Source: Bacteroidota bacterium
GTDB taxonomy: Bacteria > Bacteroidota > Bacteroidia > Flavobacteriales_D > Sanyastnellaceae
DNA length: 64,000 nt
Reading direction: 5' to 3'
Assembly (NCBI GenBank): GCA_002746975.1
Contig: NVXE01000006.1
Coordinates: 121,110-185,109, forward strand
A model generated the notes under the pieces. That model was not told the origin of the DNA and made no database searches. It saw nothing but the letters and a program-made list of their open reading frames with translations. Both the position numbers and the translations under genes were made by a program. This document shows positions 1 to 64,000 of this stretch, one piece after another (positions within the stretch are counted from its first letter, which is position 1; every line of letters starts with the position of its first letter).

Positions 1-97
1 ATATTCAACAATAAATCTACTATAGCCATATTTTATTAGTCTTCTCGGTTATAGCTGAATAATCATTCTATAAACACTAATAACAACTCCCTCAACA

Positions 98-940
98 TTA
101 CAACTGTAAAATGTTTTTTTGGTGCCAAGCCAGGTATTTTAAGTCCGGTTTTTGAGATAGCTTATGAGGCAAATTTGCAGACTGCCCATCATATGCCCAA
201 ACCAGAGATTTCGATGCTATTCCATTAACTCTTTCGCTAATTAACAGCTCCATATTCTCATTAAACCCTATCGCTCCCCTATCGAATAGCTTATGGTGGA
301 TTAAACAAAGCGCAATACCATTACTTATTTCACATGGGCCATCCGCAGCATGAGGCTTTATGTGTGCGGCCTCTACGCCCACTGTCACATCTCCTACCCT
401 AATATCGTTTCCACAAATTGCACATGCCCTATCATAAGCATCTAGAACTTCATGCCTGAATTTAGGGTCTCGCTTAGACCTAACAAATTGTCTAGAAACT
501 TGTGACAATTGAACATCGACTAAAATGTCATCGATTAAAGTTTCAGGAAATTGGCTTATCAACGCACCCACTATTTCATCAAACAGCTTATCATTCTTAG
601 ATAATGCATCTGCAAAAGATTCTTCTAAATATCCTATAGGGTTAACTCTATCCAAGTCACTCTTTTTAGCATCACCTGAAATACCTATAAAGCCTTCTAC
701 AACCCAAAGTTCATCATTTTGCAATCTAATAAATGGATATAAAGGCCTAGGGTTAAGTCCCGACTTCCCTCCATACTTCCTCAACAGTTGAGATAATTTA
801 TCGTTAACCTCACTCCATCTAAGTTCCTTATTTTGTCTTAAAGCTCCAAGAGCAAGGAGAAGTAAAAGTGGCTTATGAGGCGCATAATCGTCACCCCTTC
901 TCCATGATTTTATTTTTGAAATTTTCTCTAACCAATCCAT
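98..940 (-). CDS. Phosphorothioation-dependent McrA-like restriction endonuclease (SBD-HNH)
   Basis: This is probably a type IV restriction enzyme that recognises sulfur-modified (phosphorothioate) DNA and cuts it, acting against foreign or Dnd-modified DNA in the cytoplasm. The N-terminal half has the hallmarks of the sulfur-binding domain of the ScoMcrA family: PHKPLLLLLALG at residues 21-32 and LYPFIRLQND at 67-76, including the Tyr-Pro pair known to contact the sulfur pocket. The C-terminal half is an HNH nuclease with Cys173-x2-Cys176, AAHIKPH around His193 and LCLIHH with Cys212 and His215/216, giving a zinc-stabilised beta-beta-alpha fold. At 280 aa it matches the compact members of the family. 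No dnd or ssp modification genes are in view, so it looks solitary. It lies in the accessory patch beside decayed genes. The family call rests on motif recognition, and the DNA target is inferred. Confidence 0.85.
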   Translation of the reverse strand: MDWLEKISKIKSWRRGDDYAPHKPLLLLLALGALRQNKELRWSEVNDKLSQLLRKYGGKSGLNPRPLYPFIRLQNDELWVVEGFIGISGDAKKSDLDRVNPIGYLEESFADALSKNDKLFDEIVGALISQFPETLIDDILVDVQLSQVSRQFVRSKRDPKFRHEVLDAYDRACAICGNDIRVGDVTVGVEAAHIKPHAADGPCEISNGIALCLIHHKLFDRGAIGFNENMELLISERVNGIASKSLVWAYDGQSANLPHKLSQKPDLKYLAWHQKNILQL

Positions 941-1028
941 GAAGTGAAATTAAGTCATTTTGACTTTCTATTTCTTTATTTGTCAATTAATTGTACGTCA
1001 TCATAACAGTTTGATAATTTACTTTCGT

Positions 1029-1058
1029 TTGATTCCAACGAAGTGTGTAATACATTTG
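1029..1058 (+). promoter_or_regulatory. Bacteroidota-type promoter upstream of the zinc-ribbon gene
   Basis: TTG at 1029-1031 is followed after 19 nt by TACATTTG at 1051-1058. This matches the Bacteroidota housekeeping promoter (-33 TTG, -7 TAnnTTTG) in both boxes and in spacing. It would give a leader of about 70 nt before the ATG at 1132, which is longer than for most genes in this window. Confidence 0.55.
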
Positions 1059-1131
1059 AGAATAAAACCAGTTGTTAAAAACCCGAATCTCTTCATACAA
1101 TAATCCTGGAAGATTCACAAAACAGATATGA

Positions 1132-1323
1132 ATGGAAACTTATAAGTGTAGTAAATGTGGAATGTCTGTTAATGCATCTTGTGGCAATTGTAACGCCCCA
1201 TTAGTAAATGATGTACTCAAGTTAGATGATGGTCGAGAGGTACAGGTCTCGAAATGCCCAAATGGACATGGGAAAATAAAATCTCCTCTATGTTGTGGAG
1301 AAGATATGAGTTGTTCAGTTTAG
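1132..1323 (+). CDS. Small zinc-ribbon protein
   Basis: This is a 63-residue protein with many cysteines: a CSKCG knuckle near the N-terminus, CGNCNAP around residues 17-23, and further Cys/His positions (KCPNGHG, LCCGEDMSC) towards the C-terminus. The layout suggests one or two small treble-clef or rubredoxin-like zinc sites. Such proteins bind zinc and often act as small regulators or chaperone-like accessory factors, but nothing in the sequence fixes a function. It starts at ATG 1132 and has a good upstream promoter. It is followed closely by a decayed Fic gene, so it may be a survivor of the same accessory module. I do not recognise a named family with certainty. Confidence 0.6.
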   Translation: METYKCSKCGMSVNASCGNCNAPLVNDVLKLDDGREVQVSKCPNGHGKIKSPLCCGEDMSCSV

Positions 1324-1433
1324 GATTTAGATAAGATTAGTCGGAAACATACTGAAATTAGAGTTAATACTAATTGTCGCTAAAATCATACATTTTGGTT
1401 ATTAGTGATTCAATTAACGTGTGTAATCGGCTC

Positions 1434-2177
1434 ATGAAATATAATTGGGAACAAAGTGATTGGAGAAAATTCACATACGACGAAGATAAAAATGAGGAGT
1501 ATTACAATGTTTTCTCAGAAAAGTTAGGCATTGCAAAAGGAGGTTTGTCCTTTTTAGATGAAAAGCAACATTCAGACACATTAGTTGACATATTAGTTTC
1601 GGAGGCGATAAAAACATCAGAAATTTAGGGAGAGTTTTTGAGCAGAAAAAATGTGATTTCCTCAATAAAGATAAATATAGGTATGCCCTCTAACAGTTAT
1701 GTCGTTAGAGATGTAAGGGCTATAGGAATAGCTGAGATGATGTCAGTTGTTCATATGGATTATGAGTCATTACTGACAGGAAACATGTTGTTTCTGGAAG
1801 ACTGGGGAGAGAAGTTGTTCATTTTGTGGCTCCTACCCCCTCCTCAGTCCCAAAGGAAATGAGTTTATTTATTAAATGGTTTAATGAAACAGCACCAGGT
1901 GGAAAGAAAGTTCTCTGCTTTACGGTCTGCTATCGCTCATCTTTATTTTGAGAGTATTCATCCTTTTGAAGATGGGAATGGGAGAATTGGAAGATCTATA
2001 GCTGAAAAGGCTTTATTACAAACTGTTGGGCATCCATTGCTATTAAGTTTATCTGTCTCTATTGAAAAGATAAAGCCAAATATTACGAATCACTTAGAGT
2101 TAGAGTGGGCAGTAAGAGTAATGAGATTACAGAATGTGTACGTCTTCATAACTGTTGGACAAATTGCTTACGCCTAA
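1434..2177 (+). pseudogene. Decayed Fic-family protein with N-terminal DUF4172
   Basis: Fic proteins transfer AMP or related groups onto target proteins. The remnant begins MKYNWEQSDW at ATG 1434, the typical start of the DUF4172 domain that precedes Fic. It retains the catalytic motif HPFEDGNGRIGR, encoded at 1959-1994. The gene is broken at least three times. An in-frame TAG at 1626-1628 interrupts SEAIKTSEI and GEFLSRKN, where homologues read a Glu. Between about 1780 and 1795 a block of roughly 25 codons is missing and the frame changes, since SGRLGREVVHF and FIKWFNETAPGG continue in another frame. A second frame change near 1905-1915 leads into SALRSAIAHLYFESIHPFEDGNG. The C-terminus after about 2110 no longer resembles Fic. 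The mutations are scattered, so this is a true pseudogene and not one sequencing error. It lies in the accessory region. Confidence 0.85.
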
Positions 2178-2184
2178 TTTAGGC
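2172..2184. repeat. Short perfect palindrome GCCTAATTTAGGC
   Basis: This 13-bp perfect inverted repeat (6-bp arms, one central base) lies at the end of the decayed Fic reading frame and about 95 bp before the next gene. It could be an operator half-pair for a lost regulator or a scar of rearrangement. Both readings are inference, and no second copy was noticed in the window. Confidence 0.3.
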
Positions 2185-2277
2185 ATATAAATCGTCAGCG
2201 AAAGTTGGACAAAAATTACTAACACATGAAAAGGTGTTTCCTATTTATCGTAAATTAGAAATATTATTTTGCTAGCC

Positions 2278-3117
2278 ATGAACAAATTGTATAGCTTCTT
2301 AGATAAATATGGAATACCACTACTGCAACATAGTATTATATTTTCGCTAACTTTTGAGAGTAAGGATGATGACACAAGTAATGAGCTTGATCTACTGATT
2401 GATGAAGCTTTAGGAAACATCTATAGAACGGGGGATATCATTATTAGATTGAATAGAGAACCATGTTTTGAATGGCATACAAATTTCCCGAAAGAATTTT
2501 CAGAAGGACAAACTAAAGATGATCAAGCAGCATTAGATTATCTAACTGAAACTACAGGTTTTAATTTTGAGGATGTGTCGTGTATTCCTGAACGACCATT
2601 ACTAAACGGTCATCCATTCCTAATAATGCTTGAATTAGAAGGAGAGTATCATGCCAAATTTGCTGAGGGTATATTAACAGGGAATCTTGTAATCAGAGAG
2701 AAATTCCACGAAGATGGGAGGCTTCAGTTAAATTTCATCAACTCATTTGGAATGATTAATAAAGTGGTTGGTAATGTTGGAATTGATGGTATAATAAAAG
2801 ATTTTGGAGAGTTAGAAGAAGTAGAAGGAGATCTATGGCTATCAACCCATCTTATTCATGACCAGCTGAAATCAATTTCACCTTTAAAAAAAGTGACAGG
2901 AAATTTTAATTTAAAACACACAATGACTTCTCTTAAAACTCTTGAATTCGTTGGTGGAAATTTGAATTTAAGGAAAACAAAAATTACAGACATTTCATCT
3001 CTCCGATTTGTTGGAGGAAATGTGCTCGTATCTAAATCTCAGCTGCCTAATATAGATTTTTCAAAAGTAAATATTGGTGGTAAATTAAAATCCTTCAATG
3101 ATGATTTTATCATCTAA
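2278..3117 (+). CDS. Hypothetical protein with leucine-rich-repeat-like C-terminus
   Basis: This is a protein of 279 aa from ATG 2278; a TTG three codons upstream is possible but less likely. I do not recognise the N-terminal half (about residues 1-160), which has no signal peptide or membrane segment and is rich in acidic residues. From about residue 165 to the end it shows irregular repeats with an L/V-x-G-x-L/F-x-L pattern (VEGDLWLS, VTGNFNLKHT, VGGNLNLRKT, VGGNVLVSKS, IGGKLKSF). These resemble the right-handed repeats of receptor-L or leucine-rich-repeat domains used for protein binding. It is intact although both neighbours are decayed. A cytoplasmic binding role in the accessory patch is a guess. 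Confidence 0.6.
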   Translation: MNKLYSFLDKYGIPLLQHSIIFSLTFESKDDDTSNELDLLIDEALGNIYRTGDIIIRLNREPCFEWHTNFPKEFSEGQTKDDQAALDYLTETTGFNFEDVSCIPERPLLNGHPFLIMLELEGEYHAKFAEGILTGNLVIREKFHEDGRLQLNFINSFGMINKVVGNVGIDGIIKDFGELEEVEGDLWLSTHLIHDQLKSISPLKKVTGNFNLKHTMTSLKTLEFVGGNLNLRKTKITDISSLRFVGGNVLVSKSQLPNIDFSKVNIGGKLKSFNDDFII

Positions 3118-3170
3118 TTCTTTGACAGATAGCCAGGTGAGTTTCTATTAAGAACTATAAAACAAATTAA

Positions 3171-3830
3171 ATGAGATTTTTTTTCCTTGATGTTGAGACA
3201 GCCAATCCTGACCAATCCTCGATATGTCAAATCGGTATAGCTTTATCTGAAAATGGGTAAATGGTAAAGAGTTAGAATTGGCTAATAAATCCAGAAGATT
3301 ATTTTGACCATTTCAATGTAGCGGTTCATGGGATTACAGAATCCGATGTTGTTAATGAAAGTCTTTTTAGTGAGGTCTATAAGGAATTGTCATCATTAGT
3401 CACAAACCAAATAGTAGTTCATCATACAGCATTTGACAAAGTTGCGATTAATGCTGTTTGTAAGAAATATAAACTAAAGCCACCTAACCTGACTTGGATT
3501 GATTCAGTTAGAGTGGTTAGACGAGTGTATCCTGTGTTTATATCAAGAGGGTATGGGTTAAAGAATTTAACTAACCATTTTGGAATTAAGTTTAAACATC
3601 ACGATGCCGAAGGAGATGCTATTGCAACACATAAGATTGTCAATCATTGTTTAGTCGATTCTAAGACTGAAATTGAGCATTGGAGGGAAAATCAATTCAG
3701 GAGCACCCAATCAACAAAAACTGTTGGAGGAGGAGTTATTGGATTTATAGATTCGAAAGTAGATTCGAATGGTAATCTTTTTGGGGAGACATCAATATCC
3801 TCTTTGGTGGAGCCGGGGGGAGTACTTTGA
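3171..3830 (+). pseudogene. Decayed DEDDh 3'-5' exonuclease (DNA pol III epsilon-like)
   Basis: The reading frame from ATG 3171 starts MRFFFLDVETANPD, the Exo I motif of DnaQ-like exonucleases. It later shows the Exo II region (HHTAFDKVAINAV) and the Exo III motif HHDAEGDAIAT, so all catalytic blocks were once present. Two in-frame stops interrupt it after ENG: TAA at 3258-3260 and TAG at 3273-3275. Flanking residues on both sides align with intact family members (..GNWLINPEDYF..HGIT). The part after the second stop stays open to 3830, but no good start precedes the lost Exo I motif, so an active enzyme is unlikely. The last ten codons (SSLVEPGGVL) are not exonuclease sequence; they are the 17-bp copy of the tmRNA 3' end, so the gene end was created or altered by integration. 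Confidence 0.8.
3807..3823. repeat. Attachment-site repeat, distal copy of tmRNA 3' end
   Basis: GTGGAGCCGGGGGGAGT is identical to 4052-4068, the 3' end of the tmRNA gene, 245 bp away in direct orientation. Here the flank reads TGGTGGAGCC, which on the minus strand gives GGCTCCACCA, i.e. acceptor end plus an encoded CCA. This copy thus looks like the original tmRNA terminus displaced by an insertion (attR), while the copy joined to tmRNA lacks CCA. Confidence 0.75.
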
Positions 3831-3940
3831 AATACTCAAATAAAACCCGAACAAAAACTCGCGGATACTAAACATCAAGAATAACCGCAACTAAATCGCC
3901 GACGGTTCTCCCCCCTTTCACTCAGAGGGAACTACGCTCG

Positions 3941-4048
3941 AGCGCTATGCGCTTAGCAATACTGCGAGCACATAGTCATCAAACAAGTTTGTGACTAGTA
4001 CTCGAGCATATTGCTGAACGACTTCGTCGTTCTCGAGCTAGTAGTCAC
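3941..4048. repeat. Hairpin-rich non-coding segment between att copies
   Basis: No gene is visible in this stretch. It holds nested inverted repeats: AGCGC-TAT-GCGCT at 3941-3953; AGTCATCAAAC-AA-GTTTGTGACT at 3974-3996 (one bulged T); and a large imperfect stem pairing 3991-4006 with 4032-4048. The large stem encloses the perfect hairpin GAACGAC-TTC-GTCGTTC at 4016-4032. Together they could form a cruciform or a structured RNA. The segment is bounded by the tmRNA-end direct repeats, so a small mobile or REP-like element is the likeliest reading. Confidence 0.6.
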
Positions 4049-4051
4049 TTC

Positions 4052-4068
4052 GTGGAGCCGGGGGGAGT
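4052..4068. repeat. Attachment-site repeat, tmRNA-proximal copy
   Basis: This is the second copy of the 17-bp repeat; it forms the 3' acceptor and T-arm side of the tmRNA gene. Next to the discriminator base (4053) the minus strand reads CGA instead of CCA, as expected if an integrated element supplied a substitute 3' end. Confidence 0.75.
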
Positions 4069-4452
4069 CGAACCCCCGTCCAAACAAGGGAGAACTGGGA
4101 TTTCTACATGTTTATTCCGTGATTATTTTTCGACTTGAGGATGGCCATGGACAGCCCACCTAAAGCTTAGTTCATTAGAGTTTCGCGCTAGGAGAAGAAC
4201 GCTCCCTTAACTAGTCCCATTTGCCTGATACCCCATAGATGCCGCGGAAGGGTCCGTACGTTGCATCGGGATAGCTCGTTCAACTATCTAATAGAAGAAT
4301 AAGGCATAATCAACTGAGTTGACTAGGCTGCGAGCGCGTAGGAAGTGTTGTCATTTCTGACTATTGAATTTCGAGATTAACGAGTTGAAAAACAAAGAAC
4401 TCGACATGCTTACACAATTAACCATCTTGCTGTCAAATCCAAGATCGGCCCC
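4053..4452 (-). ncRNA. ssrA: Transfer-messenger RNA (tmRNA)
   Basis: tmRNA rescues stalled ribosomes and tags the nascent chain for proteolysis, working with SmpB. The 5' end GGGGCCG (from 4452) pairs over 7 bp with CGGCUCC at the 3' end (discriminator A at 4053), forming the alanine-type acceptor stem. The T-arm GGACGGGGGUUCGACUCCCCC is directly inside it. The tag frame follows the conserved UAGUC context: resume codon AGA at 4358-4356, then codons for RNDNTSYALAA and stop TAG at 4325-4323. The tag ends in the expected YALAA degron. CCA is not encoded (CGA instead), so the CCA end would have to be added by the nucleotidyltransferase. The 3' end is the target of the integration described next to it. 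The length of 400 nt is normal. Confidence 0.95.
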
Positions 4453-4470
4453 AATAAATAAAGAACGATG

Positions 4471-4478
4471 CAAAGGTA
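4471..4478 (-). promoter_or_regulatory. -7 box for tmRNA
   Basis: The minus strand reads TACCTTTG, a perfect TAnnTTTG box, 18 nt upstream of the mature tmRNA 5' end. This implies a short leader removed by RNase P. No clear -33 TTG is seen. Confidence 0.5.
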
Positions 4479-4490
4479 GGAGGGATTGAG

Positions 4491-4498
4491 TAAATTGC
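4491..4498 (+). promoter_or_regulatory. -7 box 4 nt before the start of the saccharopine-dehydrogenase-like gene
   Basis: TAAATTGC is followed by exactly 4 nt and then ATG 4503. It fits the recurrent box-N4-ATG geometry of this window and predicts a leaderless transcript. Confidence 0.45.
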
Positions 4499-4502
4499 GG
4501 GC

Positions 4503-5714
4503 ATGAAATTTGGTCTAATAAAAGAAGGAAAAGTGCCGCCTGATGAGAGAGTGGCGCTAACACCTGAGCAGTGTGCGGAGTTTAAGGCGAAATGGCCTGA
4601 TGTGGAGCTAGTAGTGCAGGCTAGTGAAGTGAGGCGAATTCCTGCGGAAGAGTACCGGGCGGCGGGGATTTCTGTGGTGGAGGATGTAAGCGATTGCGAT
4701 GTGCTAATAGGTGTGAAGGAAGTGAACGAGGAGGACTTGATAGAGGGGAAAACATACTTGTTTTTCAGCCATACGTATAAATTGCAGCCTTATAACGCTC
4801 GGCTTTTAGCAGCGATACTTGAGAAAAAGGTGAGTTTGATAGACTACGAAGTGCTGAAGAAGCCCGATGGGAGGAGGATAATAGGTTTCGGGCGTTATGC
4901 TGGGATTGTGGGGGCGTACAATGGGCTGAGGGCTTGGGGTTTAAGGGAGAAGTCGTTCGAACTTCCTAGGGCGATTGATGGTAAGGATTTAGACCAAATG
5001 ATTACTTCCGCTCGAAGCGTGAGCTTTCCTGGAGGAATGAAGATCGTGCTGACGGGGTTTGGACGAGTGGGACGTGGAGCTGCGGAATTGCTAGAAAAGG
5101 TAGGGGTGCGCGAGGTCGGGAAGGACGAGTTTTTATCGGTCGAATTTAATGACGGTCCTGTTTTTACTCATCTCGGCTTAGGAGATTATAATGCGAGGGT
5201 AGATGGAGGAAAGTTCGATAGGGAGGCGTTCAAAAACGACCCGTCGGAGTTTAAGAGTACCTTCCTCCCCTATGCCTGTGCCGCAGATATGTACATAGCG
5301 GGGCATTATTATAGCGATGGTTCTCCATACATTATTACGAAAGAAGATTTAAGGAATGACGATTTACGACTTAAAGTCGTAGCAGATGTAAGTTGCGATA
5401 TCGACGGACCAGTAGCATGTACGCTGAAACCATCCACTGTGGCGGATCCTGTTTATGGATATGATCCCATTAATGAATGTGAGTGCGCTTTCGATAAAAA
5501 GGGCGCTATTACAGTAATGGCCGTTGATAATTTACCGTGTGAACTTCCTAGGGATGCTTCTAAGGGCTTCGGAAGGGAGATGCTAGACCACGTTATCCCA
5601 TTACTAATAGAGGGTGATAAAGACGGAGTACTAGAAGGTGCTAGAGAAACCAACCTAAACGGGAATCTTTGCGAGAAGTTCAAATACCTAAGCGATTACG
5701 TAGCGAATTCGTAG
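4503..5714 (+). CDS. Saccharopine dehydrogenase (L-lysine-forming)-like NAD(P) oxidoreductase
   Basis: This soluble enzyme belongs to the AlaDH/PNT-fold superfamily and resembles fungal LYS1, which interconverts saccharopine with lysine plus 2-oxoglutarate. The N-terminal domain carries DERVALTP (Arg16), LIGVKEVNEED (Lys72) and FFSHTYK (His90), matching the catalytic Arg/Lys/His set of LYS1. DGRRIIGFGRYAGIVGAYNGLRAW follows near residues 121-145. The central Rossmann part has LTGFGRVGRGAAELL (about 183-197). VVADVSCDI and AVDNLPCELPRDAS near the C-terminus match the LYS1 closing segment. Length is 403 aa against about 370 in yeast. Direction and substrate in vivo are unproven: an alanine-dehydrogenase-like activity is a weaker alternative. 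It is monocistronic, and its promoter lies between it and divergent tmRNA. Confidence 0.75.
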   Translation: MKFGLIKEGKVPPDERVALTPEQCAEFKAKWPDVELVVQASEVRRIPAEEYRAAGISVVEDVSDCDVLIGVKEVNEEDLIEGKTYLFFSHTYKLQPYNARLLAAILEKKVSLIDYEVLKKPDGRRIIGFGRYAGIVGAYNGLRAWGLREKSFELPRAIDGKDLDQMITSARSVSFPGGMKIVLTGFGRVGRGAAELLEKVGVREVGKDEFLSVEFNDGPVFTHLGLGDYNARVDGGKFDREAFKNDPSEFKSTFLPYACAADMYIAGHYYSDGSPYIITKEDLRNDDLRLKVVADVSCDIDGPVACTLKPSTVADPVYGYDPINECECAFDKKGAITVMAVDNLPCELPRDASKGFGREMLDHVIPLLIEGDKDGVLEGARETNLNGNLCEKFKYLSDYVANS

Positions 5715-5763
5715 GTTGATTCACAGTTGTGTGGTGTTGTGTCATGTAAATAATACATCTAAT

Positions 5764-6492
5764 TTACTGAGCTACAAAAGCGTAGCTGAGTGTTCCCTCT
5801 TGACGCCGAGACGAGTTGGTAGATTTTAGAAATTGAGATGCGAATGCCGATTTTAATGCAGCCTGAGCGAAGCACGAGCTTGGGGAGGCGCCCGATATAA
5901 TTTCTGCAGAAAAGACTTTTCCCGAATTGTCAACTACTATTTTCACTACGATATCTGCACGACCTCGACATTGGTAACCTGGCACGTCTAAATGAAGAGG
6001 GACTCTTCCTTCTAAATCGAACCTCACAGTAACTCGGCCTTCATATTGCTTATCCCAATCGTCCATAGTATCAACGGAATTTGAGTACGACGAAGAATCT
6101 AATTTGGGCACACCTACTGTTTCGAAAGACTTTTCCTCTTCGCTTAACCTGTCAAATTCCGATGCTTCTAATGCAGCGAGATCAGCTGCGACTTCGGCTT
6201 CTAGCTGAGCTAAATCGTCCGCTGAAATTCCGGTACTGCGTTTTTCCGATGACGACTCCTTTGAAGCATCGGATCGAAGATTAGAAATTCTCTCCTCCAA
6301 CCTATCTTCGAACGTTTTCGATTTCGATTCTTCGAGCAACTCATTCATTTTCGACTCATCAAAAAAATCGACTTCAGCATATTGTTCCGAAGCGGGCTCA
6401 ACATCCGACACCGTAACACGAGTTAAAACGAACAATGCTACAGCATGAATCGCCAACGTATATAAAATCGCTTTTTGAACCCCTGCTCCCAT
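5764..6492 (-). CDS. TonB-like C-terminal domain protein, inner-membrane anchored
   Basis: This is likely an energy-transducer-like protein bridging the inner membrane and periplasm. From ATG 6492 (a TTG two codons earlier is possible) it has one N-terminal membrane helix (AILYTLAIHAVALFVLTRVTV). A long Glu/Ser-rich, probably extended region runs over residues 35-145. The C-terminal domain has YQCRGRADIVVKIVVDNSGKV, ASPSSCFAQAALKSA and the ending GTLSYAFVAQ, which is the form of TonB C-terminal domain usual in Bacteroidota. The two Cys of the C-terminal domain may form a disulfide. It starts 6 nt after the stop of the Ala-rich gene, so the two are co-transcribed. No ExbB/ExbD genes are close. 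Confidence 0.75.
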   Translation of the reverse strand: MGAGVQKAILYTLAIHAVALFVLTRVTVSDVEPASEQYAEVDFFDESKMNELLEESKSKTFEDRLEERISNLRSDASKESSSEKRSTGISADDLAQLEAEVAADLAALEASEFDRLSEEEKSFETVGVPKLDSSSYSNSVDTMDDWDKQYEGRVTVRFDLEGRVPLHLDVPGYQCRGRADIVVKIVVDNSGKVFSAEIISGASPSSCFAQAALKSAFASQFLKSTNSSRRQEGTLSYAFVAQ

Positions 6493-6498
6493 TCGCAA

Positions 6499-8433
6499 TT
6501 AATCGTGCACTACTGTAGTCTCCCTAAACCAAACCGAAGAGGTTATGCTCTGCCCATCTCTAAAATAATACGTCCCTGTCTTCATTACCACTTTTCGATA
6601 GTGAACCACACGGTCTCCATCTCTGAGGGTACGCTCGATAACGATACCGTTTTGGATTTTATAAGAACTCTCATAAAACCCCTGAGGAAGATCTACATCG
6701 GCATCTAAAAGTTCAGGAGTACCGTCATAAGTAGCAGAAGTTCCCTTTTTCATCTCATAAAGGTCAGTACGCTTGCTATAGCTACCCGATTCGGAATCTA
6801 TCCTACGTTGAGATAACTCTCCACTAAAAATAGTTTTCTGCCTATCTAAAAGATTTTGGGCAGTTTGAATTTCAATAGAATGGTTAGCCGAACCACCTTT
6901 ATACATTTCTTTAACCTCTTTTTCTACTGAATTATCATAATTTCTATATCTCGAAAAAGCCTCTTCTCTCCTGTCTATATTTTCTTGAGTTTTTTTATTA
7001 GATTCTTCCTCGCTAAGCTTAGACCGTTCAAGGAGCTGCTCAAGCTCCTCATGTTCGATATCCTTACGGTTACGTGCTTCTTGTTCACGTCTATGTAGCA
7101 TTTCCTGTTCTGCTTTAACCCTATCTGCTAGATCTTGAGCTCTGGCTTGGTTTTCTGATTTCAGAGCATCACGATAATACTTCTGAGCCTCGTCAGGTCC
7201 GTTAGTTACACTTGATGCAAGTAATGCGGCTCGCTTTCGTTCGGCCTCTTCAGCGGCTCTCTTCTTTGCAGCATCACTCTCAGCTTTAGCAGCAGCATCG
7301 TTTAGTCTGTTTTTTCTAGCTAATTCATCGGCTTGTTTTCTAGCAGCGGCTTCAGATTCAGCATTTGCAGCAGCATTAGCAGCTTCTGCAGCGGCTTGAG
7401 AGGCAGCGTCGGCTTGGGCTTGAGCGGCAGCATCAGTAGCGGCCTGGGCAGCAGCATTCGCAGCTTCCGCGGCTGCTTTATCAGCAGCGACAGCTAGGGC
7501 TTGAGCGGCATCGGCTTCAGCTTGCGAAGCGGCATCAGTTTCAGCTTGCGAAGCAGCAGCGGCATCAGATTCAGCTTGTTTTCTACGAGCATCGGCATCA
7601 GCTTGCCTCTGGCGTGCCTCTTCTTCTTGAGCCAAACGTGCGGCTTCCTCTTCGGCCTTCGCAGCAGCTTCGGCAGCTAAAGCTGCATCTTCTTCTGCTT
7701 GTTTCGCTGCAAGATCGTCTGAAATAGCATCTAATTCAGCTCTAGCTTTATCTCGTTCGACAATAGCTTCTTCAGTGTCGGGAATTAAAACTAAAGCTTC
7801 CTCGAATTTAGCAAGGGCTTCTTGCCATTGCTTCTTCTTCATAGCGTTCTCCCCTGCTTTCATAGCCACATCGAAAGCTCGCTTATTCAAACTCCTATTT
7901 TCATCTATAGAGTTAAGTCGATTTTTTTCGTTCTCTATTCTGAGCTTTACCCTATCGGTATGATCCATATCGAACTTGAATTTTCCCGTATCGATATTAT
8001 ACGTACCCATCCCTATAGGTGTGTCTAAAATAGACTCGTCAAATCCTTCTATAGTTTTAAATAAAGTCATATCAAGATCAAACCCAAAGCCATCTATATA
8101 ATCATTTTCTGGTATATTACTAACATCGAGAACTACTTTTTTAGAAACGAAGCCGTCGCGTATATATTGAAAAGTGTAGCTATGTCTTAGCGGCAATTCA
8201 AAGGAATATCCAGCACTATTATCTCCTTCCATTCTATCGTATTCCTCACCATCTTGAAAAACAACGATGACACTACCTGGTAGTTTACGTCCTGAATCTT
8301 CATCTTTAATAGTGCCTGACACAAGTAACATGCCATCTGTTTGGGCTAAAACACCGCCTATAGCAATGACAAATAATAGCGCAACAGATACAAACTTCTT
8401 GAAAGACGTGGTTACAATTTGCATAGGATTCAT
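6499..8433 (-). CDS. Secreted Ala-rich coiled-coil protein with carboxypeptidase-like and TPR regions
   Basis: From ATG 8433 the product is 644 aa. A signal peptide ends near GGVLAQ. A carboxypeptidase-regulatory-like beta domain follows (SGTIKDEDSGRKLPGSVIVVF), then a TPR-like helix pair (GENAMKKKQWQEALAKFEEALVL, about 193-215). A very Ala/Glu-rich segment rich in Gln and Lys runs from about 235 to 405, then a charged coiled coil to about 505. The C-terminal domain (LPQGFYESSYKIQNG..VVHYRKVVMKTGTYYFRDGQSITSSVWFRET) is of a type common in Bacteroidota surface proteins. The Ala-rich helix recalls TolA domain II, which spans the periplasm. The downstream gene is a TonB-like protein, so a trans-envelope complex is plausible but unproven. 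The start is chosen because TATTTTTA lies exactly 4 nt upstream; an ATG five codons earlier would leave that box inside the gene. Confidence 0.75.
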   Translation of the reverse strand: MNPMQIVTTSFKKFVSVALLFVIAIGGVLAQTDGMLLVSGTIKDEDSGRKLPGSVIVVFQDGEEYDRMEGDNSAGYSFELPLRHSYTFQYIRDGFVSKKVVLDVSNIPENDYIDGFGFDLDMTLFKTIEGFDESILDTPIGMGTYNIDTGKFKFDMDHTDRVKLRIENEKNRLNSIDENRSLNKRAFDVAMKAGENAMKKKQWQEALAKFEEALVLIPDTEEAIVERDKARAELDAISDDLAAKQAEEDAALAAEAAAKAEEEAARLAQEEEARQRQADADARRKQAESDAAAASQAETDAASQAEADAAQALAVAADKAAAEAANAAAQAATDAAAQAQADAASQAAAEAANAAANAESEAAARKQADELARKNRLNDAAAKAESDAAKKRAAEEAERKRAALLASSVTNGPDEAQKYYRDALKSENQARAQDLADRVKAEQEMLHRREQEARNRKDIEHEELEQLLERSKLSEEESNKKTQENIDRREEAFSRYRNYDNSVEKEVKEMYKGGSANHSIEIQTAQNLLDRQKTIFSGELSQRRIDSESGSYSKRTDLYEMKKGTSATYDGTPELLDADVDLPQGFYESSYKIQNGIVIERTLRDGDRVVHYRKVVMKTGTYYFRDGQSITSSVWFRETTVVHD

Positions 8434-8437
8434 TTCG

Positions 8438-8445
8438 TAAAAATA
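8438..8445 (-). promoter_or_regulatory. -7 box 4 nt before the Ala-rich gene
   Basis: The minus strand reads TATTTTTA, then 4 nt, then ATG 8433. It supports the shorter start for the gene and a leaderless transcript of the Ala-rich/TonB-like pair. Confidence 0.4.
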
Positions 8446-8521
8446 CAAGTTTATAGTTTAACCGCTATATATGTAACCTTAGCCCTCTGAAATTCGTAGT
8501 AAGTAACATAATTCCCGTGTT

Positions 8522-10309
8522 ATGAAAAATTTGTACCTCTCCTCACACCGACTAATCACACTAGTTTTTACTGTGATTCTCAGCACTCTTTCCACTTTAA
8601 ATGCCCAAACCTTTTCAGCAACGGCAGGTCCAGTGTCTCAGTTAGGTTCTGATGCACCTGAGTCCGGAGCTTCACCTTTAGGAATGGGACTTTCTATGCA
8701 ACAAAACGTTGGTAGATTTGTGAGTCTTGACCTCGATTCTTGGAAAGGCGATTTATACGAAGACTATGGCTTTCAGGGAGAGAGATCCCAGCTTACATCA
8801 ATAGGTGCGGCAGTTCGATTAATTCCTTTTCTTTCGTCAAAAACAGCGGTACGACCTTGGATTGGAGGTGGTGTAAGCTGGGGAAGCAATCATGTAAAAG
8901 CAGACCTTTTAGATAGTCAGGGAAGAGAATATCATCTTTGGTCTGATGGGTTATTATACGACGTAGAGGAACCTGCAAGTGCCGGAACTAGGTCAAATGA
9001 TCCAGGGAAAGCAACTCAATTATTTAGGGATTACGAATACGAAACTTCACTAGGAGCGAAGAAAGGAATAACACTGCCTGTTAAATTAGGAGTGGATATT
9101 CAACTTACTCCTGCTATGAAAAGTTCATTTTCTTTCACAGCAAACCTAGGAAGTTCTAACATCTTCAACAATTTCGGCTCAGAAAAAGCAATTGGAGGAA
9201 AATCAATGGTTACAACTTTACAAGCTGGATTAGGCTTTAACATTAGCAATCGCTCTAAAAGGACTAAAATAAAAACTGTTTTATCAGATTCTAAATTCAG
9301 TTCAAATATGGACTTTGATAGAGATGGGATAAATGATATCGTAGATCGTTGCCCAGGAACACCAGCAGGAGCTTCAGTAAACGAAAAAGGTTGTGCCACT
9401 GACTTTGATGGAGATGGAGTGCCTGATTATAGAGATTTGGAAATTCATTCTCTCTCTCCTTATGTCGACGTAGACGGTATATCCGTTACTCATGAAGAGT
9501 GGGATGCTATGTATTCAACAACAAAAGCTTCTCCTGACTCTTATGTTCTGGATTATGCTGTTATTGTGGCCGAATTTACACCTGAGGACTACAAAAAAAT
9601 GCTTGAAGCGGCTGGTAATACAGCTGAAAAGTCTGAAAATAGAGCCCTAGAGAAATTAAATGAAGCGATTGAGAATTCTGTTCTTACATACAGAGTTCAA
9701 TACGGTGTGTTTAGTGAAAACATGAAACCTGAAGACACGCATTTCGAAGTGTTAGCAGATAATTCAGGGCTGCTGCGCTATGTTGGTCCTTCTCATGATA
9801 GCACGATTTCTGCGAGAGAAGAATTAGAGCAGAATGAAGCAGAATGGGCTGATGATGCTTTTATCACAGCTTACAGAGATGGACGACGCATTACTATGGC
9901 AGAAGCAATAGGACTTGAAGCTCATAGAAAGTTCAATTCTCCTGAGATCTCTAAGACTGAAAACGTTAATGAGACACCTAGCATTGAGACTCAAGCAAAT
10001 ACTGAATATAAGACGGCTTTTAAAAGAGATATCCCCGTATTTAGGGTTCAGCTCGGAAGGTTTAGCGATTTGATTCCAGTAGATATATTTGAAATGTTTA
10101 TGACTTTAGGAGATGTAGAACAAACCATCGAGAGCGATGGAACTTACAGATATTTCACTTTGGCTTATGCCGATGAAGCTGAGGCTAGACAGGTGTTAGA
10201 ACACGTAAAAGACATAGGTATTTCAGATGCCTTCCTAACAGCTGAGGTAAATGGTTCGATTATCTCAATACTTGAAGCCCGAGAATTAACTAGCAACAAT
10301 AACGAATAA
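8522..10309 (+). CDS. Outer-membrane beta-barrel protein with TSP3 calcium repeats and two SPOR-like domains
   Basis: This is a 595-aa protein with a signal peptide (cleavage after STLNAQ, about residue 29). Residues 30-245 form an OmpA-like N-terminal barrel pattern (IGAAVRLIPF, RPWIGGGVSW, TLQAGLGFNIS). Two thrombospondin type-3-like calcium motifs follow near 262-305 (DFDRDGINDIVDRCPGTPAG and DFDGDGVPDYRD), as between barrel and peptidoglycan-binding parts of OmpA proteins. Instead of an OmpA domain it ends in two SPOR-like units: YRVQYGVFS at about 395 with GLLRYVG, and FRVQLGRFS at about 508 with TYRYFTLAYADEAEA. SPOR domains bind denuded peptidoglycan, so the protein probably links the outer membrane to the wall. 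It is divergent from the Ala-rich/TonB-like pair, suggesting a shared envelope role. A hairpin between direct repeats follows it. Confidence 0.75.
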   Translation: MKNLYLSSHRLITLVFTVILSTLSTLNAQTFSATAGPVSQLGSDAPESGASPLGMGLSMQQNVGRFVSLDLDSWKGDLYEDYGFQGERSQLTSIGAAVRLIPFLSSKTAVRPWIGGGVSWGSNHVKADLLDSQGREYHLWSDGLLYDVEEPASAGTRSNDPGKATQLFRDYEYETSLGAKKGITLPVKLGVDIQLTPAMKSSFSFTANLGSSNIFNNFGSEKAIGGKSMVTTLQAGLGFNISNRSKRTKIKTVLSDSKFSSNMDFDRDGINDIVDRCPGTPAGASVNEKGCATDFDGDGVPDYRDLEIHSLSPYVDVDGISVTHEEWDAMYSTTKASPDSYVLDYAVIVAEFTPEDYKKMLEAAGNTAEKSENRALEKLNEAIENSVLTYRVQYGVFSENMKPEDTHFEVLADNSGLLRYVGPSHDSTISAREELEQNEAEWADDAFITAYRDGRRITMAEAIGLEAHRKFNSPEISKTENVNETPSIETQANTEYKTAFKRDIPVFRVQLGRFSDLIPVDIFEMFMTLGDVEQTIESDGTYRYFTLAYADEAEARQVLEHVKDIGISDAFLTAEVNGSIISILEARELTSNNNE

Positions 10310-10343
10310 AGCTTTAGCTAGAGCCAGAGCCAAAGCTTTAGCT
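10308..10343. terminator. Hairpin with direct repeats between convergent genes
   Basis: AAAGCTTTAGCT occurs at 10308-10319 and again at 10332-10343. GCTTTAGCT can pair with AGAGCCAAAGC (one mismatch) to form a stem of about 9 bp around an 8-nt loop. It sits between the convergent SPOR protein and FAD dehydrogenase genes, so a weak bidirectional terminator is likely. Confidence 0.35.
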
Positions 10344-10346
10344 CGA

Positions 10347-11999
10347 CTATTTCTTAACTCGACTTAAAGACACAGCTTGAGCTACTCTTCGGCCGTCCAT
10401 GGCTGCGGAGAGTATGCCTCCGGCGTAGCCGCCACCTTCACCGCACGGGTAAAGCCCTCGAACTTCAGGATGTTCAAGCGTGAGTTTATCGCGCGGGATT
10501 CTAACAGGACTACTCGTTCTTGATTCGGGGGCAACGATTACTGCATCGTCATTTATAAAACCGCGCATTTTACGGTCGAACTGTTTAAACCCCTCTCGAA
10601 GAGCTTGAACAACCATGGGAGGTAGCGTTTTATGAAGCTCAACAGGAGATATACCTGGGAGGTATGAGCACTCCGGAAGATCCTTAGATGGGCGGCCCGC
10701 AACGAAGTCAGATAGACGTTGAGCTGGTGCGGTTTGGTCTTTATTACCAACATTTACCTCTGAAGCAGCATCGTGGCAAGTTTTCTCCACGAAAGCCTGA
10801 TACTCCATAGCCGCTAGAGGCCCCTTGAACCCTGCCTCTTCCCAAATAGTTTCATCAATCGTAACGACCATACCCGAATTTGCATAAGGATTATTTCTCT
10901 TTGAAGGAGACCATCCATTTGTCACTATTTCTCCAGGATTCGTTGCACAGGGGGCAATTATACCTCCAGGACACATACAGAAGCTATGAACTCCTCTTCC
11001 TTCAACTTGGCATACCAAACTGTAAGATGCTGCAGGCAACCTCTCTTCGTCATTAAAATTCACTCTGTCCTCTCCGTGGTATTGAACGTTATCTACATAG
11101 TCCTGAGGGTGTTCGACTCGCACACCTAGAGCGAAAGGTTTTGCTTCGAGAAGAACTTTATTTTTATTCAACATCTTAAAAACGTCTCGTGCACTATGTC
11201 CAGTCGCTAAAATCATAGTCTTACATGGGCGTTCAACTGTGCTCGCTAAGGAGTCCGCCTCTTCCCTATCAAGGTTCGATTGCAAAACAGCACTTACTAA
11301 AACACCTTTTTCAATATTTATATCGACTAGTTTCGTATTAAATAATATCTCGCCACCCGAGTTTTCTATTGTTTCTCGCATACTCGTGATAATAGCCGGA
11401 AGCCTGTTCGTTCCTATATGAGGATGAGAATCAATCATTATAGACTTCGGTGCTCCGTGAGCGACTAGCCATTCAATGGCTTCCGCAACATGCCCTCGTT
11501 TCTTAGCACGAGTATAGAGCTTCCCGTCCGAGTACGTTCCTGCTCCTCCTTCTCCGAAACAATAATTCGAATTCGTATCGACTACATGCTCTTTCACGAG
11601 TTTTGCAAGATCTCGCCTACGATCTCTGACCTGTTTACCACGTTCAATAATAACAGGTCTGAAGCCCTCTCTTATAAGTTCAAGAGCGGCATAAAGTCCA
11701 GCGGGACCACTTCCTATAACCAAAACCTCCTCCTTATCGCGAACATCCTTCCATTCCCACACCCCTATTTCGCCACTAGGCTCTTCTACATTTTCTGGCC
11801 CGGCCTCTACTGTAAGTTGCATAACTACAGGTCTTTTTCGAGCATCAATAGATCTACGAAGTATCCTAACCCAAGATACTGAATCTTCTGGTAGCATCCA
11901 GGTTTCCTCAACAGCAATACATAGTAAACGAGAATCAATAGCTTCCTCTGGGGTAACTCGAATCTGTCCTTTCCAAATTCCTTGTTCATTTTGCTCCAT
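10347..11999 (-). CDS. FAD-dependent dehydrogenase (COG2509 family)
   Basis: This 550-aa cytoplasmic flavoprotein belongs to the family annotated as uncharacterised FAD-dependent dehydrogenases. A short N-terminal domain contains the family motif RRSIDARKRPV (about 48-58). The FAD-binding motif is VLVIGSGPAGLYAALELIREGF near residues 92-113, followed by ERGKQVRDRR. Further family blocks are FGEGGAGTYSDGKLYTR, LATGHSARDVF, FALGVRVEHPQ and the closing GLYPCGEGGGYAGGILSAAMDG. The substrate is unknown. The reading frame stays open well past the start into the divergent E1 gene. ATG 11999 is preferred because it aligns with the family N-terminus and because TATCTTCG lies exactly 4 nt upstream on the minus strand. 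The distance to the divergent E1 start is 43 bp. Confidence 0.85.
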   Translation of the reverse strand: MEQNEQGIWKGQIRVTPEEAIDSRLLCIAVEETWMLPEDSVSWVRILRRSIDARKRPVVMQLTVEAGPENVEEPSGEIGVWEWKDVRDKEEVLVIGSGPAGLYAALELIREGFRPVIIERGKQVRDRRRDLAKLVKEHVVDTNSNYCFGEGGAGTYSDGKLYTRAKKRGHVAEAIEWLVAHGAPKSIMIDSHPHIGTNRLPAIITSMRETIENSGGEILFNTKLVDINIEKGVLVSAVLQSNLDREEADSLASTVERPCKTMILATGHSARDVFKMLNKNKVLLEAKPFALGVRVEHPQDYVDNVQYHGEDRVNFNDEERLPAASYSLVCQVEGRGVHSFCMCPGGIIAPCATNPGEIVTNGWSPSKRNNPYANSGMVVTIDETIWEEAGFKGPLAAMEYQAFVEKTCHDAASEVNVGNKDQTAPAQRLSDFVAGRPSKDLPECSYLPGISPVELHKTLPPMVVQALREGFKQFDRKMRGFINDDAVIVAPESRTSSPVRIPRDKLTLEHPEVRGLYPCGEGGGYAGGILSAAMDGRRVAQAVSLSRVKK

Positions 12000-12003
12000 A
12001 ATG

Positions 12004-12011
12004 CGAAGATA
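12004..12011 (-). promoter_or_regulatory. -7 box for the FAD dehydrogenase gene
   Basis: TATCTTCG on the minus strand is followed by 4 nt and ATG 11999. It decides the start of a gene whose frame is open much further upstream. Confidence 0.45.
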
Positions 12012-12027
12012 TCTGGTTTGACCTGCG

Positions 12028-12035
12028 TACTTTCG
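12028..12035 (+). promoter_or_regulatory. -7 box for the 2-oxoacid dehydrogenase E1 gene
   Basis: TACTTTCG is followed by 7 nt and ATG 12043. It is arranged back to back with the box of the divergent FAD gene, 16 bp apart, so the two promoters share upstream DNA and may interfere with each other. Confidence 0.4.
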
Positions 12036-12042
12036 TACTCCT

Positions 12043-14064
12043 ATGGAAAAAACGAATTTAGAGTTTCCTTTCAACCCCCTCAAGTTCGAGATAGAGGGTT
12101 TAAGTCGGGCTGAAGTACTTGACATATACGATCGTCTTTTACTTCCTAGAATGATAGAAGAAAAGATGCTGTCGCAGTTAAGACAAGGCAAGATTTCTAA
12201 GTGGTTTAGTGGTATAGGTCAAGAGGCGATATCAGTGGGTGTTGCTGCAGCTATGCCTCGCGACACGTGGATTCTACCTATGCACAGGAATTTGGGCATT
12301 TTCACAACGCGAGATATAACCCTTGATAGATTATTTGCTCAATTCAAAGGAAAAGACCACGGATTTACAAAGGGAAGAGATCGAAGCTTCCACTTCGGAT
12401 CGAAGGAACATAAAATTTGCGGTATGATTTCGCATCTGGGACCTCAATTAGGAATCGCAGATGGAATTGCATTAGCAAATAAATTAGATAAGTCGGGAAA
12501 ATCTACTTTCGTATTTACAGGTGATGGAGGTGCAAGCGAAGGTGATTTTCACGAAGCCGTAAATGTCGCTGCGGTTTGGCAACTACCTGTAATTATCGGA
12601 ATTGAAAACAACTCTTGGGGACTATCTACACCTTCCTCCGAGCAGTTCAAATGCGAGCATTTTACAGACAAGGCTATCGGATATGGAATCCCAGCAGAAG
12701 ATGCAATTCAGGTCGATGGAAATGACATCCTTGCCGTGTACAATACCGTACTCAAATGTGTTAAATCTTTACGCGAAAGACCTAGACCTATCATACTGGA
12801 ATTCAAGACCTTTAGAATAAGAGGACATGAAGAAGCGTCCGGAACCAAATACTATCCTGAAGGACTTATTGACAAGTGGCAAAAGATTGATCCTGTGGAG
12901 CGTTTTACTGCTTATCTAAAAGCAAATGACGGGCTCACAGACGAAGAAGAATCTGCTCTAATAGAAAAGCATAAAGCGGCAATTTTAGAGGGCCTCAAAG
13001 TTTCATCTGACCTACCTGACATAGTAGCTAACCTGAATGAAGAGCTAGAAGATAGATTCGCTCCAGGAACTCCAGATCCTACACCTCCCTCAAGTGAAGG
13101 CAGAGAGTTGAGGATGATAGACGCTATTCAAGAAGGATTGGGAATGAGTATGGAAAAGCACACGACTATGGTGTGTATGGGGCAGGATATCGGGGCTTAT
13201 GGAGGAGTGTTTAAGGTAACGGACGGTTTCGTAGATAGATTTGGCGCAGAACGAGTGCGTAGCACACCTCTATGCGAATCTGCAATAGTAGGGGCAGCTT
13301 TGGGATTGAGCATTAGTGGGCGTAAATCCATGATGGAAATGCAATTTTCCGATTTCGTAACATGTGGATTTAACCAAATCGTAAATAATTTAGCCAAGAT
13401 TCACTGGCGCTGGGGACAATCTGCAGATGTCGTAGTTAGAATGCCTACTGGTGGGAATGTCGGAGCTGGTCCGTTTCATTCCCAAAGCATTGAAGCTTGG
13501 TTCTTTCATGTACCTGGACTCAAGATTGTTTACCCATCAACTCCAGCAGATGCGAAAGGCCTCTTGCGAATGGCTGTTGAAGATCCTAATCCTGTACTCT
13601 TCTTCGAGCATAAGTATTTATATAGGAGTTTAACTGGATTAGTACCTGAGGAAGATTATACCATAGAGTTTGGGAAGGGAAGAAAAGTGAGAGAGGGAAG
13701 GGAGGCTACAATAATTACTTACGGATTAGGTGTACAATGGGCGGAAAAAGTCCTCGAGAAGCATCCCGAATGGTCAGTAGAGGTGATAGATCTTAGATCA
13801 CTACTTCCTTGGGATGAAGAAATGGTTATGGATAGTGTTAGAAAAACGGGCAAAGCTCTTGTATTACATGAAGCGACTATGACAGGAGGCATAGGTGGTG
13901 AAATCAGCGCCCGCATTCACGAAGAGTGTTTCAGTTCGTTGGATGCTCCCGTGAGTAGGACAGCAAGCTTGGACACCGCTTATCCTTTTGCACAAGATTT
14001 AGAGAGAGCATTTATGGCAAATGATAGGCTGGAAGAAGATTTGCAAAACCTATTGAAATTCTAA
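12043..14064 (+). CDS. Fused alpha-beta E1 of branched-chain 2-oxoacid dehydrogenase
   Basis: This is the thiamine-diphosphate E1 component that decarboxylates branched-chain 2-oxoacids (possibly also pyruvate) and passes the acyl group to lipoyl-E2. At 673 aa it joins both subunits in one chain. Residues 1-340 are the alpha part with RNLGIF, GKDHGFTKGRDRSFHFGS and the ThDP/Mg motif GDGGASEGDFHEAVNVA (160 onward) ending near IENNSWGLS. Residues 350-673 are the beta part with MGQDIGAYGGVFKVTDG, CESAIVGAALGLSISG, RMPTGGNVGAGPFHSQSIEAWFFHVPGLKIVYPSTPADAKG and LHEATMTGGIGGEI. The fused form is common in Bacteroidota. E2 and E3 genes are not adjacent. Substrate preference is inferred from family resemblance only. 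Confidence 0.93.
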   Translation: MEKTNLEFPFNPLKFEIEGLSRAEVLDIYDRLLLPRMIEEKMLSQLRQGKISKWFSGIGQEAISVGVAAAMPRDTWILPMHRNLGIFTTRDITLDRLFAQFKGKDHGFTKGRDRSFHFGSKEHKICGMISHLGPQLGIADGIALANKLDKSGKSTFVFTGDGGASEGDFHEAVNVAAVWQLPVIIGIENNSWGLSTPSSEQFKCEHFTDKAIGYGIPAEDAIQVDGNDILAVYNTVLKCVKSLRERPRPIILEFKTFRIRGHEEASGTKYYPEGLIDKWQKIDPVERFTAYLKANDGLTDEEESALIEKHKAAILEGLKVSSDLPDIVANLNEELEDRFAPGTPDPTPPSSEGRELRMIDAIQEGLGMSMEKHTTMVCMGQDIGAYGGVFKVTDGFVDRFGAERVRSTPLCESAIVGAALGLSISGRKSMMEMQFSDFVTCGFNQIVNNLAKIHWRWGQSADVVVRMPTGGNVGAGPFHSQSIEAWFFHVPGLKIVYPSTPADAKGLLRMAVEDPNPVLFFEHKYLYRSLTGLVPEEDYTIEFGKGRKVREGREATIITYGLGVQWAEKVLEKHPEWSVEVIDLRSLLPWDEEMVMDSVRKTGKALVLHEATMTGGIGGEISARIHEECFSSLDAPVSRTASLDTAYPFAQDLERAFMANDRLEEDLQNLLKF

Positions 14065-14158
14065 TTTTTCTTGCCTAAAAAGTCGTAATTAACTGACTTG
14101 TTGATATCTCGTGACAAAAAAGTGACCGTCTGAAATTGGTTATATCGTAAAATAGGTG

Positions 14159-14166
14159 TAGTTTAA
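14159..14166 (+). promoter_or_regulatory. Candidate -7 box before the 101-aa gene
   Basis: TAGTTTAA is followed by 7 nt and ATG 14174. It is a weaker match to the box seen at other starts. Confidence 0.3.
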
Positions 14167-14173
14167 CTCCGCT

Positions 14174-14479
14174 ATGCCTCTTTATATCGAAAATGTACGC
14201 CGTGCTATTCACTCCATGTTAAACGACGTGGTGGAGCAAAGTTTTGCTCATGTTTTGGCGTACCCTGTCGATGACGAAAGTGCTCATAGGCTTATACGCA
14301 AGGCGAATAAATCACTTAAAACCATTGCATTACAGGCAAAACGTGATAATTTAATTGAGGACGAGGATTTAAAACAAGCAGCTCTACAAGACTGCGTAAA
14401 ACAAGCTCAAAGAGTTAGTTTAGAGCTGCTTTCGGAATTACAGGTGCTGCGACGAAATCAAAGCGTTATGAATAAATAG
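14174..14479 (+). CDS. Hypothetical helical protein
   Basis: This 101-residue protein has no signal peptide or membrane segment and no family I recognise. It is almost wholly helical in appearance, rich in Leu, Lys, Glu and Gln (IRKANKSLKTIALQAKRD, KQAQRVSLELLSELQVLRR), so it may dimerise through helices. It stands alone after the E1 gene and runs towards the TPR membrane protein on the other strand. A stem-loop overlaps its stop codon. It has a codon pattern like its neighbours and a candidate -7 box, so it is probably expressed. Function unknown. Confidence 0.6.
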   Translation: MPLYIENVRRAIHSMLNDVVEQSFAHVLAYPVDDESAHRLIRKANKSLKTIALQAKRDNLIEDEDLKQAALQDCVKQAQRVSLELLSELQVLRRNQSVMNK

Positions 14480-14500
14480 CACTCGGATACGGTGTTATTT
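14474..14500. terminator. Stem-loop terminator overlapping the stop codon
   Basis: AAATAGCAC at 14474-14482 pairs with GTGTTATTT at 14492-14500 (9 bp, one G-U) around a 9-nt loop. A T-rich run (CTGTCTTTTT) follows. It contains the TAG stop of the 101-aa gene and probably ends transcription there. Confidence 0.45.
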
Positions 14501-14524
14501 CTGTCTTTTTCCTTACGATAGGTC

Positions 14525-15106
14525 TTACTTTTTAGCCCTGCGCGCTTGACGAGCCGAAGAAGGTGAGCCTCCTCTCCCGCCAGCCGTAGTTCTAGCGCCC
14601 CCACCTTTTATTGCATTCTCGACCATTTTAATGTCCTTAGTTAGGACTCCCTTGGAATCTAGTCTCCTGCAATCTTTAAGTAGCATCATAGCCTCTTTTG
14701 TTCGGCGCTTCGTACTGGCAACTACCGCCAAATTAAGTTTTGCAGCGGCTTCATCATGTGACTGCCTAAGTCCTAATCTAACAGCTTCTTTTAAAAACTT
14801 CTCAGCTACATTCATGTTTTCTTCCATAGAAAGGCTTCCCATTAAGAAGTTATAGTATCCTCTCTGCTTAGGCCAAAGTTGATTCTGGTTAATTTTTAAA
14901 AGCCACTTTCTAGCTTCTGGTAATTTCTGTTGTCTCAGATACACAAAAGCCATAACTAATCTCATGCTGCGTAATGTCATGAGGATTAGAATGATAGTTA
15001 CGAAAATCATACCTATAGCCGCTCCTGTTTGGGCTATAGAAAACAAGTAAATTGTGTATAGCAAACTTGCTAAAGCCAATAAAATTTTAATCAAACGAGT
15101 TAGCAT
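14525..15106 (-). CDS. Membrane-anchored TPR-like protein
   Basis: This 193-aa protein has two N-terminal membrane helices (LIKILLALASLLYTIYLFSIA and AAIGMIFVTIILILMTLRSMR, about residues 5-50). Helix pairs of the tetratricopeptide type follow (KLPEARKWLLKIN, YYNFLMGSLSMEENMNVAEKFLKEAVRLG, DEAAAKLNLAVVASTKRRTKEAMMLLKDC). The tail is basic and Gly/Ser/Ala-rich (GGRGGSPSSARQARRAKK), probably unstructured and in the cytoplasm. TPR repeats mediate protein contacts, so it is likely a membrane scaffold. It is divergent from ytxJ with a 46-bp gap. Similar small TPR membrane proteins are widespread in Flavobacteriales but lack a defined role. Confidence 0.65.
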   Translation of the reverse strand: MLTRLIKILLALASLLYTIYLFSIAQTGAAIGMIFVTIILILMTLRSMRLVMAFVYLRQQKLPEARKWLLKINQNQLWPKQRGYYNFLMGSLSMEENMNVAEKFLKEAVRLGLRQSHDEAAAKLNLAVVASTKRRTKEAMMLLKDCRRLDSKGVLTKDIKMVENAIKGGGARTTAGGRGGSPSSARQARRAKK

Positions 15107-15114
15107 GGGCAGAG

Positions 15115-15122
15115 TACCTTTG
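15115..15122 (+). promoter_or_regulatory. -7 box upstream of ytxJ
   Basis: TACCTTTG is a perfect TAnnTTTG box, 30 nt before ATG 15153 and 8 nt outside the start of the divergent TPR gene. No good -33 TTG is seen at 19-20 nt. Confidence 0.45.
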
Positions 15123-15152
15123 TAAAATAATAGAACGCAAATTTAGTAAGGT

Positions 15153-15485
15153 ATGGATTGGAAACAGCTGACTTCAGTAGAGGATTTAGATAGAGCTATA
15201 ATAGCCTCTGAGAATGTGACTGTTGTGTTGTTTAAACACAGTACTCGTTGTTCTATAAGCAGAATGGCTTTGAAGATGTTTGAAAGCGCTTGGGATGAAA
15301 CGTATAACGATGTGGAAGCATATTTTTTGGATTTATTACAACATCGAGATGTAAGTAATGCTATTGCTGATAGGTTTAATGTGAGACACGAAAGTCCTCA
15401 AATGCTAATCCTACAAGGTGGAAAAGCTACCTTTCATGCAAGTCATCACTCTATTGATGTTAATCATATAAAGAATTACCTTTGA
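15153..15485 (+). CDS. ytxJ: Bacillithiol-system thioredoxin-like protein YtxJ
   Basis: This is a monothiol thioredoxin-fold protein of 110 aa, thought to act as a bacilliredoxin-like factor that reduces bacillithiol mixed disulfides. The active-site region reads FKHSTRCSISRMAL (about residues 28-41): a single Cys where thioredoxins have CxxC, as is typical of the family. RHESPQMLIL near residue 76 provides the cis-Pro loop. The window also encodes the last bacillithiol synthesis enzyme (bshC, 28413-29993), so the substrate thiol is likely made. The next gene starts 19 nt downstream and may be co-transcribed. Confidence 0.88.
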   Translation: MDWKQLTSVEDLDRAIIASENVTVVLFKHSTRCSISRMALKMFESAWDETYNDVEAYFLDLLQHRDVSNAIADRFNVRHESPQMLILQGGKATFHASHHSIDVNHIKNYL

Positions 15486-15504
15486 GGTAAACGAAGATTA
15501 AGGT

Positions 15505-16113
15505 ATGTCGACGAAAATCGCAAAACTTCGTGTCATTTTAGACACAGAAAGAGATGTTTATAGAGATATCGAGATCTCTACTGATTCAACCTTACTTCAT
15601 TTACACCATGCTATTTTAGATTCGTTTGGGTGGAGCGCTGGAGAAATGGCATCATTCTTTGAGAGTGATGAAAGCTGGGAAAAAGGAAAGGAATATTCTT
15701 TAATGGATATTGATGGAGGCGGAGATATGACTGTTGTAAAAGTTAGCACGGTTATCAGTAATCTTGAATCTCGTAGTGTGTACGTATATGACTTCCTTAG
15801 GATGTGGAGTTTTTTTATCGAACCTGTTGAATTCACATCCACAGAAGATGGTGTGGAATATCCAAGACTTTGCGCGGAAAGTGGCACTCCTCCCGATTTC
15901 GATAGTAAAGATGGCGATTTATTAGCTGGAATGGAGTTCCCTGGAGAAGGTGGTGGCGAATCAGACAAATACAAGCCAGAAAGGACTGGTGATCCGGAAA
16001 TTGATGCTTATCTCGATGAACAAGAGGAAAATAGCGTAAAAGATGGATGGAATGAAGACCACTCAAGACTTGACGGACTTGACGGACTTGACGGACTTGA
16101 CGACTTGATGTAA
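15505..16113 (+). CDS. pRiA4b ORF-3-like domain protein with Asp/Gly/Leu repeat tail
   Basis: This is a 202-aa cytoplasmic protein with a plasmid pRiA4b ORF-3-like fold in residues 5-115: KLRVILDTERDVYRDIEI, LLHLHHAILDSFGW, MASFFES and the closing YVYDFLRMWSFFIE. That fold is a conserved but poorly understood module also found with IS1096-type elements. No transposase is nearby, and in Bacteroidota such proteins are usually stable chromosomal genes. The second half is acidic and low in complexity. It ends in a tandem repeat of Leu-Asp-Gly encoded by four near-perfect 9-bp units. It probably shares a transcript with ytxJ and miaA. Function unknown. Confidence 0.8.
   Translation: MSTKIAKLRVILDTERDVYRDIEISTDSTLLHLHHAILDSFGWSAGEMASFFESDESWEKGKEYSLMDIDGGGDMTVVKVSTVISNLESRSVYVYDFLRMWSFFIEPVEFTSTEDGVEYPRLCAESGTPPDFDSKDGDLLAGMEFPGEGGGESDKYKPERTGDPEIDAYLDEQEENSVKDGWNEDHSRLDGLDGLDGLDDLM
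16067..16106 (+). repeat. 9-bp tandem repeat (CTTGACGGA) in the C-terminal coding end
   Basis: About four and a half units of CTTGACGGA encode Leu-Asp-Gly repeats at the end of the pRiA4b-like protein. The unit is a multiple of three, so copy-number change would lengthen or shorten the tail without a frameshift. Confidence 0.8.
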
Positions 16114-16144
16114 TTTTCTAGCTCATTTAACATTTTTCACAACC

Positions 16145-17053
16145 ATCAAACGTCCACTCCTCATATGTGTCGTAGGCCCCACTGCTGTTGGGAAAACAGA
16201 ACTAGGCATTAAGATATCTAAAGAATTTAATGCTCAGATAATTAGTGCCGATTCACGCCAAATTTATAAAGGCATGGGTATAGGAACAGCAGCACCTACT
16301 GATCTGGAACGAAAAGAAGTGGCTCATCATTTCGTGGACTTTCTAGATCCATCAGAAATATACAGTGCTGGAGATTTCGAGCGAGATGTGTTAATCTTTT
16401 TAGACGATTACTTTCAGACCCACGATGTAGCAGTAATGGTTGGAGGATCTGGGCTCTATGTAAAAGGTGTGATTGACGGATTTGACAATCTTCCATTTGA
16501 TATTGACATTCGAAAACAGCTTAATAAACGAGTGATCGATGAGGGGCTAGAATCTCTTGTTGTAGAGCTTAAAGCTCTAGACCTAGTTCAATCGGTAAAA
16601 ATGGACCTTAAAAATCCCCAAAGGGTGGTCCGAGCTTTAGAAGTTTGCCTAGTTTCAGGAAAACCCTTTTCTTCTTTCCTCTCTGATAATTCTACAAAAC
16701 GCAAGTTCGATATTATTCAAATAGGGCTAAGTGCCCCTAGAGAAGAGATAAGAGATAGAATAGCAAAAAGGACAGTAAAGATGCTACTAAATGGATGGGT
16801 TTCAGAAGTGAAAAAGCTTCAGGATTTCTCAGATTGCAACTCTTTAAAAACAGTAGGCTATAAAGAGCTGCTTCAGTATCTTGATGGAAAATGTACTTTA
16901 GAGGAAGCCCAAGAAAGGATTGTTATTTCAACGCGTCAATTTGCAAAGCGTCAAATGACTTGGTTTAAAAAGGACGATAGGATTGTTTGGTTTGATAAAT
17001 CTGATGTAGAATCGGTGGTAAATTATTGTCGTGAATTCGTAGGCAAGTCATGA
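16145..17053 (+). CDS. miaA: tRNA dimethylallyltransferase with non-canonical start
   Basis: MiaA adds an isopentenyl group to A37 of tRNAs reading UNN codons. The P-loop GPTAVGKTELG and the DSRQIYKGMGIGTAAPT block are both present near the N-terminus, followed by HHFVDFLDPSEIYSAGDFERD, VGGSGLYVKGVIDG, NPQRVVRALEV and the closing TRQFAKRQMTWFKKDD. The first canonical ATG (16274) lies after the P-loop, so it cannot be the start. The frame is open back to 16109 without ATG, GTG or TTG. Where homologues read MKRPLL.., this sequence reads ATC-AAA-CGT-CCA, so ATC 16145 is taken as the start. Either a rare ATC start or a base error in an ATG is possible. Length from there is 302 aa, normal. It overlaps mutS2 by 4 nt. 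Confidence 0.85.
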   Translation: MKRPLLICVVGPTAVGKTELGIKISKEFNAQIISADSRQIYKGMGIGTAAPTDLERKEVAHHFVDFLDPSEIYSAGDFERDVLIFLDDYFQTHDVAVMVGGSGLYVKGVIDGFDNLPFDIDIRKQLNKRVIDEGLESLVVELKALDLVQSVKMDLKNPQRVVRALEVCLVSGKPFSSFLSDNSTKRKFDIIQIGLSAPREEIRDRIAKRTVKMLLNGWVSEVKKLQDFSDCNSLKTVGYKELLQYLDGKCTLEEAQERIVISTRQFAKRQMTWFKKDDRIVWFDKSDVESVVNYCREFVGKS

Positions 17054-19182
17054 GCACGAGAGTTGACAATGATATAATGCTACACTTCGATGAACAAGTG
17101 GCCGCAGATTTAGAGTTTGATATCGTTAGGGAAATGCTGTCGAAAAAAGCTCTTCAACCATCAGCACAAGCTCGTTCTAAGGAATTAGTCCCATTAAAGA
17201 ACCGTAGGCGAATAATAAAAAGCCTTCAAGAAACAGAAGAGTTGAGGCGTTTAATTTGTGAGGGAGATTCGTTCCCTGCCCTTGAATTTGAGGAACTACA
17301 CGATGAGTTACGCATGCTTGAAATACGTGATTCCGTTTTGTTAGAGGCAAGCTTCAGTAAAATATCCAGAGCCTCGCACACGATGAATAACATCATCAAA
17401 ACTTTGAAGGGGCAGGAAGATCAGGTTCCTCGTTTGGTGTTTATTCAAAAGGAAATTGAGTTTACTAAGGAATTAATTGATCCAATCGCTAAAGTTTTTG
17501 ATGATAAAGGCCAAATTTCAGACAACGCATCTCCTACCCTTACTAAAATTAGAGATGAGATGACCGGGCTTAGACGTAAGGTGAGCAGGAATTTCAATCG
17601 TGTGATGAAGGACCTTCAAGAGAAGGGAATGCTTGCGGACATCAGGGAGGGTTTTGTTAATAATAGAAGGGCTTTAGCCGTTGAGAGTACTTATAAAAGA
17701 AGAGTAAATGGGAACGTTTTAGGATCTTCTAATACGGGGACTATTACTTTTATCGAGCCCGGAGTAGTTATCCCTTTAAATCACGAACTTGAAATACTTA
17801 GGGACGACGAGAGGAAGGAGAAAAGGCGGATTTTAAAAGAACTAACTAGGGTTGCGAGAAGAAATCTTCCACTATTAAATCGCTATCAAAACGCACTAGT
17901 AGAATACGATTTCATTCAAGCACGTACTAAGTTAGCTATCGAATTTAACGCGTTTCTACCAGGGCTACCTAAAAAGACAGGTTTACTCCTTATAAAAGCA
18001 TTCCACCCATTACTAGTTAGAACTAACGAAGGCCTAGGAATAGAGACACACCCTCAGAATATAAACCTATCTTCAGAAGGACGACTGCTTGTAATATCTG
18101 GACCTAATGCAGGAGGTAAAAGCCTCACTTTAAAAACGGTAGGCCTATTGCAAATAATGCTTCAATCAGGGCTTTTAATTCCCGCCTCTCCTACATCAGA
18201 GGTGGGGTTTTTCGATTCTATACTCACAGACATAGGAGATAATCAAAGCATTGAAAACCAACTAAGTACATACAGCTATAGACTTGGTCGAATGCGGCAT
18301 TTCTTAAAAGTATCAAATTCTCAATCTCTACTATTATTAGACGAATTCGGAACAGGTTCTGATCCTGAGTTAGGCGGAGCTTTAGCTGAAGTTTTCTTTG
18401 AAGAATTGTACGAGCGAGGTGTTTTCGGCGTGATAACTACACATTATGCAAACATCAAATCTCGTGCTGCGGAACTAGAAAATGCGGTTAATGCTTCCAT
18501 GCTTTTCGATAGAGATACATTAGCGCCATTGTTTAAGCTTGAAATAGGCCAACCTGGATCTTCTTTCACTTTCGAGGTGGCAGAAAATAATGGAATATCC
18601 CATGATATTATAAAAAGGGCCAAATCCAAACTAGATATACGTAAGGTTGAGTTAGATGCTATTATCGGCGATCTACAAAAAGATAAAGCGAAGCTTGCCA
18701 AGCTTACAAATAGACAATTAAGAGCGGAAGTAGAAGCAGAAAAATCAATAATAGAAGCTAGAAAAGTTAAATCTAGATTTTCAGAAAAAACTGAAGCTCT
18801 GAACAAGTCAACAGAAACTCACAATCAAGATATCGCACGGGGTCGTAAACTAGGACAGTTCATAAACCGTTATAAGCCCGGAAATAAAAATAAAGAACTG
18901 TTAGAAGAAGTTAATAAATATTTTGCCTTAGAAACTTCGAGGATAGAAGATGCAAAAAAACGAGATGCGTCTAAATCATCTAAACTTAAAAATTCATCAA
19001 TATCTTCCTCTAAAAGAAGACCCAACCATAGATCAGACGAAATAAAAAAAGGATCACTTGTACGACTTAGAACAGGAAAAGAAAGAGGCGAAGTAATAGC
19101 AATGCAAGGAAAAACCGCCACCGTTGTGTTCGGATCGTTTAAAACTAGAGTACAAGTAGATAAGCTAACTTTCCTTAGATAG
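17050..19182 (+). CDS. mutS2: MutS2-type ATPase lacking the Smr nuclease domain
   Basis: This member of the MutS family usually acts in recombination control or ribosome rescue rather than mismatch repair. The N-terminal helical core (residues 15-330) contains the MutS2 stretch LKNRRRIIKSLQETEELRRL and the clamp region. The ATPase follows with Walker A SGPNAGGKSLTLKT near 349, DIGDNQSIENQLSTYSYR, and Walker B LLLLDEFGTGSDPELGG near 430, then TTHYANIKSRA. A long coiled coil runs over about 535-640. The end is a small KOW/SH3-like beta segment (GSLVRLRTGKERGEVIAMQGK..). The Smr nuclease domain of canonical MutS2 (about 80 residues) is absent, so the 710-aa protein may lack nuclease activity. 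The ATG overlaps the miaA stop (ATGA). Confidence 0.9.
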   Translation: MSTRVDNDIMLHFDEQVAADLEFDIVREMLSKKALQPSAQARSKELVPLKNRRRIIKSLQETEELRRLICEGDSFPALEFEELHDELRMLEIRDSVLLEASFSKISRASHTMNNIIKTLKGQEDQVPRLVFIQKEIEFTKELIDPIAKVFDDKGQISDNASPTLTKIRDEMTGLRRKVSRNFNRVMKDLQEKGMLADIREGFVNNRRALAVESTYKRRVNGNVLGSSNTGTITFIEPGVVIPLNHELEILRDDERKEKRRILKELTRVARRNLPLLNRYQNALVEYDFIQARTKLAIEFNAFLPGLPKKTGLLLIKAFHPLLVRTNEGLGIETHPQNINLSSEGRLLVISGPNAGGKSLTLKTVGLLQIMLQSGLLIPASPTSEVGFFDSILTDIGDNQSIENQLSTYSYRLGRMRHFLKVSNSQSLLLLDEFGTGSDPELGGALAEVFFEELYERGVFGVITTHYANIKSRAAELENAVNASMLFDRDTLAPLFKLEIGQPGSSFTFEVAENNGISHDIIKRAKSKLDIRKVELDAIIGDLQKDKAKLAKLTNRQLRAEVEAEKSIIEARKVKSRFSEKTEALNKSTETHNQDIARGRKLGQFINRYKPGNKNKELLEEVNKYFALETSRIEDAKKRDASKSSKLKNSSISSSKRRPNHRSDEIKKGSLVRLRTGKERGEVIAMQGKTATVVFGSFKTRVQVDKLTFLR

Positions 19183-19226
19183 AGATAATCAATTCACAAG
19201 GAATATTTATCCCATTAATTCCAGAA

Positions 19227-20891
19227 CTACTCAATTACAAGCTTAAGTGTAGAAGACGTTCCATCAATAGTCCGTACAGTAATGTAGTGAAGTCCCTTTG
19301 ATAGACCAGACACATCTAGTGAGTAACTCTCATCTAAAAAAGCTGGAATAATCGTATCAATTATTCTTCCCTGTGCATCGTAAATCCTTAATTCAGATAA
19401 TTGAGCACTTTTAGGCATAGATACTAAGACGACATTTGAAGCAGGGTTAGGGCTAATTGAGAAACCCTTAGTTTCTAAAGCAATACCACCTACATCCAAA
19501 GCGCTACAGGCACCGAACCCACCACAAGGAAACTCACCCTCGCCTACATAACTTCCGTATACTATATCTTGCCCAGATCCAGAAGGGTCAAGGAACACGT
19601 TTAGTTTCTGAGAAGCCGATATAGGATTAGGACCATCCCAATGGTAACTCATCTTACCGTAGAAATCTGGCTGAGTAGGCCCAGTTCCATTTCCTGCACT
19701 ACCTACTGCACATGCAGAAAGTCCAGAGCTTAGCGTTCCTAATATTTGATGGTTTTCACTGAATATTGGTGAACCTGAAGACCCCCCTTCGGTAACTCCA
19801 TGATTAGTTTCTGTTGCAGTCCAAAAAACTCGCCAATGTGACCCCGCACCACCTATACTATATGAAGTAAGGTTTGATGTATAATGTGAAATCTTCTTTC
19901 TATCCCCAGCTGGATGATGAATGCCCACTCCTGAGTGTCCTGTTTCGCCTGAAGCATCAAATCCAGCATAGAAGGGGTTCCAATTTGCTGGAATCGGGTC
20001 TTCTACCTCTAAAAGTAAGAAATCTGAGCCATTAAAACCCTGTGAAGTTGCGTCATCACTATTTGTTAAAGAAATAACGCCTGTTCTAGAATGGGAATTT
20101 ATAGAAACAGTTCCTCCACACTCAGTATATTCATAATTATATCTGACTTTAAAAAAAGCCCACTCATCACTACTTACAGAATTAGCACAGTGAAAGGCAC
20201 TCAATAATAGCTGTCTACAATCAAGGTCTGTATTATTAACCATTGCTCCACTACAGTAAAAAATACCGCCATCTTGAGTAATACGCAATCTCACTACTGC
20301 GTCTTTCTCACATTGCCACGAATCACCTTCTGGACACATTATATCTACCTCACAATCATCCGACCCTCTCGATACACCTGTAACGAAATAACCTATTCCC
20401 ATGATTCCGAGTCTTGCATTACCCACGGTAGAAGATGACTGCCTATAAATTATTTTAATAACATCTCCTGGAATATCTCCACTTGCCCATCGTCCATGAT
20501 CGTTATTCTCGATTGAACTAACTGGACCTTCCTGATAAATTGATAAAAACGCTCCTTCTTCCGATTCAAAAAACAATTTCCCTCCTACTGGAATATGAAA
20601 GTCATTAAAATAAACGCATAAACCCGATGCGTTTGCTGACTCGATATTTAAAACCCATTCAGTGATTCCGTTTGGTAACAACTCTGAATCAGCTAATTCG
20701 AAGAAATCCATTTCCGCTTCAATAATTACCCCTACCATATCACGACCATTTAATTGTCCCTCTTTATCAATTCTCTCAAAAACCTCACTCGTGTTCGGAG
20801 GAGATACTGTTACATTTTGAGCCTTTGCTTCAACTGTAAACAAAATGCATATAAAGGCAAGGAAAAGACTATAATTAAGAAATGTTTTCAT
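19227..20891 (-). CDS. Secreted trypsin-like serine protease with T9SS type A sorting domain
   Basis: This 554-aa secreted protease is related to lysyl endopeptidases. It has a signal peptide (FLNYSLFLAFICILFTVEAKAQ), a pro-region with a beta fold to about residue 165, and a chymotrypsin-fold domain. The catalytic residues are His about 234 in SAFHC, Asp about 300 in NGSDFLLLEV and Ser about 382 in GGSSGSPIF. Many Cys pairs suggest disulfides. The C-terminus (SISPNPASNVVLVSMP..LRIYDAQGRIIDT..YSLDVSGLSKGLHYITVRT) is a type A sorting domain that directs export through the type IX system and attachment or release at the cell surface. ATG 20891 is chosen because a good signal peptide begins there and TATCTTTC lies exactly 4 nt upstream. 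The frame is open 17 codons further. Confidence 0.92.
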   Translation of the reverse strand: MKTFLNYSLFLAFICILFTVEAKAQNVTVSPPNTSEVFERIDKEGQLNGRDMVGVIIEAEMDFFELADSELLPNGITEWVLNIESANASGLCVYFNDFHIPVGGKLFFESEEGAFLSIYQEGPVSSIENNDHGRWASGDIPGDVIKIIYRQSSSTVGNARLGIMGIGYFVTGVSRGSDDCEVDIMCPEGDSWQCEKDAVVRLRITQDGGIFYCSGAMVNNTDLDCRQLLLSAFHCANSVSSDEWAFFKVRYNYEYTECGGTVSINSHSRTGVISLTNSDDATSQGFNGSDFLLLEVEDPIPANWNPFYAGFDASGETGHSGVGIHHPAGDRKKISHYTSNLTSYSIGGAGSHWRVFWTATETNHGVTEGGSSGSPIFSENHQILGTLSSGLSACAVGSAGNGTGPTQPDFYGKMSYHWDGPNPISASQKLNVFLDPSGSGQDIVYGSYVGEGEFPCGGFGACSALDVGGIALETKGFSISPNPASNVVLVSMPKSAQLSELRIYDAQGRIIDTIIPAFLDESYSLDVSGLSKGLHYITVRTIDGTSSTLKLVIE

Positions 20892-20895
20892 CTTC

Positions 20896-20903
20896 GAAAG
20901 ATA
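20896..20903 (-). promoter_or_regulatory. -7 box for the T9SS protease gene
   Basis: TATCTTTC on the minus strand is followed by 4 nt and ATG 20891. It supports the start inside the longer open frame. Confidence 0.45.
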
Positions 20904-20957
20904 GACTGAGAAATATAAATTTTGCAATTTTTGAGATTTCAATTACCACCAAAGTAC

Positions 20958-20965
20958 TACCTTGT
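20958..20965 (+). promoter_or_regulatory. -7 box for the S41 protease gene
   Basis: TACCTTGT is followed by 6 nt and ATG 20972. It supports the start at MKNLNYLY, where a signal peptide begins. Confidence 0.4.
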
Positions 20966-20971
20966 ACACTC

Positions 20972-22603
20972 ATGAAAAACCTGAACTACCTGTACTTGGC
21001 TTTCGCTTTATCGTTTGCCTTTTTCCCATTCACTCCTGCTTCAGCCCAAACCACAGCTAAGCAAGCCTCAACTAAATTCGCCACTCTTCTAAACATGCTT
21101 GATCGACTTTACGTCGATAGTGTCGATATGGAAGTACTCGTTGAAGCTGCGATAGTCCATATGCTTGAAGAGTTAGATCCACACTCTGTGTACTTTTCTG
21201 CCGATGACTTAAAAGAAGCTAATGAACCTCTAGATGGAAGTTTCGAGGGCGTAGGGGTACAGTTTAATATTTTCAAAGACACTATAATGGTGGTATCCCC
21301 TATTGCTGGAGGTCCTTCAGAAAGACTAGGCATTAGAGCAGGCGATAGAATAGTTCAAGTTGAGGAAGAATATGTCGCAGGTGTAGGAGTCACAACAAAA
21401 GATGTGATACGCTTACTTAAAGGTCCTAAAGGGTCTATGGTAAAAGTATTTATCAAACGTGACGGCGAAAACAAAATTCTAGAATTCAATATTGAAAGAG
21501 ATAAAATTCCAATTTACAGTGTTATCGCAGCCCACATGGTAACACCAACAATCGGCTACATAAAGGTTAGTCGTTTTGCAAAGACAACCATGGAAGAGCT
21601 TCGTATTGCACTTGAAGACTTAAACAAAGCTGGCATGAAAGATCTAATCCTAGACCTTCAGGGTAATGGTGGTGGAATGCTCACAACAGCTATAAATATG
21701 TCTGACGAATTTCTATCTGACGATAAATTGATTGTATATACAGAGGGACGCGCTTTCCCAAGAGAGAACACATATGCTTCTTACGAAGGTCTTTTCGAAA
21801 AAGGAAGACTGATTATCCTTATGGATGGCGGTTCTGCATCAGCTAGTGAAATTGTAGCAGGTGCAGTACAAGATTGGGATAGAGGGCTTATTGTCGGCAG
21901 ACGTTCTTTTGGCAAGGGTTTAGTCCAAAGACCCATAAGGCTAGGCGATGGTTCTGCTGTAAGAATGACAGTTCAGAAATACTATACTCCAGCCGGAAGA
22001 TGTATACAAAAGTCATATGATGATGGAATCGAATCATATAGGAACGAAAAATATGAGCGTTACGAAAAAGGTGAATTATTAAGCTTAGATTCACTTGAGC
22101 TTCATGACTCTTTGAAGTACTACACAAGAATAAAACATCGCACAGTATATGGTGGTGGAGGAATTCTACCAGACATCTTCGTTCCCATTGATACAACAGC
22201 TAATAGCCCAGCATTTAGAATATTATTACGTAAAGGGTTAATGAGCAGATACGCACTAGAGTTCGTTGACGAAAACAGAAGTAAAATCCTAGAAGCATAT
22301 CCAACAGAGGATAATTTCGTTATGGACTTCAAAATGTCGGACAATGAAATTGCGAATTTCCGTAATTGGGCTGAAGGAGAAGGCACAGAAGAAGACCCCA
22401 TAACTATTTCGGAAGAGGACTGGGCAATATCTGGAGAGGCTATCACATTGCGTCTCAAAGCTTTTATAGGTCGAAACGCCTATGAACCATCTACTTTCTA
22501 TCGTATAATAGGAGGCTTAAACGAATCTCTTCAAGAAGCAATTAAAATCCTCAACGATGGACGGTTTGAAAGTAATAAATTAGCTTATAGAACTTTTAAA
22601 TAA
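20972..22603 (+). CDS. C-terminal processing peptidase, S41 family
   Basis: This periplasmic serine protease of the CtpA/Prc type is 543 aa from ATG 20972. It has a signal peptide ending near PASAQ, then a helical N-domain (MLDRLYVDSVDMEVLVEAAI, LDPHSVYFS). A PDZ domain is at about 75-160 (GSFEGVGVQFNIFKDTIMVVSPIAGGPSERLGIRAGDRI). In the protease domain the catalytic Ser lies in DGGSASASEIVAGAVQDW (about 289) and the general-base Lys in GRRSFGKGLVQ (about 313). The C-terminal 120 residues are a helical extension typical of Bacteroidota S41 peptidases. Such enzymes trim or degrade periplasmic and lipoprotein substrates at their C-termini; the substrate here is unknown. It is divergent from the T9SS protease. 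Confidence 0.93.
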   Translation: MKNLNYLYLAFALSFAFFPFTPASAQTTAKQASTKFATLLNMLDRLYVDSVDMEVLVEAAIVHMLEELDPHSVYFSADDLKEANEPLDGSFEGVGVQFNIFKDTIMVVSPIAGGPSERLGIRAGDRIVQVEEEYVAGVGVTTKDVIRLLKGPKGSMVKVFIKRDGENKILEFNIERDKIPIYSVIAAHMVTPTIGYIKVSRFAKTTMEELRIALEDLNKAGMKDLILDLQGNGGGMLTTAINMSDEFLSDDKLIVYTEGRAFPRENTYASYEGLFEKGRLIILMDGGSASASEIVAGAVQDWDRGLIVGRRSFGKGLVQRPIRLGDGSAVRMTVQKYYTPAGRCIQKSYDDGIESYRNEKYERYEKGELLSLDSLELHDSLKYYTRIKHRTVYGGGGILPDIFVPIDTTANSPAFRILLRKGLMSRYALEFVDENRSKILEAYPTEDNFVMDFKMSDNEIANFRNWAEGEGTEEDPITISEEDWAISGEAITLRLKAFIGRNAYEPSTFYRIIGGLNESLQEAIKILNDGRFESNKLAYRTFK

Positions 22604-22632
22604 TGGTACTATCCTTGTAGAGTAATTTTATC

Positions 22633-22640
22633 TAATTTTG
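22633..22640 (+). promoter_or_regulatory. -7 box for the DUF1573 lipoprotein gene
   Basis: TAATTTTG is a perfect TAnnTTTG box, 37 nt before ATG 22678. A TTG lies 15 nt upstream, which is closer than the usual 19 nt. Confidence 0.45.
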
Positions 22641-22677
22641 CAATTCAATAAAGTAAGTAACTTTAAAATCAATAATT

Positions 22678-23196
22678 ATGTCTAAGCTAACATTAGCACT
22701 AACAATTTTCTCATCAGCACTACTATTTTCATGTGGTTCAGATGAAACAACTAAATCTAAGCCTATCCAAGACGGAGGCAAAACGGAAGCAGCAGCTCCA
22801 GCAGAGAACACTAAGCCAGACAAGTTCGATCCTGCAAAACAAGCAGCTCAAGCTCCCGCTGGACCGTTAACTGGAATTGCTTTTAACGAGTATTCTCATG
22901 ATTTCGGCGTTATGGACGAAGGAGATGTCGTTACATATTATTTCGAATTTACAAACACCGGTGCTGAACCACTCATTCTCGATAAGTGTAAAGGTTCTTG
23001 CGGTTGTACTGTTCCACAATGTCCGAAAGAGCCTATCGCTCCAGGTGCAAAAGGAACTATCGAAGTTAAATTCAACTCGAAAGGGAAGAAGAACAAGCAA
23101 ACGAAGAAAGTTACTGTAACGGCAAATACTGATCCTGCACAAACTATTCTTACAATTACTGCTGATGTTACTCCAGCTCCAACAGCTGCTAAGTAA
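22678..23196 (+). CDS. DUF1573 domain lipoprotein
   Basis: This is a 172-aa lipoprotein. The signal peptide ends in the lipobox LLFSC with the lipid-bearing Cys near residue 19. A low-complexity Ala/Pro/Lys linker runs to about 60. A DUF1573 immunoglobulin-like beta domain follows (FNEYSHDFGVMDEGDVVTYYFEF, then TNTGAEPLILDKCKGSCGCT). Three Cys in the C-x3-C-x-C pattern (KGSCGCT) plus QCPKEPIAPG are typical of the family. Members are abundant in Bacteroidota and are presumed structural or binding modules at the outer membrane. The gene stands alone between a promoter and a strong terminator, so it is likely well expressed. Function unknown. Confidence 0.88.
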   Translation: MSKLTLALTIFSSALLFSCGSDETTKSKPIQDGGKTEAAAPAENTKPDKFDPAKQAAQAPAGPLTGIAFNEYSHDFGVMDEGDVVTYYFEFTNTGAEPLILDKCKGSCGCTVPQCPKEPIAPGAKGTIEVKFNSKGKKNKQTKKVTVTANTDPAQTILTITADVTPAPTAAK

Positions 23197-23222
23197 TTTT
23201 AGGTAAGAAATATCTACCCAAC

Positions 23223-23251
23223 AAAAAGGGAGGCGATTGCCTCCCTTTTTT
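23223..23251. terminator. Rho-independent bidirectional terminator
   Basis: AAAAAGGGAGGC at 23223-23234 pairs perfectly with GCCTCCCTTTTT around the loop GATT and continues into a T-run (an A-run on the other strand). It lies between the DUF1573 gene and the convergent pterin dehydratase gene and can serve both. Confidence 0.9.
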
Positions 23252-23270
23252 TATGCTTAAGATTTTAATA

Positions 23271-23504
23271 CTAAACCTTTATTTTATCAATGTCAACTGA
23301 TAATTCTCTATCCTTATCAGTAACTACTCCACCTGCATCGTGAGTATTAAGCTCCAATCTTACGTAGTTATACGTGTTTATTATGGTTGGGTGATGCTGG
23401 TGTATCTCTGAAAGTTCTGCTACTTTTTTTAAAAAAGCAAAAGCCGCTATAAAATCCGAAAACGTATATTCTCTAACCAGAGATCCATTCTTTTCCTTCC
23501 ACAT
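23271..23504 (-). CDS. Pterin-4a-carbinolamine dehydratase
   Basis: This small cytoplasmic enzyme dehydrates 4a-hydroxytetrahydrobiopterin, recycling the pterin cofactor of aromatic amino acid hydroxylases. At 77 aa it is shorter than the usual 95-110, but the core is complete: YTFSDFIAAFAFLKKVAELSE, then HQHHP with the catalytic histidines at about 35-38, NTYNYVRLELNTHDAGGVT with the third catalytic His (about 54), and the closing TDKDRELSVDIDKI. The missing part is the variable N-terminal helix. It is encoded just 2 nt downstream of the SirB1-like gene, so they share a transcript. No aromatic hydroxylase is in the window. Confidence 0.88.
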   Translation of the reverse strand: MWKEKNGSLVREYTFSDFIAAFAFLKKVAELSEIHQHHPTIINTYNYVRLELNTHDAGGVVTDKDRELSVDIDKIKV

Positions 23505-23506
23505 CG

Positions 23507-24448
23507 TTACAACTCGAACTCTTCGTCAGTATCACCTGCAGGCTCTACATTCTGTTTTGAATCTGACTCAACGAATAGAAGTAGCGAACGCATCTTTTCT
23601 GCTTGTGAAATTTCTCCATTTCTCTCAAGTGCGTAGGCAACATTACCTATCAAACGCCTAATAATATCTATAGGTGCACAAGGACCACAATGGCGCTCGT
23701 CAACGGGTAAATCTAGATGACTAAGAAATTCACTTACATCATTTGGATGAATTACAGTGCCTTCGCTAAAAGGGTTAATGTAAAATAGTATACCTCCTGG
23801 CAATTGATTATCCTTAGTTAGTTCAGTACCATTATGAATATGATGTTCATCACAATAGCAAAGAATAAAGTGATTCGGTAAATTCACTCCGTGAATAGGC
23901 AAATTTAAATCCCTTGCAAGAGAAAGGTATAAGGTCCCTAGTCCTAGTGGATTTCCCTTTTTCAACTTCATCACATCCCCTATCAAAGCGTCTTGAGGGT
24001 CCGGATGACCGGATCGTGAATTAGAAAAGGATTCTATATTGAACAGGATATGATTTAAAATCCTTACCTGTTCTAATGCTGTTAATTCTTCATTTAATTC
24101 TAGCCAAACCTCTCTTTTCAACTTCTCGTACTGCTCCTTTACCTCCTCAATATTTAGTAATGGGTAAGTTGCTTTGTGCACCCAGATGGCGCCTTCGAAA
24201 ATGTTTTGCGCCCCAGCTTCAAACCATTCTTTTAATCCCTTTTTAACAAAATCTCCATGTAAATCATCAACTATTTCATCCAAACGACTTTCGTGAATAG
24301 AACATTTCGGCTTTTCTGCCCTGTGCTCTAGCACCGCTGGAAGAATTGATGTCCCTTTAGACAACAACTCATTTCGCACATGGCGATAAACTCCTTCATC
24401 GGGATCATCCAAAAGTTGGATTAATGCATGTATTTCAGAAACGCTCAT
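23507..24448 (-). CDS. SirB1/transglutaminase-like protein
   Basis: This cytoplasmic protein of the SirB1 family (transglutaminase-like fold, COG2912) is 313 aa from ATG 24448. Family blocks are LNEELTALEQVRILNHILF, the segment GNPLGLGTLYLSLARDLNLPIHGVNLPNHFILCY at about 155-190, and GGILFYINPFSEGTVI, followed by a C-terminal helical TPR-like part (NVAYALERNGEISQAEKMRSLL). The catalytic Cys of true transglutaminases is absent, as in most SirB1 proteins, so a binding or scaffold role is likelier. A TTG at 24484 would add 12 codons, but TAGTTTTG at that point looks like the -7 box, so ATG 24448 is preferred. Role unknown. Confidence 0.75.
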   Translation of the reverse strand: MSVSEIHALIQLLDDPDEGVYRHVRNELLSKGTSILPAVLEHRAEKPKCSIHESRLDEIVDDLHGDFVKKGLKEWFEAGAQNIFEGAIWVHKATYPLLNIEEVKEQYEKLKREVWLELNEELTALEQVRILNHILFNIESFSNSRSGHPDPQDALIGDVMKLKKGNPLGLGTLYLSLARDLNLPIHGVNLPNHFILCYCDEHHIHNGTELTKDNQLPGGILFYINPFSEGTVIHPNDVSEFLSHLDLPVDERHCGPCAPIDIIRRLIGNVAYALERNGEISQAEKMRSLLLFVESDSKQNVEPAGDTDEEFEL

Positions 24449-24552
24449 TAACTTTTCAATTTGTTCAGGTGCAGACTCCTTCAAAACTAAACATGCATTT
24501 CGAATACTTTCGCGATATTCAAATCACTTATCCAACCTTGTCTGTTGATTGG

Positions 24553-24560
24553 TAACTTAG
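24553..24560 (+). promoter_or_regulatory. -7 box for the rhomboid gene
   Basis: TAACTTAG is followed by 5 nt and ATG 24566. It argues for this ATG over the TTG at 24545. Confidence 0.35.
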
Positions 24561-24565
24561 CAACA

Positions 24566-25405
24566 ATGAATAATACAAAGAGGTCAACTTCAATAACCGA
24601 TCAGCAGAGACTTTACTTTTCTCTCTGGTTTACAATGCTTTTCCTAATTTCAATATGGGGTGTTTTCTTAATCGACAAAGCTTTCGATCTCAATTTAACT
24701 TACTACGGAAATCGTCCAAGAGAGCTAAGAGGGCTTAAAGGCATATTCACCTACCCATTTTTACATGGTGGTTGGTCACACATTTGGAACAATACTGCAT
24801 CTTTTTTCGTACTAAACAGCTTGCTGTTTTACTTCTATAGGTCACTTGCATTAAGGGTTTGGTTTATAATGTTCATCACAAGTGGGATACTACTATGGCT
24901 GTTTGGGGGAACGGGCAATCATATAGGTGCAAGTGGAATGATTTACGGATTAGCTTCATTCTTATTCCTAAGCGGCATTGTTCGCAAAAATCTATTGCTA
25001 CTTCGTGTAACATTACTCGTGGTATTCTTATACGGCGGAATGGTTTGGCTTATGCTGCCTATTAAAGAGCATGTAAGCTGGGAAGGGCATCTAGCAGGAG
25101 CCTTTTGTGGTGCAGCTCTCGCCTTTTTTTACAGAAATAGGGGACCAAAAAATCCTATCTACAAGTACGAAATTTCTGAAGCCGCTCACGAAGATCTACC
25201 CGAATGGTGGATGCGCGGCAACCCAAATCACCCTGATACTATAGCACAAAGGCGCAAAGATGAACAGGAACTCGCCTTAAAAATGAAGCAAAACGAAAGT
25301 CATAAAGATGACGCAACGGATATTCATTCTCATTTAGGAGCAGAAAACATTACCTACCATTGGATTCCGACTACTCCTAAAAAAAACAAACTAAAAGATG
25401 ACTAG
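24566..25405 (+). CDS. Rhomboid family intramembrane serine protease
   Basis: This inner-membrane protease cleaves single-pass membrane proteins within the bilayer. From ATG 24566 it is 279 aa with six predicted membrane helices over residues 15-185. The catalytic Ser is in HIGASGMIYGLASF (about 123) and the catalytic His in SWEGHLAGAFCGAALAFFYR (about 175). HGGWSHIWNNTASFFVLNS supplies the conserved His-Asn oxyanion part. The C-terminal 90 residues are cytoplasmic and charged (DLPEWWMRGNPNHPDTIAQRRKDEQELALKMKQ), a tail common in Flavobacteriales rhomboids. It ends 2 nt from the convergent dnaN stop. Substrates unknown. Confidence 0.92.
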   Translation: MNNTKRSTSITDQQRLYFSLWFTMLFLISIWGVFLIDKAFDLNLTYYGNRPRELRGLKGIFTYPFLHGGWSHIWNNTASFFVLNSLLFYFYRSLALRVWFIMFITSGILLWLFGGTGNHIGASGMIYGLASFLFLSGIVRKNLLLLRVTLLVVFLYGGMVWLMLPIKEHVSWEGHLAGAFCGAALAFFYRNRGPKNPIYKYEISEAAHEDLPEWWMRGNPNHPDTIAQRRKDEQELALKMKQNESHKDDATDIHSHLGAENITYHWIPTTPKKNKLKDD

Positions 25406-25406
25406 C

Positions 25407-26525
25407 CTAGCAGTTAAGCATAACAGGCATTACTAGCATAAGTAGATCCTCTCCTTCTTCTTCAGGCTCAGATGGTCTAATTATCCCCGCTCTATTAGGT
25501 GCACTTAGCTCTAGAGTTACTTCTGGAGCACCTAAGTTATTCAACATATCTGCTAAGAATCTGCTATTAAATCCTATTTCTATGTCTTCGCCTTGATAGC
25601 TGCATGTTAAACGTTCTGTCGCTTCGTTTGCAAAATCCAAGTCTTCTGCATTTACTGTTAGCTCACTTCCAGCAATTCTCAAACGTACTTGATGAGTAGT
25701 TTTATTGGCGAAAATTGCTACACGGCGTATTGCTTGAAGAAAGTCCATCCTATTGATGGTCATTCTATTTGGATTCTCTTTAGGAATAACCGCATCGTAG
25801 TTAGGATATTTGCCTTCAATCAATCGACAAGCAATAGTTACATCATCAAACGTAAAGACAGCATTTGACTCGTTAAAACTCATCTCAACAGTTTCTGCAG
25901 AAGTTGCAGTGCCTTTGAGAAGATTTAATGGCTTCTTAGGGACAATAAATTGAGATGACTCTTTTGCTTTCGCATCAGTTCTAGCATATCTAACTAAACG
26001 ATGTGCATCAGTCGCAACGAAGCGAAGGCTATCCTCATATAATTCGAAGAAAATCCCTGACATAACAGGTCTAAGGTCATCCGAACCTGCCGCAAAAAGT
26101 GTTCTATTAATTGCTGTCACAAGAGTGTCCGCACTGATTTTTACGCTTGAACCTCCTTCGAGAGCTGGAGTTTTTGGAAACTCCTCTCCATTTGCTCCCG
26201 TCAGCTTATACTTTCCTGCATCGCTAACCAACTCAATTGCGTAAGTTTCTGGATCAGCTTTAAAGGTGAGTGGAATATCTGGAAAGGCTTTCAATATATC
26301 CAATAACATCTTTGCCGGAATAGCGATTGAAGCAGTATCTTCAGTACGTACTTCGAGCTTAACTGTCATTGTTGTCTCGAGATCACTTGCAGAAATCAGC
26401 GCCTCACCGGGAGCTAAATCGAACAGAAAATGATCTAAAATAGGCAACGTATTGTTGTTGCTTAGTACTCCGCTCAACATTTGGAGATGGCGAAGGAGAT
26501 GGTTGCTTGAAACTATAAAATGCAT
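25407..26525 (-). CDS. dnaN: DNA polymerase III beta sliding clamp
   Basis: The ring-shaped clamp tethers polymerase III to DNA. At 372 aa from ATG 26525 it is full length: MHFIVSSNHLLRHLQMLSGVL at the start, NNTLPILDHFLFDL, ATDAHRLVRYARTDA in the middle and LLMLVMPVMLN at the end, with the hydrophobic protein-binding cleft residues conserved. The three clamp domains are each about 120 residues. An ATG five codons upstream is in frame, but the beta clamp family starts at MHF/MKF. CATCTTTA lies 4 nt upstream, close to the box seen at other starts. dnaN stands alone and not next to dnaA, which is common in Bacteroidota. Confidence 0.97.
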   Translation of the reverse strand: MHFIVSSNHLLRHLQMLSGVLSNNNTLPILDHFLFDLAPGEALISASDLETTMTVKLEVRTEDTASIAIPAKMLLDILKAFPDIPLTFKADPETYAIELVSDAGKYKLTGANGEEFPKTPALEGGSSVKISADTLVTAINRTLFAAGSDDLRPVMSGIFFELYEDSLRFVATDAHRLVRYARTDAKAKESSQFIVPKKPLNLLKGTATSAETVEMSFNESNAVFTFDDVTIACRLIEGKYPNYDAVIPKENPNRMTINRMDFLQAIRRVAIFANKTTHQVRLRIAGSELTVNAEDLDFANEATERLTCSYQGEDIEIGFNSRFLADMLNNLGAPEVTLELSAPNRAGIIRPSEPEEEGEDLLMLVMPVMLNC

Positions 26526-26611
26526 TGTGTAAAGATGCAAGATTCAGGCTTGTTTACCGCCTAAATATTCATTGATTTTTCCACACTTTACTCACTTTTT
26601 AGCACTGAATG

Positions 26612-27448
26612 CTAAACAGCTACATCATGCTCCCTTAAAGCACTGTTTAGTGAAGTCTTTCTGTCTGTACTTTCACTCCTCATTCCTATAATTAGGGCAC
26701 ATGGAATATTGAAAGTTCCAGCGGGAAAAGATTTGGGCCTAACACCTGGAATAACAACGGATCTAGGAGGAATTACTCCTCTCAATTCTACTGGTTCAGA
26801 GCCTGTTACATCTAAAATCAAAGTGCTTGCCGTGAGAACAACCCCAGCTCCTAATACTGCCTCAGTACCTACTCTCACTCCCTCAACCACTATGCAACGC
26901 GATCCTATAAATGCTCCATCCTCAATAATAACTGGTGCAGCTTGTAATGGTTCTAGGACTCCTCCTATCCCCACTCCCCCACTAATATGTACATCTTTCC
27001 CTATTTGTGCACAAGAACCTACAGTAGCCCAAGTATCTATCATAGTACCTGAATCAACATAAGCTCCAAGATTAACATAGCTAGGCATAAGTATCACGTC
27101 TTTTGCAATATATGCACCATATCTAGCGACCGCATGAGGTACAACTCTAACTCCAGCTTCAGCATATCCCTTTTTCAAAGGCATTTTATCGTGAAATTCA
27201 AATGGTCCCACTTCGATAGTCTTCATCTCCTGAATTGGGAAATTCAGTACTACGGCCTTTTTTACCCAATCATTCACGTCCCATCCTCCATGTTGATTAG
27301 GAGATGCGCACCTTAGAATACCCTTATCTAGCCTAGACATTACTTCTGATATCGCTTCTCTAGAACTTGATTTTTCAAGTAGAGATCGATTATTCCAAGT
27401 ATTTTCAATGGTTTCTTGAAGTTGTGCGTGAATTTTTGAGTTATTCAT
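26612..27448 (-). CDS. dapD: Tetrahydrodipicolinate N-succinyltransferase
   Basis: DapD succinylates tetrahydrodipicolinate in the succinylase branch of diaminopimelate and lysine synthesis. The 278-aa protein has a helical N-domain (about 1-95) and then a left-handed parallel beta-helix of hexapeptide repeats: VRVVPHAVARYGAYIAKDVILMPSYVNLGAYVDSGTMIDTWATVGSCAQIGKDVHISGGVGIGGVLEPLQAAPVIIEDGAFIGSRCIVVEGVRVG in outline (about 100-195). Near the end it has VIPPRSVVIPGVRPK. The trimeric fold and the succinyl-CoA site are well conserved. It is divergent from ruvX; a TACCTTTG box lies 19 nt upstream of its ATG. Confidence 0.96.
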   Translation of the reverse strand: MNNSKIHAQLQETIENTWNNRSLLEKSSSREAISEVMSRLDKGILRCASPNQHGGWDVNDWVKKAVVLNFPIQEMKTIEVGPFEFHDKMPLKKGYAEAGVRVVPHAVARYGAYIAKDVILMPSYVNLGAYVDSGTMIDTWATVGSCAQIGKDVHISGGVGIGGVLEPLQAAPVIIEDGAFIGSRCIVVEGVRVGTEAVLGAGVVLTASTLILDVTGSEPVELRGVIPPRSVVIPGVRPKSFPAGTFNIPCALIIGMRSESTDRKTSLNSALREHDVAV

Positions 27449-27467
27449 TTATTTTGTTTTGATGTAA

Positions 27468-27475
27468 CAAAGGTA
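27468..27475 (-). promoter_or_regulatory. -7 box for dapD
   Basis: The minus strand reads TACCTTTG, 19 nt before ATG 27448. A TTG lies 22 nt further upstream, slightly long for the -33 element. Confidence 0.45.
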
Positions 27476-27487
27476 TGTATGCACTTG

Positions 27488-27495
27488 TATATTGC
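27488..27495 (+). promoter_or_regulatory. -7 box for ruvX
   Basis: TATATTGC is followed by exactly 4 nt and ATG 27500. It favours this ATG over the one 7 codons upstream. Confidence 0.4.
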
Positions 27496-27499
27496 GTCA

Positions 27500-27913
27500 A
27501 TGGCAAGGTATATAGCATTCGACTGGGGAGAACGTAGGACAGGCATAGCTGTAACGGACAATAATGCAATCATAGCTACCCCCTTAGAGACTGTTGACAC
27601 AGACGAATTAAAAAAAAGGGTGCATTCGCTAATTAAGGAGGAAGCATGTGCTGGTTTAGTGATAGGTGTACCAGGCTTGATTATCGGTTCTACTACGAAT
27701 AGTACTGACGGAATAAATGAGTTCGTACGTTTTTTAGAAAATACCTTTCCCGATATAGCTATTTACAAAGTAGATGAGGGAAGTACGAGTACTGAAGCTA
27801 TGTCAGCTCTAATCTCAGGAGGTATGAAGAAGAAAAAACGAAGTAAAAAAGGAGCTTTGGATAAGGTAGCCGCGGCTATTATTCTACAACGTTTCTTAGA
27901 GTCTAATTACTGA
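27500..27913 (+). CDS. ruvX: Putative pre-16S rRNA nuclease / RuvX (YqgF family)
   Basis: This RNase H-fold nuclease of 137 aa from ATG 27500 processes the 5' end of 16S rRNA and may also act on Holliday junctions. The family start MARYIAFDWGERRTGIAVTD holds the first catalytic Asp (residue 8) and the conserved GxxRTGxA loop. LVIGVPGLIIGSTTNST carries the second block, and YKVDEGSTSTEAM with GALDKVAAAIILQRFLES supplies the third acidic residue. The length is typical. A basic stretch (KKKKRSKKGALDK) sits before the last helix. It is divergent from dapD. Confidence 0.93.
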   Translation: MARYIAFDWGERRTGIAVTDNNAIIATPLETVDTDELKKRVHSLIKEEACAGLVIGVPGLIIGSTTNSTDGINEFVRFLENTFPDIAIYKVDEGSTSTEAMSALISGGMKKKKRSKKGALDKVAAAIILQRFLESNY

Positions 27914-27929
27914 ATATTCCCTAATAACA

Positions 27930-28358
27930 TTAACTCTCAAAGACTTCAACCGTCTTCGTTTCTCTAACCATGTCGGTAAACTTGCCCTCGAATCTAGTAG
28001 CTCGAACTATGTGATTGTCTATCCAATGATAATTCCCGCCTCGAGGCTTACCCATAAGGAGTGAGTGGTATAGAATCGAATGCTTTTTAAGCCACTGCTC
28101 AGTAACATCGCGATGTTCTTCCGTTCTAGAAGTGAAAAACGTCAATATGTGCCCCTCGTCATACCAACGTTGCATGGTTTCTAAAGCGTCCGGGAATGGC
28201 TCGCATGTCGCCATCCTTTCAGGCTCCTCGTTAGGAACATCTTCCGTAATAGTTCCGTCAATATCTATCAAGTAATTCTTAATCCCGTCATTTAATTGAG
28301 GCGAAATTGTAGCTCCTGAAGAATCAGTTGTAGCTTGAAGTTGTGATGGAATTTTCAT
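27930..28358 (-). CDS. HAD-family phosphatase
   Basis: This small (142 aa) haloacid-dehalogenase-fold phosphatase has the nucleophile motif YLIDIDGTITEDVPNEEPE at about 29-47 (first Asp attacks phosphate, second is the acid-base). Motif II is LTFFTSRTEEHRDVTEQWLKKH at about 81-102 and a motif IV-like GNYHWIDNHIVRATRFEGKF at about 117. It lacks a cap domain, so it could act on large substrates. Similar Bacteroidota proteins are often labelled phosphoheptose isomerase, which the motifs do not support. It lies downstream of bshC on the same strand. TAATTTTG sits exactly 4 nt before ATG 28358, so it has its own promoter. Confidence 0.8.
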   Translation of the reverse strand: MKIPSQLQATTDSSGATISPQLNDGIKNYLIDIDGTITEDVPNEEPERMATCEPFPDALETMQRWYDEGHILTFFTSRTEEHRDVTEQWLKKHSILYHSLLMGKPRGGNYHWIDNHIVRATRFEGKFTDMVRETKTVEVFES

Positions 28359-28362
28359 AAAC

Positions 28363-28370
28363 CAAAATTA
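28363..28370 (-). promoter_or_regulatory. -7 box for the HAD phosphatase gene
   Basis: TAATTTTG on the minus strand, a perfect TAnnTTTG, is followed by 4 nt and ATG 28358. It separates this gene from bshC transcription. Confidence 0.45.
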
Positions 28371-28412
28371 CCTCGATGATGCGACACCCCCAATTTATAA
28401 AAGACGTTTTTA

Positions 28413-29993
28413 TTATGAGTTTTCCTCAACTATGTGCATAACTGAAACTCCTTGTTTTATTTGAGACGTTTTCGAGTTAAGGAGCAGGTTTCTTAGCACT
28501 TTAAAACCTCCTAAAGATTTTGATAACACGTGAAAATTTGCATATCTATCTTGAGGAACCCTATTTGAAGAAACACGCGAAGCTGCTTTAGAAATCTTAT
28601 TTATTTCATCTTGATTTAGTCTCTTTATCGCTTTTCGTATTTTTTTTCTCAGCCCAGACCAAACCTTTTCCATTCCCGCAGAGCTAGCTAAAGCCGCCGA
28701 TTTTAATGTGGGGTCGATTGAAGACGCTGAGGAAGTCATTTGGTATTTTAACTCCTCTAATGTCGTGGAAATTTTATCGAAGTCATTCGGAGGTGATGGG
28801 AGATTCGAATCTACCCAGCTATTTACCCATTCATCCTCGTTCCACCAACCACTTTTCAAAGACCATCCAACCTCATTTGCGACAGATTGCAAGTGCGAAT
28901 CCATAACCAATACGTGATCCCTTAAATGAAGAGTGGGCATTTTCAAGCCCTTTTCAGAAAATGCTATAGATAATTGCTTCCAATAACTCAACTCTCCAGG
29001 TCCTAGTACTACCTTTAAATTAGGGAGCAACAACTCTTGGTATAACGGCCTTAAAAGGACTCCCGGGCTAAGATTTTCAGCATTTCGCTCACACCAAACT
29101 TCCCAGTCTTCACCTCCTTCATTTAGCACTCTTTCACCCGCCTTAAATTCACCTCCAACTTCTTTGACAATTCCTATTCTGCCTTCTCCACGAGGCATAT
29201 AAAATAAATTCACATCTCTTACATGAGCTGCAGCATTGTACCCCGAGTCGACAAGTTCTTCAGACCTTTTTAAAACAGCCTTAGAAACCCCGCTCTCAGT
29301 AAATTCCTCTGCGAATAGAGATGTAGCTATTACTTTTAGTTTGGGATTATCCGCATCTAATACTATTAAATCCGTATCTCCATACCATAAATGCATCCAC
29401 CTTCGGAATAGCTGGGCATAGGACTCGTTATTTTCAATTGATATGGATAAAGCTGACATCATCTCCTCTCCTTTGACATCTTTCATCCAGGCCTCTAAAA
29501 CTTCCCTTACTCCTTCTAGAGATAATCTTCCCACAGGTAATCTATCCTTATCTAATGGACTAGACCAAACAAACTTCTCCGCCTCCCCATTAACCCAGCT
29601 CACCTCTTTAAAGTCATGATCTTCAGATGCTAACCAAAATACCGGAACCGCACCATTTTCTCTAGCTTGCCTAATAGTAGTTATCGTTTTATAGTGCAAA
29701 AATGCGGGACCACCAGCGATTTGAAGTTGATGTCCAGTAGTAATCGTCCTAGAACCTTCCGCTTGCAACTTTTTGAGCCCAAAAGGGATAGGCAGACCTA
29801 ACTCTTGATACTCCTCTATTATAACTTCACACAAAGTTGGTTTAATATTAGATTCCCATTTGGCATAATTATTATCTGTTTTCATCTCAGACTTACTACT
29901 ATCCAAATTATCTAAATGTCCTAGTACTAAAGGACTAAGTCCAGGATATTCTCTGGCCTCAAATGTTCTTAAACTCCAAGTATTATCTTGCAC
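28413..29993 (-). CDS. bshC: Bacillithiol biosynthesis cysteine-adding enzyme
   Basis: BshC performs the last step of bacillithiol synthesis, joining cysteine to glucosaminyl-malate. The 526-aa protein shows the family blocks TITTGHQLQIAGGPAFLHYKTITTIRQA (about 86-113), PVFWLASEDHDFKEVSWVNG (about 117-136), GVLLRPLYQELLLPNLKVVLGPGELSYWKQL (about 310-340) and a C-terminal coiled coil (LRKKIRKAIKRLNQDEINKI). The start codon is GTG 29993, only 9 nt after the stop of the T9SS type B gene, so it may be read from the upstream gene set. bshA and bshB are not in the window. Its presence agrees with the YtxJ gene at 15153. Confidence 0.95.
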   Translation of the reverse strand: MQDNTWSLRTFEAREYPGLSPLVLGHLDNLDSSKSEMKTDNNYAKWESNIKPTLCEVIIEEYQELGLPIPFGLKKLQAEGSRTITTGHQLQIAGGPAFLHYKTITTIRQARENGAVPVFWLASEDHDFKEVSWVNGEAEKFVWSSPLDKDRLPVGRLSLEGVREVLEAWMKDVKGEEMMSALSISIENNESYAQLFRRWMHLWYGDTDLIVLDADNPKLKVIATSLFAEEFTESGVSKAVLKRSEELVDSGYNAAAHVRDVNLFYMPRGEGRIGIVKEVGGEFKAGERVLNEGGEDWEVWCERNAENLSPGVLLRPLYQELLLPNLKVVLGPGELSYWKQLSIAFSEKGLKMPTLHLRDHVLVMDSHLQSVANEVGWSLKSGWWNEDEWVNSWVDSNLPSPPNDFDKISTTLEELKYQMTSSASSIDPTLKSAALASSAGMEKVWSGLRKKIRKAIKRLNQDEINKISKAASRVSSNRVPQDRYANFHVLSKSLGGFKVLRNLLLNSKTSQIKQGVSVMHIVEENS

Positions 29994-30002
29994 TTATAGC
30001 AA

Positions 30003-31076
30003 TTACTGTAGCAACGTAACTGGCCCCGATAATTCATCAATTGAACCATCTTCTATTACGACCTTTAAAGTCCAAAGATAGAGTCCAGGTCTTGCTTCTC
30101 CACCAAGCATCGAATTACCTGACCATTTCGGCTGCTCTTCTGAACTCTCCCAAATCATTGCACCTCTCCTATCGTAAATTCTTAACATCGCACCTCGATT
30201 AGGTCTAAGCGAGGGCATGAATACATCATTAACCCCATCATTGTTTGGAGAAAAAGCTGTAGGAACGAAGGTGCTAGTTTCTAAATTAAATAAATCCGAG
30301 GTATCTCCTCTATAAGGAATATCATTTTCTTGAAGTTCCGATGTTAAATCTCTTATCGCAAAATCATCAACGAAATAATATGCCTTAGATCTTCCAGGAC
30401 CCTCAAAAGTTTGAATCTGCTTATCTATATCTGCTCCAAACATTCCGAAAGTGAAATATTTAAACTGTTTATCTGCAGTAAATGCAAACTTTATTACTTT
30501 CCAGCCCTGATAGTATTGAATATGATTCATACTAAATTGAGGTTGTGTCGAAATTGGATCGCGCTCTGTTTGGACTAATTCTTCAGTGGAGAAAGTAACA
30601 CCCAAATCACTTACTCCTAAGCCCGCAGAGCTATGCTCATAAACATCTCCATTAGCAACTGCAAATGAAAACTCATACCTCTTACCGACTACAAGAGCTT
30701 CCGAGAACTCTCCCATAAGATATTCTCTCATATTAGTGCCTGACCTTCTGCTTACTTCAAGGCCTGCAATAGCATAGCCATTGTAAGGCTGAATATAAGC
30801 AAGTGGGGTTTCAGGAAGGTCACCTCCATTGTATCCAAAAGTGTGGTAATAATCTGGATTAGCTATTGTGCTTCCGGCATTAGTCCAACTGTTTATCAAC
30901 TCCCACTGACCTGATTCATTTGGGACAGTCTCACTAAATTCAAACCCCCCGTTTAAAACATAAACTTGAGAATACACTTTAGGAACAAATAACGTAATGA
31001 GCAAAATACTCAAAAAAAATGTCGTCGTTATTTTAAAACGCTTTAAAGGGCTTATATGAGTTCTCGTCGAAGACAT
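30003..31076 (-). CDS. T9SS type B sorting domain secreted protein
   Basis: This 357-aa secreted protein has a signal peptide (about 1-36, after a basic N-terminus) and a jelly-roll-like domain over about 38-240 (LNGGFEFSETVPNESGQWELINSWTNAG.. , SEALVVGKRYEFSFAVANGD, YFVDDFAIRDL) that resembles carbohydrate-binding modules. The C-terminal type B sorting domain has FVPTAFSPNNDGVNDVFMPS (about 268), LRIYDRRGAMIWESS and GLYLWTLKVVIEDG. Type B domains send proteins through type IX secretion and are linked with gliding adhesins such as SprB, though here the cargo is small. It lies downstream of the outer-membrane protein gene in the sigma-factor cluster. Confidence 0.9.
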   Translation of the reverse strand: MSSTRTHISPLKRFKITTTFFLSILLITLFVPKVYSQVYVLNGGFEFSETVPNESGQWELINSWTNAGSTIANPDYYHTFGYNGGDLPETPLAYIQPYNGYAIAGLEVSRRSGTNMREYLMGEFSEALVVGKRYEFSFAVANGDVYEHSSAGLGVSDLGVTFSTEELVQTERDPISTQPQFSMNHIQYYQGWKVIKFAFTADKQFKYFTFGMFGADIDKQIQTFEGPGRSKAYYFVDDFAIRDLTSELQENDIPYRGDTSDLFNLETSTFVPTAFSPNNDGVNDVFMPSLRPNRGAMLRIYDRRGAMIWESSEEQPKWSGNSMLGGEARPGLYLWTLKVVIEDGSIDELSGPVTLLQ

Positions 31077-31119
31077 TACCTTGCAATATAATCATTTCGA
31101 CGATATAATCAAAATGTTT

Positions 31120-31989
31120 TTACCAGATATATCCTAGACTTACCGCTGAGCTCGTCACGTTGGGAGACCAACAAATTTCGGCTTTAATAAACCATGAAAA
31201 ATTCCAAGGGGACCAACTTGTGTATGCTCTAAATTGAAATGAATTTGTCTCATCTTTCACCAAATCAAAAGTCGAATCCCAAAGCACGTTATCCCATGCG
31301 TTTGGATTGTCAGGAGCTCTATATAAAAATGCACGCTCTGACTTCAAAGGAAACCATTCTATCTGACCTCCCCAAACCCACCCTCTCGCTCCTCTCATAA
31401 CTCCATGCCATTCAGAACCTAGAGATAATTTAAACAAAGGTCTATTGTGGATTGGAGCTGAGAGAGTATCAAGTTCATTTTGTAATGGATCTAGGACTGT
31501 AATAATTTGTATCAACTCACCATCCGTCCAATTAAACCCGATAGCATTTAAATCAACTTCATTCTCATAGAATTTTTTTCCTATACCCAAACTTACTCCA
31601 CCAGTATAATATAGCTGAAATGATTCTTTATACGGATGACAAACACCAAACCCCACTTCACCGAAGTTCGAATTATCCTTAACTCTATAAAAATCATTCC
31701 CTTCAACTTGTTTGGCGCCTATTTCTGCACCTACCCTGGAGTAAGCCATAAAATCTGCATCATCCATCCAATTCCAAAAAGGCGTTTTTTTAATTTCAGC
31801 ACTCACCGTATCTATTACTACACTAGCAGTAATACGGAGTATTTGACCATTCACCAATACTGTATCTCTATGAGATTCAGATGCGTATGAATTTGGAACT
31901 ACAACTAATATTTGCACAAAGGACAAACATATTAAAACACAAAAGTGCAAAGACAGGCCCCCTTTATTTTTGAAGGCCCTAGAACTCAT
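31120..31989 (-). CDS. Outer-membrane protein of unknown function in the sigma-factor cluster
   Basis: This 289-aa protein has a signal peptide (LSLHFCVLICLSFVQILVVVPNSYAS). The rest alternates in a beta-barrel manner (FGEVGFGVCHPYKESFQLYYTGGVSLGIGKKFY, LFKLSLGSEWHGV, WVWGGQIEWFPLKSE) and ends with aromatic residues (SAVSLGYIW), the outer-membrane insertion signature. No known family is recognised. Its start overlaps the anti-sigma stop by 4 nt (ATGA), so it is translationally coupled and probably belongs to the sigma regulon. A sensory or cargo role at the surface is an inference. Confidence 0.65.
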   Translation of the reverse strand: MSSRAFKNKGGLSLHFCVLICLSFVQILVVVPNSYASESHRDTVLVNGQILRITASVVIDTVSAEIKKTPFWNWMDDADFMAYSRVGAEIGAKQVEGNDFYRVKDNSNFGEVGFGVCHPYKESFQLYYTGGVSLGIGKKFYENEVDLNAIGFNWTDGELIQIITVLDPLQNELDTLSAPIHNRPLFKLSLGSEWHGVMRGARGWVWGGQIEWFPLKSERAFLYRAPDNPNAWDNVLWDSTFDLVKDETNSFQFRAYTSWSPWNFSWFIKAEICWSPNVTSSAVSLGYIW

Positions 31990-32630
31990 TCGTCCACTTC
32001 AAGTGAAGCCGGCAGAATCCATTCAACTGGCCCCTTCTTCTCTTCTTCTTTAACCTCCTCCTTAACTTCGTCTTGAGCTCCGTCTTGAACAGTGTATTCT
32101 TTTTCTAGGATAACAGGTGAGGTTTGATCATTATCACCTTTAACCACAATTACCTCAACCGCTTCCGCTTCTTCAATAACCTCTAAATTTTTATCTAAAA
32201 CTTCAAAACCAGGATCTTCAACTAAACCTTCAACTAGCTCATCTGTATTTGATTCTGGAATCACATCTGTAGTAGACACTTTAGCAACTTCTTCGACAGG
32301 AATAATAACCACTGGAGCTTCAATCTCATCTATGATGATTTCTGGTGTAGCCCTCACAACTTCCTCAATAGTCACCTCATTCGTTAAATCATTCGTGACC
32401 ACATCATCACTCAACGGAGCTAGATACCAAGCAAACCCCACTATTACAATCGATGCACCTAGTACTGCCTTAGAAGTATACGAAACCGATTTTACACCTA
32501 AAGACTTTGATGCTGATAATGCGTCTAATTGATTAAATACAGAATCTTTGACTCCAGAAGGGGGAGTTGCTTCATGTCCTTCGTAAAGACCCTGAATGTA
32601 GCTTGTGAATGTATCGTGCTCTGGTTTCAT
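31986..32630 (-). CDS. Anti-sigma factor-like membrane protein
   Basis: This is a 214-aa single-pass inner-membrane protein. The cytoplasmic N-domain (1-48) reads HDTFTSYIQGLYEGHEATPPSGVKDSVFNQL and has no ZAS zinc motif. The membrane helix is at about 52-70 (AVLGASIVIVGFAWYLAP). The periplasmic region of about 140 residues is very acidic and Val/Ile/Glu-rich (EEVVRATPEIIIDEIEAPVVIIPVEEVAKV, EEVKEEEKKGPVEW), likely disordered. Its position directly after an ECF sigma gene (start overlaps the sigma stop by 4 nt) is the main evidence for an anti-sigma role. The sequence is low in complexity, so homology is weak. Confidence 0.65.
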   Translation of the reverse strand: MKPEHDTFTSYIQGLYEGHEATPPSGVKDSVFNQLDALSASKSLGVKSVSYTSKAVLGASIVIVGFAWYLAPLSDDVVTNDLTNEVTIEEVVRATPEIIIDEIEAPVVIIPVEEVAKVSTTDVIPESNTDELVEGLVEDPGFEVLDKNLEVIEEAEAVEVIVVKGDNDQTSPVILEKEYTVQDGAQDEVKEEVKEEEKKGPVEWILPASLEVDE

Positions 32631-33190
32631 TTTCTAGGTTTTGCTACTTGCTCCATTTTACACAGAACGCTTTGAAGATATTTCTTCGCACGACTGAGCT
32701 GGCTTTTAGAAGTACTTACTTCAATTTCAAGCATTTTTGATATTTCCTTGTGTTTATATCCGTCTATGACATAAAGTTTAAATACTAGACCATACCCCTC
32801 AGGCATTTGAGAAATTGCTTTCTCAAGTTCTTCGAGAGTAAAATCACATTCTTTAGACGCTTCTATGTCTGCAGGGGTTGCAAGGACATCTTCAATATCA
32901 GCTTGATTAGCATGTTTTTTATTCCTCCTATACAAGGTAATAGCAGTATTTACTACTATTCGACGCATCCACCCTTCAAAAGAATTATTTTGAGAAAAGC
33001 TGTTTAAATTGCTAAAAATCTTTACCCAAGCAGTCTGAACTACGTCTTCTGCGTCAATTTTCGTATTAGTGTATCGCAAAGCCACGGAAAAAAGAAGCCC
33101 TGAAAACCTTCCATATAAATCGAATTGTGCTCGTCGGTTCCCCTCCTTACTTTTTTCTATTAAGTCTAATATTTCTGGCTCTACACTCAT
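32627..33190 (-). CDS. ECF-type RNA polymerase sigma factor
   Basis: This 187-aa sigma-70 family protein of the extracytoplasmic function group has region 2 at about 10-85 (QFDLYGRFSGLLFSVALRYTNTKIDAEDVVQTAWVKIFSNLNSF, SFEGWMRRIVVNTAITLYRR) and region 4 at about 120-175 (LEELEKAISQMPEGYGLVFKLYVIDGYKHKEISKMLEIEVSTSKSQLSRAKKYLQ). It lies 13 nt after an amidohydrolase gene and is followed by an overlapping anti-sigma-like gene. Activity is probably controlled by that membrane protein, with targets including the downstream outer-membrane and T9SS genes. The activating stress is unknown. Confidence 0.93.
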   Translation of the reverse strand: MSVEPEILDLIEKSKEGNRRAQFDLYGRFSGLLFSVALRYTNTKIDAEDVVQTAWVKIFSNLNSFSQNNSFEGWMRRIVVNTAITLYRRNKKHANQADIEDVLATPADIEASKECDFTLEELEKAISQMPEGYGLVFKLYVIDGYKHKEISKMLEIEVSTSKSQLSRAKKYLQSVLCKMEQVAKPRK

Positions 33191-33202
33191 TAGAAATTCA
33201 CT

Positions 33203-34213
33203 CTATTTGAATTTAATTAATTCCAAATCTAACCAACTCAAGGCAGAACCATGGAAAAGATGTTCTAATTCTTCATTCGTCAAGTTCATTTTCTCCATAT
33301 ACTCTCCAAATTTAAGGTCGCCAAGGGGAAAAGGATAGTCAGACCCCATGCATACCCTATTTGATCCTTGCATTTCAAGAACGTATTTTAAAAGTCTATC
33401 ATCATGTGTAATACTATCAACCCAAAACCTCTTTGTGTACTCTCTGGGGTTCACATTATTATCTACCGCAACTAAATCCGGACGGCAATTAAATCCGTGC
33501 TCTATTCTACCCAAAGTAGCTAAAAAAGCTCCACTTGCATGGGAAAAAAGAACTCTCAAATTGGGGAGCTTTTCAAAAACACCCCCGAAAATCATAGAGC
33601 AAGCGGCTCTAGACATTTCCGCTGGCATACCAACAAGCCACGGGAGCCAATACTTCTCCATTTGGTCTTTACCCATCATATCCCAAGGGTGAACTAAAAT
33701 AGCCATCCCTAAACGAGAGCAAGCCTCGAAGAAGGGGAATAAATGAGGCTCATTTAAGTTCAAACCATTAATATTTGAGCCTATCTGAACGCCCACATGC
33801 CCTATCGCTTTCGCGCGTTCAAGCTCTTGAATAGCGAGATCTACATCTTGAAGTGGAACCGTGCAAAGACCCACATATTTCTTAGGAAATCTAGATACCA
33901 AATCCGCAATATGATCATTTAAGAACATTCCTAATTCGAGAGCATCCTTCGCTTTCGCGTTATAAGAGAACATTACTGGAATAGTACAAACTACTTGAAC
34001 GCTGACTCCAGAATTATCATATTCTGCCATCCTCTCATCTTCGTCCCAGCAATTAGAAGCTATCTCCCTAAAGAAAGTATCTCCTTGCATCATACGAGCG
34101 AATCCCTCTCTATTGCTATCCTCTAGATGAATGAAATTTCCGTAGCCAAATTTCTCTGTCCAACGAGGCATATGCCTAGGGATAATATGGGTGTGGACGT
34201 CTATTTTGAGCAT
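33203..34213 (-). CDS. Amidohydrolase family, 2-amino-3-carboxymuconate-6-semialdehyde decarboxylase-like
   Basis: ACMSD-like enzymes decarboxylate a kynurenine-pathway intermediate, diverting it from NAD synthesis. The protein is 336 aa, the same size as human ACMSD. The metal ligands fall at matching places: His7 and His9 in VHTHI, His175 in LVHPW, His225 in FSHASG and Asp292 in GSDYPFPLG. WDEDERMAEYDNSGV at about 56-70 is the family N-terminal helix. No other kynurenine-pathway genes are in the window. It precedes the ECF sigma gene by 13 nt and is probably in the same transcript, an unusual partner for a stress regulator. A related decarboxylase with a different substrate is possible. Confidence 0.82.
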   Translation of the reverse strand: MLKIDVHTHIIPRHMPRWTEKFGYGNFIHLEDSNREGFARMMQGDTFFREIASNCWDEDERMAEYDNSGVSVQVVCTIPVMFSYNAKAKDALELGMFLNDHIADLVSRFPKKYVGLCTVPLQDVDLAIQELERAKAIGHVGVQIGSNINGLNLNEPHLFPFFEACSRLGMAILVHPWDMMGKDQMEKYWLPWLVGMPAEMSRAACSMIFGGVFEKLPNLRVLFSHASGAFLATLGRIEHGFNCRPDLVAVDNNVNPREYTKRFWVDSITHDDRLLKYVLEMQGSNRVCMGSDYPFPLGDLKFGEYMEKMNLTNEELEHLFHGSALSWLDLELIKFK

Positions 34214-34265
34214 GTATAGGCTGTGATTTCGCTATAAATATACAAGCAAGAAATTTATGTGATAA

Positions 34266-35915
34266 CTAATCTTTTAATTGTTTTTTCACGTATCGAAGTT
34301 CAAGCCTGTTAACAGGGCTCACAACCCAGCCGTCTATAGAGTTTCGGACGAAATGAGTCACCTGATCGTGAAAAAGAGGAATTACTGGGGTTTCCGCGTA
34401 AATGATACTATCCATTTTATTATAAAGAAACTTTCTATCTTCTAAAGAAGGCTCGCTCATAGCAGATTCATAAAGCTCTTCGTAATATTCGTTTTGGAAA
34501 TGGGTGTAATTAGGTCCTCCAGGGGCGAAATTTCTTTTGAGAAAAAGACCTAAAAAGTTCTCCGCATCAGCGTAATCAGCAAGCCAAGATTTTTTAAACA
34601 TTTCTGACTTCGAAGTTGACACCTTCTCTCTATGTACAGAAGGTGGGGAGACATCTATTTGGATTGTTAGACCTAGTTGTTCCCACCCATGTTGAATGGC
34701 GGCACAAATATCGACATAGTCGGATGTGGTGCTCAATTCTAGCTCGGGAAAGCCCTCGCCATTTGGGTAACCAGCCTCTTTTAGTAGCTGTTTTGCCTTT
34801 TCTACATCGAATACAGGTGTTGAGTATTCTGAGGACCCCGGCATTGAAGGGGGTACAAATTTATCAGACGGAAGAACAGAACTCCTCCTAAGATTTCTAG
34901 CTATCCCTTCCCTATCAATTGAAATGCTCAGAGCTTTTCTAATGTTTCGATTTTGAAGTACTCCTGAAACATCTGTACTAGTATTTAATTCCAAACCTCC
35001 ATCTACTAAGAGTCCTATATAATCCGTCTTTAGAAATGGTACGCGTTCGAGAGTAATAGACTCAGAGTGTTTATCCGATAGCCCTCCATCAACATCCATT
35101 AAATCCTCCATATAAGCAGGGTGAAGACCGCTTATGAAATCATAACGCCCTTGTATTAAACCCAAATATTCGGACCCCATATCAGGTACAAAATCTATGT
35201 GAACTGCATCTAAATACGGCAACGACTTACCTTCGCTGTCCCTTTCCCAATAAACTTCGTTTTTATGTAGGACAAGTGCCACATCTTCTACCCACCAAGC
35301 TAGTTTAAAAGGACCTGTACCAGCAGGGTTTGATCTGAAATCTGCACCGTGATATTCTACAGATTCACTAGCAACAACAGAAGCGTATGGTGTTGTTAAA
35401 AGACCTAGAAATGGTGGGAAATCGTATTTCATATTTATCCTTAAAGTACTATCATTCAAAGCTATGATACCGTTTTCAGCTACAGATTCTAAAATCCAGC
35501 CACCAGGCGATGCAACATCAGGATTACGTAGCCGCTCAAGGCTGTACACAAAGTCTTGAGCTTTAACTTCACGACCATGCTCCAGTCCAGGAACGTCTTT
35601 TTGAGGAGTAAACATAACACCACTTCTCAGATGAAATATCACTCCGCTTTCATCCCAATTCCAAGAATGAGCTAAGGCGGGAGCTATTTCTAGGTTTGGT
35701 TTAAGTTCAACTAATCCATCATAAAGAGCATCAGCAACCCACATAAGTTCCAAACTTCTAGCATGAGCAGGGTCAAGAGTAGTTATTCCAGCACTTTCAT
35801 TGTAGCGAAACACCCTAGGGTCATCCACGAAAGAGCTTTCATTGCAACTCAACATGAGAAAGCAAGTCGCAAAAAAAGCACTTATTAGTAAAATATTAAT
35901 ATTTTGCATTTTCAT
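34266..35915 (-). CDS. Peptide/oligopeptide-binding lipoprotein (SBP family 5)
   Basis: This is the extracytoplasmic substrate-binding lipoprotein of an ABC importer for peptides or nickel, 549 aa. The lipobox FLMLSC puts the lipid-bearing Cys at residue 24. The SBP_bac_5 fold is seen in AGITTLDPAHARSLELMWVADALYDGLVELKP, WNWDESGVIFHLRSGVMFT, DFVYSLERLRNPD, SIDREGIARNL and SWLADYADAENFLGLFL. The permease and ATPase genes of such importers are not adjacent, so it may work with an importer encoded elsewhere. The divergent gene is a TonB-dependent receptor, which could supply peptides to the periplasm; that link is inference. Confidence 0.9.
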   Translation of the reverse strand: MKMQNINILLISAFFATCFLMLSCNESSFVDDPRVFRYNESAGITTLDPAHARSLELMWVADALYDGLVELKPNLEIAPALAHSWNWDESGVIFHLRSGVMFTPQKDVPGLEHGREVKAQDFVYSLERLRNPDVASPGGWILESVAENGIIALNDSTLRINMKYDFPPFLGLLTTPYASVVASESVEYHGADFRSNPAGTGPFKLAWWVEDVALVLHKNEVYWERDSEGKSLPYLDAVHIDFVPDMGSEYLGLIQGRYDFISGLHPAYMEDLMDVDGGLSDKHSESITLERVPFLKTDYIGLLVDGGLELNTSTDVSGVLQNRNIRKALSISIDREGIARNLRRSSVLPSDKFVPPSMPGSSEYSTPVFDVEKAKQLLKEAGYPNGEGFPELELSTTSDYVDICAAIQHGWEQLGLTIQIDVSPPSVHREKVSTSKSEMFKKSWLADYADAENFLGLFLKRNFAPGGPNYTHFQNEYYEELYESAMSEPSLEDRKFLYNKMDSIIYAETPVIPLFHDQVTHFVRNSIDGWVVSPVNRLELRYVKKQLKD

Positions 35916-35941
35916 AAAGCTGTCCGCAAGTTACGTGAGTG

Positions 35942-35949
35942 TACCTTTG
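35942..35949 (+). promoter_or_regulatory. -7 box for the TonB-dependent receptor gene
   Basis: TACCTTTG, a perfect box, is followed by 8 nt and ATG 35958. It lies inside a longer open frame (from 35904) and so supports the shorter start at the signal peptide. Confidence 0.5.
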
Positions 35950-35957
35950 CTGAAGCA

Positions 35958-38306
35958 ATGACTAAACATCTCTCCTCTATCATTTTTTCCATCTTCTTTT
36001 CCGGGGTTACTTTTGCCCAAACCACTATTTCCGGCCGAGTAAGAAATGCTGTTTCTGGGGAGTATATTATGGGAGCAAATGTAGTTATCGAAGGAGAACT
36101 AAGAGGTGTTTCCACTAATGTTTATGGCTTCTACAGCTTATCAACTCCCGGAAATGATTTTACACTAACTATTTCATTTATAGGATACAAGCAACAATCA
36201 GTTAAACTAAACTCGCAAGAATCTATAGAGCTAAATTTCGATTTAGAACCTACAACTATTAACATAGGTGCTGGAGCTGAGGTTATAGGCACTCGTACAC
36301 AGAATGTTCAGAGTACAGACCTAGGTCGCACTGAAATAAGTGTAGAAACTATAAAAGGAATTCCAGCATTATTTGGAGAAGTTGATGTTCTTAAAGCTAT
36401 TCAGCTTCTACCGGGAATACAAAGTTCGGGGGAAGGCAATTCAGGGTTTTATGTCAGAGGTGGAGGCCCAGATCAAAACCTAATTTTGCTCGATAACGCC
36501 GCTGTATATAACGCCTCTCATTTGTTTGGGTTTTTCAGCGTTTTTAATGCTGACGCAATAAGCAACGTCGATGTTCACAAGGGGGCGATGCCTGCAAGAT
36601 ATGGAGGTCGTATTTCTTCAGTGCTGGATATTCATTTAAGAGAAGGGAATAGACGTAAATACAAGCTAAATGGCGGAATCGGGCTTATCAGTTCACGACT
36701 TACAGTTGAAGGCCCTATAGTAGAAGATCGCTCGAGCTTTATTATTTCTGGACGCAGAACCTACATCGACATCTTAACACGACCCTTTGTTGAAAATACG
36801 ACAGCAGCAGGATCGGGATATTATTTCTATGACCTCAACGCTAAGATGAATCATAGGTTTAGTAATAAAGACCAAATATTCTTAAGCGGATATCTAGGTA
36901 AAGATGTCTTTAGTTTTAAAAGTACAGATGCCGGCTTCGAAGCTTCAATTCCTTGGGGAAATGCTATAGCTTCACTGAGATGGAATCACTTGTTTAACGA
37001 CAAATTATTCCTCAACATGAATGCTAATTACAGCAATTACGACTTTGCTTTTGAAGGTATTCAAGATGATTTCGGATTTGGGTTTACAAGTGGGATTCAG
37101 GACTTGAGTTATAAGGCTTCTATGAGCTATTACCCATCTCCCTTACACAAGATTAAGACAGGAGTAGATTATGTTTTTCATACATTTATTCCGACTAACT
37201 TTTATTTCAAAAGCGGAGAGGAGGAATTAACCCTTGGTGAATCTAGCGTAACATATAGCCACGAAACAGCTATGTATTTTGAGGACATATTCGACATCAA
37301 TGAGCTTATACGAATTTCTGCAGGGATACGGTATAGTGACTTCAGACATGTAGGCCCTTTTACTAGAGATTCATTAGTTTACGATAAAGGAGAACTCGTT
37401 AAAAGATATGGTGGGTGGGAACCTAGGCTAAGTATGAGATTTACAACAAGCCCTAGATCAAGTGTTAAGTTTGGTTTTAGTGAAAACTATCAATATGTAC
37501 ACTTAGCCTCTCTTTCAGCTTCAACTGCCCCTACAGATGTGTGGATACCCAGTAGTGACCTTGTAAAACCTCAATGGGGCAGGCAGTGGAATGGTGGGTA
37601 CTTTATGGACTTAGGTTCTGAAAGAAATTGGGAGGCTTCTATTGAAGGTTATTACAAAGACCTTAAGAATTTAGTTGAATATGCTGAGAACACTCTTCCT
37701 ACTGACAACATTGGAACTAACACAGATAACAATTTAGTATTCGGAGATGGATGGTCTTATGGAGTAGAGTTTTTTTTGAAGAAGCGTAGAGGGCCATTAA
37801 ATGGATGGGTGGGATATACTTGGAGTAAAACGGAACGCCTTTTTGATGATCTTAATAACGGTGAAATTTTTCCTGCCAAATTTGATAGACGTCACGATTT
37901 AAGTGTTGTTCTTGACTATACTCTAAATGAAAAATGGAGATTAGCAGGAGTTTTCGTCTATGCTACTGGTAATTCTATAAGTTTACCTATTCAAAGATAT
38001 ATGTTAGAGGGACGAATAACTGATCTTTACGGATCCAGAAATGGTTATAGAATGGCTAATTATCACAGAGCTGATATTAGTGCGACACTAACACCTGATA
38101 GAAGTAAAAAGAGAGAAAAACGTAAAAGAAATTTGTCTGAAAACTCTTGGGTTTTTAGCATTTACAACCTCTACAACAGAGCTAATCCTTATTTTCTGTT
38201 TTTTGATACTGGAGGGTCTCTTGCAGATGGATCTCTTGAAGTAAATGCGAAACAGGTTTCTCTTTTTCCTATCCTTCCTTCATTTACTTGGAATTTTAAG
38301 TTTTGA
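35958..38306 (+). CDS. TonB-dependent receptor with carboxypeptidase-like N-domain
   Basis: This outer-membrane active transporter is 782 aa from ATG 35958. A signal peptide ends near GVTFAQ. A carboxypeptidase-regulatory-like domain follows (TISGRVRNAVSGEYIMGANVVIEG, about 22-105). The plug domain is at about 125-235 (GEVDVLKAIQLLPGIQSSGEGNSGFYVRGGGPDQNLILLDNAAVYNASHLFGFFSVFN in outline), then a 22-strand barrel ending in PSFTWNFKF with the terminal Phe. It lacks a SusD partner, so it is not a standard glycan uptake pair. An ABC exporter follows after 11 nt, suggesting co-transcription. Substrate unknown. The start is fixed by the signal peptide and the -7 box. Confidence 0.93.
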   Translation: MTKHLSSIIFSIFFSGVTFAQTTISGRVRNAVSGEYIMGANVVIEGELRGVSTNVYGFYSLSTPGNDFTLTISFIGYKQQSVKLNSQESIELNFDLEPTTINIGAGAEVIGTRTQNVQSTDLGRTEISVETIKGIPALFGEVDVLKAIQLLPGIQSSGEGNSGFYVRGGGPDQNLILLDNAAVYNASHLFGFFSVFNADAISNVDVHKGAMPARYGGRISSVLDIHLREGNRRKYKLNGGIGLISSRLTVEGPIVEDRSSFIISGRRTYIDILTRPFVENTTAAGSGYYFYDLNAKMNHRFSNKDQIFLSGYLGKDVFSFKSTDAGFEASIPWGNAIASLRWNHLFNDKLFLNMNANYSNYDFAFEGIQDDFGFGFTSGIQDLSYKASMSYYPSPLHKIKTGVDYVFHTFIPTNFYFKSGEEELTLGESSVTYSHETAMYFEDIFDINELIRISAGIRYSDFRHVGPFTRDSLVYDKGELVKRYGGWEPRLSMRFTTSPRSSVKFGFSENYQYVHLASLSASTAPTDVWIPSSDLVKPQWGRQWNGGYFMDLGSERNWEASIEGYYKDLKNLVEYAENTLPTDNIGTNTDNNLVFGDGWSYGVEFFLKKRRGPLNGWVGYTWSKTERLFDDLNNGEIFPAKFDRRHDLSVVLDYTLNEKWRLAGVFVYATGNSISLPIQRYMLEGRITDLYGSRNGYRMANYHRADISATLTPDRSKKREKRKRNLSENSWVFSIYNLYNRANPYFLFFDTGGSLADGSLEVNAKQVSLFPILPSFTWNFKF

Positions 38307-38317
38307 TATTAACATAG

Positions 38318-40249
38318 ATGAAGTCTCTTAGAACCCTTAATCCTCTTTTCTGGAAATACAGAAAGCGTCTCTTTATAGGGATAGTGTTCATTCTTTTCAC
38401 AAATGCTTTAGCTGTATTTGCACCTGCGCTCGTCGGTGAAGGAATAAACGTTTTAAGAGAATCATCTCAAGATTACTTAGCTCCAGTAGCAGAGGCGACA
38501 AGTGACTCGGAAATTACAAAAATTATTTCATCTAACGATGGAATTAAATTACCTCACATATTAGCGACAATAGCTGAATATACGGGGATGGGGAATCTAT
38601 GGAATGGAGAAGTAAAGTCTATTAATGACGTACATAAACTCGTTATAACTATCGCGATTTTTCAAGCATTACTGTATCTGCTTACGTTTTTAATTAAAGG
38701 CGTTTTCCTTTATTTCACACGCCAAACCATCATAGTCAATTCAAGATTAATGGAGTTCGATTTGAAAGAAAAGGTCTATGCTCATTACCAAAATCTAGAT
38801 TCATCGTTTTATAAATCTCATGACACCGGGGATCTTATGAATCGAATAAGTGAGGATGTAAGCAAGGTCAGAATGTATTTGGGCCCAGCCGTTTTATATT
38901 CTCTAAATCTCGCCGCTTTAATAATTATGGTTGTAGGAGTAATGATTTCAATAGATGTGAAATTAACTCTTTATGCCCTACTCCCCTTACCATTAATGTC
39001 TGTAGGCATTTATTTTATCTCTTCTAAGATTAACCAGCTTAGCGATGCTGTCGCTAGTACTCAAAGTGACCTAACTTCTTTCGCTCAACAACATATTTCA
39101 GGAATACGAGTTTTACAATCTTATGCTCGTGAGGCCAAGTCTGCCGACCGATTTGAGTCTGAATCCGACGAATATAAAAAGCATGTTCTGAACCTAGTGA
39201 AAGTTGAGTCGCTATTTATGCCTATCATCATTTTACTCGTAGGACTTAGCACCGTACTCACCGTTTATATAGGTGGTGTTCAGGTAATAGAGGGGAATCT
39301 TGAGCTAGGTCACATATTCCAATTTATATTCTACGTAAATCTACTTACTTGGCCTTTTGCTTCTGTCGGCTGGGTTACTTCTTTAGTCCAAAAAGCGGAG
39401 GCCTCTATGGCTCGAATATTAGACTTCCTAGAGACTGACACTGAAATAAAGTCTGGAACTGAGACCATAACATATCCGTCATTAGAATCAAGTTTGGTTT
39501 TTAGGGACGTTTCGTTTACTTATCCTGATACTGGAATAAATGTTCTAAAAAACATCAATTTCGAGTTAAAGAAAGGCATGACTGTCGCAATTACTGGAAG
39601 AACGGGAAGCGGAAAGTCGACTATAGTTCAACTCGCCATCAGAATGATAGATCCAAGCTCTGGAAGTATTGAATATCGTGGAAAAGATCTTCAGAGTCTT
39701 GACTTGGGTAAATATCGTGAGAGAACGGGATATGTTCCTCAGGACGTTTTTCTTTTCTCAGACACAATTAAGAACAATATCGGATTTGGTTTAGACACAA
39801 ATGACAATTCTGAAGAGTTATTTTCTAAAATTAAAGAAGCTGCTCACGATGCTGATGTAGGTGCTGATATTGAAGGATTTGAGAATAGCTACGACTCTGT
39901 TTTAGGAGAGAGAGGTGTGAATCTTAGTGGAGGCCAAAAGCAACGAATTAGTATAGCGAGAGCTCTAGTTCGACACCCCGAAATAATCATTCTTGATGAT
40001 TGTCTTTCCGCAGTAGATACTATCACGGAAAAAAACATAAAAAATAGACTTAAAAAGGGCGAAAGTGATAGAAGTGCTTTAATTGTAAGTCATCGAATAA
40101 GTACTATTAAAGATGCCGATTTAATTTTGGTACTAGAAGAAGGAGAAATTACTGAAAGAGGAACTCATGAAGAGTTACTGAATCGTAAGGGGGTATATTT
40201 CAATATGTTTGAAAAGCAGAAGCAAGATCCCGACGAAACTAATTACTGA
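38318..40249 (+). CDS. ABC transporter, fused permease-ATPase (type I exporter)
   Basis: This half-transporter of the MsbA/multidrug class is 643 aa. The membrane domain of six helices is at about 15-350 and contains an extended periplasmic loop of about 80 residues between helices 1 and 2 (VLRESSQDYLAPVAEATSD..). The nucleotide-binding domain has Walker A TGRTGSGKST near 427, a Q-loop YVPQDVFLFS, the signature LSGGQKQRISIARAL near 537 and Walker B IIILDDCLSAVD near 557. The catalytic Glu after Walker B is replaced by Asp (LDD), as in the degenerate ATP site of heterodimeric exporters such as BmrC/D. No partner gene is next to it. Function (lipid or drug export) is inferred. Confidence 0.93.
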   Translation: MKSLRTLNPLFWKYRKRLFIGIVFILFTNALAVFAPALVGEGINVLRESSQDYLAPVAEATSDSEITKIISSNDGIKLPHILATIAEYTGMGNLWNGEVKSINDVHKLVITIAIFQALLYLLTFLIKGVFLYFTRQTIIVNSRLMEFDLKEKVYAHYQNLDSSFYKSHDTGDLMNRISEDVSKVRMYLGPAVLYSLNLAALIIMVVGVMISIDVKLTLYALLPLPLMSVGIYFISSKINQLSDAVASTQSDLTSFAQQHISGIRVLQSYAREAKSADRFESESDEYKKHVLNLVKVESLFMPIIILLVGLSTVLTVYIGGVQVIEGNLELGHIFQFIFYVNLLTWPFASVGWVTSLVQKAEASMARILDFLETDTEIKSGTETITYPSLESSLVFRDVSFTYPDTGINVLKNINFELKKGMTVAITGRTGSGKSTIVQLAIRMIDPSSGSIEYRGKDLQSLDLGKYRERTGYVPQDVFLFSDTIKNNIGFGLDTNDNSEELFSKIKEAAHDADVGADIEGFENSYDSVLGERGVNLSGGQKQRISIARALVRHPEIIILDDCLSAVDTITEKNIKNRLKKGESDRSALIVSHRISTIKDADLILVLEEGEITERGTHEELLNRKGVYFNMFEKQKQDPDETNY

Positions 40250-42300
40250 GGACAAGCTGTACCTATATAATAAAGGAAGGATAGCAGGTCATAAACTGTT
40301 ACGGTCCCATCTTCATTTAAATCAACCGTACATCCCGGTCCTATACAACCAAACGAACCCAATATTTCTAATAAATCCATAACATTGATAGTGTTATCGA
40401 AATTAAAATCTCCAGGGCATAAACTGTGTTCTGAGAATTGAAAAATACCATCGCAATTATTATCAAAACCTTGGTAAGTACCTGATGCTCCAGGATATAT
40501 TACTGCTTGACCATCGTTACAATCTGATGAATCTTGAACATATCCAGCTGGAGGAGCACACATTAATACCTCTCCTAACGGATCGCCAAACCCATCATTA
40601 TCGTCATCAGGAAACCAGGCTAGTAGAGTAACATTATCATCAATAACACCATTACAATTGTTATCCTGAAAATCACAAACCTCTACTGCTAATGGAAATG
40701 AAACAGCTCTACTATCATCACAATCATTTGAGTTATTAACGTAATTTAATCCATTTAAATTATCTCCTGTACATGCGATAATAGAACTGTACGGATTTCC
40801 ATAACCATCACCATCATTATCTAAATACATAAATGAATTATAGGATGTCGAAAACGTAACGTTTGCTTCAAACCTATTAAAAGCCGTCTCCAGAACCCAA
40901 ACTGGATTTACTAAATCCGAAAAAGATGAAGAGCCTAGAATGTAACCTAAAGTTGAAGAACCTGGCTCTACAAGACTCGGTGTTGAAGTAATCCCTACGG
41001 GATAAGCTCCAATTGGCACACCTTGAACTGACAAATAGTAGGGCCCAGTAAGCCCTAAAGGCACAGTGACGTTAAAACTTACCCAATCACTATCGCACCA
41101 AAAATCATCTAACACTTCCACCGTAAAAACCTTTTGCTTTACAACAAAGAGCCCCCTATCTATTGAAGAAACAGCAATTAATCCGGATTCGAAAAATGGA
41201 TAGTTTGACCATGTTCCTAAAAATCCCTTTGCATCAGTCTCTGGATAAACATCGAAGAAAGCAATCTCAGTTAATATTCCAGAACTCCAATCTTTTGCGC
41301 TTAGAACCCTTAATCCCCCCTTGTAGTTGCTTTGGAATACTAGCTCGCCAACAATATACTGGTTGTGGTCTGTAGTATTAATGTCAGAAATGTTCTCACC
41401 AACTAGGATAGGTATATCTAAGTTTTGCATATCCCAAACCATAGTTCGCGTGCCACTAACTTGATTTGACAATTCATCCAATTCATCTCCCAAAAGTGCA
41501 AAACTACCATCTTCACTTAGCCACACTTGATGAGAATAATGAGGATTTGGATATGTTGAGAATGAAATTTGAACTATGTCAGTGGGGTCTGTTACATTAA
41601 GCACTACCATGCCTATTTCATTAGCAGCAAGTAGAATTATTTGGCCTTGATAATCAGGGTCAGGTCCATTATATGAAACTATTTGTGCATCGTGGAAATA
41701 TCCCGATTCACCATAAACTCCTGTTAGCAAGGGTTGTAATGGATTAGATACATCAAAAATCATTACTCCACCTGACTGGAAGTTAGAACCCAAAACATAT
41801 ACGCTAGAAGACGGTTCGTGAACAGCTATGTTATGAGCTGAACTAAATGCAGAAGAAAAACCAGTCTCTGTCCAAGCAACAGTACCCTGAGAATCATTCC
41901 AGTTTCTAAGTTGAGTTAGGTCAAACACTTGAATTCCACTACCTGGAGCCTCTGTAACTATATATGCATAATCTCCAAGGACTTTTACATCTCTCCATAA
42001 ACTAGATACACCATGAGATGGTAACATGCCCATAAAGTGTGGTACTCCTCCACTTTCAATTTTAAGAAAGCACAATCCACTATTAGCTCCTAAAAGGATA
42101 TACTCCGTTTGTTCTACAGTATCAGTCCAGCCCCAAACATCATTAGCACCACTAATTGACATTTCCTCAAGAGACACATAGCCCATCAATTCCATGTTCA
42201 AACTCGGGAATGTAGTGTTTACAATTTGTCCAATTGCTGATTTGGTTAAAATTGTAACTATTGCAACAATTAATATGACATATTTATGTGTAGTTTCCAA
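40243..42300 (-). CDS. Secreted choice-of-anchor B protein with LVIVD repeats, MopE metal motifs and dockerin-like end
   Basis: This 685-aa secreted protein has a signal peptide of about 24 residues after a TTG start (ILIVAIVTILTKSAIGQ). LVIVD-type beta-propeller repeats run over about 35-400 (YVSLEEMSISGANDVWGWTD, GVMIFDVSNPLQPLLTGVYGE, HDAQIVSYNGPDP, FFDVYPETDAKGFLGTWSNYPFF). Two MopE/putative metal-binding units follow at about 490-625 (DNDGDGYGN..NNSNDCDDSRAV..VCDFQDNNCNGVIDD; PDDDNDGFGDP..SDCNDGQAV). The end has dockerin-like EF-hand repeats (CPGDFNFDNTINVMDLLEILGSFG and DLNEDGTVTVYDLLSFL). No T9SS domain is evident. It overlaps the ABC exporter stop by 7 nt in the convergent direction. 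A calcium-rich surface or matrix protein is likely. Confidence 0.8.
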   Translation of the reverse strand: METTHKYVILIVAIVTILTKSAIGQIVNTTFPSLNMELMGYVSLEEMSISGANDVWGWTDTVEQTEYILLGANSGLCFLKIESGGVPHFMGMLPSHGVSSLWRDVKVLGDYAYIVTEAPGSGIQVFDLTQLRNWNDSQGTVAWTETGFSSAFSSAHNIAVHEPSSSVYVLGSNFQSGGVMIFDVSNPLQPLLTGVYGESGYFHDAQIVSYNGPDPDYQGQIILLAANEIGMVVLNVTDPTDIVQISFSTYPNPHYSHQVWLSEDGSFALLGDELDELSNQVSGTRTMVWDMQNLDIPILVGENISDINTTDHNQYIVGELVFQSNYKGGLRVLSAKDWSSGILTEIAFFDVYPETDAKGFLGTWSNYPFFESGLIAVSSIDRGLFVVKQKVFTVEVLDDFWCDSDWVSFNVTVPLGLTGPYYLSVQGVPIGAYPVGITSTPSLVEPGSSTLGYILGSSSFSDLVNPVWVLETAFNRFEANVTFSTSYNSFMYLDNDGDGYGNPYSSIIACTGDNLNGLNYVNNSNDCDDSRAVSFPLAVEVCDFQDNNCNGVIDDNVTLLAWFPDDDNDGFGDPLGEVLMCAPPAGYVQDSSDCNDGQAVIYPGASGTYQGFDNNCDGIFQFSEHSLCPGDFNFDNTINVMDLLEILGSFGCIGPGCTVDLNEDGTVTVYDLLSFLYYIGTACPQ

Positions 42301-42327
42301 GGCATGATAAGATACATTAAAAACAAA

Positions 42328-42335
42328 TAACTTTG
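42328..42335 (+). promoter_or_regulatory. -7 box for the CoA transferase gene
   Basis: TAACTTTG is a perfect TAnnTTTG box. Its last three bases would be the TTG that could otherwise be read as the start codon, so the true start is more likely the GTG at 42354, 18 nt on. Confidence 0.45.
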
Positions 42336-42353
42336 ACGAATAAATCTTGTTCC

Positions 42354-43460
42354 GTGAAACACACTAACTTTGAAACATATTTACCCTTTAATGGGCTAAA
42401 AGTAATAGAACTGGCAAGCGTATTAGCGGGACCATTAGCAGGAACGTTCTTTGCAGAAGGAGGAGCTGAAGTAACTAAAGTTGAGCATCCTGTTTATGGT
42501 GACATAACTAGAAGTTGGAGGTCAAAAGAAGAGTCTCTTGAAGGTAACATCTCCTCTTACTTCGCAGCAGCTAATACTTTCAAAAAAGTTATAAAAGTAG
42601 ATTTGGCTTCTGTCGAAGGAAGAAAATGGATTGAAAGCGAACTCGAAGATTGCGATGTTTTATTACAAAATTTCAAGTCTAGTGACCTTGCAAAATTCAA
42701 CCTCACCCCAAAATATATTGCTGAGAAATTTCCTGACGTAGTTCACATTAGATTAGTCGGATTTGCAAAAGAACCTGATAGATTAGCCTATGACGTTGTC
42801 GTACAAGCAGAAACTGGCTTTATGCATATGAATGGATCTCATGATAGGCCACCATCCCGACTACCAGTAGCATTAATGGACGTACTTGCTTCTCACCAAA
42901 TCAGGTCGGCTGCCACTACTGGTCTTTTTTCTCGAGAAAAAGGAGCCACGGGTATATATGCTGAGGTAAGTTTAGAGTTGAGTGCAATTGCAGCCTTGGC
43001 AAATCAGGCAACAAATTTTTTAATGAATGGGACTATTCCTACAAGGCAAGGCTCTTTACATCCCAACATCGCACCATATGGAGAAACCCTAATGTTAAAT
43101 GATGGGGAAATTGTTCTTGCAGTAGGTAGCGACAAACAATTTAAGGCTCTATGTCAAGTTTTAGGAAATGAACAACTATCCATAGACGATAGGTTTAAGT
43201 CTAATATTTTGAGAGTAAAAAATCGTAAAATTTTACTAGAAGAATTACAAAATCTTGTTGCCTCAAAAAAACGAGATCAATTACTTAAAGAATTTCACAA
43301 ATCGAAAGTCCCTGCAGGAGCAATCAGAACTTTGGAAGAAGTCTTTAACGAAAACACCTCTGGACACTCAGCTTTAATTGAAGAGAAAATTACTGGTGAA
43401 GATCGGATGATTATTAAACCCAGAACCACTGCCTACTCTGTCATGGTATTCGGAAAGTAG
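42354..43460 (+). CDS. CaiB/BaiF family (class III) CoA transferase
   Basis: This enzyme moves CoA between carboxylic acids through an aspartyl-CoA intermediate. It is 368 aa from GTG 42354. Conserved blocks are LPFNGLKVIELASVLAGPLAGTFFAEGGAEVTKVEHPVYGDITRSW, CDVLLQNFKSSDLAKFNL and the nucleophile region PVALMDVLASHQ with the catalytic Asp at about 176, then GIYAEVSLELSAIAALANQATNFLMNG. The acid substrate is not evident. A TTG at 42333 would add 7 codons but lies in the -7 box. Its 3' end overlaps the convergent lytic transglycosylase gene by 28 bp. It stands alone. Confidence 0.88.
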   Translation: MKHTNFETYLPFNGLKVIELASVLAGPLAGTFFAEGGAEVTKVEHPVYGDITRSWRSKEESLEGNISSYFAAANTFKKVIKVDLASVEGRKWIESELEDCDVLLQNFKSSDLAKFNLTPKYIAEKFPDVVHIRLVGFAKEPDRLAYDVVVQAETGFMHMNGSHDRPPSRLPVALMDVLASHQIRSAATTGLFSREKGATGIYAEVSLELSAIAALANQATNFLMNGTIPTRQGSLHPNIAPYGETLMLNDGEIVLAVGSDKQFKALCQVLGNEQLSIDDRFKSNILRVKNRKILLEELQNLVASKKRDQLLKEFHKSKVPAGAIRTLEEVFNENTSGHSALIEEKITGEDRMIIKPRTTAYSVMVFGK

Positions 43461-44377
43461 ATGCTATAAGTTTTACCCAGCTTAACGTTTAAGTACCCCT
43501 TTCTAAGCCATGGGTTTAGAGTTTTAAGTTCACGTAGGTTGGATCCGTTTTCTAAAGCGAAATCACTCAAATTACTGATGTTTTCTGAAACTGTTACTTC
43601 CCTTACTTTATACTCAGAGTACAGATCCGAAGAAGATAATGTGAAACCGAATGACTCAGGCGAACTCATCACTTCTTTTACTGCTAGAAGACGATAGACA
43701 TACCTTCCAGTTTCAGAATTTAAATGTAAATCCCAATAATTATCTACACCTTGCTCCTTAAGGCGTTTTGCAACACCTGCACGTCCCATATTATATGAAG
43801 CCGCAGCTAAAGCCCAGCTACCAAATTTTGTGTACGATTTATTTAAATAATCACATGCCGCCCTAGTACTCTTTTCTATATCGTAACGTTCATCCACTGT
43901 TGAGCTTACTTCAAGGCCATATTCTGGAGCGGTCTTACTCATAAATTGCCAAAAGCCTCTCGCCCCTGCTGGAGAAACCGCCTGGCTTAGTCCACTTTCT
44001 ATTACTGCTAGATATTTAAAATCGTCTGGAACACCCTCCTCTTCTAAAATTCTTTCAATCAAAGGAAACCATCGCGAAGCCCTTTTCAGATACAGTATTG
44101 TAGAACTATGTCTGTATGTATTTACAATCAGTTCTCTATCAAGATTTTCCATTACACCAAACCCTTCCATTGGCACTGTCTCTCCAGCTAATTCTAAACT
44201 TTCAAAATGTGCTGCAGGAACTATAAAACTTGGAGTAACATCCTCCAAAGGTGCTACTTCTGTTACTTGAGCGGGGATACCCTCCGATTTTACAGGAACG
44301 CCTTCAGAAGAAACTGAAGCAACGAAAAGTAAACTTGTGGTGCTTATAGCTAGGGTTGTAATAATTGTATTGGGCAT
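43433..44377 (-). CDS. Periplasmic lytic transglycosylase (SLT domain, MltD-like)
   Basis: This enzyme cleaves peptidoglycan glycan strands with anhydro-ring formation. The 314-aa product has a signal peptide (1-24), a Pro/Glu-rich linker to about 55, an SLT domain at about 100-235 and a short C-terminal region that resembles a LysM-like unit (NISNLSDFALENGSNLRELKTLNPWLRKGYL). The catalytic Glu127 is in LAVIESGL; supporting motifs are SPAGARGFWQFMSKTAPEYGLEV and AAASYNMGRAGVAKRL. TAACTTTA lies 6 nt before ATG 44377, so it has its own promoter. It is 84 nt downstream of rfbC. Confidence 0.92.
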   Translation of the reverse strand: MPNTIITTLAISTTSLLFVASVSSEGVPVKSEGIPAQVTEVAPLEDVTPSFIVPAAHFESLELAGETVPMEGFGVMENLDRELIVNTYRHSSTILYLKRASRWFPLIERILEEEGVPDDFKYLAVIESGLSQAVSPAGARGFWQFMSKTAPEYGLEVSSTVDERYDIEKSTRAACDYLNKSYTKFGSWALAAASYNMGRAGVAKRLKEQGVDNYWDLHLNSETGRYVYRLLAVKEVMSSPESFGFTLSSSDLYSEYKVREVTVSENISNLSDFALENGSNLRELKTLNPWLRKGYLNVKLGKTYSIYFPNTMTE

Positions 44378-44383
44378 GACTCG

Positions 44384-44391
44384 TAAAGTTA
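44384..44391 (-). promoter_or_regulatory. -7 box for the lytic transglycosylase gene
   Basis: TAACTTTA on the minus strand is followed by 6 nt and ATG 44377. Confidence 0.35.
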
Positions 44392-44461
44392 TGCCCTCAT
44401 TTTGCTAACGCTTTATAAATCTCAAGCGGTTATTCACATGTTAATTTTGCTTACTTGCGTT

Positions 44462-45007
44462 CTAAAATGGCGACTTAAAAACGGCGAATTCAGGCGCAAT
44501 CATATCTTTATCAGAAAGTTGTGGTGATTCAACACCCCAGTTTATTCCTAAATCCGAATCATTCCATATCAATGACCTCTCACAAGAATGGTCATAGAGT
44601 GAAGTACACTTATATTGAACATGAGTGTTATCTTCTAGTGAAAGGAATCCATGAGCAAACCCTTCAGGAATCCAAAACTGCCAATTAGAAATAGCATCTA
44701 GCTTGACTGCAAAATGTAATCCGTAAGTCGGTGACGCTGTCCTAAGGTCAATGGCAACATCAAGTATCGAGCCTTGAGAAACTTTAACTAGCTTTCCTTG
44801 AGCGGATGGTGGAGTTTGAAAATGCAATCCCCTTAGAACTCCCTTATTAGAAATGCTCTCGTTATCTTGTACGAAACACACTTCTTTTCCAACAGCTTCG
44901 TTAAAAGATTTCTCATTCCAAGTCTCCATAAACTGGCCTCTTTCATCCTTAAAAACTCTAGGTCTTACTAGAATAAGACCTTCAATAAAAGTATTTTTTA
45001 ATTCCAT
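44462..45007 (-). CDS. rfbC: dTDP-4-dehydrorhamnose 3,5-epimerase
   Basis: RfbC (RmlC) epimerises dTDP-4-keto-6-deoxyglucose in dTDP-L-rhamnose synthesis, in the cytoplasm. It is 181 aa, a cupin-fold enzyme of standard length. It shows FKDERGQFMETWNEKSF at about 19-35, GVLRGLHFQTPPSAQGKLVKVSQGSILDVAIDLR with the catalytic base His62 and Lys about 72, and FWIPEGFAHGFLSLEDNTHVQYKCTSLYDHSCERSLIWND near 115-155 with the general acid Tyr. The other rml genes are not nearby. It overlaps the Wza-like gene by 1 nt, so rhamnose supply and polysaccharide export are co-transcribed here. Confidence 0.95.
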   Translation of the reverse strand: MELKNTFIEGLILVRPRVFKDERGQFMETWNEKSFNEAVGKEVCFVQDNESISNKGVLRGLHFQTPPSAQGKLVKVSQGSILDVAIDLRTASPTYGLHFAVKLDAISNWQFWIPEGFAHGFLSLEDNTHVQYKCTSLYDHSCERSLIWNDSDLGINWGVESPQLSDKDMIAPEFAVFKSPF

Positions 45008-45774
45008 TATCTAAGTCCAACAATTACAGCGTATAGCAAACTCAAAGAAGAAAATACAGAAACGATAGGTGTTATTTGGGTTAAATAACCCGATGCAATT
45101 TCCGGATTAGAACTGACGTAAATGATGTCATTTGCCTGAACTATTAACGAAGCATTTTCTAGACCCTGAATCGTGCTTAAATCGAGTAAGTAAACTTCTC
45201 TACCTTCTGGAGTGCTACGAATCAATTTAATCTTAGAAGAGATACCCCTAGACCTTACACCTCCAGCAAGAGCAAGTGCTTCTAAAACGGTTGTGTTTTT
45301 ATTCTCTAGAGTAATTACAGAGGCTTGCCCAGCCTCGCCAGGGAAAACAAGTACTCGATTATTTGTCACATTCAGTAATATATATGGGTCGTGATAGTTT
45401 TCTGAATAAGCACTTTCTATCCTAAACTCAGCCTCTTCTAAGGTCAAACCTGCTATTTCTATCTCTCCTATTTCAGGTAACTCAACCATACCTGAGGGCT
45501 TCACTCTGTAGGTGATTAAGACTCGGCTTTGGTTTAAAATATTATTCTTATCATCAGCCGTTATACCAGTACTTACTGACAAAAGACGCTCACCTCCATT
45601 TGGATACAACTGAATTGAAAGCTCGTCGTTAGGAGCAATTTTATAATCCGAAACCGAAATTTTAGATATCTTTGAGTATTCAAAATTCGGAGCAGATTGA
45701 AAAAGTAAATCTTTATTTATGGTGCAGCTCGTGCCAAATAAAGAGATTAGGGCAAAAATTACAATCATTCGCAT
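45007..45774 (-). CDS. Polysaccharide export outer-membrane lipoprotein (Wza-like)
   Basis: This 255-aa protein belongs to the polysaccharide export family (Poly_export plus SLBB). The lipobox FGTSC sets the lipid-bearing Cys at residue 17. Its polysaccharide export domain is at about 40-120 (SVSDYKIAPNDELSIQLYPNGGERLLSV, VKPSGMVELPEIGEIEIAGLTLEEAEFRIESAY). An SLBB-like domain follows at about 140-215 (VLVFPGEAGQASVITLENKNTTVLEALALAGG, KIKLIRSTPEGREVYLLDL). The end has a hydrophobic helix (TQITPIVSVFSSLSLLYAVIVGL) like the outer-membrane barrel helix of Wza. No Wzc partner is visible. The start sits 4 nt after TACCTTGC. Confidence 0.92.
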   Translation of the reverse strand: MRMIVIFALISLFGTSCTINKDLLFQSAPNFEYSKISKISVSDYKIAPNDELSIQLYPNGGERLLSVSTGITADDKNNILNQSRVLITYRVKPSGMVELPEIGEIEIAGLTLEEAEFRIESAYSENYHDPYILLNVTNNRVLVFPGEAGQASVITLENKNTTVLEALALAGGVRSRGISSKIKLIRSTPEGREVYLLDLSTIQGLENASLIVQANDIIYVSSNPEIASGYLTQITPIVSVFSSLSLLYAVIVGLR

Positions 45775-45778
45775 AAGC

Positions 45779-45786
45779 GCAAGGTA
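45779..45786 (-). promoter_or_regulatory. -7 box for the Wza-like gene
   Basis: TACCTTGC on the minus strand is followed by 4 nt and ATG 45774. Together with the divergent box at 45794 it occupies a 31-bp gap. Confidence 0.45.
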
Positions 45787-45793
45787 AGGCGAC

Positions 45794-45801
45794 TAACTTC
45801 G
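45794..45801 (+). promoter_or_regulatory. -7 box for the GNAT gene
   Basis: TAACTTCG is followed by 4 nt and ATG 45806. Confidence 0.4.
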
Positions 45802-45805
45802 CAAT

Positions 45806-46333
45806 ATGCTAGTAAATGGAAATCATAGATTACGAGCTCTCGAACCAGAAGATGCTATTCTTATATTTAGATGGGAAAATGATGCATCAACGTGGTGGCT
45901 AGGTAATACAATTACTCCTTTTAGTGAAGCTACACTTATTAAATATGCTACTGGAGACCATGATCTATATAGAGATAAGCAACTTAGATTAATGATTGAT
46001 TTTAAAATAGATGGGGAGATTTGGGGTACTGTAGGGGCCGTTGACTTATATGATTTCGATCCAAGAAATTCTAGGGCCGGAGTAGGTATCGTTATCGATC
46101 ATGATCAGCGAAAAAACGGACATGGAGAAATCGGCTTGAAAATGATAGAAGAATACGCTTTTCAACATTTGGCATTACATCAGCTTTATGCAGAAGTGCC
46201 AAGCAAACACAATCCAAGCATAAGTCTCTTTAAAAAGGCTGGTTATATCTCTTGTGAAACTAGATGCGAATGGGTTAGAGGAAGTGAAGGCTGGGAAGAT
46301 GTGGAATTAATGCAACTTATGAATCGTGTTTAA
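45806..46333 (+). CDS. GNAT family N-acetyltransferase (RimJ/RimL-like)
   Basis: This 175-aa cytoplasmic acetyltransferase is of the kind that modifies protein N-termini, spermidine or antibiotics. It opens with MLVNGNHRLRALEPEDAILIFRWENDASTWWLGN in outline (a RimJ/RimL-type start), has the acetyl-CoA binding region GVGIVIDHDQRKNGHGEIGLKMIEEYAF at about 92-119 (V-x-x-x-R-x-x-G-x-G pattern), and HQLYAEVPSKHNPSISLFKKAGYI near 130-153. The acceptor is unknown. Its stop overlaps the GTG start of mltG by 8 nt, so the two are translationally coupled, hinting at an envelope connection. Sequence alone does not define the substrate. Confidence 0.85.
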   Translation: MLVNGNHRLRALEPEDAILIFRWENDASTWWLGNTITPFSEATLIKYATGDHDLYRDKQLRLMIDFKIDGEIWGTVGAVDLYDFDPRNSRAGVGIVIDHDQRKNGHGEIGLKMIEEYAFQHLALHQLYAEVPSKHNPSISLFKKAGYISCETRCEWVRGSEGWEDVELMQLMNRV

Positions 46334-47351
46334 AAAGTATATTAAAAAATATGGCCTCCCATTAGTGGTTGTAGGTGTTTTAGGCAAAATCACCTCTCTC
46401 CTACTTGTTGTAGGAGTTTACGGGCATTGGTATGGTAAGTTATTGCCAAATGATTCTACTGACGTAATCATTTATATCGACCCAAGTCTTAAGCATGAAC
46501 AGATACTTATAGCAATTGAAAGTGGTATTAATAAGGCAGGTGGTCATGGCGATAGATTACTTAGGACGATGAAATGGCGAGGTTGGGAAAGACGCATAAA
46601 GGCGGGCAAGTATACCCTTAACGTAGGGGAAAGTGTTGGAGACGTCGCTGAGAAGTTTGCTATTGGAGACAGAGGAGCAGTAAAGGTTGTAGTTCCTGCT
46701 GGAAGAGATTTAGGTGTAATAGCTGGTAAAATATCATCGAAAATTGCAGCTGACAGTGTTGAAGTGTTTGGTTTAATAACACGTGATAGTATTCGTTGGA
46801 GAATTATTCCCAATACGTATGAAATGTGGTGGGAAACAGATGCTAACGGTGCTGTTGATAGGCTTTTGAAGGAAAATGCCAAATGGTGGAACGAAGAACG
46901 CCTAGCAAAAGCTGAAAAAATAGGTCTTTCCACAAAAGAAGTTGTGATTTTAGCATCTATCGTTCAAGCGGAAACTTCCCAGAAATCAGAAGCTCCAATT
47001 GTCGCTGGACTATACCTAAACAGATTGAAAAGAGGTCAACCTTTACAAGCAGATCCTACTTTAATTTATGCTGCCGGAGATGCTTCTATAAGACGAGTTT
47101 TATCAGTTCATAAAGAAATTGATTCTCCCTATAACACATATAAGTATGCTGGTTTGCCCCCTGGTCCTATCAGAGTTCCTGAACCTACATATTTGTTAGC
47201 TGTCCTAGATGCTGAGGAACATGATTATTTGTATATGTGTGCCGAACCTGGTGGGACAGGTAGGCACAGTTTTGCCAGAAGGTATGTTGAACATAAACGA
47301 AATGCTCGGCGTTACCAAAAATGGCTAGATAATCAACATATTTATCGATAA
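46326..47351 (+). CDS. mltG: Endolytic transglycosylase MltG
   Basis: MltG cuts nascent glycan strands at the inner membrane and so sets glycan chain length. It is 341 aa from a GTG start that overlaps the GNAT stop. One N-terminal membrane helix (LPLVVVGVLGKITSLLLVVGVYG) is followed by a LysM-like segment and the YceG domain. The catalytic Glu is at about 216 in ILASIVQAETSQKSEAPIVAGLYLNRLKRGQPLQADPTLIYA, with SPYNTYKYAGLPPGPIRVPE near 280 and the closing CAEPGGTGRHSFARRYVEHKRNARRYQKWL. The next gene starts 5 nt downstream. The family is well conserved, so the call is firm. Confidence 0.95.
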   Translation: MFKKYIKKYGLPLVVVGVLGKITSLLLVVGVYGHWYGKLLPNDSTDVIIYIDPSLKHEQILIAIESGINKAGGHGDRLLRTMKWRGWERRIKAGKYTLNVGESVGDVAEKFAIGDRGAVKVVVPAGRDLGVIAGKISSKIAADSVEVFGLITRDSIRWRIIPNTYEMWWETDANGAVDRLLKENAKWWNEERLAKAEKIGLSTKEVVILASIVQAETSQKSEAPIVAGLYLNRLKRGQPLQADPTLIYAAGDASIRRVLSVHKEIDSPYNTYKYAGLPPGPIRVPEPTYLLAVLDAEEHDYLYMCAEPGGTGRHSFARRYVEHKRNARRYQKWLDNQHIYR

Positions 47352-47356
47352 TAAAT

Positions 47357-49714
47357 ATGAAACGGGGTTTTATTTTTATTGGTAGTTTTCTAATCGTTTT
47401 TTCTTCACTTCATTCTCAAGAGGAGGTTAAAACAAAGAAAAAAGTGTTTTCTGTAAAAAACTATGCGGAAATCGTATTAGACGGTGTGCTAAACGAGGAG
47501 GTTTGGTCTAAAGCAGTACCTGCCACTAACTTCACACAACTATCTCCAAATCCAGGAATAGCACCCTCACAAAAAACGGAAGTCAAAGTTATATTTGATG
47601 ACGAAGCTATCTACATAGGTGCTCGTATGTGGGATAATGCTCCCGATTCTATTTTAACTCAGTTTACTTCAAGAGATGGTGTAGGGAATTCCGATGAGTT
47701 CGGTGTAGTTATATCAACCTACGATGATGGATTGAACGGCTTTACATTTTCTACAACTCCTTCGGGAGTTTTGATTGATTATATAAATACCCCTAATGGA
47801 TTTAGCTATGATTGGTCACCTGTTTGGGATGTGAAGACTGTTAGGGACGATAAAGGATGGGTCGCGGAATTAAAAATTCCATGGTCAGCACTTCGTTTTA
47901 AAAAGATGTCTGAAGAAGAAAAACCCGTTTGGGGAGTGAACTTTTGGAGAGGGATACGCAGGCATAGGGAAGTTAGTTATTGGGCTGAAAAAGACCCTAC
48001 TAGAGCAGGAAAGGACTTGAGTCAGAATGGCGAGCTACATGGCCTAACTGGCATTACTCCTCCGAGAAGATTAACTCTATTCCCTTACGTATCAGCTTAT
48101 GTAGGCAATGACGAGGAAGGTGGAATAGGGACTAACCTTAATGGTGGGGTTGACTTAAAAGCTGGAATTGGAGATGCTTTCACTTTAGACATGACTTTAA
48201 TCCCTGATTTCGGACAAGTCGTTGCCGATAATTTGGTTTTAAACCTCAGTCCATATGAGATACGGTTTGCAGAAAACCGGCCTTTCTTTACTGAAGGCAC
48301 AGAACTTTTTAATCGAAGTGGATTATTTTACTCAAGGCGGGTAGGTGAAAATCAGCAATTAATTAATGCTACTAAATTCTCTGGCAGGACTGATGGGGGG
48401 CTCGGAATTGGGGCTCTTCAAGCATTCTCATCAGATGAATATTTAACTAGTTACACAGTGGCTGTTTTAGACCAAAACATTCGCAACAATGGATTTATTC
48501 ACGGGATTAGCACATTAGTTATGCGAGAAGGTGCCGGTTATGACGCACTAGTTCAAGGTGTCCAATTCCAATTAAAAAATCCTGAAAATTCATATTCTAT
48601 TTCTGGTAGGGGTTCGTATAACTCAGTGATTTCTGAAACGGGAATAGAAGACAATTTGGGACATTCATGGGGAATAACCGTGTCTAAACTTTCCGGAAAT
48701 TTCACTTTCTTTGGTAACCATTCCGTTAAGAGTAAATTCTACAATCCAAACGATTTAGGGTTTCTCAGAGCACCTAACAAAGTGAATAACACTCTAGCTA
48801 TTTCTTATAAAATAGTTGAGCCGTTCGGTAGGTTTACAAGGTTTTATTCTAAGGCTTCCATTTCTTATTCTAGACTATACGATCCAAATACATTCACCTC
48901 ATTATCCGCTGGGGTAAACGTTAGTGCTTCTACTAGGAATTTTAATTTTTTCATGTTCAGCTTTGATGTATCTCCTGTAAATGCCGTTGACTACTTTGAA
49001 CCTAGAATTGATGGGATGTTTTGGAATAATCCTAGATGGGGGAATGTTAATTTAGTAGCTTCAACAGATTATAGAAAACGTTTTGCTTTTGACTTCAGAA
49101 TGTCGAGAGCTATTTCTTTCAATGATTCCGTAAAATGGAATGGCGTAGACATAAACATCTCTCCACGTTTTCGATTCTCGGACAAGCTATCTATAAACTA
49201 CTTCTACAATTTCAATCCTACCTGGTATCAGCAAGGTTTTGCCACTTTAACTTCAAGTGGTAGTGGCACTATAGAGGATGACGTGAGTATTTTCGGAGAG
49301 AGACACAACAAAACAAACTCTCAAGTTATTAATGTAACATACATTATTACAAATAGAGCGAGTATTAACGCTAGAATTCGTCATTACTGGAGCGAAGTTG
49401 AATACGTTAATTTTTTCGAGTTAGGATATGATGGCAACTTGCATCCGACAACATTAATTAGCTTAGATGATGACGGCACATCTGATTTAGATGTGAACTA
49501 CAATGCATGGAGTGTAGATCTAGGACTTAAATGGTATTTCTCTCCCGGAAGCGAGCTGTCTGTGGTTTGGAAGAACACTCTACAATCACGAGGAGACCTT
49601 TTGCCTACAAATTACTTCGATAACTGGGAATTAATGCTAGAAGAAAAATTCGTGAATTCATTATCCGTTAAAGCTCTATACTATTTAGATTTCAAACGAC
49701 AATCAAAGCGTTAG
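47357..49714 (+). CDS. DUF5916 outer-membrane protein with CBM9-like N-domain
   Basis: This 785-aa protein has a signal peptide (MKRGFIFIGSFLIVFSSLHSQ). A carbohydrate-binding module 9-like jelly roll is at about 35-205 (AEIVLDGVLNEEVWSKAVPATNFTQLSPN, TEVKVIFDDEAIYIGARMWD, WVAELKIPWSALRFKK, WGVNFWRGIRRHREVSYWAEKDPTRAG). A DUF5916 beta-barrel domain runs to the end (LTLDMTLIPDFGQVVADNLVLNLSPYEIRFAENRPFFTEGTELFNRSGLFYSRRVG in outline). The family is common in Flavobacteriia and thought to sit in the outer membrane; its ligand is unknown. It follows mltG by 5 nt and may share its transcript. Confidence 0.88.
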   Translation: MKRGFIFIGSFLIVFSSLHSQEEVKTKKKVFSVKNYAEIVLDGVLNEEVWSKAVPATNFTQLSPNPGIAPSQKTEVKVIFDDEAIYIGARMWDNAPDSILTQFTSRDGVGNSDEFGVVISTYDDGLNGFTFSTTPSGVLIDYINTPNGFSYDWSPVWDVKTVRDDKGWVAELKIPWSALRFKKMSEEEKPVWGVNFWRGIRRHREVSYWAEKDPTRAGKDLSQNGELHGLTGITPPRRLTLFPYVSAYVGNDEEGGIGTNLNGGVDLKAGIGDAFTLDMTLIPDFGQVVADNLVLNLSPYEIRFAENRPFFTEGTELFNRSGLFYSRRVGENQQLINATKFSGRTDGGLGIGALQAFSSDEYLTSYTVAVLDQNIRNNGFIHGISTLVMREGAGYDALVQGVQFQLKNPENSYSISGRGSYNSVISETGIEDNLGHSWGITVSKLSGNFTFFGNHSVKSKFYNPNDLGFLRAPNKVNNTLAISYKIVEPFGRFTRFYSKASISYSRLYDPNTFTSLSAGVNVSASTRNFNFFMFSFDVSPVNAVDYFEPRIDGMFWNNPRWGNVNLVASTDYRKRFAFDFRMSRAISFNDSVKWNGVDINISPRFRFSDKLSINYFYNFNPTWYQQGFATLTSSGSGTIEDDVSIFGERHNKTNSQVINVTYIITNRASINARIRHYWSEVEYVNFFELGYDGNLHPTTLISLDDDGTSDLDVNYNAWSVDLGLKWYFSPGSELSVVWKNTLQSRGDLLPTNYFDNWELMLEEKFVNSLSVKALYYLDFKRQSKR

Positions 49715-49720
49715 TTCATT

Positions 49721-51424
49721 TCATGGAAAAACCACAAAACCTGTCCAAACGGATTTATTAAGGACGCCGTCCCAAGCTTTAAAAGTAACCTTGGAGCTTA
49801 TACCCGTAATGTGAGATAAATCACTTGCGAAATAAGCAGCGGTCTTCTTTTTAGGGTCCCAACGAAATAAAACCCACTCGCCGTCAATAAAGCCTTCTAT
49901 TTTAGAAACTCCACTAAGCTCATCTTCGATATGAAAAACTAAATTGCCATTTTTAATGAGAGGTGACGAGGAATACTTAGGTAAAAGACGTGGAGCTATC
50001 GTGTCTTGGAGAAAATGGTACCACCCCATTTTACGGGACGAGAAACTTAGACGGTTTGTAGAACGTTTGCAAGTCTCAACGCCTAATCGAGTGCCATTCT
50101 TTGAAAGTCTCTCCACAACCCATTTATCACATTTATTTGATTTTGAAATGAGTTCACAAGGCACAGATAAAGTAAAAGGTTTGGCCAGTGGAGCATCATC
50201 TGGACCTATGTAAAAGGTCATATCATCTAGTGAGTGTAATGATGCAATCTCTCTGCTGTAGAATGAGTTTTTAGGCCAAAACACGCTTACATCTCCATCG
50301 TTGATTTTAACTGAAGTTGAATATGTTGCGGGCAAACTAACTCCGGGAATATCCCCCGATATAGTGTCAAAAATGACAGAGTCACTTCCTTTAAGATAAT
50401 ACGATGTCTGAGTGAGATTACCATGAGCATCCCAACACTTAATGATTACATGGATTAATTCACCGACAGAAATATTCAACTTTGATTTAGATGTGAAGTC
50501 GTAAATGGGAAGCCTGTCACCTGGCAGAGGTCTGAAGCGATGAATTTGGGTTCGAGAGCTACTCCACCTTGGATAATACGAATGAGCATTCATATCTTTA
50601 TTGACAGCAAAATCTAGTGTATCTATCGAATACGATGAAAAGCTTATTCCATTAATAGTGACCTCCATTTTATAAATACCACAAACGTTAGATGCTCCGT
50701 CAAGTCTATCTTTAGCTTCGACGCATAAATGAATAATTCCCGATTTCACTTCTGTAGTGTCTCCATTGGATGAAGTGAAAATTTCGTTTCGCAATTCAAG
50801 TCCCTGCGAGTTTACTGGAATTATAACAAGATTGCCTACTTCTGGCGCACGTGTGTCGGTAATTTTAAAATCCCATTTGAGAGGGTTAACTGGGTGTTGA
50901 TTTTCATCTCTTATTTCGAAATGTAGATGAGGACCTCCCGATGATCCCGAGTTACCACTCCATCCAATGGTATCACCAACTTCGAAACGTATTGAATAAA
51001 CTGGACGAGCGTCAATTCCGAAAGAACGTGATGAATACTGCCTTCCTATAAGCCATTCCTGAATTGAAGATGAGTATCGAGATAGGTGAGCATAAACTGA
51101 AGTCGAACCATCATCATGAAGTAGATAAAGAGCCTGACCGTAACCCCACGGGCTTACTTTAACCCTCGACACCACCCCATTTGCGACTGCAAGAACAGGA
51201 AAGCCCTCTTGACCTTGTGTCTTAAAGTCTAGTCCTGTATGAAAATGATCGCCCCTAAACTCTCCGAAATTACCACTTAACACAAGAGGTATATCAAGTG
51301 GAGCAATCAAACCTGAGACTGAGGCGAAAAGAGTGTCGGGGGTAGAAAAAGTGGTTTGGGCTGAAAAAAAACTAATGCAAAAACCAAATGAAATTAATAA
51401 GAAAATATAGGCTTTACAGGGCAT
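49721..51424 (-). CDS. Secreted M23 family metallopeptidase
   Basis: This 567-aa secreted zinc peptidase, probably a peptidoglycan endopeptidase or a regulator of one, has a signal peptide (1-22) and then an LytM/M23 domain near residues 45-185. The metal-binding motifs HTGLDFKTQ (H-x3-D) and SSGGPHLHFEIRD (HxH) are both complete, and YAHLSRYSS lies between them, so it should be active. The C-terminal 380 residues form beta-rich domains (FKITDTRAPEVGNLVIIPVN, VEAKDRLDGASNVCGIYKMEVTIN, IEDELSGVSKIEGFIDGEWVLFRWD) that resemble Ig-like modules. TAGTTTTA sits exactly 4 nt before ATG 51424. It is convergent with the DUF5916 gene. Confidence 0.92.
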   Translation of the reverse strand: MPCKAYIFLLISFGFCISFFSAQTTFSTPDTLFASVSGLIAPLDIPLVLSGNFGEFRGDHFHTGLDFKTQGQEGFPVLAVANGVVSRVKVSPWGYGQALYLLHDDGSTSVYAHLSRYSSSIQEWLIGRQYSSRSFGIDARPVYSIRFEVGDTIGWSGNSGSSGGPHLHFEIRDENQHPVNPLKWDFKITDTRAPEVGNLVIIPVNSQGLELRNEIFTSSNGDTTEVKSGIIHLCVEAKDRLDGASNVCGIYKMEVTINGISFSSYSIDTLDFAVNKDMNAHSYYPRWSSSRTQIHRFRPLPGDRLPIYDFTSKSKLNISVGELIHVIIKCWDAHGNLTQTSYYLKGSDSVIFDTISGDIPGVSLPATYSTSVKINDGDVSVFWPKNSFYSREIASLHSLDDMTFYIGPDDAPLAKPFTLSVPCELISKSNKCDKWVVERLSKNGTRLGVETCKRSTNRLSFSSRKMGWYHFLQDTIAPRLLPKYSSSPLIKNGNLVFHIEDELSGVSKIEGFIDGEWVLFRWDPKKKTAAYFASDLSHITGISSKVTFKAWDGVLNKSVWTGFVVFP

Positions 51425-51428
51425 GATG

Positions 51429-51436
51429 TAAAACTA
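51429..51436 (-). promoter_or_regulatory. -7 box for the M23 peptidase gene
   Basis: TAGTTTTA on the minus strand is followed by 4 nt and ATG 51424. Confidence 0.4.
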
Positions 51437-51492
51437 CACATCTTGAAGTGGTAATTCATCTAAAAATGCACAAATCATTAGACGTGATACCT

Positions 51493-51500
51493 TACATTTG
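51493..51500 (+). promoter_or_regulatory. -7 box for the coiled coil-zapA-rny operon
   Basis: TACATTTG is a perfect TAnnTTTG box, 17 nt before ATG 51518. No -33 TTG is evident at the usual distance. Confidence 0.45.
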
Positions 51501-51517
51501 TTAAGATAGCAAGCCCC

Positions 51518-51856
51518 ATGCCTACACTGATGAAATCCACAGAAAAACTTGTCGCAGCAACAGAACGATTGCTACAAGAATACCAAATGGAACGTGCTGC
51601 TCGTAAGACAGACGTAGAACATGCTCAAGCTAAAATTAACGAGTTAGAAGCTCAGTTACTTTCAGCGCAGAAGGAGTTAAAGCAGATGGAAGAGCAAATG
51701 GAGAAAAAGATTGAAGAGCATAGGGCTAGCGCAGTTTCAATACCTAACCCCCCAATTCAAAGCCACGACACAGCTACCCTTTCGGCCGATCAGATAGACG
51801 CTTTGGTAGAGGAAATCGACTCATGTTTATCTTGTTTAAACTTACAAACTAATTAG
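51518..51856 (+). CDS. Coiled-coil protein upstream of zapA
   Basis: This 112-aa protein is almost entirely coiled coil: ATERLLQEYQMERAARK and the heptad-rich HAQAKINELEAQLLSAQKELKQMEEQMEKKIEEHRA (about 33-70), then a linker and a C-terminal helix (SADQIDALVEEIDSCLSCLNLQ) with two Cys. It has no signal peptide. The gene ends 5 nt before zapA and shares its promoter, so it is likely a cell-division partner, in the manner of the coiled-coil protein ZapB that binds ZapA in Gammaproteobacteria. There is no sequence evidence of homology to ZapB itself; the link rests on size, fold and position. Confidence 0.7.
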   Translation: MPTLMKSTEKLVAATERLLQEYQMERAARKTDVEHAQAKINELEAQLLSAQKELKQMEEQMEKKIEEHRASAVSIPNPPIQSHDTATLSADQIDALVEEIDSCLSCLNLQTN

Positions 51857-51861
51857 CCCCT

Positions 51862-52212
51862 ATGTCTAAAGAAACCATCGACATAAATATTGCTGGACGC
51901 TCCTACCCTCTTACAGTCTCTCCGGAGGAAGTTCAGGGCATTCAAGATGCGGCAGCAGCAGTTGATGAAAGAATAGGGAAGTTAAAATCACAGTTTGCTG
52001 TACAAGATAGAATCGACTTATTTGCAATGACAGCCCTTCAATTGTCAATCCGTGTTAAAGAACTTGAATCTCTCGCTTCATCTAACGATAGTGATAGAGA
52101 TGGACTTATACACGACCTCGCTGAAAAGCAACGAGATATAGAAGGTGAAAGCAGAGCTCAAAAAGTTGTCGAAGACCTACTCCAACGCATTCAATCAGCT
52201 ATGGAAGAGTAA
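51862..52212 (+). CDS. zapA: Cell division protein ZapA
   Basis: ZapA crosslinks FtsZ filaments at mid-cell. At 116 aa it has the family start [64 protein letters not shown] in outline: a beta-strand N-domain and a long C-terminal coiled coil that forms the tetramer. It lies between a coiled-coil gene and rny with 5 and 20 nt gaps, the gene order usual in Bacteroidota. No 6S RNA-like sequence fits in these gaps. Confidence 0.92.
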
Positions 52213-52232
52213 GCTTAAAGGCAACACAATCT

Positions 52233-53765
52233 ATGGACTTATTAATTTATCTAGTACCCACAGTAATTGTAGGTGCCGTTCTTGGATTCTTCTTTTCAAA
52301 GTTGGGTCTTAAGACCAAAGTTGATGTCATCATTCGCGAAGCCGAACTAAAAGGAGAAACGATAAAAGAGAAGAAAATTTCTCAAGCAAAGCAAAAATTC
52401 TTTGAACTGAGAGAGAAGCAAAAAGGAGAGAGGAAAGATCTCGACAGAAAATTAAGAGACAGGGAAGAGAAAATTCGCAACACTGAGAAAAACCTCAATC
52501 GTCAAATTGAAAAAAATAAAGAGCTAGAAAAACGATTAGACAAGAATAACGAGAAGATGAATCAACGCATACAAGCGATTGAGAAAAAAACTTCCGAAAT
52601 TGAAGCTAACAGACTTAAAGCTATCGAACTTCTCGAGAAAATCTCAGGTATGTCTGCAGATGAGGCGAAGAAAAATATGGTAGAACAAACCGTACAAGAC
52701 GCTAAAACCACTGCCGCTAGTATGGTTCAGGATATTATTGACGACGCGAAACAAAAAGCCAGCACTGACGCAAAAAAGATTGTAATACAAACTATACAGC
52801 GTGTAGCGACAGAACATTCTGTAGAAAATTCAGTCTCTGTATTCCAAATTAAGAACGATGATGTTAAAGGACGAATTATAGGAAGAGAAGGAAGAAATAT
52901 CCGTGCGCTAGAAGCCGCAACTGGTGTTGAGTTTATCGTTGACGATACACCAGAAGCTATTATTTTATCATGCTTCGACCCAGTTCGTAGAGAGATAGCT
53001 CGATTATCCCTTCACCAACTAGTCACTGATGGTCGTATTCACCCCGCACGAATTGAGGAAGTTGTAGCGAAAGTCATCAAAAAAATTGATGAAGAGATTA
53101 TGGAGTTGGGTAAACGCACGTGTATTGATTTGGGCATTCACAATTTAAAGAGTGAACTCGTTCGCATGGTGGGGCGTATGAAGTATCGTTCTTCATATGG
53201 CCAAAACCTTCTTCAGCACTCTCGCGAGGTAGCTAACCTTTGCGCAACTATGGCCGCAGAGGTGGGTGTTGATGCAAAGACTGCTAAAAGAGCTGGTTTA
53301 CTCCACGATATAGGTAAGGTTAGCGATGAAGAAAGTGAACTACCACACGCGTTATTAGGAATGAAAATTGCAGAGAGAAATGGTGAAAGACCCGAAGTTC
53401 TAAACGCAATTGGGGCTCACCACGACGAAATAGAGATGACTTCATTAATATCTCCGATAGTTCAAGTTTGCGATGCTATTTCTGGTGCTCGACCTGGTGC
53501 TCGTAGAGAAATGGTAGAGGCATATATCCAACGATTACGCAATCTTGAAGACCTTGCTTTAGAATATCCTGGAGTTACGAAATCTTACGCAATTCAAGCA
53601 GGTCGTGAACTTCGTGTCCTTGTCGAAAGTGATAAAGTAAGTGACTCCGATGCCGACCAACTCTCATTAGACATTTCGAACCGCATCATGAACGAAATGA
53701 CCTATCCCGGTCAAGTTAGAGTAACTGTAATCCGCGAAAAGCGCGCTATTAGCATAGCTCGATAG
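52233..53765 (+). CDS. rny: Ribonuclease Y
   Basis: RNase Y is a membrane-bound endoribonuclease that starts mRNA decay. The 510-aa protein has an N-terminal membrane helix ([23 protein letters not shown], about 3-25) and a long charged coiled coil (about 35-190). A KH RNA-binding domain follows at about 205-270 ([39 protein letters not shown]). The HD phosphohydrolase domain has [22 protein letters not shown] at about 356-377 with the metal-binding His-Asp pair, then [46 protein letters not shown] in outline. All catalytic features are present. It is the last gene of the zapA transcript; the flippase gene starts 17 nt later. Confidence 0.97.
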
Positions 53766-53782
53766 ATAATACATAACACCGG

Positions 53783-55327
53783 ATGACTGAAAAGACCCCC
53801 GAACCGAAGTTCGGCTCGTCACTCAAGTGGCAGAGCGTTAACGTAACAGTTCAGGTAGTCCTGCAGTTAGGCTTCATTGCGGCTCTAGCTCGTCTTATTC
53901 CAACAGAAGCATTTGGAATTATGGCTATTGCTTTAGTAGTAGTAGGTTTTGTCGAGATTTTCGCACAAGTAGGTATTGGACCGGCACTCATCCAAAATCC
54001 AAATGTCACTACAGAACATCGGCGAACTGCCTTCGTCTTCAGTTTGGGTTTAGGGATTATATTTTTTGCAGGAACTTATTTTGCAGCACCAGCTGTAGCA
54101 GAGCTATACAATCAACCTCTCTTAACTGAAGTACTGAGATGGATTTCTCTTAGTTTCATTATCTCAGGAGCTTATGTAGTGCCAAGAAGTATGCTTATCA
54201 AAAAAATGCAGTTCAAATATCTGTTTTTATGCTCCTCAACAGCTATGATATTTGGAAATCTAATCATTGGATTAAGTCTAGCGGCAAATGGAGCGGGTAT
54301 TTGGGCATACGTTGCTGCACTCTTAACTCAAAACACATTGCTTGGAATTGGATATTGGATAGCCTCTCCCGGTCCCGTAAGTTTAAAATTAAATAAAGTC
54401 GCATTAAGAGAAATGGTGGGTTATGGTGGTAGAAGCACTGTATTCAATATGATTAATTATGCCGCCGGCAAAATTGACACTATGGTTGTAGGAGTCCAAA
54501 CAACAGATTGGACACTCACAGGATTTTATGACAGATCTGCTTATCTAATGGGTCTACCAGTAACCGTCCTAGGAAAGCTTGGAGACAGTGTTCTTTTTAG
54601 TGGCATGGCAATGATGCAAAGTGATCTTGAAAGATTACGTCGCACAGTCCTATACTCTGTTCATGCCGTTTCTTTATTCGTTATTCCTCTAACCGTTTTT
54701 TTAATTCTACGTGCAAAAGAAGTCACCGTATTATTATTAGGATCTTCGTTTTTAGAAGCAACACCTATTGTAACAATTCTATTTTCTTGTGTCGCTTTAA
54801 GAAGCTTTATAAAAATAGGCGACGCAACTATGCGTGCTACTGATAGGCTAAAAGTTGGAGCGATTATTAAACTAGGTTTTCTTTTCGCAGTGGGTTTAGG
54901 GTCATGGTGGGCAATGACTAGCTCAGGAGGAGGAGGAGAAGGAAATGTCATTAAAGTTGCCTGGGCTGTTGCATTTGCTACAGCATTACAAACTATAGCA
55001 GTAGCGGCTTGGATGGTTTGGGGTATGCAAATAAACTTTGTAGGATTAATCAGAAGAATACTACCTGGATTAGTTCTAGGTGTAGCCGTTTTAATCGGAG
55101 CATATTTATTAATCTTTATCCCAGAGGTGAAGAACTACAGCAATTCGTTAATGCCTGAAGTTATAAACGCTATCAATATTTCTATTCATTTGGCAACATC
55201 TATGATAGTTGCAGCGATTATGATAATTGCATATCCAAAAATAATTGATGGAGGAGATGATGTAATGAGAAAAAAGTTGTTTGGTAAGTTGAGAAACGGT
55301 AAATTAAAATCTCGTTTAACTATATAG
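53783..55327 (+). CDS. Polysaccharide/lipid-linked oligosaccharide flippase (MOP superfamily)
   Basis: This is a 514-aa integral membrane protein of the Wzx/MurJ-like MOP family, with about 12-14 helices, that probably flips lipid-linked sugars across the inner membrane. The start (SSLKWQSVNVTVQVVLQLGFIAALARLIPTEAFGIMAIALVVVGFVEIFAQVGIGPALIQNP) is characteristic of the lipopolysaccharide-biosynthesis group. Helices alternate with short basic loops, and the tail KKLFGKLRNGKLKSRL is cytoplasmic. Substrate is unknown; the Wza-like and rfbC genes at 44.5-45.8 kb may serve the same pathway. It begins 17 nt after rny and ends 5 nt before the glutathione peroxidase gene. Confidence 0.88.
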   Translation: MTEKTPEPKFGSSLKWQSVNVTVQVVLQLGFIAALARLIPTEAFGIMAIALVVVGFVEIFAQVGIGPALIQNPNVTTEHRRTAFVFSLGLGIIFFAGTYFAAPAVAELYNQPLLTEVLRWISLSFIISGAYVVPRSMLIKKMQFKYLFLCSSTAMIFGNLIIGLSLAANGAGIWAYVAALLTQNTLLGIGYWIASPGPVSLKLNKVALREMVGYGGRSTVFNMINYAAGKIDTMVVGVQTTDWTLTGFYDRSAYLMGLPVTVLGKLGDSVLFSGMAMMQSDLERLRRTVLYSVHAVSLFVIPLTVFLILRAKEVTVLLLGSSFLEATPIVTILFSCVALRSFIKIGDATMRATDRLKVGAIIKLGFLFAVGLGSWWAMTSSGGGGEGNVIKVAWAVAFATALQTIAVAAWMVWGMQINFVGLIRRILPGLVLGVAVLIGAYLLIFIPEVKNYSNSLMPEVINAINISIHLATSMIVAAIMIIAYPKIIDGGDDVMRKKLFGKLRNGKLKSRLTI

Positions 55328-55332
55328 AAATC

Positions 55333-55926
55333 ATGAAAATATATATTTTAATATCAATCGTTGCCGTAATTTTCGGTTTAGGGCTTATAGCATGGAATTC
55401 ATATGCCGGAATTAAAATTTTTCAGCCATCTGAGGGAAGTGTTGACTTTTATTCACTATCCGCTAGAACTATAGATGGTAAGGAATTTCAATTTGAACAA
55501 CTTAGAGGAAAAAGGGTTCTTATCGTAAATACAGCATCCGAATGTGGGTTTACACCTCAATATAAAGGGCTTCAGAAATTGCACGAAATGTACGGTGGAG
55601 ATGACTTTGTGATTTTGGGGTTTCCCTGCAATGATTTCGGAAACCAAGAGTCAGGAAGTTCTGACGAAATCGTAAGTTTTTGTTCTAAAAATTATGGTGT
55701 AGAATTTCAAATAATGGACAAGGTGAAAGTGAAAGGAGAGGGAGTTCATCCAGTGTATGTTTGGCTTGAAAACAAAAATGAAAATGGGGTTAGTAACAAC
55801 TCAATCAAATGGAATTTTCATAAATTCTTAATCGATGATACAGGACACCTAGTAGCTTCCGTTAGGAGTGGTGTGAAACCATCTGATAAATTGATTACTA
55901 AATTTGCAAGCGGAAAATTAAAATAA
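55333..55926 (+). CDS. Glutathione peroxidase family (thiol peroxidase), membrane anchored
   Basis: This peroxidase reduces hydroperoxides, in this family usually with thioredoxin as the donor. It is 197 aa with an N-terminal membrane anchor (ILISIVAVIFGLGLIAWNSYAG). The catalytic tetrad is complete: Cys71 in NTASECGFTPQYKGLQKLH, Gln105 in GFPCNDFGNQE, and Trp160-Asn161 in SIKWNFHKFLID. The active residue is Cys and not selenocysteine. The anchor places the enzyme on the periplasmic face. Genes before and after are within 5 nt, so it is likely part of a run from 53783 to 57962. Confidence 0.94.
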   Translation: MKIYILISIVAVIFGLGLIAWNSYAGIKIFQPSEGSVDFYSLSARTIDGKEFQFEQLRGKRVLIVNTASECGFTPQYKGLQKLHEMYGGDDFVILGFPCNDFGNQESGSSDEIVSFCSKNYGVEFQIMDKVKVKGEGVHPVYVWLENKNENGVSNNSIKWNFHKFLIDDTGHLVASVRSGVKPSDKLITKFASGKLK

Positions 55927-55929
55927 ACT

Positions 55930-57003
55930 ATGAGTACAATTCACAATTTTTCAGCGGGACCATGTATCCTGCCTAAGGAAGTTCTTAAAGAGGCGTCTGA
56001 AGCTGTAAAGGAATGGAATGATAATGGTCTCTCTCTTATAGAGATGTCTCATAGGTCTAAGCCGTTCGTTGCTGTTATGGAAGAAACTCGTGCTTTGACA
56101 AAAGAACTTTTAGGATTACCTGATAGATTCGAGATTCTTTATTTACAAGGAGGAGCTAGTTTGGCTTTTTTAACAGCTGCGTATAACTTAATACCTGAAG
56201 GAGGCTCTGCAGCATATTCTGACACAGGCACTTGGGCAAATAAATCTATAAAAGAGGCAAGGCATCTGGGTGAAATTGAAGTTGTTTCTAGTTCTAAAGA
56301 TTCTGGCTACAATAATATACCAGCTACGCCTAAAGTAGATCCTAGACATAGCTACTTCCACTACACCACGAATAACACAATTTTCGGAACTCAATACAAA
56401 GGCATTCCTACTGAGGCGGGTGTGCCGTTGGTTGCAGATATGAGTTCTGATATAATGAGTAAAAAGTTTGACTCCTCCCCTTTCCAGCTCATTTATGCTG
56501 GAGCCCAAAAAAATATGGGACCCGCTGGAACAGTGATGTATGCAATTGATAAAGACGTTCTAGGAAAGACTGGTCGTGACATCCCATCTTATTTAGATTT
56601 GGGAGTACATATATCTAAAGATAGCATGTTTAATACACCTCCTGTTTTTTCGATTTTCACAACGCTTCTAACGCTACGATGGCTGAAAAACCTAGGGGGA
56701 GTCGAAGCTATTGAGATTCGTAATAATGCAAAAGCAGAGCTTATCTACGGTGAAATTGATAGAAACTCTTTATTCAGAGGACATGCTGAGATTAATAGTC
56801 GTTCTACTATGAACGCCACATTTATGCTAAAAGACGAATCTCATAAAGAAGCTTTTAATGCTGCTTGGGCTAAAGCGGGTGTTAGTGGAATTAACGGTCA
56901 TCGCAGCATAGGCGGATATAGAGCTTCTATGTACAACGCGCTCCCATTAGAGAGTGTGGCTGTACTTGTTGATGTAATGAAAGAATTCGAACGTACAATA
57001 TGA
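55930..57003 (+). CDS. serC: Phosphoserine aminotransferase
   Basis: SerC converts 3-phosphohydroxypyruvate to phosphoserine with glutamate as amino donor, using PLP. At 357 aa it is full length: TIHNFSAGPCILPKEVLKEA at the start, LSLIEMSHRSKPF, EILYLQGGASLAF near 70-82, the PLP lysine at about 194 in YAGAQKNMGPAG, and NGHRSIGGYRASMYNALPLESV at the end. The ATGA overlap of its stop with the serA start (4 nt) couples the two serine genes. It lies 3 nt after glutathione peroxidase. Confidence 0.97.
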   Translation: MSTIHNFSAGPCILPKEVLKEASEAVKEWNDNGLSLIEMSHRSKPFVAVMEETRALTKELLGLPDRFEILYLQGGASLAFLTAAYNLIPEGGSAAYSDTGTWANKSIKEARHLGEIEVVSSSKDSGYNNIPATPKVDPRHSYFHYTTNNTIFGTQYKGIPTEAGVPLVADMSSDIMSKKFDSSPFQLIYAGAQKNMGPAGTVMYAIDKDVLGKTGRDIPSYLDLGVHISKDSMFNTPPVFSIFTTLLTLRWLKNLGGVEAIEIRNNAKAELIYGEIDRNSLFRGHAEINSRSTMNATFMLKDESHKEAFNAAWAKAGVSGINGHRSIGGYRASMYNALPLESVAVLVDVMKEFERTI

Positions 57004-57962
57004 ATATTCTAGCAAACGATGGCATCAGTCCATCAGGTCTTAAGGCTCTTAAAGATGCCGGTCACGAAGTTTACACTGACTTCATTTCAGCTGACAAGTT
57101 GGAATCATTTATTAAAGAGAAATCTATTGATGGAATACTCGTTAGATCGGCCACTAAAGTTCGTCAAGAACTTATGGATGCTTGCCCAGGACTTAAGTTC
57201 GTTGGACGTGGCGGTGTAGGAATGGATAATATCGACGTAGAGTACGGTCGTAATAAAGGTCTTACAGTTTTTAATACTCCCGCAGCATCTTCCCAAAGCG
57301 TAGCTGAGTTAGTTATGGGACATATGTTCTCTCTTTCCCGTTCGATACACGCTAGTAATAGAAAAATGCCTCTAGATGGTTCTAGAGAATTTAAAAGTTT
57401 GAAAAAAACCTACGGAAAAGGCTCTGAATTAAGAGGCAAAACATTAGGTATAATAGGCTTCGGTAGAATAGGCAGGTCTCTTGCTTCGTACGCTTTAGGT
57501 TGTGGAATGAATGTTGTTGCTCACGATACATATGCAAAAGATGGGAAAGTTGAGTTCGAAGTGGGCGGGACGACAATTTCAGTGGATTGCCCCCTTCAAT
57601 CAATGGATGAAGTATTAGAGATGAGTGACGTAATTAGTTTACACATCCCCGCTCAATCTGATGGCTCTGCTGTTATAGGTACTCGTGAATTAAACCAAAT
57701 GAAGGACGGTGCCCTTCTAATAAATGCTGCTAGAGGTGGTGTTCTTGACGAAGATGCTTTATTAAGTGCTTTAGATTCTGGGAAATTAGGAGGAGCGGCA
57801 TTAGACGTTTTCGTGGGGGAGCCTTCTCCAAGAGAAGATGTGTTATCGCACCCCTCACTATCTTTAACTCCTCACACAGGGGCAGCTACAAGTGAAGCTC
57901 AAGATCGCATAGGTCTCGAACTAGCATCTCAAATTGAAGAAATCAAAAATAAAATGTCTTAA
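57000..57962 (+). CDS. serA: D-3-phosphoglycerate dehydrogenase (short form)
   Basis: SerA oxidises 3-phosphoglycerate, the first step of serine synthesis. The 320-aa protein has the substrate and NAD domains only, without the C-terminal ACT regulatory domain, so serine feedback would have to work otherwise. Motifs are GRGGVGMDNIDVEYGRNKGL (about 72-91), NAP-site LGIIGFGRIGRSLASYALG near 147-165, INAARGGVLDEDALLSALDSGKLGGAALDVFVGEPSPRED (about 241-280) and TPHTGAATSEAQDRIG with the catalytic His. The catalytic Arg, Glu and His triad appears intact. It follows serC with an ATGA overlap and precedes the DUF1015 gene by 2 nt. Confidence 0.95.
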   Translation: MNILANDGISPSGLKALKDAGHEVYTDFISADKLESFIKEKSIDGILVRSATKVRQELMDACPGLKFVGRGGVGMDNIDVEYGRNKGLTVFNTPAASSQSVAELVMGHMFSLSRSIHASNRKMPLDGSREFKSLKKTYGKGSELRGKTLGIIGFGRIGRSLASYALGCGMNVVAHDTYAKDGKVEFEVGGTTISVDCPLQSMDEVLEMSDVISLHIPAQSDGSAVIGTRELNQMKDGALLINAARGGVLDEDALLSALDSGKLGGAALDVFVGEPSPREDVLSHPSLSLTPHTGAATSEAQDRIGLELASQIEEIKNKMS

Positions 57963-57964
57963 GA

Positions 57965-59221
57965 ATGGGGAGATTAGTTAGACCTTTTAGATTAGTTCAA
58001 CCTCCAAGACATTTGGCCCACTTAGTGGCTTCGCGCTCATATTTGAGCTACAACATTAACGAACTACAGGATAAACTAGAGCGCAATCCATATAGCTACT
58101 TACAGGTAATCAACCCCGATGCAACTAATGATATTAATATAAGACGTGGAACTATTGATTTCTTCAGGGAGGTAAGAAAAGAATACGATAAATTCTTAGA
58201 AAAAGGATGGTTCGAAGGAACTGACGGAGCCGGTTATGCAATTTATCGACAAGTTACTCCTGAGGCTACATATACCGGTATTATTGCTGTCTTAGATCTC
58301 GTAGAATGTGAAAGCGGAGGCTTACTTACTCACGAGTTGACACTTGAGAAAAGAGAGGAATTATTTGCTACTTACATGCAAACTGTTGGCTTTCATGCAG
58401 AACCCATTCTGTGTGCTAGAAATTCGGGTCATAAAGGAGAGCAAGAATTAGATCGGTGTATTTCTGAATTGTTATTATCTCGTGAAGCCGATTGTGATTT
58501 TTCAACTACGGATTGTATTAGACACTCCGTTTGGTGGGTAAATCCTGAGCTTGAAGTTGAATTAGATCAAGCTTTAGGTCCTCTAGATAAACTATACTTA
58601 GCTGATGGACATCATAGACTTGCCTCGTCTATTAAGATGATGCATAGAAATCCCAACGAACCTGGCGTAGATAGAATTCTCGCTTTTATCCTACCCGCAC
58701 GAAAACTAAGTATTTTAGGGTACCATCGTGAAATACGGGACCTTGATTTTGAAATAGATAAATTGTTAGATATTGTCAAGCAAATTGATTCTGTTTACAA
58801 AGTAGAAGCTCTCGATAATAGAGAGTCTTGCCCAGGATGTATCGATATTATTTCTAACCAAGGAGATTGGAGGATTATCCTCGAGAAGGATATCGATTCG
58901 ACACGAATAGACGCAGGGTGGCTGGGAGATAATATCTTAGGGCCTCTATTTAAAATAGAAGACCCCAGAAACGACCCTAACTTAAAATATATTTCCGGGA
59001 GCCATAGTAAGGTAGAAAACTACAATAAACTCAAGTCTACTCTTGAGGGACATTCTGACAGAATAATATTTTCTCTCCACCCCGTTCACATAGACCAAAT
59101 AATTAATATTTCTAACGCCGGAAAAACACTCCCTCCTAAGAGTACATGGATAGAACCAAAATTACGGAGTGGGCTTTTTGTTTATGAGTTTGGCATGCAT
59201 CCTCACCCACAAGAAGGATAA
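57965..59221 (+). CDS. DUF1015 family protein in the serine operon
   Basis: This 418-aa cytoplasmic protein belongs to a family without an assigned activity. Conserved blocks are VRPFRLVQPPRHLAHLVASRSYLSYN at the start, NPYSYLQVINPDATND, FEGTDGAGYAIYRQVTPEATYTGIIAVLDL, LADGHHRLASSIKMM with the DGHHR motif near residue 214, and ILAFILPARKLSILGYHREIRDLDF. The DGHHR motif is also a signature of ParB/Srx-fold nucleotide-dependent enzymes, including serine kinase SerK. The gene sits 2 nt after serA, so a role in phosphoserine or serine metabolism is an attractive inference. It is not proven by sequence. Confidence 0.82.
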   Translation: MGRLVRPFRLVQPPRHLAHLVASRSYLSYNINELQDKLERNPYSYLQVINPDATNDINIRRGTIDFFREVRKEYDKFLEKGWFEGTDGAGYAIYRQVTPEATYTGIIAVLDLVECESGGLLTHELTLEKREELFATYMQTVGFHAEPILCARNSGHKGEQELDRCISELLLSREADCDFSTTDCIRHSVWWVNPELEVELDQALGPLDKLYLADGHHRLASSIKMMHRNPNEPGVDRILAFILPARKLSILGYHREIRDLDFEIDKLLDIVKQIDSVYKVEALDNRESCPGCIDIISNQGDWRIILEKDIDSTRIDAGWLGDNILGPLFKIEDPRNDPNLKYISGSHSKVENYNKLKSTLEGHSDRIIFSLHPVHIDQIINISNAGKTLPPKSTWIEPKLRSGLFVYEFGMHPHPQEG

Positions 59222-59228
59222 TAAAGGG

Positions 59229-59903
59229 ATGGAAAGTGATTCAATTAGAACCAGGTTAATTGCAATTAGGGAAGATCTGCCTCCTAATGTGACGCTAGTG
59301 GCTGTTAGTAAAACGAAACCTATTGAAGATATTGAGTCTGCTTATGCTGAAGGCCAAAGAGATTTCGGGGAGAACCGAGTCGCCGAACTTGTTTCGAAAT
59401 CTGAAGTCCTACCTAAAGATATTCGTTGGCATGCTATAGGACATCTTCAAACAAATAAGTCCAAACTTATCACACCTATCTCGCATTTAATTCACGCGGT
59501 AGATTCGACTCGTATTTATGAATCTCTTTCTAAAAACAATGAAAGCAGTATTGACGTATTGCTACAAGTACATATTGCTCAGGAGACTAGTAAATATGGT
59601 TTTACTGAGGATGAATTGTTGAAGATCTTAGACTCTTCATCATTTGAGGTGAACAAAGATGTGTTTTTCAATTCAGATAGAATTCGCATTCGCGGATTGA
59701 TGGGAATGGCAACATTTACCGATGAGAAAACTCTTATCGCTAGTGAATTTAGAGGATTAAGGAGGTTTTATGAAAAAATAGAAAAAGATATGGGGCCTAA
59801 CTTCGACACATTATCTATGGGAATGAGTGGTGATTGGAGGATTGCTATTGATGAAGGCTCAACCATGATTCGTGTGGGAAGTGCTATATTCGGATCGAGA
59901 TAA
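59229..59903 (+). CDS. YggS-type pyridoxal phosphate-binding protein
   Basis: This protein of the YggS/PROSC family keeps PLP in balance inside the cell. It is 224 aa from ATG 59229. The PLP lysine is Lys28 in LVAVSKTKPIEDIESAYAEGQRDFGENRVAEL (in outline), followed by RWHAIGHLQTNKSKLI and IRGLMGMATFTD. The closing blocks are DTLSMGMSGDWRIAIDEGSTMIRVGSAIFGSR in outline, the phosphate-binding end of the barrel. An upstream in-frame ATG (59169) lies inside the DUF1015 gene and gives a poor N-terminus. A link with the PLP-dependent SerC nearby is plausible. Confidence 0.93.
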   Translation: MESDSIRTRLIAIREDLPPNVTLVAVSKTKPIEDIESAYAEGQRDFGENRVAELVSKSEVLPKDIRWHAIGHLQTNKSKLITPISHLIHAVDSTRIYESLSKNNESSIDVLLQVHIAQETSKYGFTEDELLKILDSSSFEVNKDVFFNSDRIRIRGLMGMATFTDEKTLIASEFRGLRRFYEKIEKDMGPNFDTLSMGMSGDWRIAIDEGSTMIRVGSAIFGSR

Positions 59904-59938
59904 TAATCTCTAACAATAATAATTTACCTAGTTATAAA

Positions 59939-61015
59939 ATGAAGAACGTTTTGAAATTTTTTACAACATCAATAATTTTTGGTTTTATTTTATCGGTTAA
60001 TGCTTTAGCCCAAACACCATCTAATATTGAGGCAGCCGAATATGATTCCGTAAATAATAGATGGTTTGTTAGTTGTGGGTCTTCAACTCTATTGTCAACT
60101 TCAGATTTGGGTGAAAGTTGGGATTATTTCGGCAACGCTCAAGCTTCTCACGGAATGGAAGTAATGGGAAATGTTCTTTTCGTTCTTTATAATAACCAAA
60201 TCAGATCGTACGATTTAAGTTCAGGAGATTTACTTGGCTCTACTTCAGTAGCTGGTGCGAGTTTTTTAAATGGTATGGGTAATGACGGGGTATCTACGTT
60301 AATAATTAGTGATTTCTCTTCAGGAAGGATTTTAAAGGTCGATGCCTCAAACCCCGCTGATATGGTATCTATTACACTTGTTGGAAATACCGGCACTACA
60401 CCTAACGGAGTGGTCGTTGATGAATCAAATGGACGAGCGATAATCGTGAATTGGGGTGGGAATGCCGATATCTTAGCGGTTGATATAGAGAGTGGTGAAT
60501 TAACAACGTTAGTAAGCGGAACTGGTTTAGGCAATTGTGACGGGATAGATATGGACGCGCTAGGTCGTTACTATGTGAGCTCATGGTCACCACCGAGAAT
60601 TACACGATTCAGTGCCGATTTCACAGAGTCGGAAACAGTTGTAGATAACGGTCTTAATAATCCCGCCGATATCTCGTTCGACGAAATCAACAATGTTCTA
60701 GGTGTAGCAAATAGTGGATCGGGCATAGTAACTTTCCACCAATTCATTAACGCCTCCGTCTATAATCAGAACGAAATTGAGAACGAGAATACAGTTGAAC
60801 TTAACGGTCGTTATTTGATCTTCAACAACGTTCAAACGGATAAGTTTCGGATCTCTGCTTTTGCCATAAACGGAAAGTTACTTGGCGAAACTCAACTCGA
60901 CCTTCCTAAAGGATCAACTAGAGTTGCAATTGACCGTCTACCTAATTATTTTAGAGAAGCTGCAATAATTCGAGTGAACGAACATAGTTTTAAACTGGGT
61001 CTACGTCAATTTTAA
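59939..61015 (+). CDS. Secreted beta-propeller (SMP-30/NHL-like) protein with T9SS-like C-terminus
   Basis: This 358-aa secreted protein has a signal peptide (VLKFFTTSIIFGFILSVNALAQ). A six-bladed propeller runs over about 28-275 (IEAAEYDSVNNRWFVSCGSSTLLSTSDLGESW, DASNPADMVSITLVGNTGTTPNGVVVDESNGRAIIVNWGG, GNCDGIDMDALGRYYVSSWSPPRITRFS). The end (about 285-358) has the beta-sandwich spacing of a type A sorting domain (LIFNNVQTDKFRISAFAINGKLLGETQLDLPKGSTRVAI) but lacks the PNP motif. The last 26 bp overlap the convergent priA gene, so the sorting domain may be modified or degenerate. A lactonase-like activity is not supported by metal residues I can see. Confidence 0.75.
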   Translation: MKNVLKFFTTSIIFGFILSVNALAQTPSNIEAAEYDSVNNRWFVSCGSSTLLSTSDLGESWDYFGNAQASHGMEVMGNVLFVLYNNQIRSYDLSSGDLLGSTSVAGASFLNGMGNDGVSTLIISDFSSGRILKVDASNPADMVSITLVGNTGTTPNGVVVDESNGRAIIVNWGGNADILAVDIESGELTTLVSGTGLGNCDGIDMDALGRYYVSSWSPPRITRFSADFTESETVVDNGLNNPADISFDEINNVLGVANSGSGIVTFHQFINASVYNQNEIENENTVELNGRYLIFNNVQTDKFRISAFAINGKLLGETQLDLPKGSTRVAIDRLPNYFREAAIIRVNEHSFKLGLRQF

Positions 61016-63494
61016 TTCTCAATCGCTTCCATCTTTCGTCAGAAATAAAGTCTTCAACATCCAACTGTATCGTAGGTCCATATTCTGAAGGAGGAATTTC
61101 CCTTTCGAATTTAAGAAGTAACTGTTGTCTATAGAGATCGTTAATCTTTGATACGCCTGGAATATCAGGCCCTACTACTCTATGATCACCAAATCTTTGT
61201 CTCAATCTTAATGCAAGGACTTCTGCTCCAGTTTTCACCCTCTCTTCATCACTATAGCTTAATGAAATTCTAATAAGCCTAACATAAGGAGGGTAGTGAT
61301 AATTTTTGCGTTCTAAAAGCTCGTGTTTTACAAGTTTATCGTGATCGCCAGAGACTACTTGTTGAATTACCCAATGGTCGGGCGAGAAGGTTTGGACTAC
61401 AACTTTACCACGCTCAGAGGAACGGCCAGATCTTCCGGCTACTTGTGTGAGCATCTGATAAGCACGCTCGAACGAACGGAAATCCGGAAAAGTGAGCATA
61501 CGATCTGCACTCATCACTCCTACAAGAGCAACATCCTGAAAATCAAGACCTTTGCTTATCATTTGTGTTCCTACAAGTATATCGAGTTCGTGGTTTCCAA
61601 AAGCCTCAAGAATTTTTGTGTGGGCAGTTCTAGAACGAGTGGTATCCCTATCCATTCTAGCTACCCTTGCTGTGGGAAAAAGTTCAGACAGTTCCTCTTC
61701 TATTCTCTCAGTTCCTAGTCCTTTGGGTTTAATAGAAAAACTACCGCACGCTCCACATTTTTTCGGAGGAGGTGAAATTGAGTATCCGCAATGATGGCAA
61801 TGCAAACCGTTCACACGTTTATGCATGGTAAGAGGAATATCACAACGCTCACACATCACCGCTTCTCCACAAGCATCGCATTGCCATGAAGGAGCATAGC
61901 CTCGTCTATTTTGAAATAAAATTACTTGCTTTTCTCTGCTTAATGCTGCTTTTATTTCATCTCGAAGCATTTTAGAAAAGCCACCCCGCATAGAGCGTTG
62001 TTTGTGTTCCTTTTTAAGATCTGAGACAAGAATTTGCGGCATCATAACACCTCCAAATCTTTCCGTTAGATTAACTCTTGTAATACGTCCTTTTTCTGAA
62101 TTCCAAATCGTTTCTACTGATGGAGTTGCAGAACCAAGCACTATAGGGATTTTGTTTTTTACAGACATCCAAAGAGCTACGTCTCTTGCATTGTAACGTG
62201 GAGATGGGTCTTGTTGCTTATAAGAAGGTTCGTGTTCTTCGTCAACTATTATAAGTCCTAGATTTTTAAAGGGCAAAAATATCGCTGATCTAGGCCCCAC
62301 TATTAAAGAGCCGTTTTTTTCATCTAGAATCTTAATCCAAGTCTCTGTTCTTTCGTTTGAGCTAAAGCGGGAATGATAAACTCGAACAGAGTTGCCGAAA
62401 AACTTCTGAAGACGTGTGATTAACTGAGTAGTCAAAGCAATTTCCGGAACTAGAAATAAAACTTGCTGTCCAGCATTTAATGTTTCGGAAATAAGGTGTA
62501 CGTATATTTCTGTCTTCCCTGCTCCAGTAACTCCGTATAATAACGCAGGCTTACGTTTTATTAGTGATTCTCGAAGTTCCGTGTAAGCACGAGATTGAGA
62601 AGTCGACAATTCAGGTAATGATTCAACCTTCCCTTTGTAAACAGAAATCCTATCTACTTCTCGTTCTTCTAGCTCGAACACATTTTTTTCGACCCATTTT
62701 TTTATGACCGAAGAATTGACGTTTGCTCGTTTTTGAAGGACCGACTTTAAAATCGCCTCGCCATTAGGGGCTAATTCGAGATAAGAAAGAAGAGCTCTAG
62801 CTTGAACAGGTGCACGTTTTTCAACTCTTTCCAATTCAGCCTTTAAAACTTCTTCTTCCTCTAAAACTTCACTTAAAATCCGAACATAAACCTTTTTTTT
62901 CGCCTTATACCTTTCTTTTAATTCCTCTTCAGATATTGCAAGACCCCTATCTATGAGCAAGCTCACAATACGTTGTGGGTACTTCACCCCCAGCACATTA
63001 GATACTTCTTTCAAGTCCAAACCATCACTCATACATAACGCATCAAATAATCTCAATGCAGAATTACTGAGTCCATCCTCACGTGCGATTCTATCCTTAT
63101 CCTTGTGAAGTTCAGGATTTAGGATTATTCTAGATTTACTTGCCAGTTTCATTCCCGATGGTAAAGCTGCCGAAACCACATCGCCTAGTGTACACAGGTA
63201 ATGCTTGGCAATCCATGTCATACAGGCGATTTGGGATAAAGTAACAACAGGCCTATCATCTACTACAGCCTCAATATCTTTAACCAAATATCCCTCTGGA
63301 TTGCGATTATGAACCTCCCAAACAACTCCGGTAAGCCTACGTTTACCTAACGGAACCACAACCCTTACCCCTACCTCAGGAGCTTTTTCATCTCCAGACC
63401 AACGATAGGTCAATACTTGAGGTAAAGCAGCAGGAAGAGCTACGTCACAATAAACCTTAGTAGGTTGTGAATTATTATTGATAACATTCGGCAT
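60990..63494 (-). CDS. priA: Primosomal replication protein N' (PriA helicase)
   Basis: PriA is a superfamily 2 helicase that reloads the replisome at stalled forks. The 834-aa protein has the DNA-binding start VYCDVALPAALPQVLTYRWSG, and in the helicase LLYGVTGAGKTEIYVHLI (Walker A), VPEIALTTQLITRLQKFFG, VDEEHEPSYKQQDPSPRYNARDVALW (DEAH) and LGSATPSVETIW. The zinc-binding insert follows: WQCDACGEAVMCERCDIPLTMHKRVNGLHCHHCGYSISPPPKKCGACGS in outline (eight Cys). The closing blocks are GTERIEEELSELFPTARVARMDRDT, GTQMISKGLDFQDVALVGVMSADRML and QVAGRSGRSS. It overlaps the propeller gene by 26 bp at the 3' end. Confidence 0.97.
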   Translation of the reverse strand: MPNVINNNSQPTKVYCDVALPAALPQVLTYRWSGDEKAPEVGVRVVVPLGKRRLTGVVWEVHNRNPEGYLVKDIEAVVDDRPVVTLSQIACMTWIAKHYLCTLGDVVSAALPSGMKLASKSRIILNPELHKDKDRIAREDGLSNSALRLFDALCMSDGLDLKEVSNVLGVKYPQRIVSLLIDRGLAISEEELKERYKAKKKVYVRILSEVLEEEEVLKAELERVEKRAPVQARALLSYLELAPNGEAILKSVLQKRANVNSSVIKKWVEKNVFELEEREVDRISVYKGKVESLPELSTSQSRAYTELRESLIKRKPALLYGVTGAGKTEIYVHLISETLNAGQQVLFLVPEIALTTQLITRLQKFFGNSVRVYHSRFSSNERTETWIKILDEKNGSLIVGPRSAIFLPFKNLGLIIVDEEHEPSYKQQDPSPRYNARDVALWMSVKNKIPIVLGSATPSVETIWNSEKGRITRVNLTERFGGVMMPQILVSDLKKEHKQRSMRGGFSKMLRDEIKAALSREKQVILFQNRRGYAPSWQCDACGEAVMCERCDIPLTMHKRVNGLHCHHCGYSISPPPKKCGACGSFSIKPKGLGTERIEEELSELFPTARVARMDRDTTRSRTAHTKILEAFGNHELDILVGTQMISKGLDFQDVALVGVMSADRMLTFPDFRSFERAYQMLTQVAGRSGRSSERGKVVVQTFSPDHWVIQQVVSGDHDKLVKHELLERKNYHYPPYVRLIRISLSYSDEERVKTGAEVLALRLRQRFGDHRVVGPDIPGVSKINDLYRQQLLLKFEREIPPSEYGPTIQLDVEDFISDERWKRLRIKIDVDPV

Positions 63495-63501
63495 TCTAAG
63501 T

Positions 63502-63509
63502 GCAAAGTA
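63502..63509 (-). promoter_or_regulatory. -7 box for priA
   Basis: TACTTTGC on the minus strand is followed by 7 nt and ATG 63494. Confidence 0.35.
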
Positions 63510-63524
63510 CCACCGTATGAGGCG

Positions 63525-63532
63525 TAATTTTA
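63525..63532 (+). promoter_or_regulatory. -7 box for bcp
   Basis: TAATTTTA is followed by 4 nt and ATG 63537. The divergent priA box lies 15 bp away. Confidence 0.35.
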
Positions 63533-63536
63533 TGAA

Positions 63537-64000
63537 ATGTCAAAATGTATTTCTCCACTTCAAGTTGGCGACCAAGCTCCTGAATTTAGTTCTCATGACC
63601 AGTCAGGCGTATCTCGTTCTCTTTCAGATTATTCTGGTACCAAACTAGTTTTGTACTTCTACCCCAAGGATAATACTCCAGGATGTACTACTCAAGCTTG
63701 TAACCTTACAGAAAACTTCTCTGAGCTAACAAAGCACGGAATTAAAATTCTAGGGGTTAGTCCCGATTCTGAGGCGAAACACCTCAAATTTATCGCTAAG
63801 TTCGATATTGCTTTTGACCTACTAGCAGACGAGGATAAAAGCGTGCATAAAGCGTTTGGAGTTTGGGGAGAAAAGAAATTTATGGGGAAGGTCTTCGACG
63901 GGACTCATCGCACTACTTTTTTAATTGACGAAAATGGTAAAATCGTAACTATAATATCTAAGCCAAACTGTAAAGACCACGCGGCGGAAGTGCTAGCCGG
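63537..64000 (+). CDS. bcp: Thioredoxin-dependent thiol peroxidase (Bcp-type peroxiredoxin), 3' end cut by window
   Basis: This cytoplasmic peroxiredoxin reduces hydroperoxides using thioredoxin. The visible 154 residues start MSKCISPLQVGDQAPEFSSHDQSG and contain KLVLYFYPKDNTPGCTTQACNLTENF: the peroxidatic Cys in PGCTT and the resolving Cys five residues on, the atypical 2-Cys arrangement of the Bcp/PrxQ class. Later blocks are ILGVSPDSEAKHLKFIAKFDIAFDLLADED and RTTFLIDENGKIV. Nearly the whole protein (usual length about 150-155 aa) is present; the stop lies beyond 64000. It is divergent from priA with 42 bp between starts. Confidence 0.95.
   Translation, partial: MSKCISPLQVGDQAPEFSSHDQSGVSRSLSDYSGTKLVLYFYPKDNTPGCTTQACNLTENFSELTKHGIKILGVSPDSEAKHLKFIAKFDIAFDLLADEDKSVHKAFGVWGEKKFMGKVFDGTHRTTFLIDENGKIVTIISKPNCKDHAAEVLA

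Follow-up and report, generated by a model that had tools for sequence, protein, structure and literature searches.

The 228 bp that follow the tmRNA gene (ssrA) in the window, by which we mean the whole 64,000-nucleotide stretch of Bacteroidota DNA analyzed here, are probably a copy of a small mobile element, non-coding and strongly structured, whose insertions fall precisely at tRNA and tmRNA 3′ ends, a reading to which we give a probability of roughly 0.75 on the strength of sequence comparison. The putatively inserted segment (3824 to 4051, minus strand) is bounded by two 17-nt copies of the ssrA 3′ end and is missing in the related genome G009, whose ssrA end meets the same far flank. It contains no genes and no recombinase. 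The same three-arm architecture was seen behind Ala, Arg, Leu, and other tRNA genes of the window's genome (G000), and the family of such units, which has no name yet, sits almost only at tRNA and tmRNA 3′ ends in this marine genus.

The tmRNA gene itself is intact (4050 to 4452, minus strand; Rfam RF00023, 139.7 bits, E = 1.2e-54). Its terminal sequence from A58 of the T-loop to C74, GTGGAGCCGGGGGGAGT, is found within the working gene at 4052 to 4068 and again at 3807 to 3823, both on the minus strand, with a spacing of 245; the pair is exact over 17 nt, stretching it to 20 nt brings in one mismatch, and the far copy is preceded by AGTA, the right-end signature of the family. The 17-bp direct repeat named in the original prediction is therefore real, and its 16-mer core has no further site in the 2.39-Mb, 14-contig genome even with two mismatches allowed. 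Among approximately 80 distinct tmRNA loci from the family and order, 13 have their own ssrA end partly copied downstream on the same strand, 91 to 3284 bp off, compared with none in a reversed-sequence control on these loci, which argues that the doubled end is not due to chance. In two more species of the genus, a second copy lies at a near-equal distance (231 nt in G001 and 230 nt in G004, where the contig stops inside that copy). Several contigs of other species (G041, G082, G084, G085, G106, G054, G100, and G109) stop at the 3′ end of ssrA or no more than ~105 bp from it, which is what a repeated or population-variable end would be expected to produce.

The two copies differ in the bases that follow them: the gene-side copy reads GGCTCCAC and then GA, and the far copy reads GGCTCCAC and then CA. 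These letters were read correctly in the original prediction, but the conclusion drawn from them, that CCA marks the original gene end and CGA a new end supplied by the element, does not hold. The ssrA genes of about 40 relatives terminate in GGCTCCAC or near variants, and the next bases differ (GA, TA, TT, AT, CA, or CG), so CCA is not the ancestral encoded end here. Instead, CA starts the older flank, as it also does in G009, and GA starts the insert.

The unit begins immediately 3′ of ssrA C74 and is co-oriented with the gene. The 228-bp segment folds far better than its shuffled versions, both as RNA (z = -5.5) and as DNA (z = -4.5), and its three-arm structured core, supported by covariance models R2 and R3 (described below) and by the fold (z = -5.5), occupies 3933 to 4042 on the minus strand. 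This core consists, on the same strand, of a closing stem (about 3932 to 3942 pairing with 4032 to 4044), a first hairpin with a GAA loop (4017 to 4031), a long, two-part second hairpin (3955 to 4015), and a third hairpin (3941 to 3953). In addition, a G-rich strand, GGGGGGAG (3908 to 3915, minus strand), which is kept in G004, is complementary to CTCCCCCC of both ssrA-end copies. The sequences between the ssrA-end copies in G001 and G004 are of near-equal length and have little similarity to that of the window, and all three fold into one architecture of closing stem, short hairpin, long two-part hairpin, and short hairpin. Shared length and fold with little shared sequence suggest that some of the ssrA units of G000, G001, and G004 may be old and vertically inherited. 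Two other origins were considered and rejected: (i) a dispersed repeat, as the segment and its core are single-copy in the genome, and (ii) a phage, as the lone viral contig match was a glycine-rich protein gene. No Rfam family other than tRNA and tmRNA attains its curated cut-off at the units.

To place the window unit in a family, covariance models were built from four units (R1), seven units (R2), and 28 units (R3); the window unit was in none of the training sets, that of R3 being made up solely of tRNA-gene units and the ssrA unit of another species. Although R1 missed the window unit, R2 scored it at 25.9 bits (E = 0.0084 in 442 kb) and R3 at 41.8 bits (E = 4.5e-6 in 455 kb), these E-values being rough owing to a shortened calibration. 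There was no second model match in the window or in the adjoining 60 kb. Across the 14 genomes of the genus, R2 gave 30 matches. Of these, 28 follow a tRNA gene and start no more than 55 bp past its end, and one lies directly behind the ssrA of G001; most of the relative genomes are fragmented metagenome bins. The last match (G005:C17) shares 95% identity with the tRNA-Arg-ACG unit of G011, and on another contig a serine recombinase abuts the tRNA-Arg-ACG gene of G005; therefore, judging across contigs, this unit appears to have been displaced from its tRNA gene by an island. Beside it (G005:C17:28000-34883) lie a reverse transcriptase, a small accessory protein, and a variable-protein-like open reading frame, which together look like a diversity-generating retroelement. 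Outside the genus, the regions behind ssrA in other families score weakly (locus L018, E = 0.00015, opposite strand; locus L014, E = 0.019), and a CACTGCACGGG motif is common to such tails and is not dispersed. Scanning with a plain hairpin descriptor proved too permissive.

In an alignment of 28 units (A5), 91.9% of cells are paired, compensatory cells number 301 versus 98 ± 8 expected, covariation is 0.813 versus 0.187, and pairing falls to 36 to 42% when the structure is slid by one column, although the alignment was fitted to the structure, which favors the pairing figures. The closing stem lies outside the model and thus offers an independent check; it reaches 9.7 bp, versus 5.8 ± 0.3 with swapped partners. 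A conserved RNA-like structure of this kind might instead belong to a functional tail of tRNA and tmRNA transcripts, spread through tandem duplication and gene conversion and not through transposition, as may have happened with the tyrT repeats (rttR) of Escherichia coli, where tyrV-tyrT shows the same arrangement. Terminator-like first hairpins, tandem partial copies at tRNA-Leu-TAA and in other families, and an excess of G-U over A-C pairs (42 versus 13) are in keeping with such a tail. However, the G-U excess is partly inherent in the alignment method, and insertion is indicated both by species that differ through precise presence or absence at tRNA-Leu-TAA and by two loci of one genome that are closer to each other than units are between species. 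We therefore regard the transcript tail as an improbable explanation.

Comparison of filled and empty sites shows what, from the sequences, would be precise insertion at tRNA and tmRNA ends. The tRNA-Leu-TAA site is empty in G006, G004, and G011, where GGGTAC runs directly into ATAACGGGAG, and filled in G001 and G007, where a ~270-bp unit and a copied end are followed by the same flank, A(A/T)AACGGGAG; G000 has tandem partial copies at this gene. For ssrA, the empty site is in G009, where the gene meets CAAAGAGGATAT, the 12 nt beyond the far copy in the window. G009:C89:17512-17540 corresponds to window positions 3795 to 3823 over 29 identical nt, of which only 12 nt lie past the 17-nt end. 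The original prediction had suggested looking in relatives for an unbroken ssrA end that continues into the sequence left of 3807, and G009 has one.

The far copies themselves indicate where they come from. In the window's genome, several units end in a copy of the last 15 to 17 nt of their own tRNA, with no mismatches at Arg-CCT, Arg-CCG, and Leu-TAA and two at Leu-GAG. Ala and Met units have a degenerate far copy, and none was detected in the Pro, Gln, and Val units. RGTA precedes the far copy in most units. For the 32 tRNAs of this genome, neither the opposite strand nor the upstream side yielded an own-end copy. The ends of other tRNAs turned up 12 times in 948 comparisons, and part of these hits may be genuine tRNA genes nearby. 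The Arg-CCT and Arg-CCG units of G000 share 93% identity with each other, compared with 68 to 80% between each of them and the same-tRNA units of other species, and still their far copies differ, each matching its own tRNA gene. Near-identical units with own-gene far copies imply that the copy comes from the target. This would not be expected from a fixed attachment site, whereas it is expected from target duplication and also from gene conversion of the unit interior; the likeness of these two units could also stem from gene conversion of one tRNA-Arg locus by the other.

The ssrA gene is also a genuine hotspot for serine-recombinase islands in the genus. In G009, a large serine recombinase gene on the opposite strand runs into the ssrA end, so that an integrase in relatives, as originally anticipated, is indeed present. 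In the window, positions 3795 to 3806 (plus strand) are the remnant of an older island end of this type, which reads ISSLVE, as does the C-terminus of the G009 recombinase, and which is identified by that match and by the 29-nt identity to G009. These last recombinase codons are fused to a truncated, frameshifted exonuclease-like gene (3171 to 3794, plus strand; 73% nucleotide identity to G006:C8:3401-3960) that is cut short by the remnant; in the G006 relative, the frame goes on beyond the stop of the window copy. Both the G009 recombinase and the codons left in the window mark ssrA as an island hotspot and indicate that the 228 bp arrived separately. Older island cargo includes a broken Fic-family gene (1335 to 2177, plus strand), an intact relative of which adjoins ssrA in G005, and a restriction-type HNH endonuclease gene (98 to 940, minus strand; PF13391, E = 3.6e-11, and PADLOC HNH models). 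The accessory genes on the far side, which had been thought to fit the integration at the repeat, belong to an older decaying island that is separate from the 228-bp insertion.

Several further observations concern these islands and the accessory region. Large serine recombinase genes enter the 3′ ends of tRNA-Arg-ACG, tRNA-Leu-CAA, and tRNA-Arg-CCG in G005 (L270, L271, and L272) and of ssrA in G009 (L070), and they form a recombinase family aimed at tRNA and tmRNA ends in the genus. Downstream of ssrA in G011 (C32), there is a gene array with the larger genes co-oriented and a ~40-bp repeat between them (TTATCGGATTTCCCGCCCCGCTTCTCCA); this genome also has, at 9.7 kb from ssrA, a sequence related to the window segment. 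The array repeats were considered as integron-like cassettes, which was rejected: one repeat matches the C-terminal end of a serine recombinase (SSLVEKRG), so the repeats look like island ends and not attC sites. The accessory region also holds a 155-bp repeat with 90% identity (window 1147 to 1301 and G000:C3:116885-117040, ~5 kb away) and, past the window, a HipA-like gene pair (L041, 16383 to 17646). Window positions 2134 to 2222 belong to a repeat that is dispersed; it carries GTTGGACAAA and CGTCAGCGAAAGTTGGAC motifs and recurs on contigs C4 and C9 of G000 as well as in G004, G005, and G011.

Given such a hotspot, the two ssrA-end copies might be the attL and attR of an ssrA-targeted serine- or tyrosine-recombinase island whose interior has been deleted down to 228 bp. 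The recombinase abutting ssrA in G009 would fit this, as would the different content downstream of ssrA in every species, the cassette-like 9.7-kb array that parts ssrA from the relative of the window segment in G011, and the ~9.7 kb that G000 has in excess of G008. In Dehalococcoides ssrA islands, the duplication likewise begins in the ssrA T-loop, and the gene for the serine recombinase DsiB overlaps the ssrA end on the opposite strand (PMC3146451), an arrangement also seen in G009 and G005. However, those islands carry genes, and no integrase with cargo lies between the window repeats, the only recombinase sequence being the 12-nt end remnant outside the far copy. The window insert is free of genes and of any recombinase, contains the three-arm unit common to tRNA loci, and has relatives behind many tRNAs; the ssrA copies of G001 and G004 are of equal length, and far copies fit their own tRNA despite two near-identical inserts. 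A deleted island thus seems very unlikely. Integration into ssrA, as originally proposed, is supported by an insertion footprint, although no integrase-bearing island provided a new 3′ end and the insert is the 228 bp itself.

Under the preferred reading of a mobile element, the element would enter directly after C74 in the orientation of the gene. Its far end is followed by a second version of the ~17 nt (A58 to C74) with which the gene in front terminates, so that gene stays intact. Staggered cutting at the 3′ end of the gene, or some step of like effect, would double 16 to 17 nt of the target; insertion would be carried out by an enzyme acting in trans and not encoded in the element, and the fold may be recognized by that enzyme or by an RNA-level host process. 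One point against this reading is the length of the target duplication, as 17 nt would be uncommon for a transposase. The likeliest order of events in the window would be that (i) ssrA was first invaded by an older serine-recombinase island, which decayed, and (ii) the element then landed between ssrA and the island remnant. This is the simplest reading, although an island that entered the far copy would leave the same junction.

Among known systems, the closest arrangement to our knowledge is that of the 178-bp tyrT repeats (rttR) of E. coli, which we have not seen recognized as mobile. In strain K-12 (NC_000913), the tRNA-Tyr end occurs three times in tyrV-tyrT, spaced 178 bp apart; every copy starts from A58 and has GAGTA in front of it, comparable to the RGTA end of the three-arm units. 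Both are non-coding units behind a tRNA gene with a terminal copy of their own tRNA, and both have tandem copies and small GNA-loop hairpins. However, the E. coli repeats are known at one tRNA locus, in contrast to three-arm units behind many tRNAs, their copy extends through the encoded CCA, and the tyrT locus scored only 10.7 bits with R3, so the secondary structure is not shared. A search of the open-access literature on tRNA-tail repeats returned no matching precedent.

Two other types of mobile DNA share some of these features. Casposons (Cas1 transposons) likewise use tRNA 3′ ends as insertion sites and duplicate 14 to 15 bp of target while sparing the gene (PMC6977970, PMC4046053), but their duplication covers only the last 4 to 7 nt of the tRNA, compared with 17 nt inside the gene here, and they have terminal inverted repeats and Cas1 and PolB genes, none of which was seen in the window insert. 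REP/BIME palindromes are short, non-coding, structured repeats thought to be mobilized in trans by RAYTs (PMC2817692). The window insert is likewise short, non-coding, and structured, with mobilization in trans proposed, whereas REP/BIME palindromes are high-copy and dispersed over intergenic regions. We know of no REP/BIME palindromes with tRNA-end targeting or a 17-nt duplication. A tentative and rather doubtful extension is that the three-arm units might be one branch of a widespread, so far unrecognized class of structured, gene-free elements, with the tyrT repeats of E. coli and the tails behind ssrA in other families as further branches. Such a class would move only between tRNA and tmRNA 3′ ends, duplicating the stretch from A58 to the end, by means of some putative enzyme.

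Phages and islands that bring an integrase with them classically land at tRNA and tmRNA 3′ ends. A structured element that has no genes, settles at many different tRNA ends, and copies the terminal 17 nt of its target would represent a strategy different from that of such integrase carriers. If this is true, it would account for short duplications of tRNA ends that have been hard to explain, among them the tyrT repeats known for decades, and short duplications of this kind should not automatically be taken as island boundaries. It also raises the testable question of which enzyme recognizes the three-arm fold at tRNA ends.

Follow-up and report, generated by a model that had tools for sequence, protein, structure and literature searches.

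In a Bacteroidota genome of the Sanyastnellaceae lineage and in its relatives, a TAnnTT box stands at a fixed gap of 4 nt before the start codon of many genes. The box is enriched at genes that need a promoter, is conserved between orthologs, and is accompanied by a matching composition of the surrounding bases. From these features, we consider it very probable that the box is the Bacteroidota sigma-A -7 element, in this family often placed such that the A of the start codon would be the first transcribed base. The original prediction of leaderless promoters of the Bacteroidota -7 type is well supported by an exact 4-nt peak that is strongest at divergent genes, by conservation of the box with its spacing, by the pyrimidine preference at -1 and by missing Shine-Dalgarno (SD) and -33 signals. 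What we infer concerns the sigma factor, the 5' end of the RNA and how ribosomes enter: RNA polymerase would bind TAHHTT(T/C/G)G and start transcription 4 nt downstream of the box, at a pyrimidine-A step, producing an mRNA that begins 5'-AUG, and ribosomes would initiate on this 5'-terminal AUG without an SD sequence or an A-rich leader.

The box occurs at a fixed distance from the start codon

The boxes found in the window, that is, the whole stretch of 64,000 nt that was analyzed, are listed in Table 1. All 10 boxes originally listed at 4 nt, and all 7 at 5-8 nt, carry TAnnTT at the distance given for them. The ATGs at 45774(-) and 45806(+) form a divergent pair with 31 bp between them.

Table 1. 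Boxes upstream of start codons in the window, with their state in orthologs
Box	Position	Strand	Gap (nt)	ATG	Gene product	Orthologs and remarks
TAATTTCA	945..952	-	4	940		Eleventh 4-nt box, absent from the original prediction
TAAATTGC	4491..4498	+	4	4503	AlaDh/PNT N-terminal domain protein (Pfam)	Box and gap the same in G005
TATTTTTA	8438..8445	-	4	8433	No Pfam match	No ortholog among those listed for the genus sample
TATCTTCG	12004..12011	-	4	11999	FAD-dependent protein (Pfam)	G005 reads TATCTTCG tata ATG
TACTTTCG	12028..12035	+	7	12043	E1 dehydrogenase/transketolase-type protein	
TAGTTTAA	14159..14166	+	7	14174	No Pfam match	
TATCTTTC	20896..20903	-	4	20891	Por_Secre_tail protein	Not kept in G005
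TACCTTGT	20958..20965	+	6	20972	S41 peptidase	TTG-type box
TAACTTAG	24553..24560	+	5	24566	Rhomboid	
TATATTGC	27488..27495	+	4	27500	RuvX	Kept in G005
TAATTTTG	28363..28370	-	4	28358		Not kept in G005, which reads TAAGGTGG
TACCTTTG	35942..35949	+	8	35958	TonB-dependent receptor plug domain protein	
TAACTTTA	44384..44391	-	6	44377	SLT transglycosylase	
TACCTTGC	45779..45786	-	4	45774	Polysaccharide export protein	4-nt gap kept in 4/4 orthologs listed
TAACTTCG	45794..45801	+	4	45806	GNAT acetyltransferase	Orthologs listed: 6/7 at 4 nt, seventh at 5 nt
TAGTTTTA	51429..51436	-	4	51424	M23 peptidase	G005 reads TAGTTTTA cagc ATG
TACTTTGC	63502..63509	-	7	63494	PriA	
TAATTTTA	63525..63532	+	4	63537		Gene continues past the window edge

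We counted boxes at each distance before the starts in 704 kb of the 2,391-kb genome, comprising the window and stretches of contigs C8 (300 kb), C2 (220 kb) and C3 (120 kb). Start calling relied on a hexamer caller of our own making that uses the coding signal only; first genes are presumed, with operon structure guessed from gaps. The final counts used every start candidate of nearly equal coding score, with the background measured likewise; choosing starts by the best hexamer score alone, which lowered the peak and blurred the base profile, was dropped.

The sharp peak that had been anticipated at 4 nt is present in this sample: TAnnTT lies exactly 4 nt before the ATG in 50 of 341 presumed first genes, against a mean of 8.16 and a maximum of 17 over the 37 distances from 9 to 45 nt in the same genes (Poisson P 4e-23), and the neighboring distances of 3 and 5 nt hold 10 and 13 boxes. 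By contig, the 4-nt box precedes 19/141 first genes in C8, 17/118 in C2 and 10/34 in the window (0.86 expected per distance; ATG 940 is counted, and 63537 is uncallable at the window edge); the C3 stretch is unremarkable (4/48, background 1.5, maximum 4). Outside the window the count is 40/307, which puts the window above the average of the sample. Inner genes of the same genome have the box in 8/213 cases against a background of 3.3. There is no 4-nt peak at 24,407 non-start ATGs (177 vs 171.6, sd 21), no comparable one for the control motifs AAnnTT and AAnnTA, and no excess at TTG, CTG and ATT start candidates (2/194 vs 3.65, 0/93 vs 1.78 and 9/281 vs 8.7, respectively). GTG candidates, with 8/124 against 1.97, may show the 4-nt gap too.

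Box and spacing are conserved, and the peak marks one family

In the genus, 31 of 37 first-gene ortholog pairs retain the 4-nt box at its distance, compared with 10 of 119 pairs for boxes 9-45 nt from the start; for this comparison our genome was given the 4-nt candidate as its start wherever one existed, which favors our genome but not the orthologs. First-gene boxes at 5, 6, 7 and 8 nt are kept in 3/9, 1/4, 1/4 and 5/10 ortholog pairs. For inner genes, 10 of 50 pairs retain a box at 9-45 nt. The spacer letters differ among orthologs that keep the box. Upstream of 63537, box and 4-nt gap are found in all eight genus loci with a readable start (our own and seven others), with five different spacers. 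Window sites 20891 and 28358 are not kept in the sole ortholog examined (G005). For 45774, our reading of the alignment is that the orthologs in G005 and G009 retain the box and lack the aligned ATG.

The peak recurs in the genus (54/384 first genes, background 7.6) and in other genera of the family (28/213, background 3.1). A small peak is seen in Flavobacteriaceae (30/589 vs 15.6), a named set consisting of L024-L103 minus 22 loci removed by hand and loci of 10 kb or less, some of whose titles read only Bacteroidetes or Flavobacteriales. In the other Bacteroidota sampled, analyzed likewise, it is weak or absent. A genome_contigs scan with RpoD gave no clear family member among the best 80 loci kept. 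A tree of 47 chosen RpoD rows places the family within Flavobacteriales and outside Flavobacteriaceae; the long-branched named MAG L087 falls inside the family, with unsure placement. Among the Bacteroidota sampled, the 4-nt peak marks the family to which this Sanyastnellaceae-lineage genome and its relatives belong.

Composition of the box and its flanks

At the box positions that were not selected for (n=104), G makes up 9% and 1% at the two H positions, the last base is G in 56% and the seventh base is T in 45%. The box fits the -7 consensus TAHHTTTG, including the exclusion of G at H; for this consensus, PMC6847099 reports that transcription starts 4 or 5 nt further on; the T at the seventh base is weaker than in the consensus (n=104). 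Pyrimidines predominate at position -1, in line with transcription from the A of the ATG: 73/104 box genes compared with 150/339 inner genes (P 4e-6) and with 329/621 box-less first genes (P 0.001). The corresponding figures are 27/28 vs 39/66 in other genera of the family (P 1e-4) and 34/50 vs 160/291 box-less first genes in our genome alone (P 0.09). The upstream region of inner genes is A-rich, and the A fraction of the 4-nt spacer is 0.284 compared with 0.411 in inner genes (P 3e-6).

The reported scarcity of -33 TTG holds: neither TTG nor TTTG forms a peak at -33 upstream of 132 boxes. The -33 element is much less evident in F. johnsoniae too, so that its lack is still compatible with a promoter of the sigma-A -7 type. 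SD sequences (GGAG/GAGG/AGGA), likewise described as not evident, occur at -20..-5 in 2/160 divergent genes of our genome, compared with 10/160 in the control stretch at -45..-30, and for the same stretches in 5 vs 11 of 106 in the genus; in other genera of the family they are neither depleted nor enriched (11 vs 10 of 102). Separately, the anti-SD core reads ACUCC in the only readable genus relative.

Boxes at 5-8 nt and the case for short leaders

We regard it as rather unlikely that these promoters yield very short leaders (1-4 nt) instead of strictly leaderless mRNAs. This reading draws on boxes of the TAnnTTG type, which at 5-8 nt exceed chance in our genome (13 vs 5.8 expected, P 0.007) and in the genus (15 vs 5.6, P 7e-4), and on priA, whose 7-nt gap recurs in 7 of the 8 genus loci with a readable start, our own included. 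The priA comparison covered 13 loci, with genus loci G008, G009 and G013 cut at the start and unreadable and G010 not included; the opposite-strand 4-nt box was missing in two other-genus loci (G014, G015). In addition, a study of F. psychrophilum describes SM5 promoters (TAnnTTGY), with a box at -12 to -5 of the mapped start site and likely dependent on an alternative sigma factor (PMC9723704). Window boxes ending in TTGC (4503, 27500, 45774, 63494) and TTGT (20972) fit this form, and TAnnTTGY-form boxes are enriched at 4 nt and, in our genome and the genus, also at 5-8 nt.

Against short leaders, TTT and TTC boxes peak at 4 nt, with the summed 5-8 nt distances not above background, the base at -1 is mostly a pyrimidine, and in other genera of the family TAnnTTG boxes at 5-8 nt are not significant (4 vs 1.8, P 0.1). 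Short leaders probably hold for a subset only. The original prediction had treated gaps of 5-8 nt as the same phenomenon; this holds only in part, for TAnnTTG boxes, and taken together the 5-8 nt boxes do not clearly exceed chance in our genome (13, 9, 5 and 13 boxes at 5, 6, 7 and 8 nt in our first genes vs 8.2 each).

Size of the predicted leaderless class

The suggestion that first genes of operons rely mainly on leaderless initiation is not supported, and we consider it improbable. The 4-nt excess amounts to about 12% when all presumed first genes are counted and to 17-20% among the divergent ones, 14 of 66 genes in the conserved-start subset have a 4-nt box, and 291 of 341 first genes lack TAnnTT at 4 nt. 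Imperfect start calling makes these fractions lower bounds, which, together with the 10/34 of the window, would speak for a larger class; yet relaxing the box leaves the excess at no more than about 20% of divergent genes. An EM mixture estimate (0.23 at 4 nt in our genome, with a clean TAnnTT matrix) was not used: at other distances and in other sets it drifted to AT-rich composition, with control values up to 1.0. Predicted leaderless genes would comprise about one in five to one in eight first genes, and the remaining first genes presumably have leaders or unrecognized promoters.

Gene context favors a promoter

The excess of the 4-nt box, pooled over the family, is graded by gene context: 14.6% for divergent genes (76/454), 12.2% for same-strand gaps of 41-100 nt (26/185), 8.1% above 100 nt (30/299), 7.0% at 11-40 nt (15/172) and 3.2% at 10 nt or less (14/325). 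Restriction of the peak to first genes was rejected given this finer split. The gradation bears on the possibility, which we judge very unlikely, that the box is no promoter but a non-SD translation signal, an element recognized by the ribosome within a leader. Proximity to the start codon would suit such an element, as would the lack of SD sequences reported for Bacteroidota, and boxes do occur at 17 of 204 same-strand gaps of 40 nt or less in the genus (background 2.8): 10/83 at 11-40 nt and 7/121 at 10 nt or less, with a background of 1.4 each (in our genome, 2/66 and 6/147, background 1.3 and 2.0). However, closely packed inner genes need translation signals equally and show the least excess, with an A-rich upstream region instead, and the box positions that were not selected for agree with the sigma-A -7 consensus. 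Moreover, half of the boxes at gaps of 10 nt or less use the upstream stop codon: in 7 of these 14 family cases the gap is exactly 9 nt and the TA of the box belongs to that codon, which may reflect chance or promoters sharing the stop codon.

Divergent gaps of 60 bp or less make up 20-30% of divergent cases in the family vs 0-12% in other sets; in one divergent pair of candidate ATGs (C2 185750/185775) the distance is 24 bp, filled exactly by 4+8+8+4 nt. Finally, although TAnnTT is short and common and starts are uncertain, chance or a start-calling artefact in an AT-rich genome is hardly credible and already refuted at sample scale, given the peak of 50 over a background of 8.2 per distance with the same starts, the flat profile at non-start ATGs, retention of the box in orthologs and the weak or missing peak in other Bacteroidota under the same analysis; single sites remain uncertain.

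Relation to known systems and implications

Bacteroidota sigma-A promoters are of the -33/-7 type (F. johnsoniae, F. psychrophilum, B. thetaiotaomicron) and have in common with the predicted promoters of this family the -7 consensus, no SD and a weak or missing -33 (F. johnsoniae). In those species the start site is usually well upstream of the start codon, and the published species are mostly leadered: 87% of predicted leaders in F. johnsoniae exceed 10 nt, in F. psychrophilum 5.5% are leaderless, and in B. thetaiotaomicron leaders below 10 nt account for about 3.7%. In this family, by contrast, 4 nt is the preferred box distance. Bacteroidota ribosomes are described as ignoring SD sequences (PMC9976891). 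The TA-led leaderless genes of Deinococcus-Thermus and Actinobacteria (Zheng et al. 2011, PMC3160421) likewise have a promoter box, some 10-12 nt ahead of the start codon, that was interpreted as a mark of leaderless genes, but their box is TANNNT, which differs from TAnnTT; in that survey 1 of 37 Bacteroidetes/Chlorobi genomes had any TA-led leaderless genes, at 2.4%. The family probably has a substantial leaderless class that falls short of a majority. In this group of bacteria, leaderless mRNAs had been considered rare.

The box, 4 nt and ATG provide a sequence-only rule for start-codon correction and promoter annotation. If the gene class is leaderless, close relatives would offer natural leaderless/leadered pairs of one gene, a test bed for leader loss. 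More speculatively, and as a possibility we hold only tentatively, a single 15-nt signal, composed of the -7 box, 4 nt and AUG, may serve a large gene class of this entire Flavobacteriales family as promoter and start codon at once. The signal would come in two box types that differ in spacing, divergent promoters would stand back to back within as few as 24 bp, boxes would perhaps use the stop codon of the preceding gene and, in our genus, a decaying anti-SD core would go with ribosomes specialized for a 5'-terminal AUG.

A promoter-like box at a fixed distance from start codons

In the Sanyastnellaceae draft genome carrying the window at C3:121110-185109 (G000; 2,390,714 bases, 14 contigs, 95% complete), we analysed 704 kb, made up of stretches of contigs C8, C2 and C3 plus the window. 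A hexamer coding model that takes no account of upstream signals called 559 genes there, and the 554 with a neighbour were retained. Genes with an opposite-strand neighbour or a same-strand gap >40 nt were taken as presumed first genes of transcription units (n=341), the remainder as inner genes (n=213). The original prediction placed TAnnTT, a -7-type element, before 17 start codons of the window, and inspection of the 50 nt upstream of each confirmed every one (4-nt gaps, 10/10; 5–8-nt gaps, 7/7). Counting boxes by distance before the called starts revealed a sharp peak: the 8-nt box lay exactly 4 nt from the start codon in 50/341 first genes, against a background mean of 8.16 and a maximum of 17 across 37 distances (9–45 nt). 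Divergent genes contributed 32/160 (background 4.35), genes with a same-strand gap >40 nt 18/181 (3.8), and inner genes had 8/213 (3.3). The peak was visible separately in C8, C2 and the window; the 120-kb C3 stretch showed no clear peak (4/48, background 1.5, maximum 4). No comparable peak was found in this sample for the control motifs AAnnTT and AAnnTA, nor for TAnnTT before the remaining 24,407 ATGs (177 versus 171.6, sd 21). Candidate GTG starts had the 4-nt gap in 8/124 cases versus 1.97 expected, and part of these may be true leaderless GTG starts.

A finer split by neighbour arrangement, pooling our genome with the same-genus and other-genera samples of the family, gave 4-nt boxes at 76/454 divergent genes (background 9.6) and, by same-strand gap, at 30/299 (>100 nt; 5.8), 26/185 (41–100 nt; 3.5), 15/172 (11–40 nt; 3.0) and 14/325 (≤10 nt; 3.7). 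The signal is thus strongest at genes needing their own promoter and present elsewhere too, notably in the genus, where 10/83 genes with 11–40-nt gaps were boxed; the counts in our genome were 2/66 (11–40 nt) and 6/147 (≤10 nt). Of the 14 boxed genes in the ≤10-nt class of the pooled samples, seven lay exactly 9 nt from the preceding gene, whose stop codon (TAA or TAG) opens the box and provides its TA. Such boxes may be coincidental, or the promoter may be fused to the stop codon.

Box composition, spacing and conservation

Among 104 sites from our genome and the genus picked by TAnnTT alone, G occupied positions 3 and 4 in 9% and 1%, the seventh base was T in only 45%, and the last was G in 56%. 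The unselected positions match the Bacteroidota -7 element, revised to TAHHTTTG by Baez et al. (PMC6847099), who place the start site 4 or 5 nt away; a 4-nt gap would therefore put +1 at or beside the A of the ATG, yielding a leaderless mRNA. The A content of the spacer (0.284) is below that of the A-rich stretch upstream of inner genes (0.411), which fits a spacer lying outside the mRNA. Bacterial promoters usually have a pyrimidine just before the start site; position -1 was a pyrimidine at 73/104 boxed sites versus 150/339 inner genes and 329/621 first genes lacking the box. In the family's other genera, it was a pyrimidine at 27/28 boxed sites versus 39/66. A TTG peak marking a -33 element was sought upstream of the boxes and not found. 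Shine-Dalgarno cores were depleted relative to the control stretch in our genome (2/160 versus 10/160) and the genus (5/106 versus 11/106), but other genera showed no depletion (11/102 versus 10/102).

Box types differed in their spacing. TAnnTTT and TAnnTTC boxes were located at 4 nt, their 5–8-nt sum not exceeding background, whereas TAnnTTG boxes were enriched both at 4 nt and at 5–8 nt (13 versus 5.8 in our genome, 15 versus 5.6 in the genus; 4 versus 1.8 in other genera, not significant). Grouping 5–8-nt gaps with the 4-nt ones is therefore justified only in part. These TAnnTTG boxes resemble motif SM5 (TAnnTTGY) described for F. psychrophilum, and genes carrying them at 5–8 nt may have 1–4-nt leaders. 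At priA (63494), the 7-nt gap was retained in 7/8 loci.

Orthologs of 111 genes (281 pairs) in the genus sample retained TAnnTT at 4 nt in 31/37 pairs involving boxed first genes, whereas first-gene boxes at 9–45 nt kept their distance in 10/119. Spacer letters vary and spacer length is constant: at 63537, box and 4-nt gap were present in 8/8 of the examined genus loci whose start was readable, and the spacers read TGAA, TGTT, TCTT, AGTT and TCCT. The 4-nt gap at 45806 recurred in 6/7 orthologs; at 20891 and 28358, the site was not retained in the sole ortholog seen. At loci L230 and L233 of the relatives G005 and G009, the promoter orthologous to that at 45774 keeps its box and the aligned ATG is missing; a downstream shift of the start may have occurred there, possibly switching the gene from leaderless to leadered.

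The divergent ATGs at 45774 and 45806 are 31 bp apart with a 4-nt box on both sides, and on C2 candidate ATGs at 185750 and 185775 are separated by 24 bp, exactly 4+8+8+4, with back-to-back -7 boxes. Both sides were boxed at 4–8 nt in 6/80 divergent pairs of our genome sample. Divergent gaps ≤60 bp made up 26% in our genome, 30% in the genus and 20% in other genera, versus 0–12% in other families and Bacteroidales. Window positions 940–4503 are thinly coding, with 943- and 1385-nt gaps between called genes and a low G+C content (35% over 1–4000).

Distribution across Bacteroidota and the translation apparatus

All groups were counted by one method.

First genes with a TAnnTT box 4 nt before the start codon (G numbers, individual sampled genomes)
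Group	Boxed/first genes	Background
G000	50/341	8.2
Same genus	54/384	7.6
Other genera of the family	28/213	3.1
G030, nearby family	8/103	2.5
G037	4/102	3.7
G026	6/119	3.1
G027	2/104	2.5
Named, mostly Flavobacteriaceae	30/589	15.6
Other named Flavobacteriales	1/50	1.0
Bacteroidales	1/55	1.2

The Flavobacteriaceae peak is small (P 8e-4), and their strict TAnnTTTG boxes are commonest at 16–25 nt, with a smaller group at 6 nt. Published shares are 5.5% leaderless in F. psychrophilum (PMC9723704), 13% with leaders ≤10 nt in F. johnsoniae (from 87% above 10; PMC6847099) and ~3.7% below 10 nt in B. thetaiotaomicron (PMC7366714), which, being based on mapped start sites, are not strictly comparable with our promoter boxes. 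Working from the base frequencies of 4 species, Nakagawa et al. 2017 (PMC5397173) suggested that Bacteroidetes use leaderless mRNA and/or S1, and referred to other work for a high proportion of leaderless genes. StartLink (PMC9581028) assigns AT-rich non-canonical RBSs to the FCB group. Among the open-access journal articles listed, judged by title and abstract opening, none described leaderless genes as widespread in any lineage of Bacteroidota.

RpoD had a single close copy (91–100% identity; second match ≤46% if any) in the 23 genomes of the family with a match; in other families, two close copies or pieces (74–88%) occurred in 11/15 sampled genomes, and one only in G028, G030, G035 and G039. 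Protein bS21 was found in our genome and in 36/40 genomes. Of 26 relatives searched, five had a full-length 16S match: G026 and G033 show the canonical 3' pattern, G014 and G030 differ nearby and retain CCTCC, and the same-genus G004 (one draft genome; C129:2176-2197) reads GGATTAACTCCTTT there, with ACTCC in place of CCTCC, an altered anti-Shine-Dalgarno core. F. johnsoniae is reported to tolerate single changes at 1535-1537, and Chryseobacteria to carry UCUCA at the 16S 3' end (PMC8710568, PMC9976891).

Extent of predicted leaderless initiation

The 4-nt excess amounts to 12% of first genes and 17–20% of divergent genes, and is not raised by a relaxed matrix, so leaderless initiation as the 'main mode' for first genes, as originally proposed, is not upheld. 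The window is richer (10/34 first genes) than the rest of the sample (40/307), which may account for that impression. Among conserved-start genes in the genus, 4-nt boxes preceded 8/36 divergent genes, 6/30 with a same-strand gap >40 nt and 1/27 inner genes. Together with the excess, these counts indicate that predicted leaderless starts are widespread, not dominant, in this organism, the shares being lower bounds.
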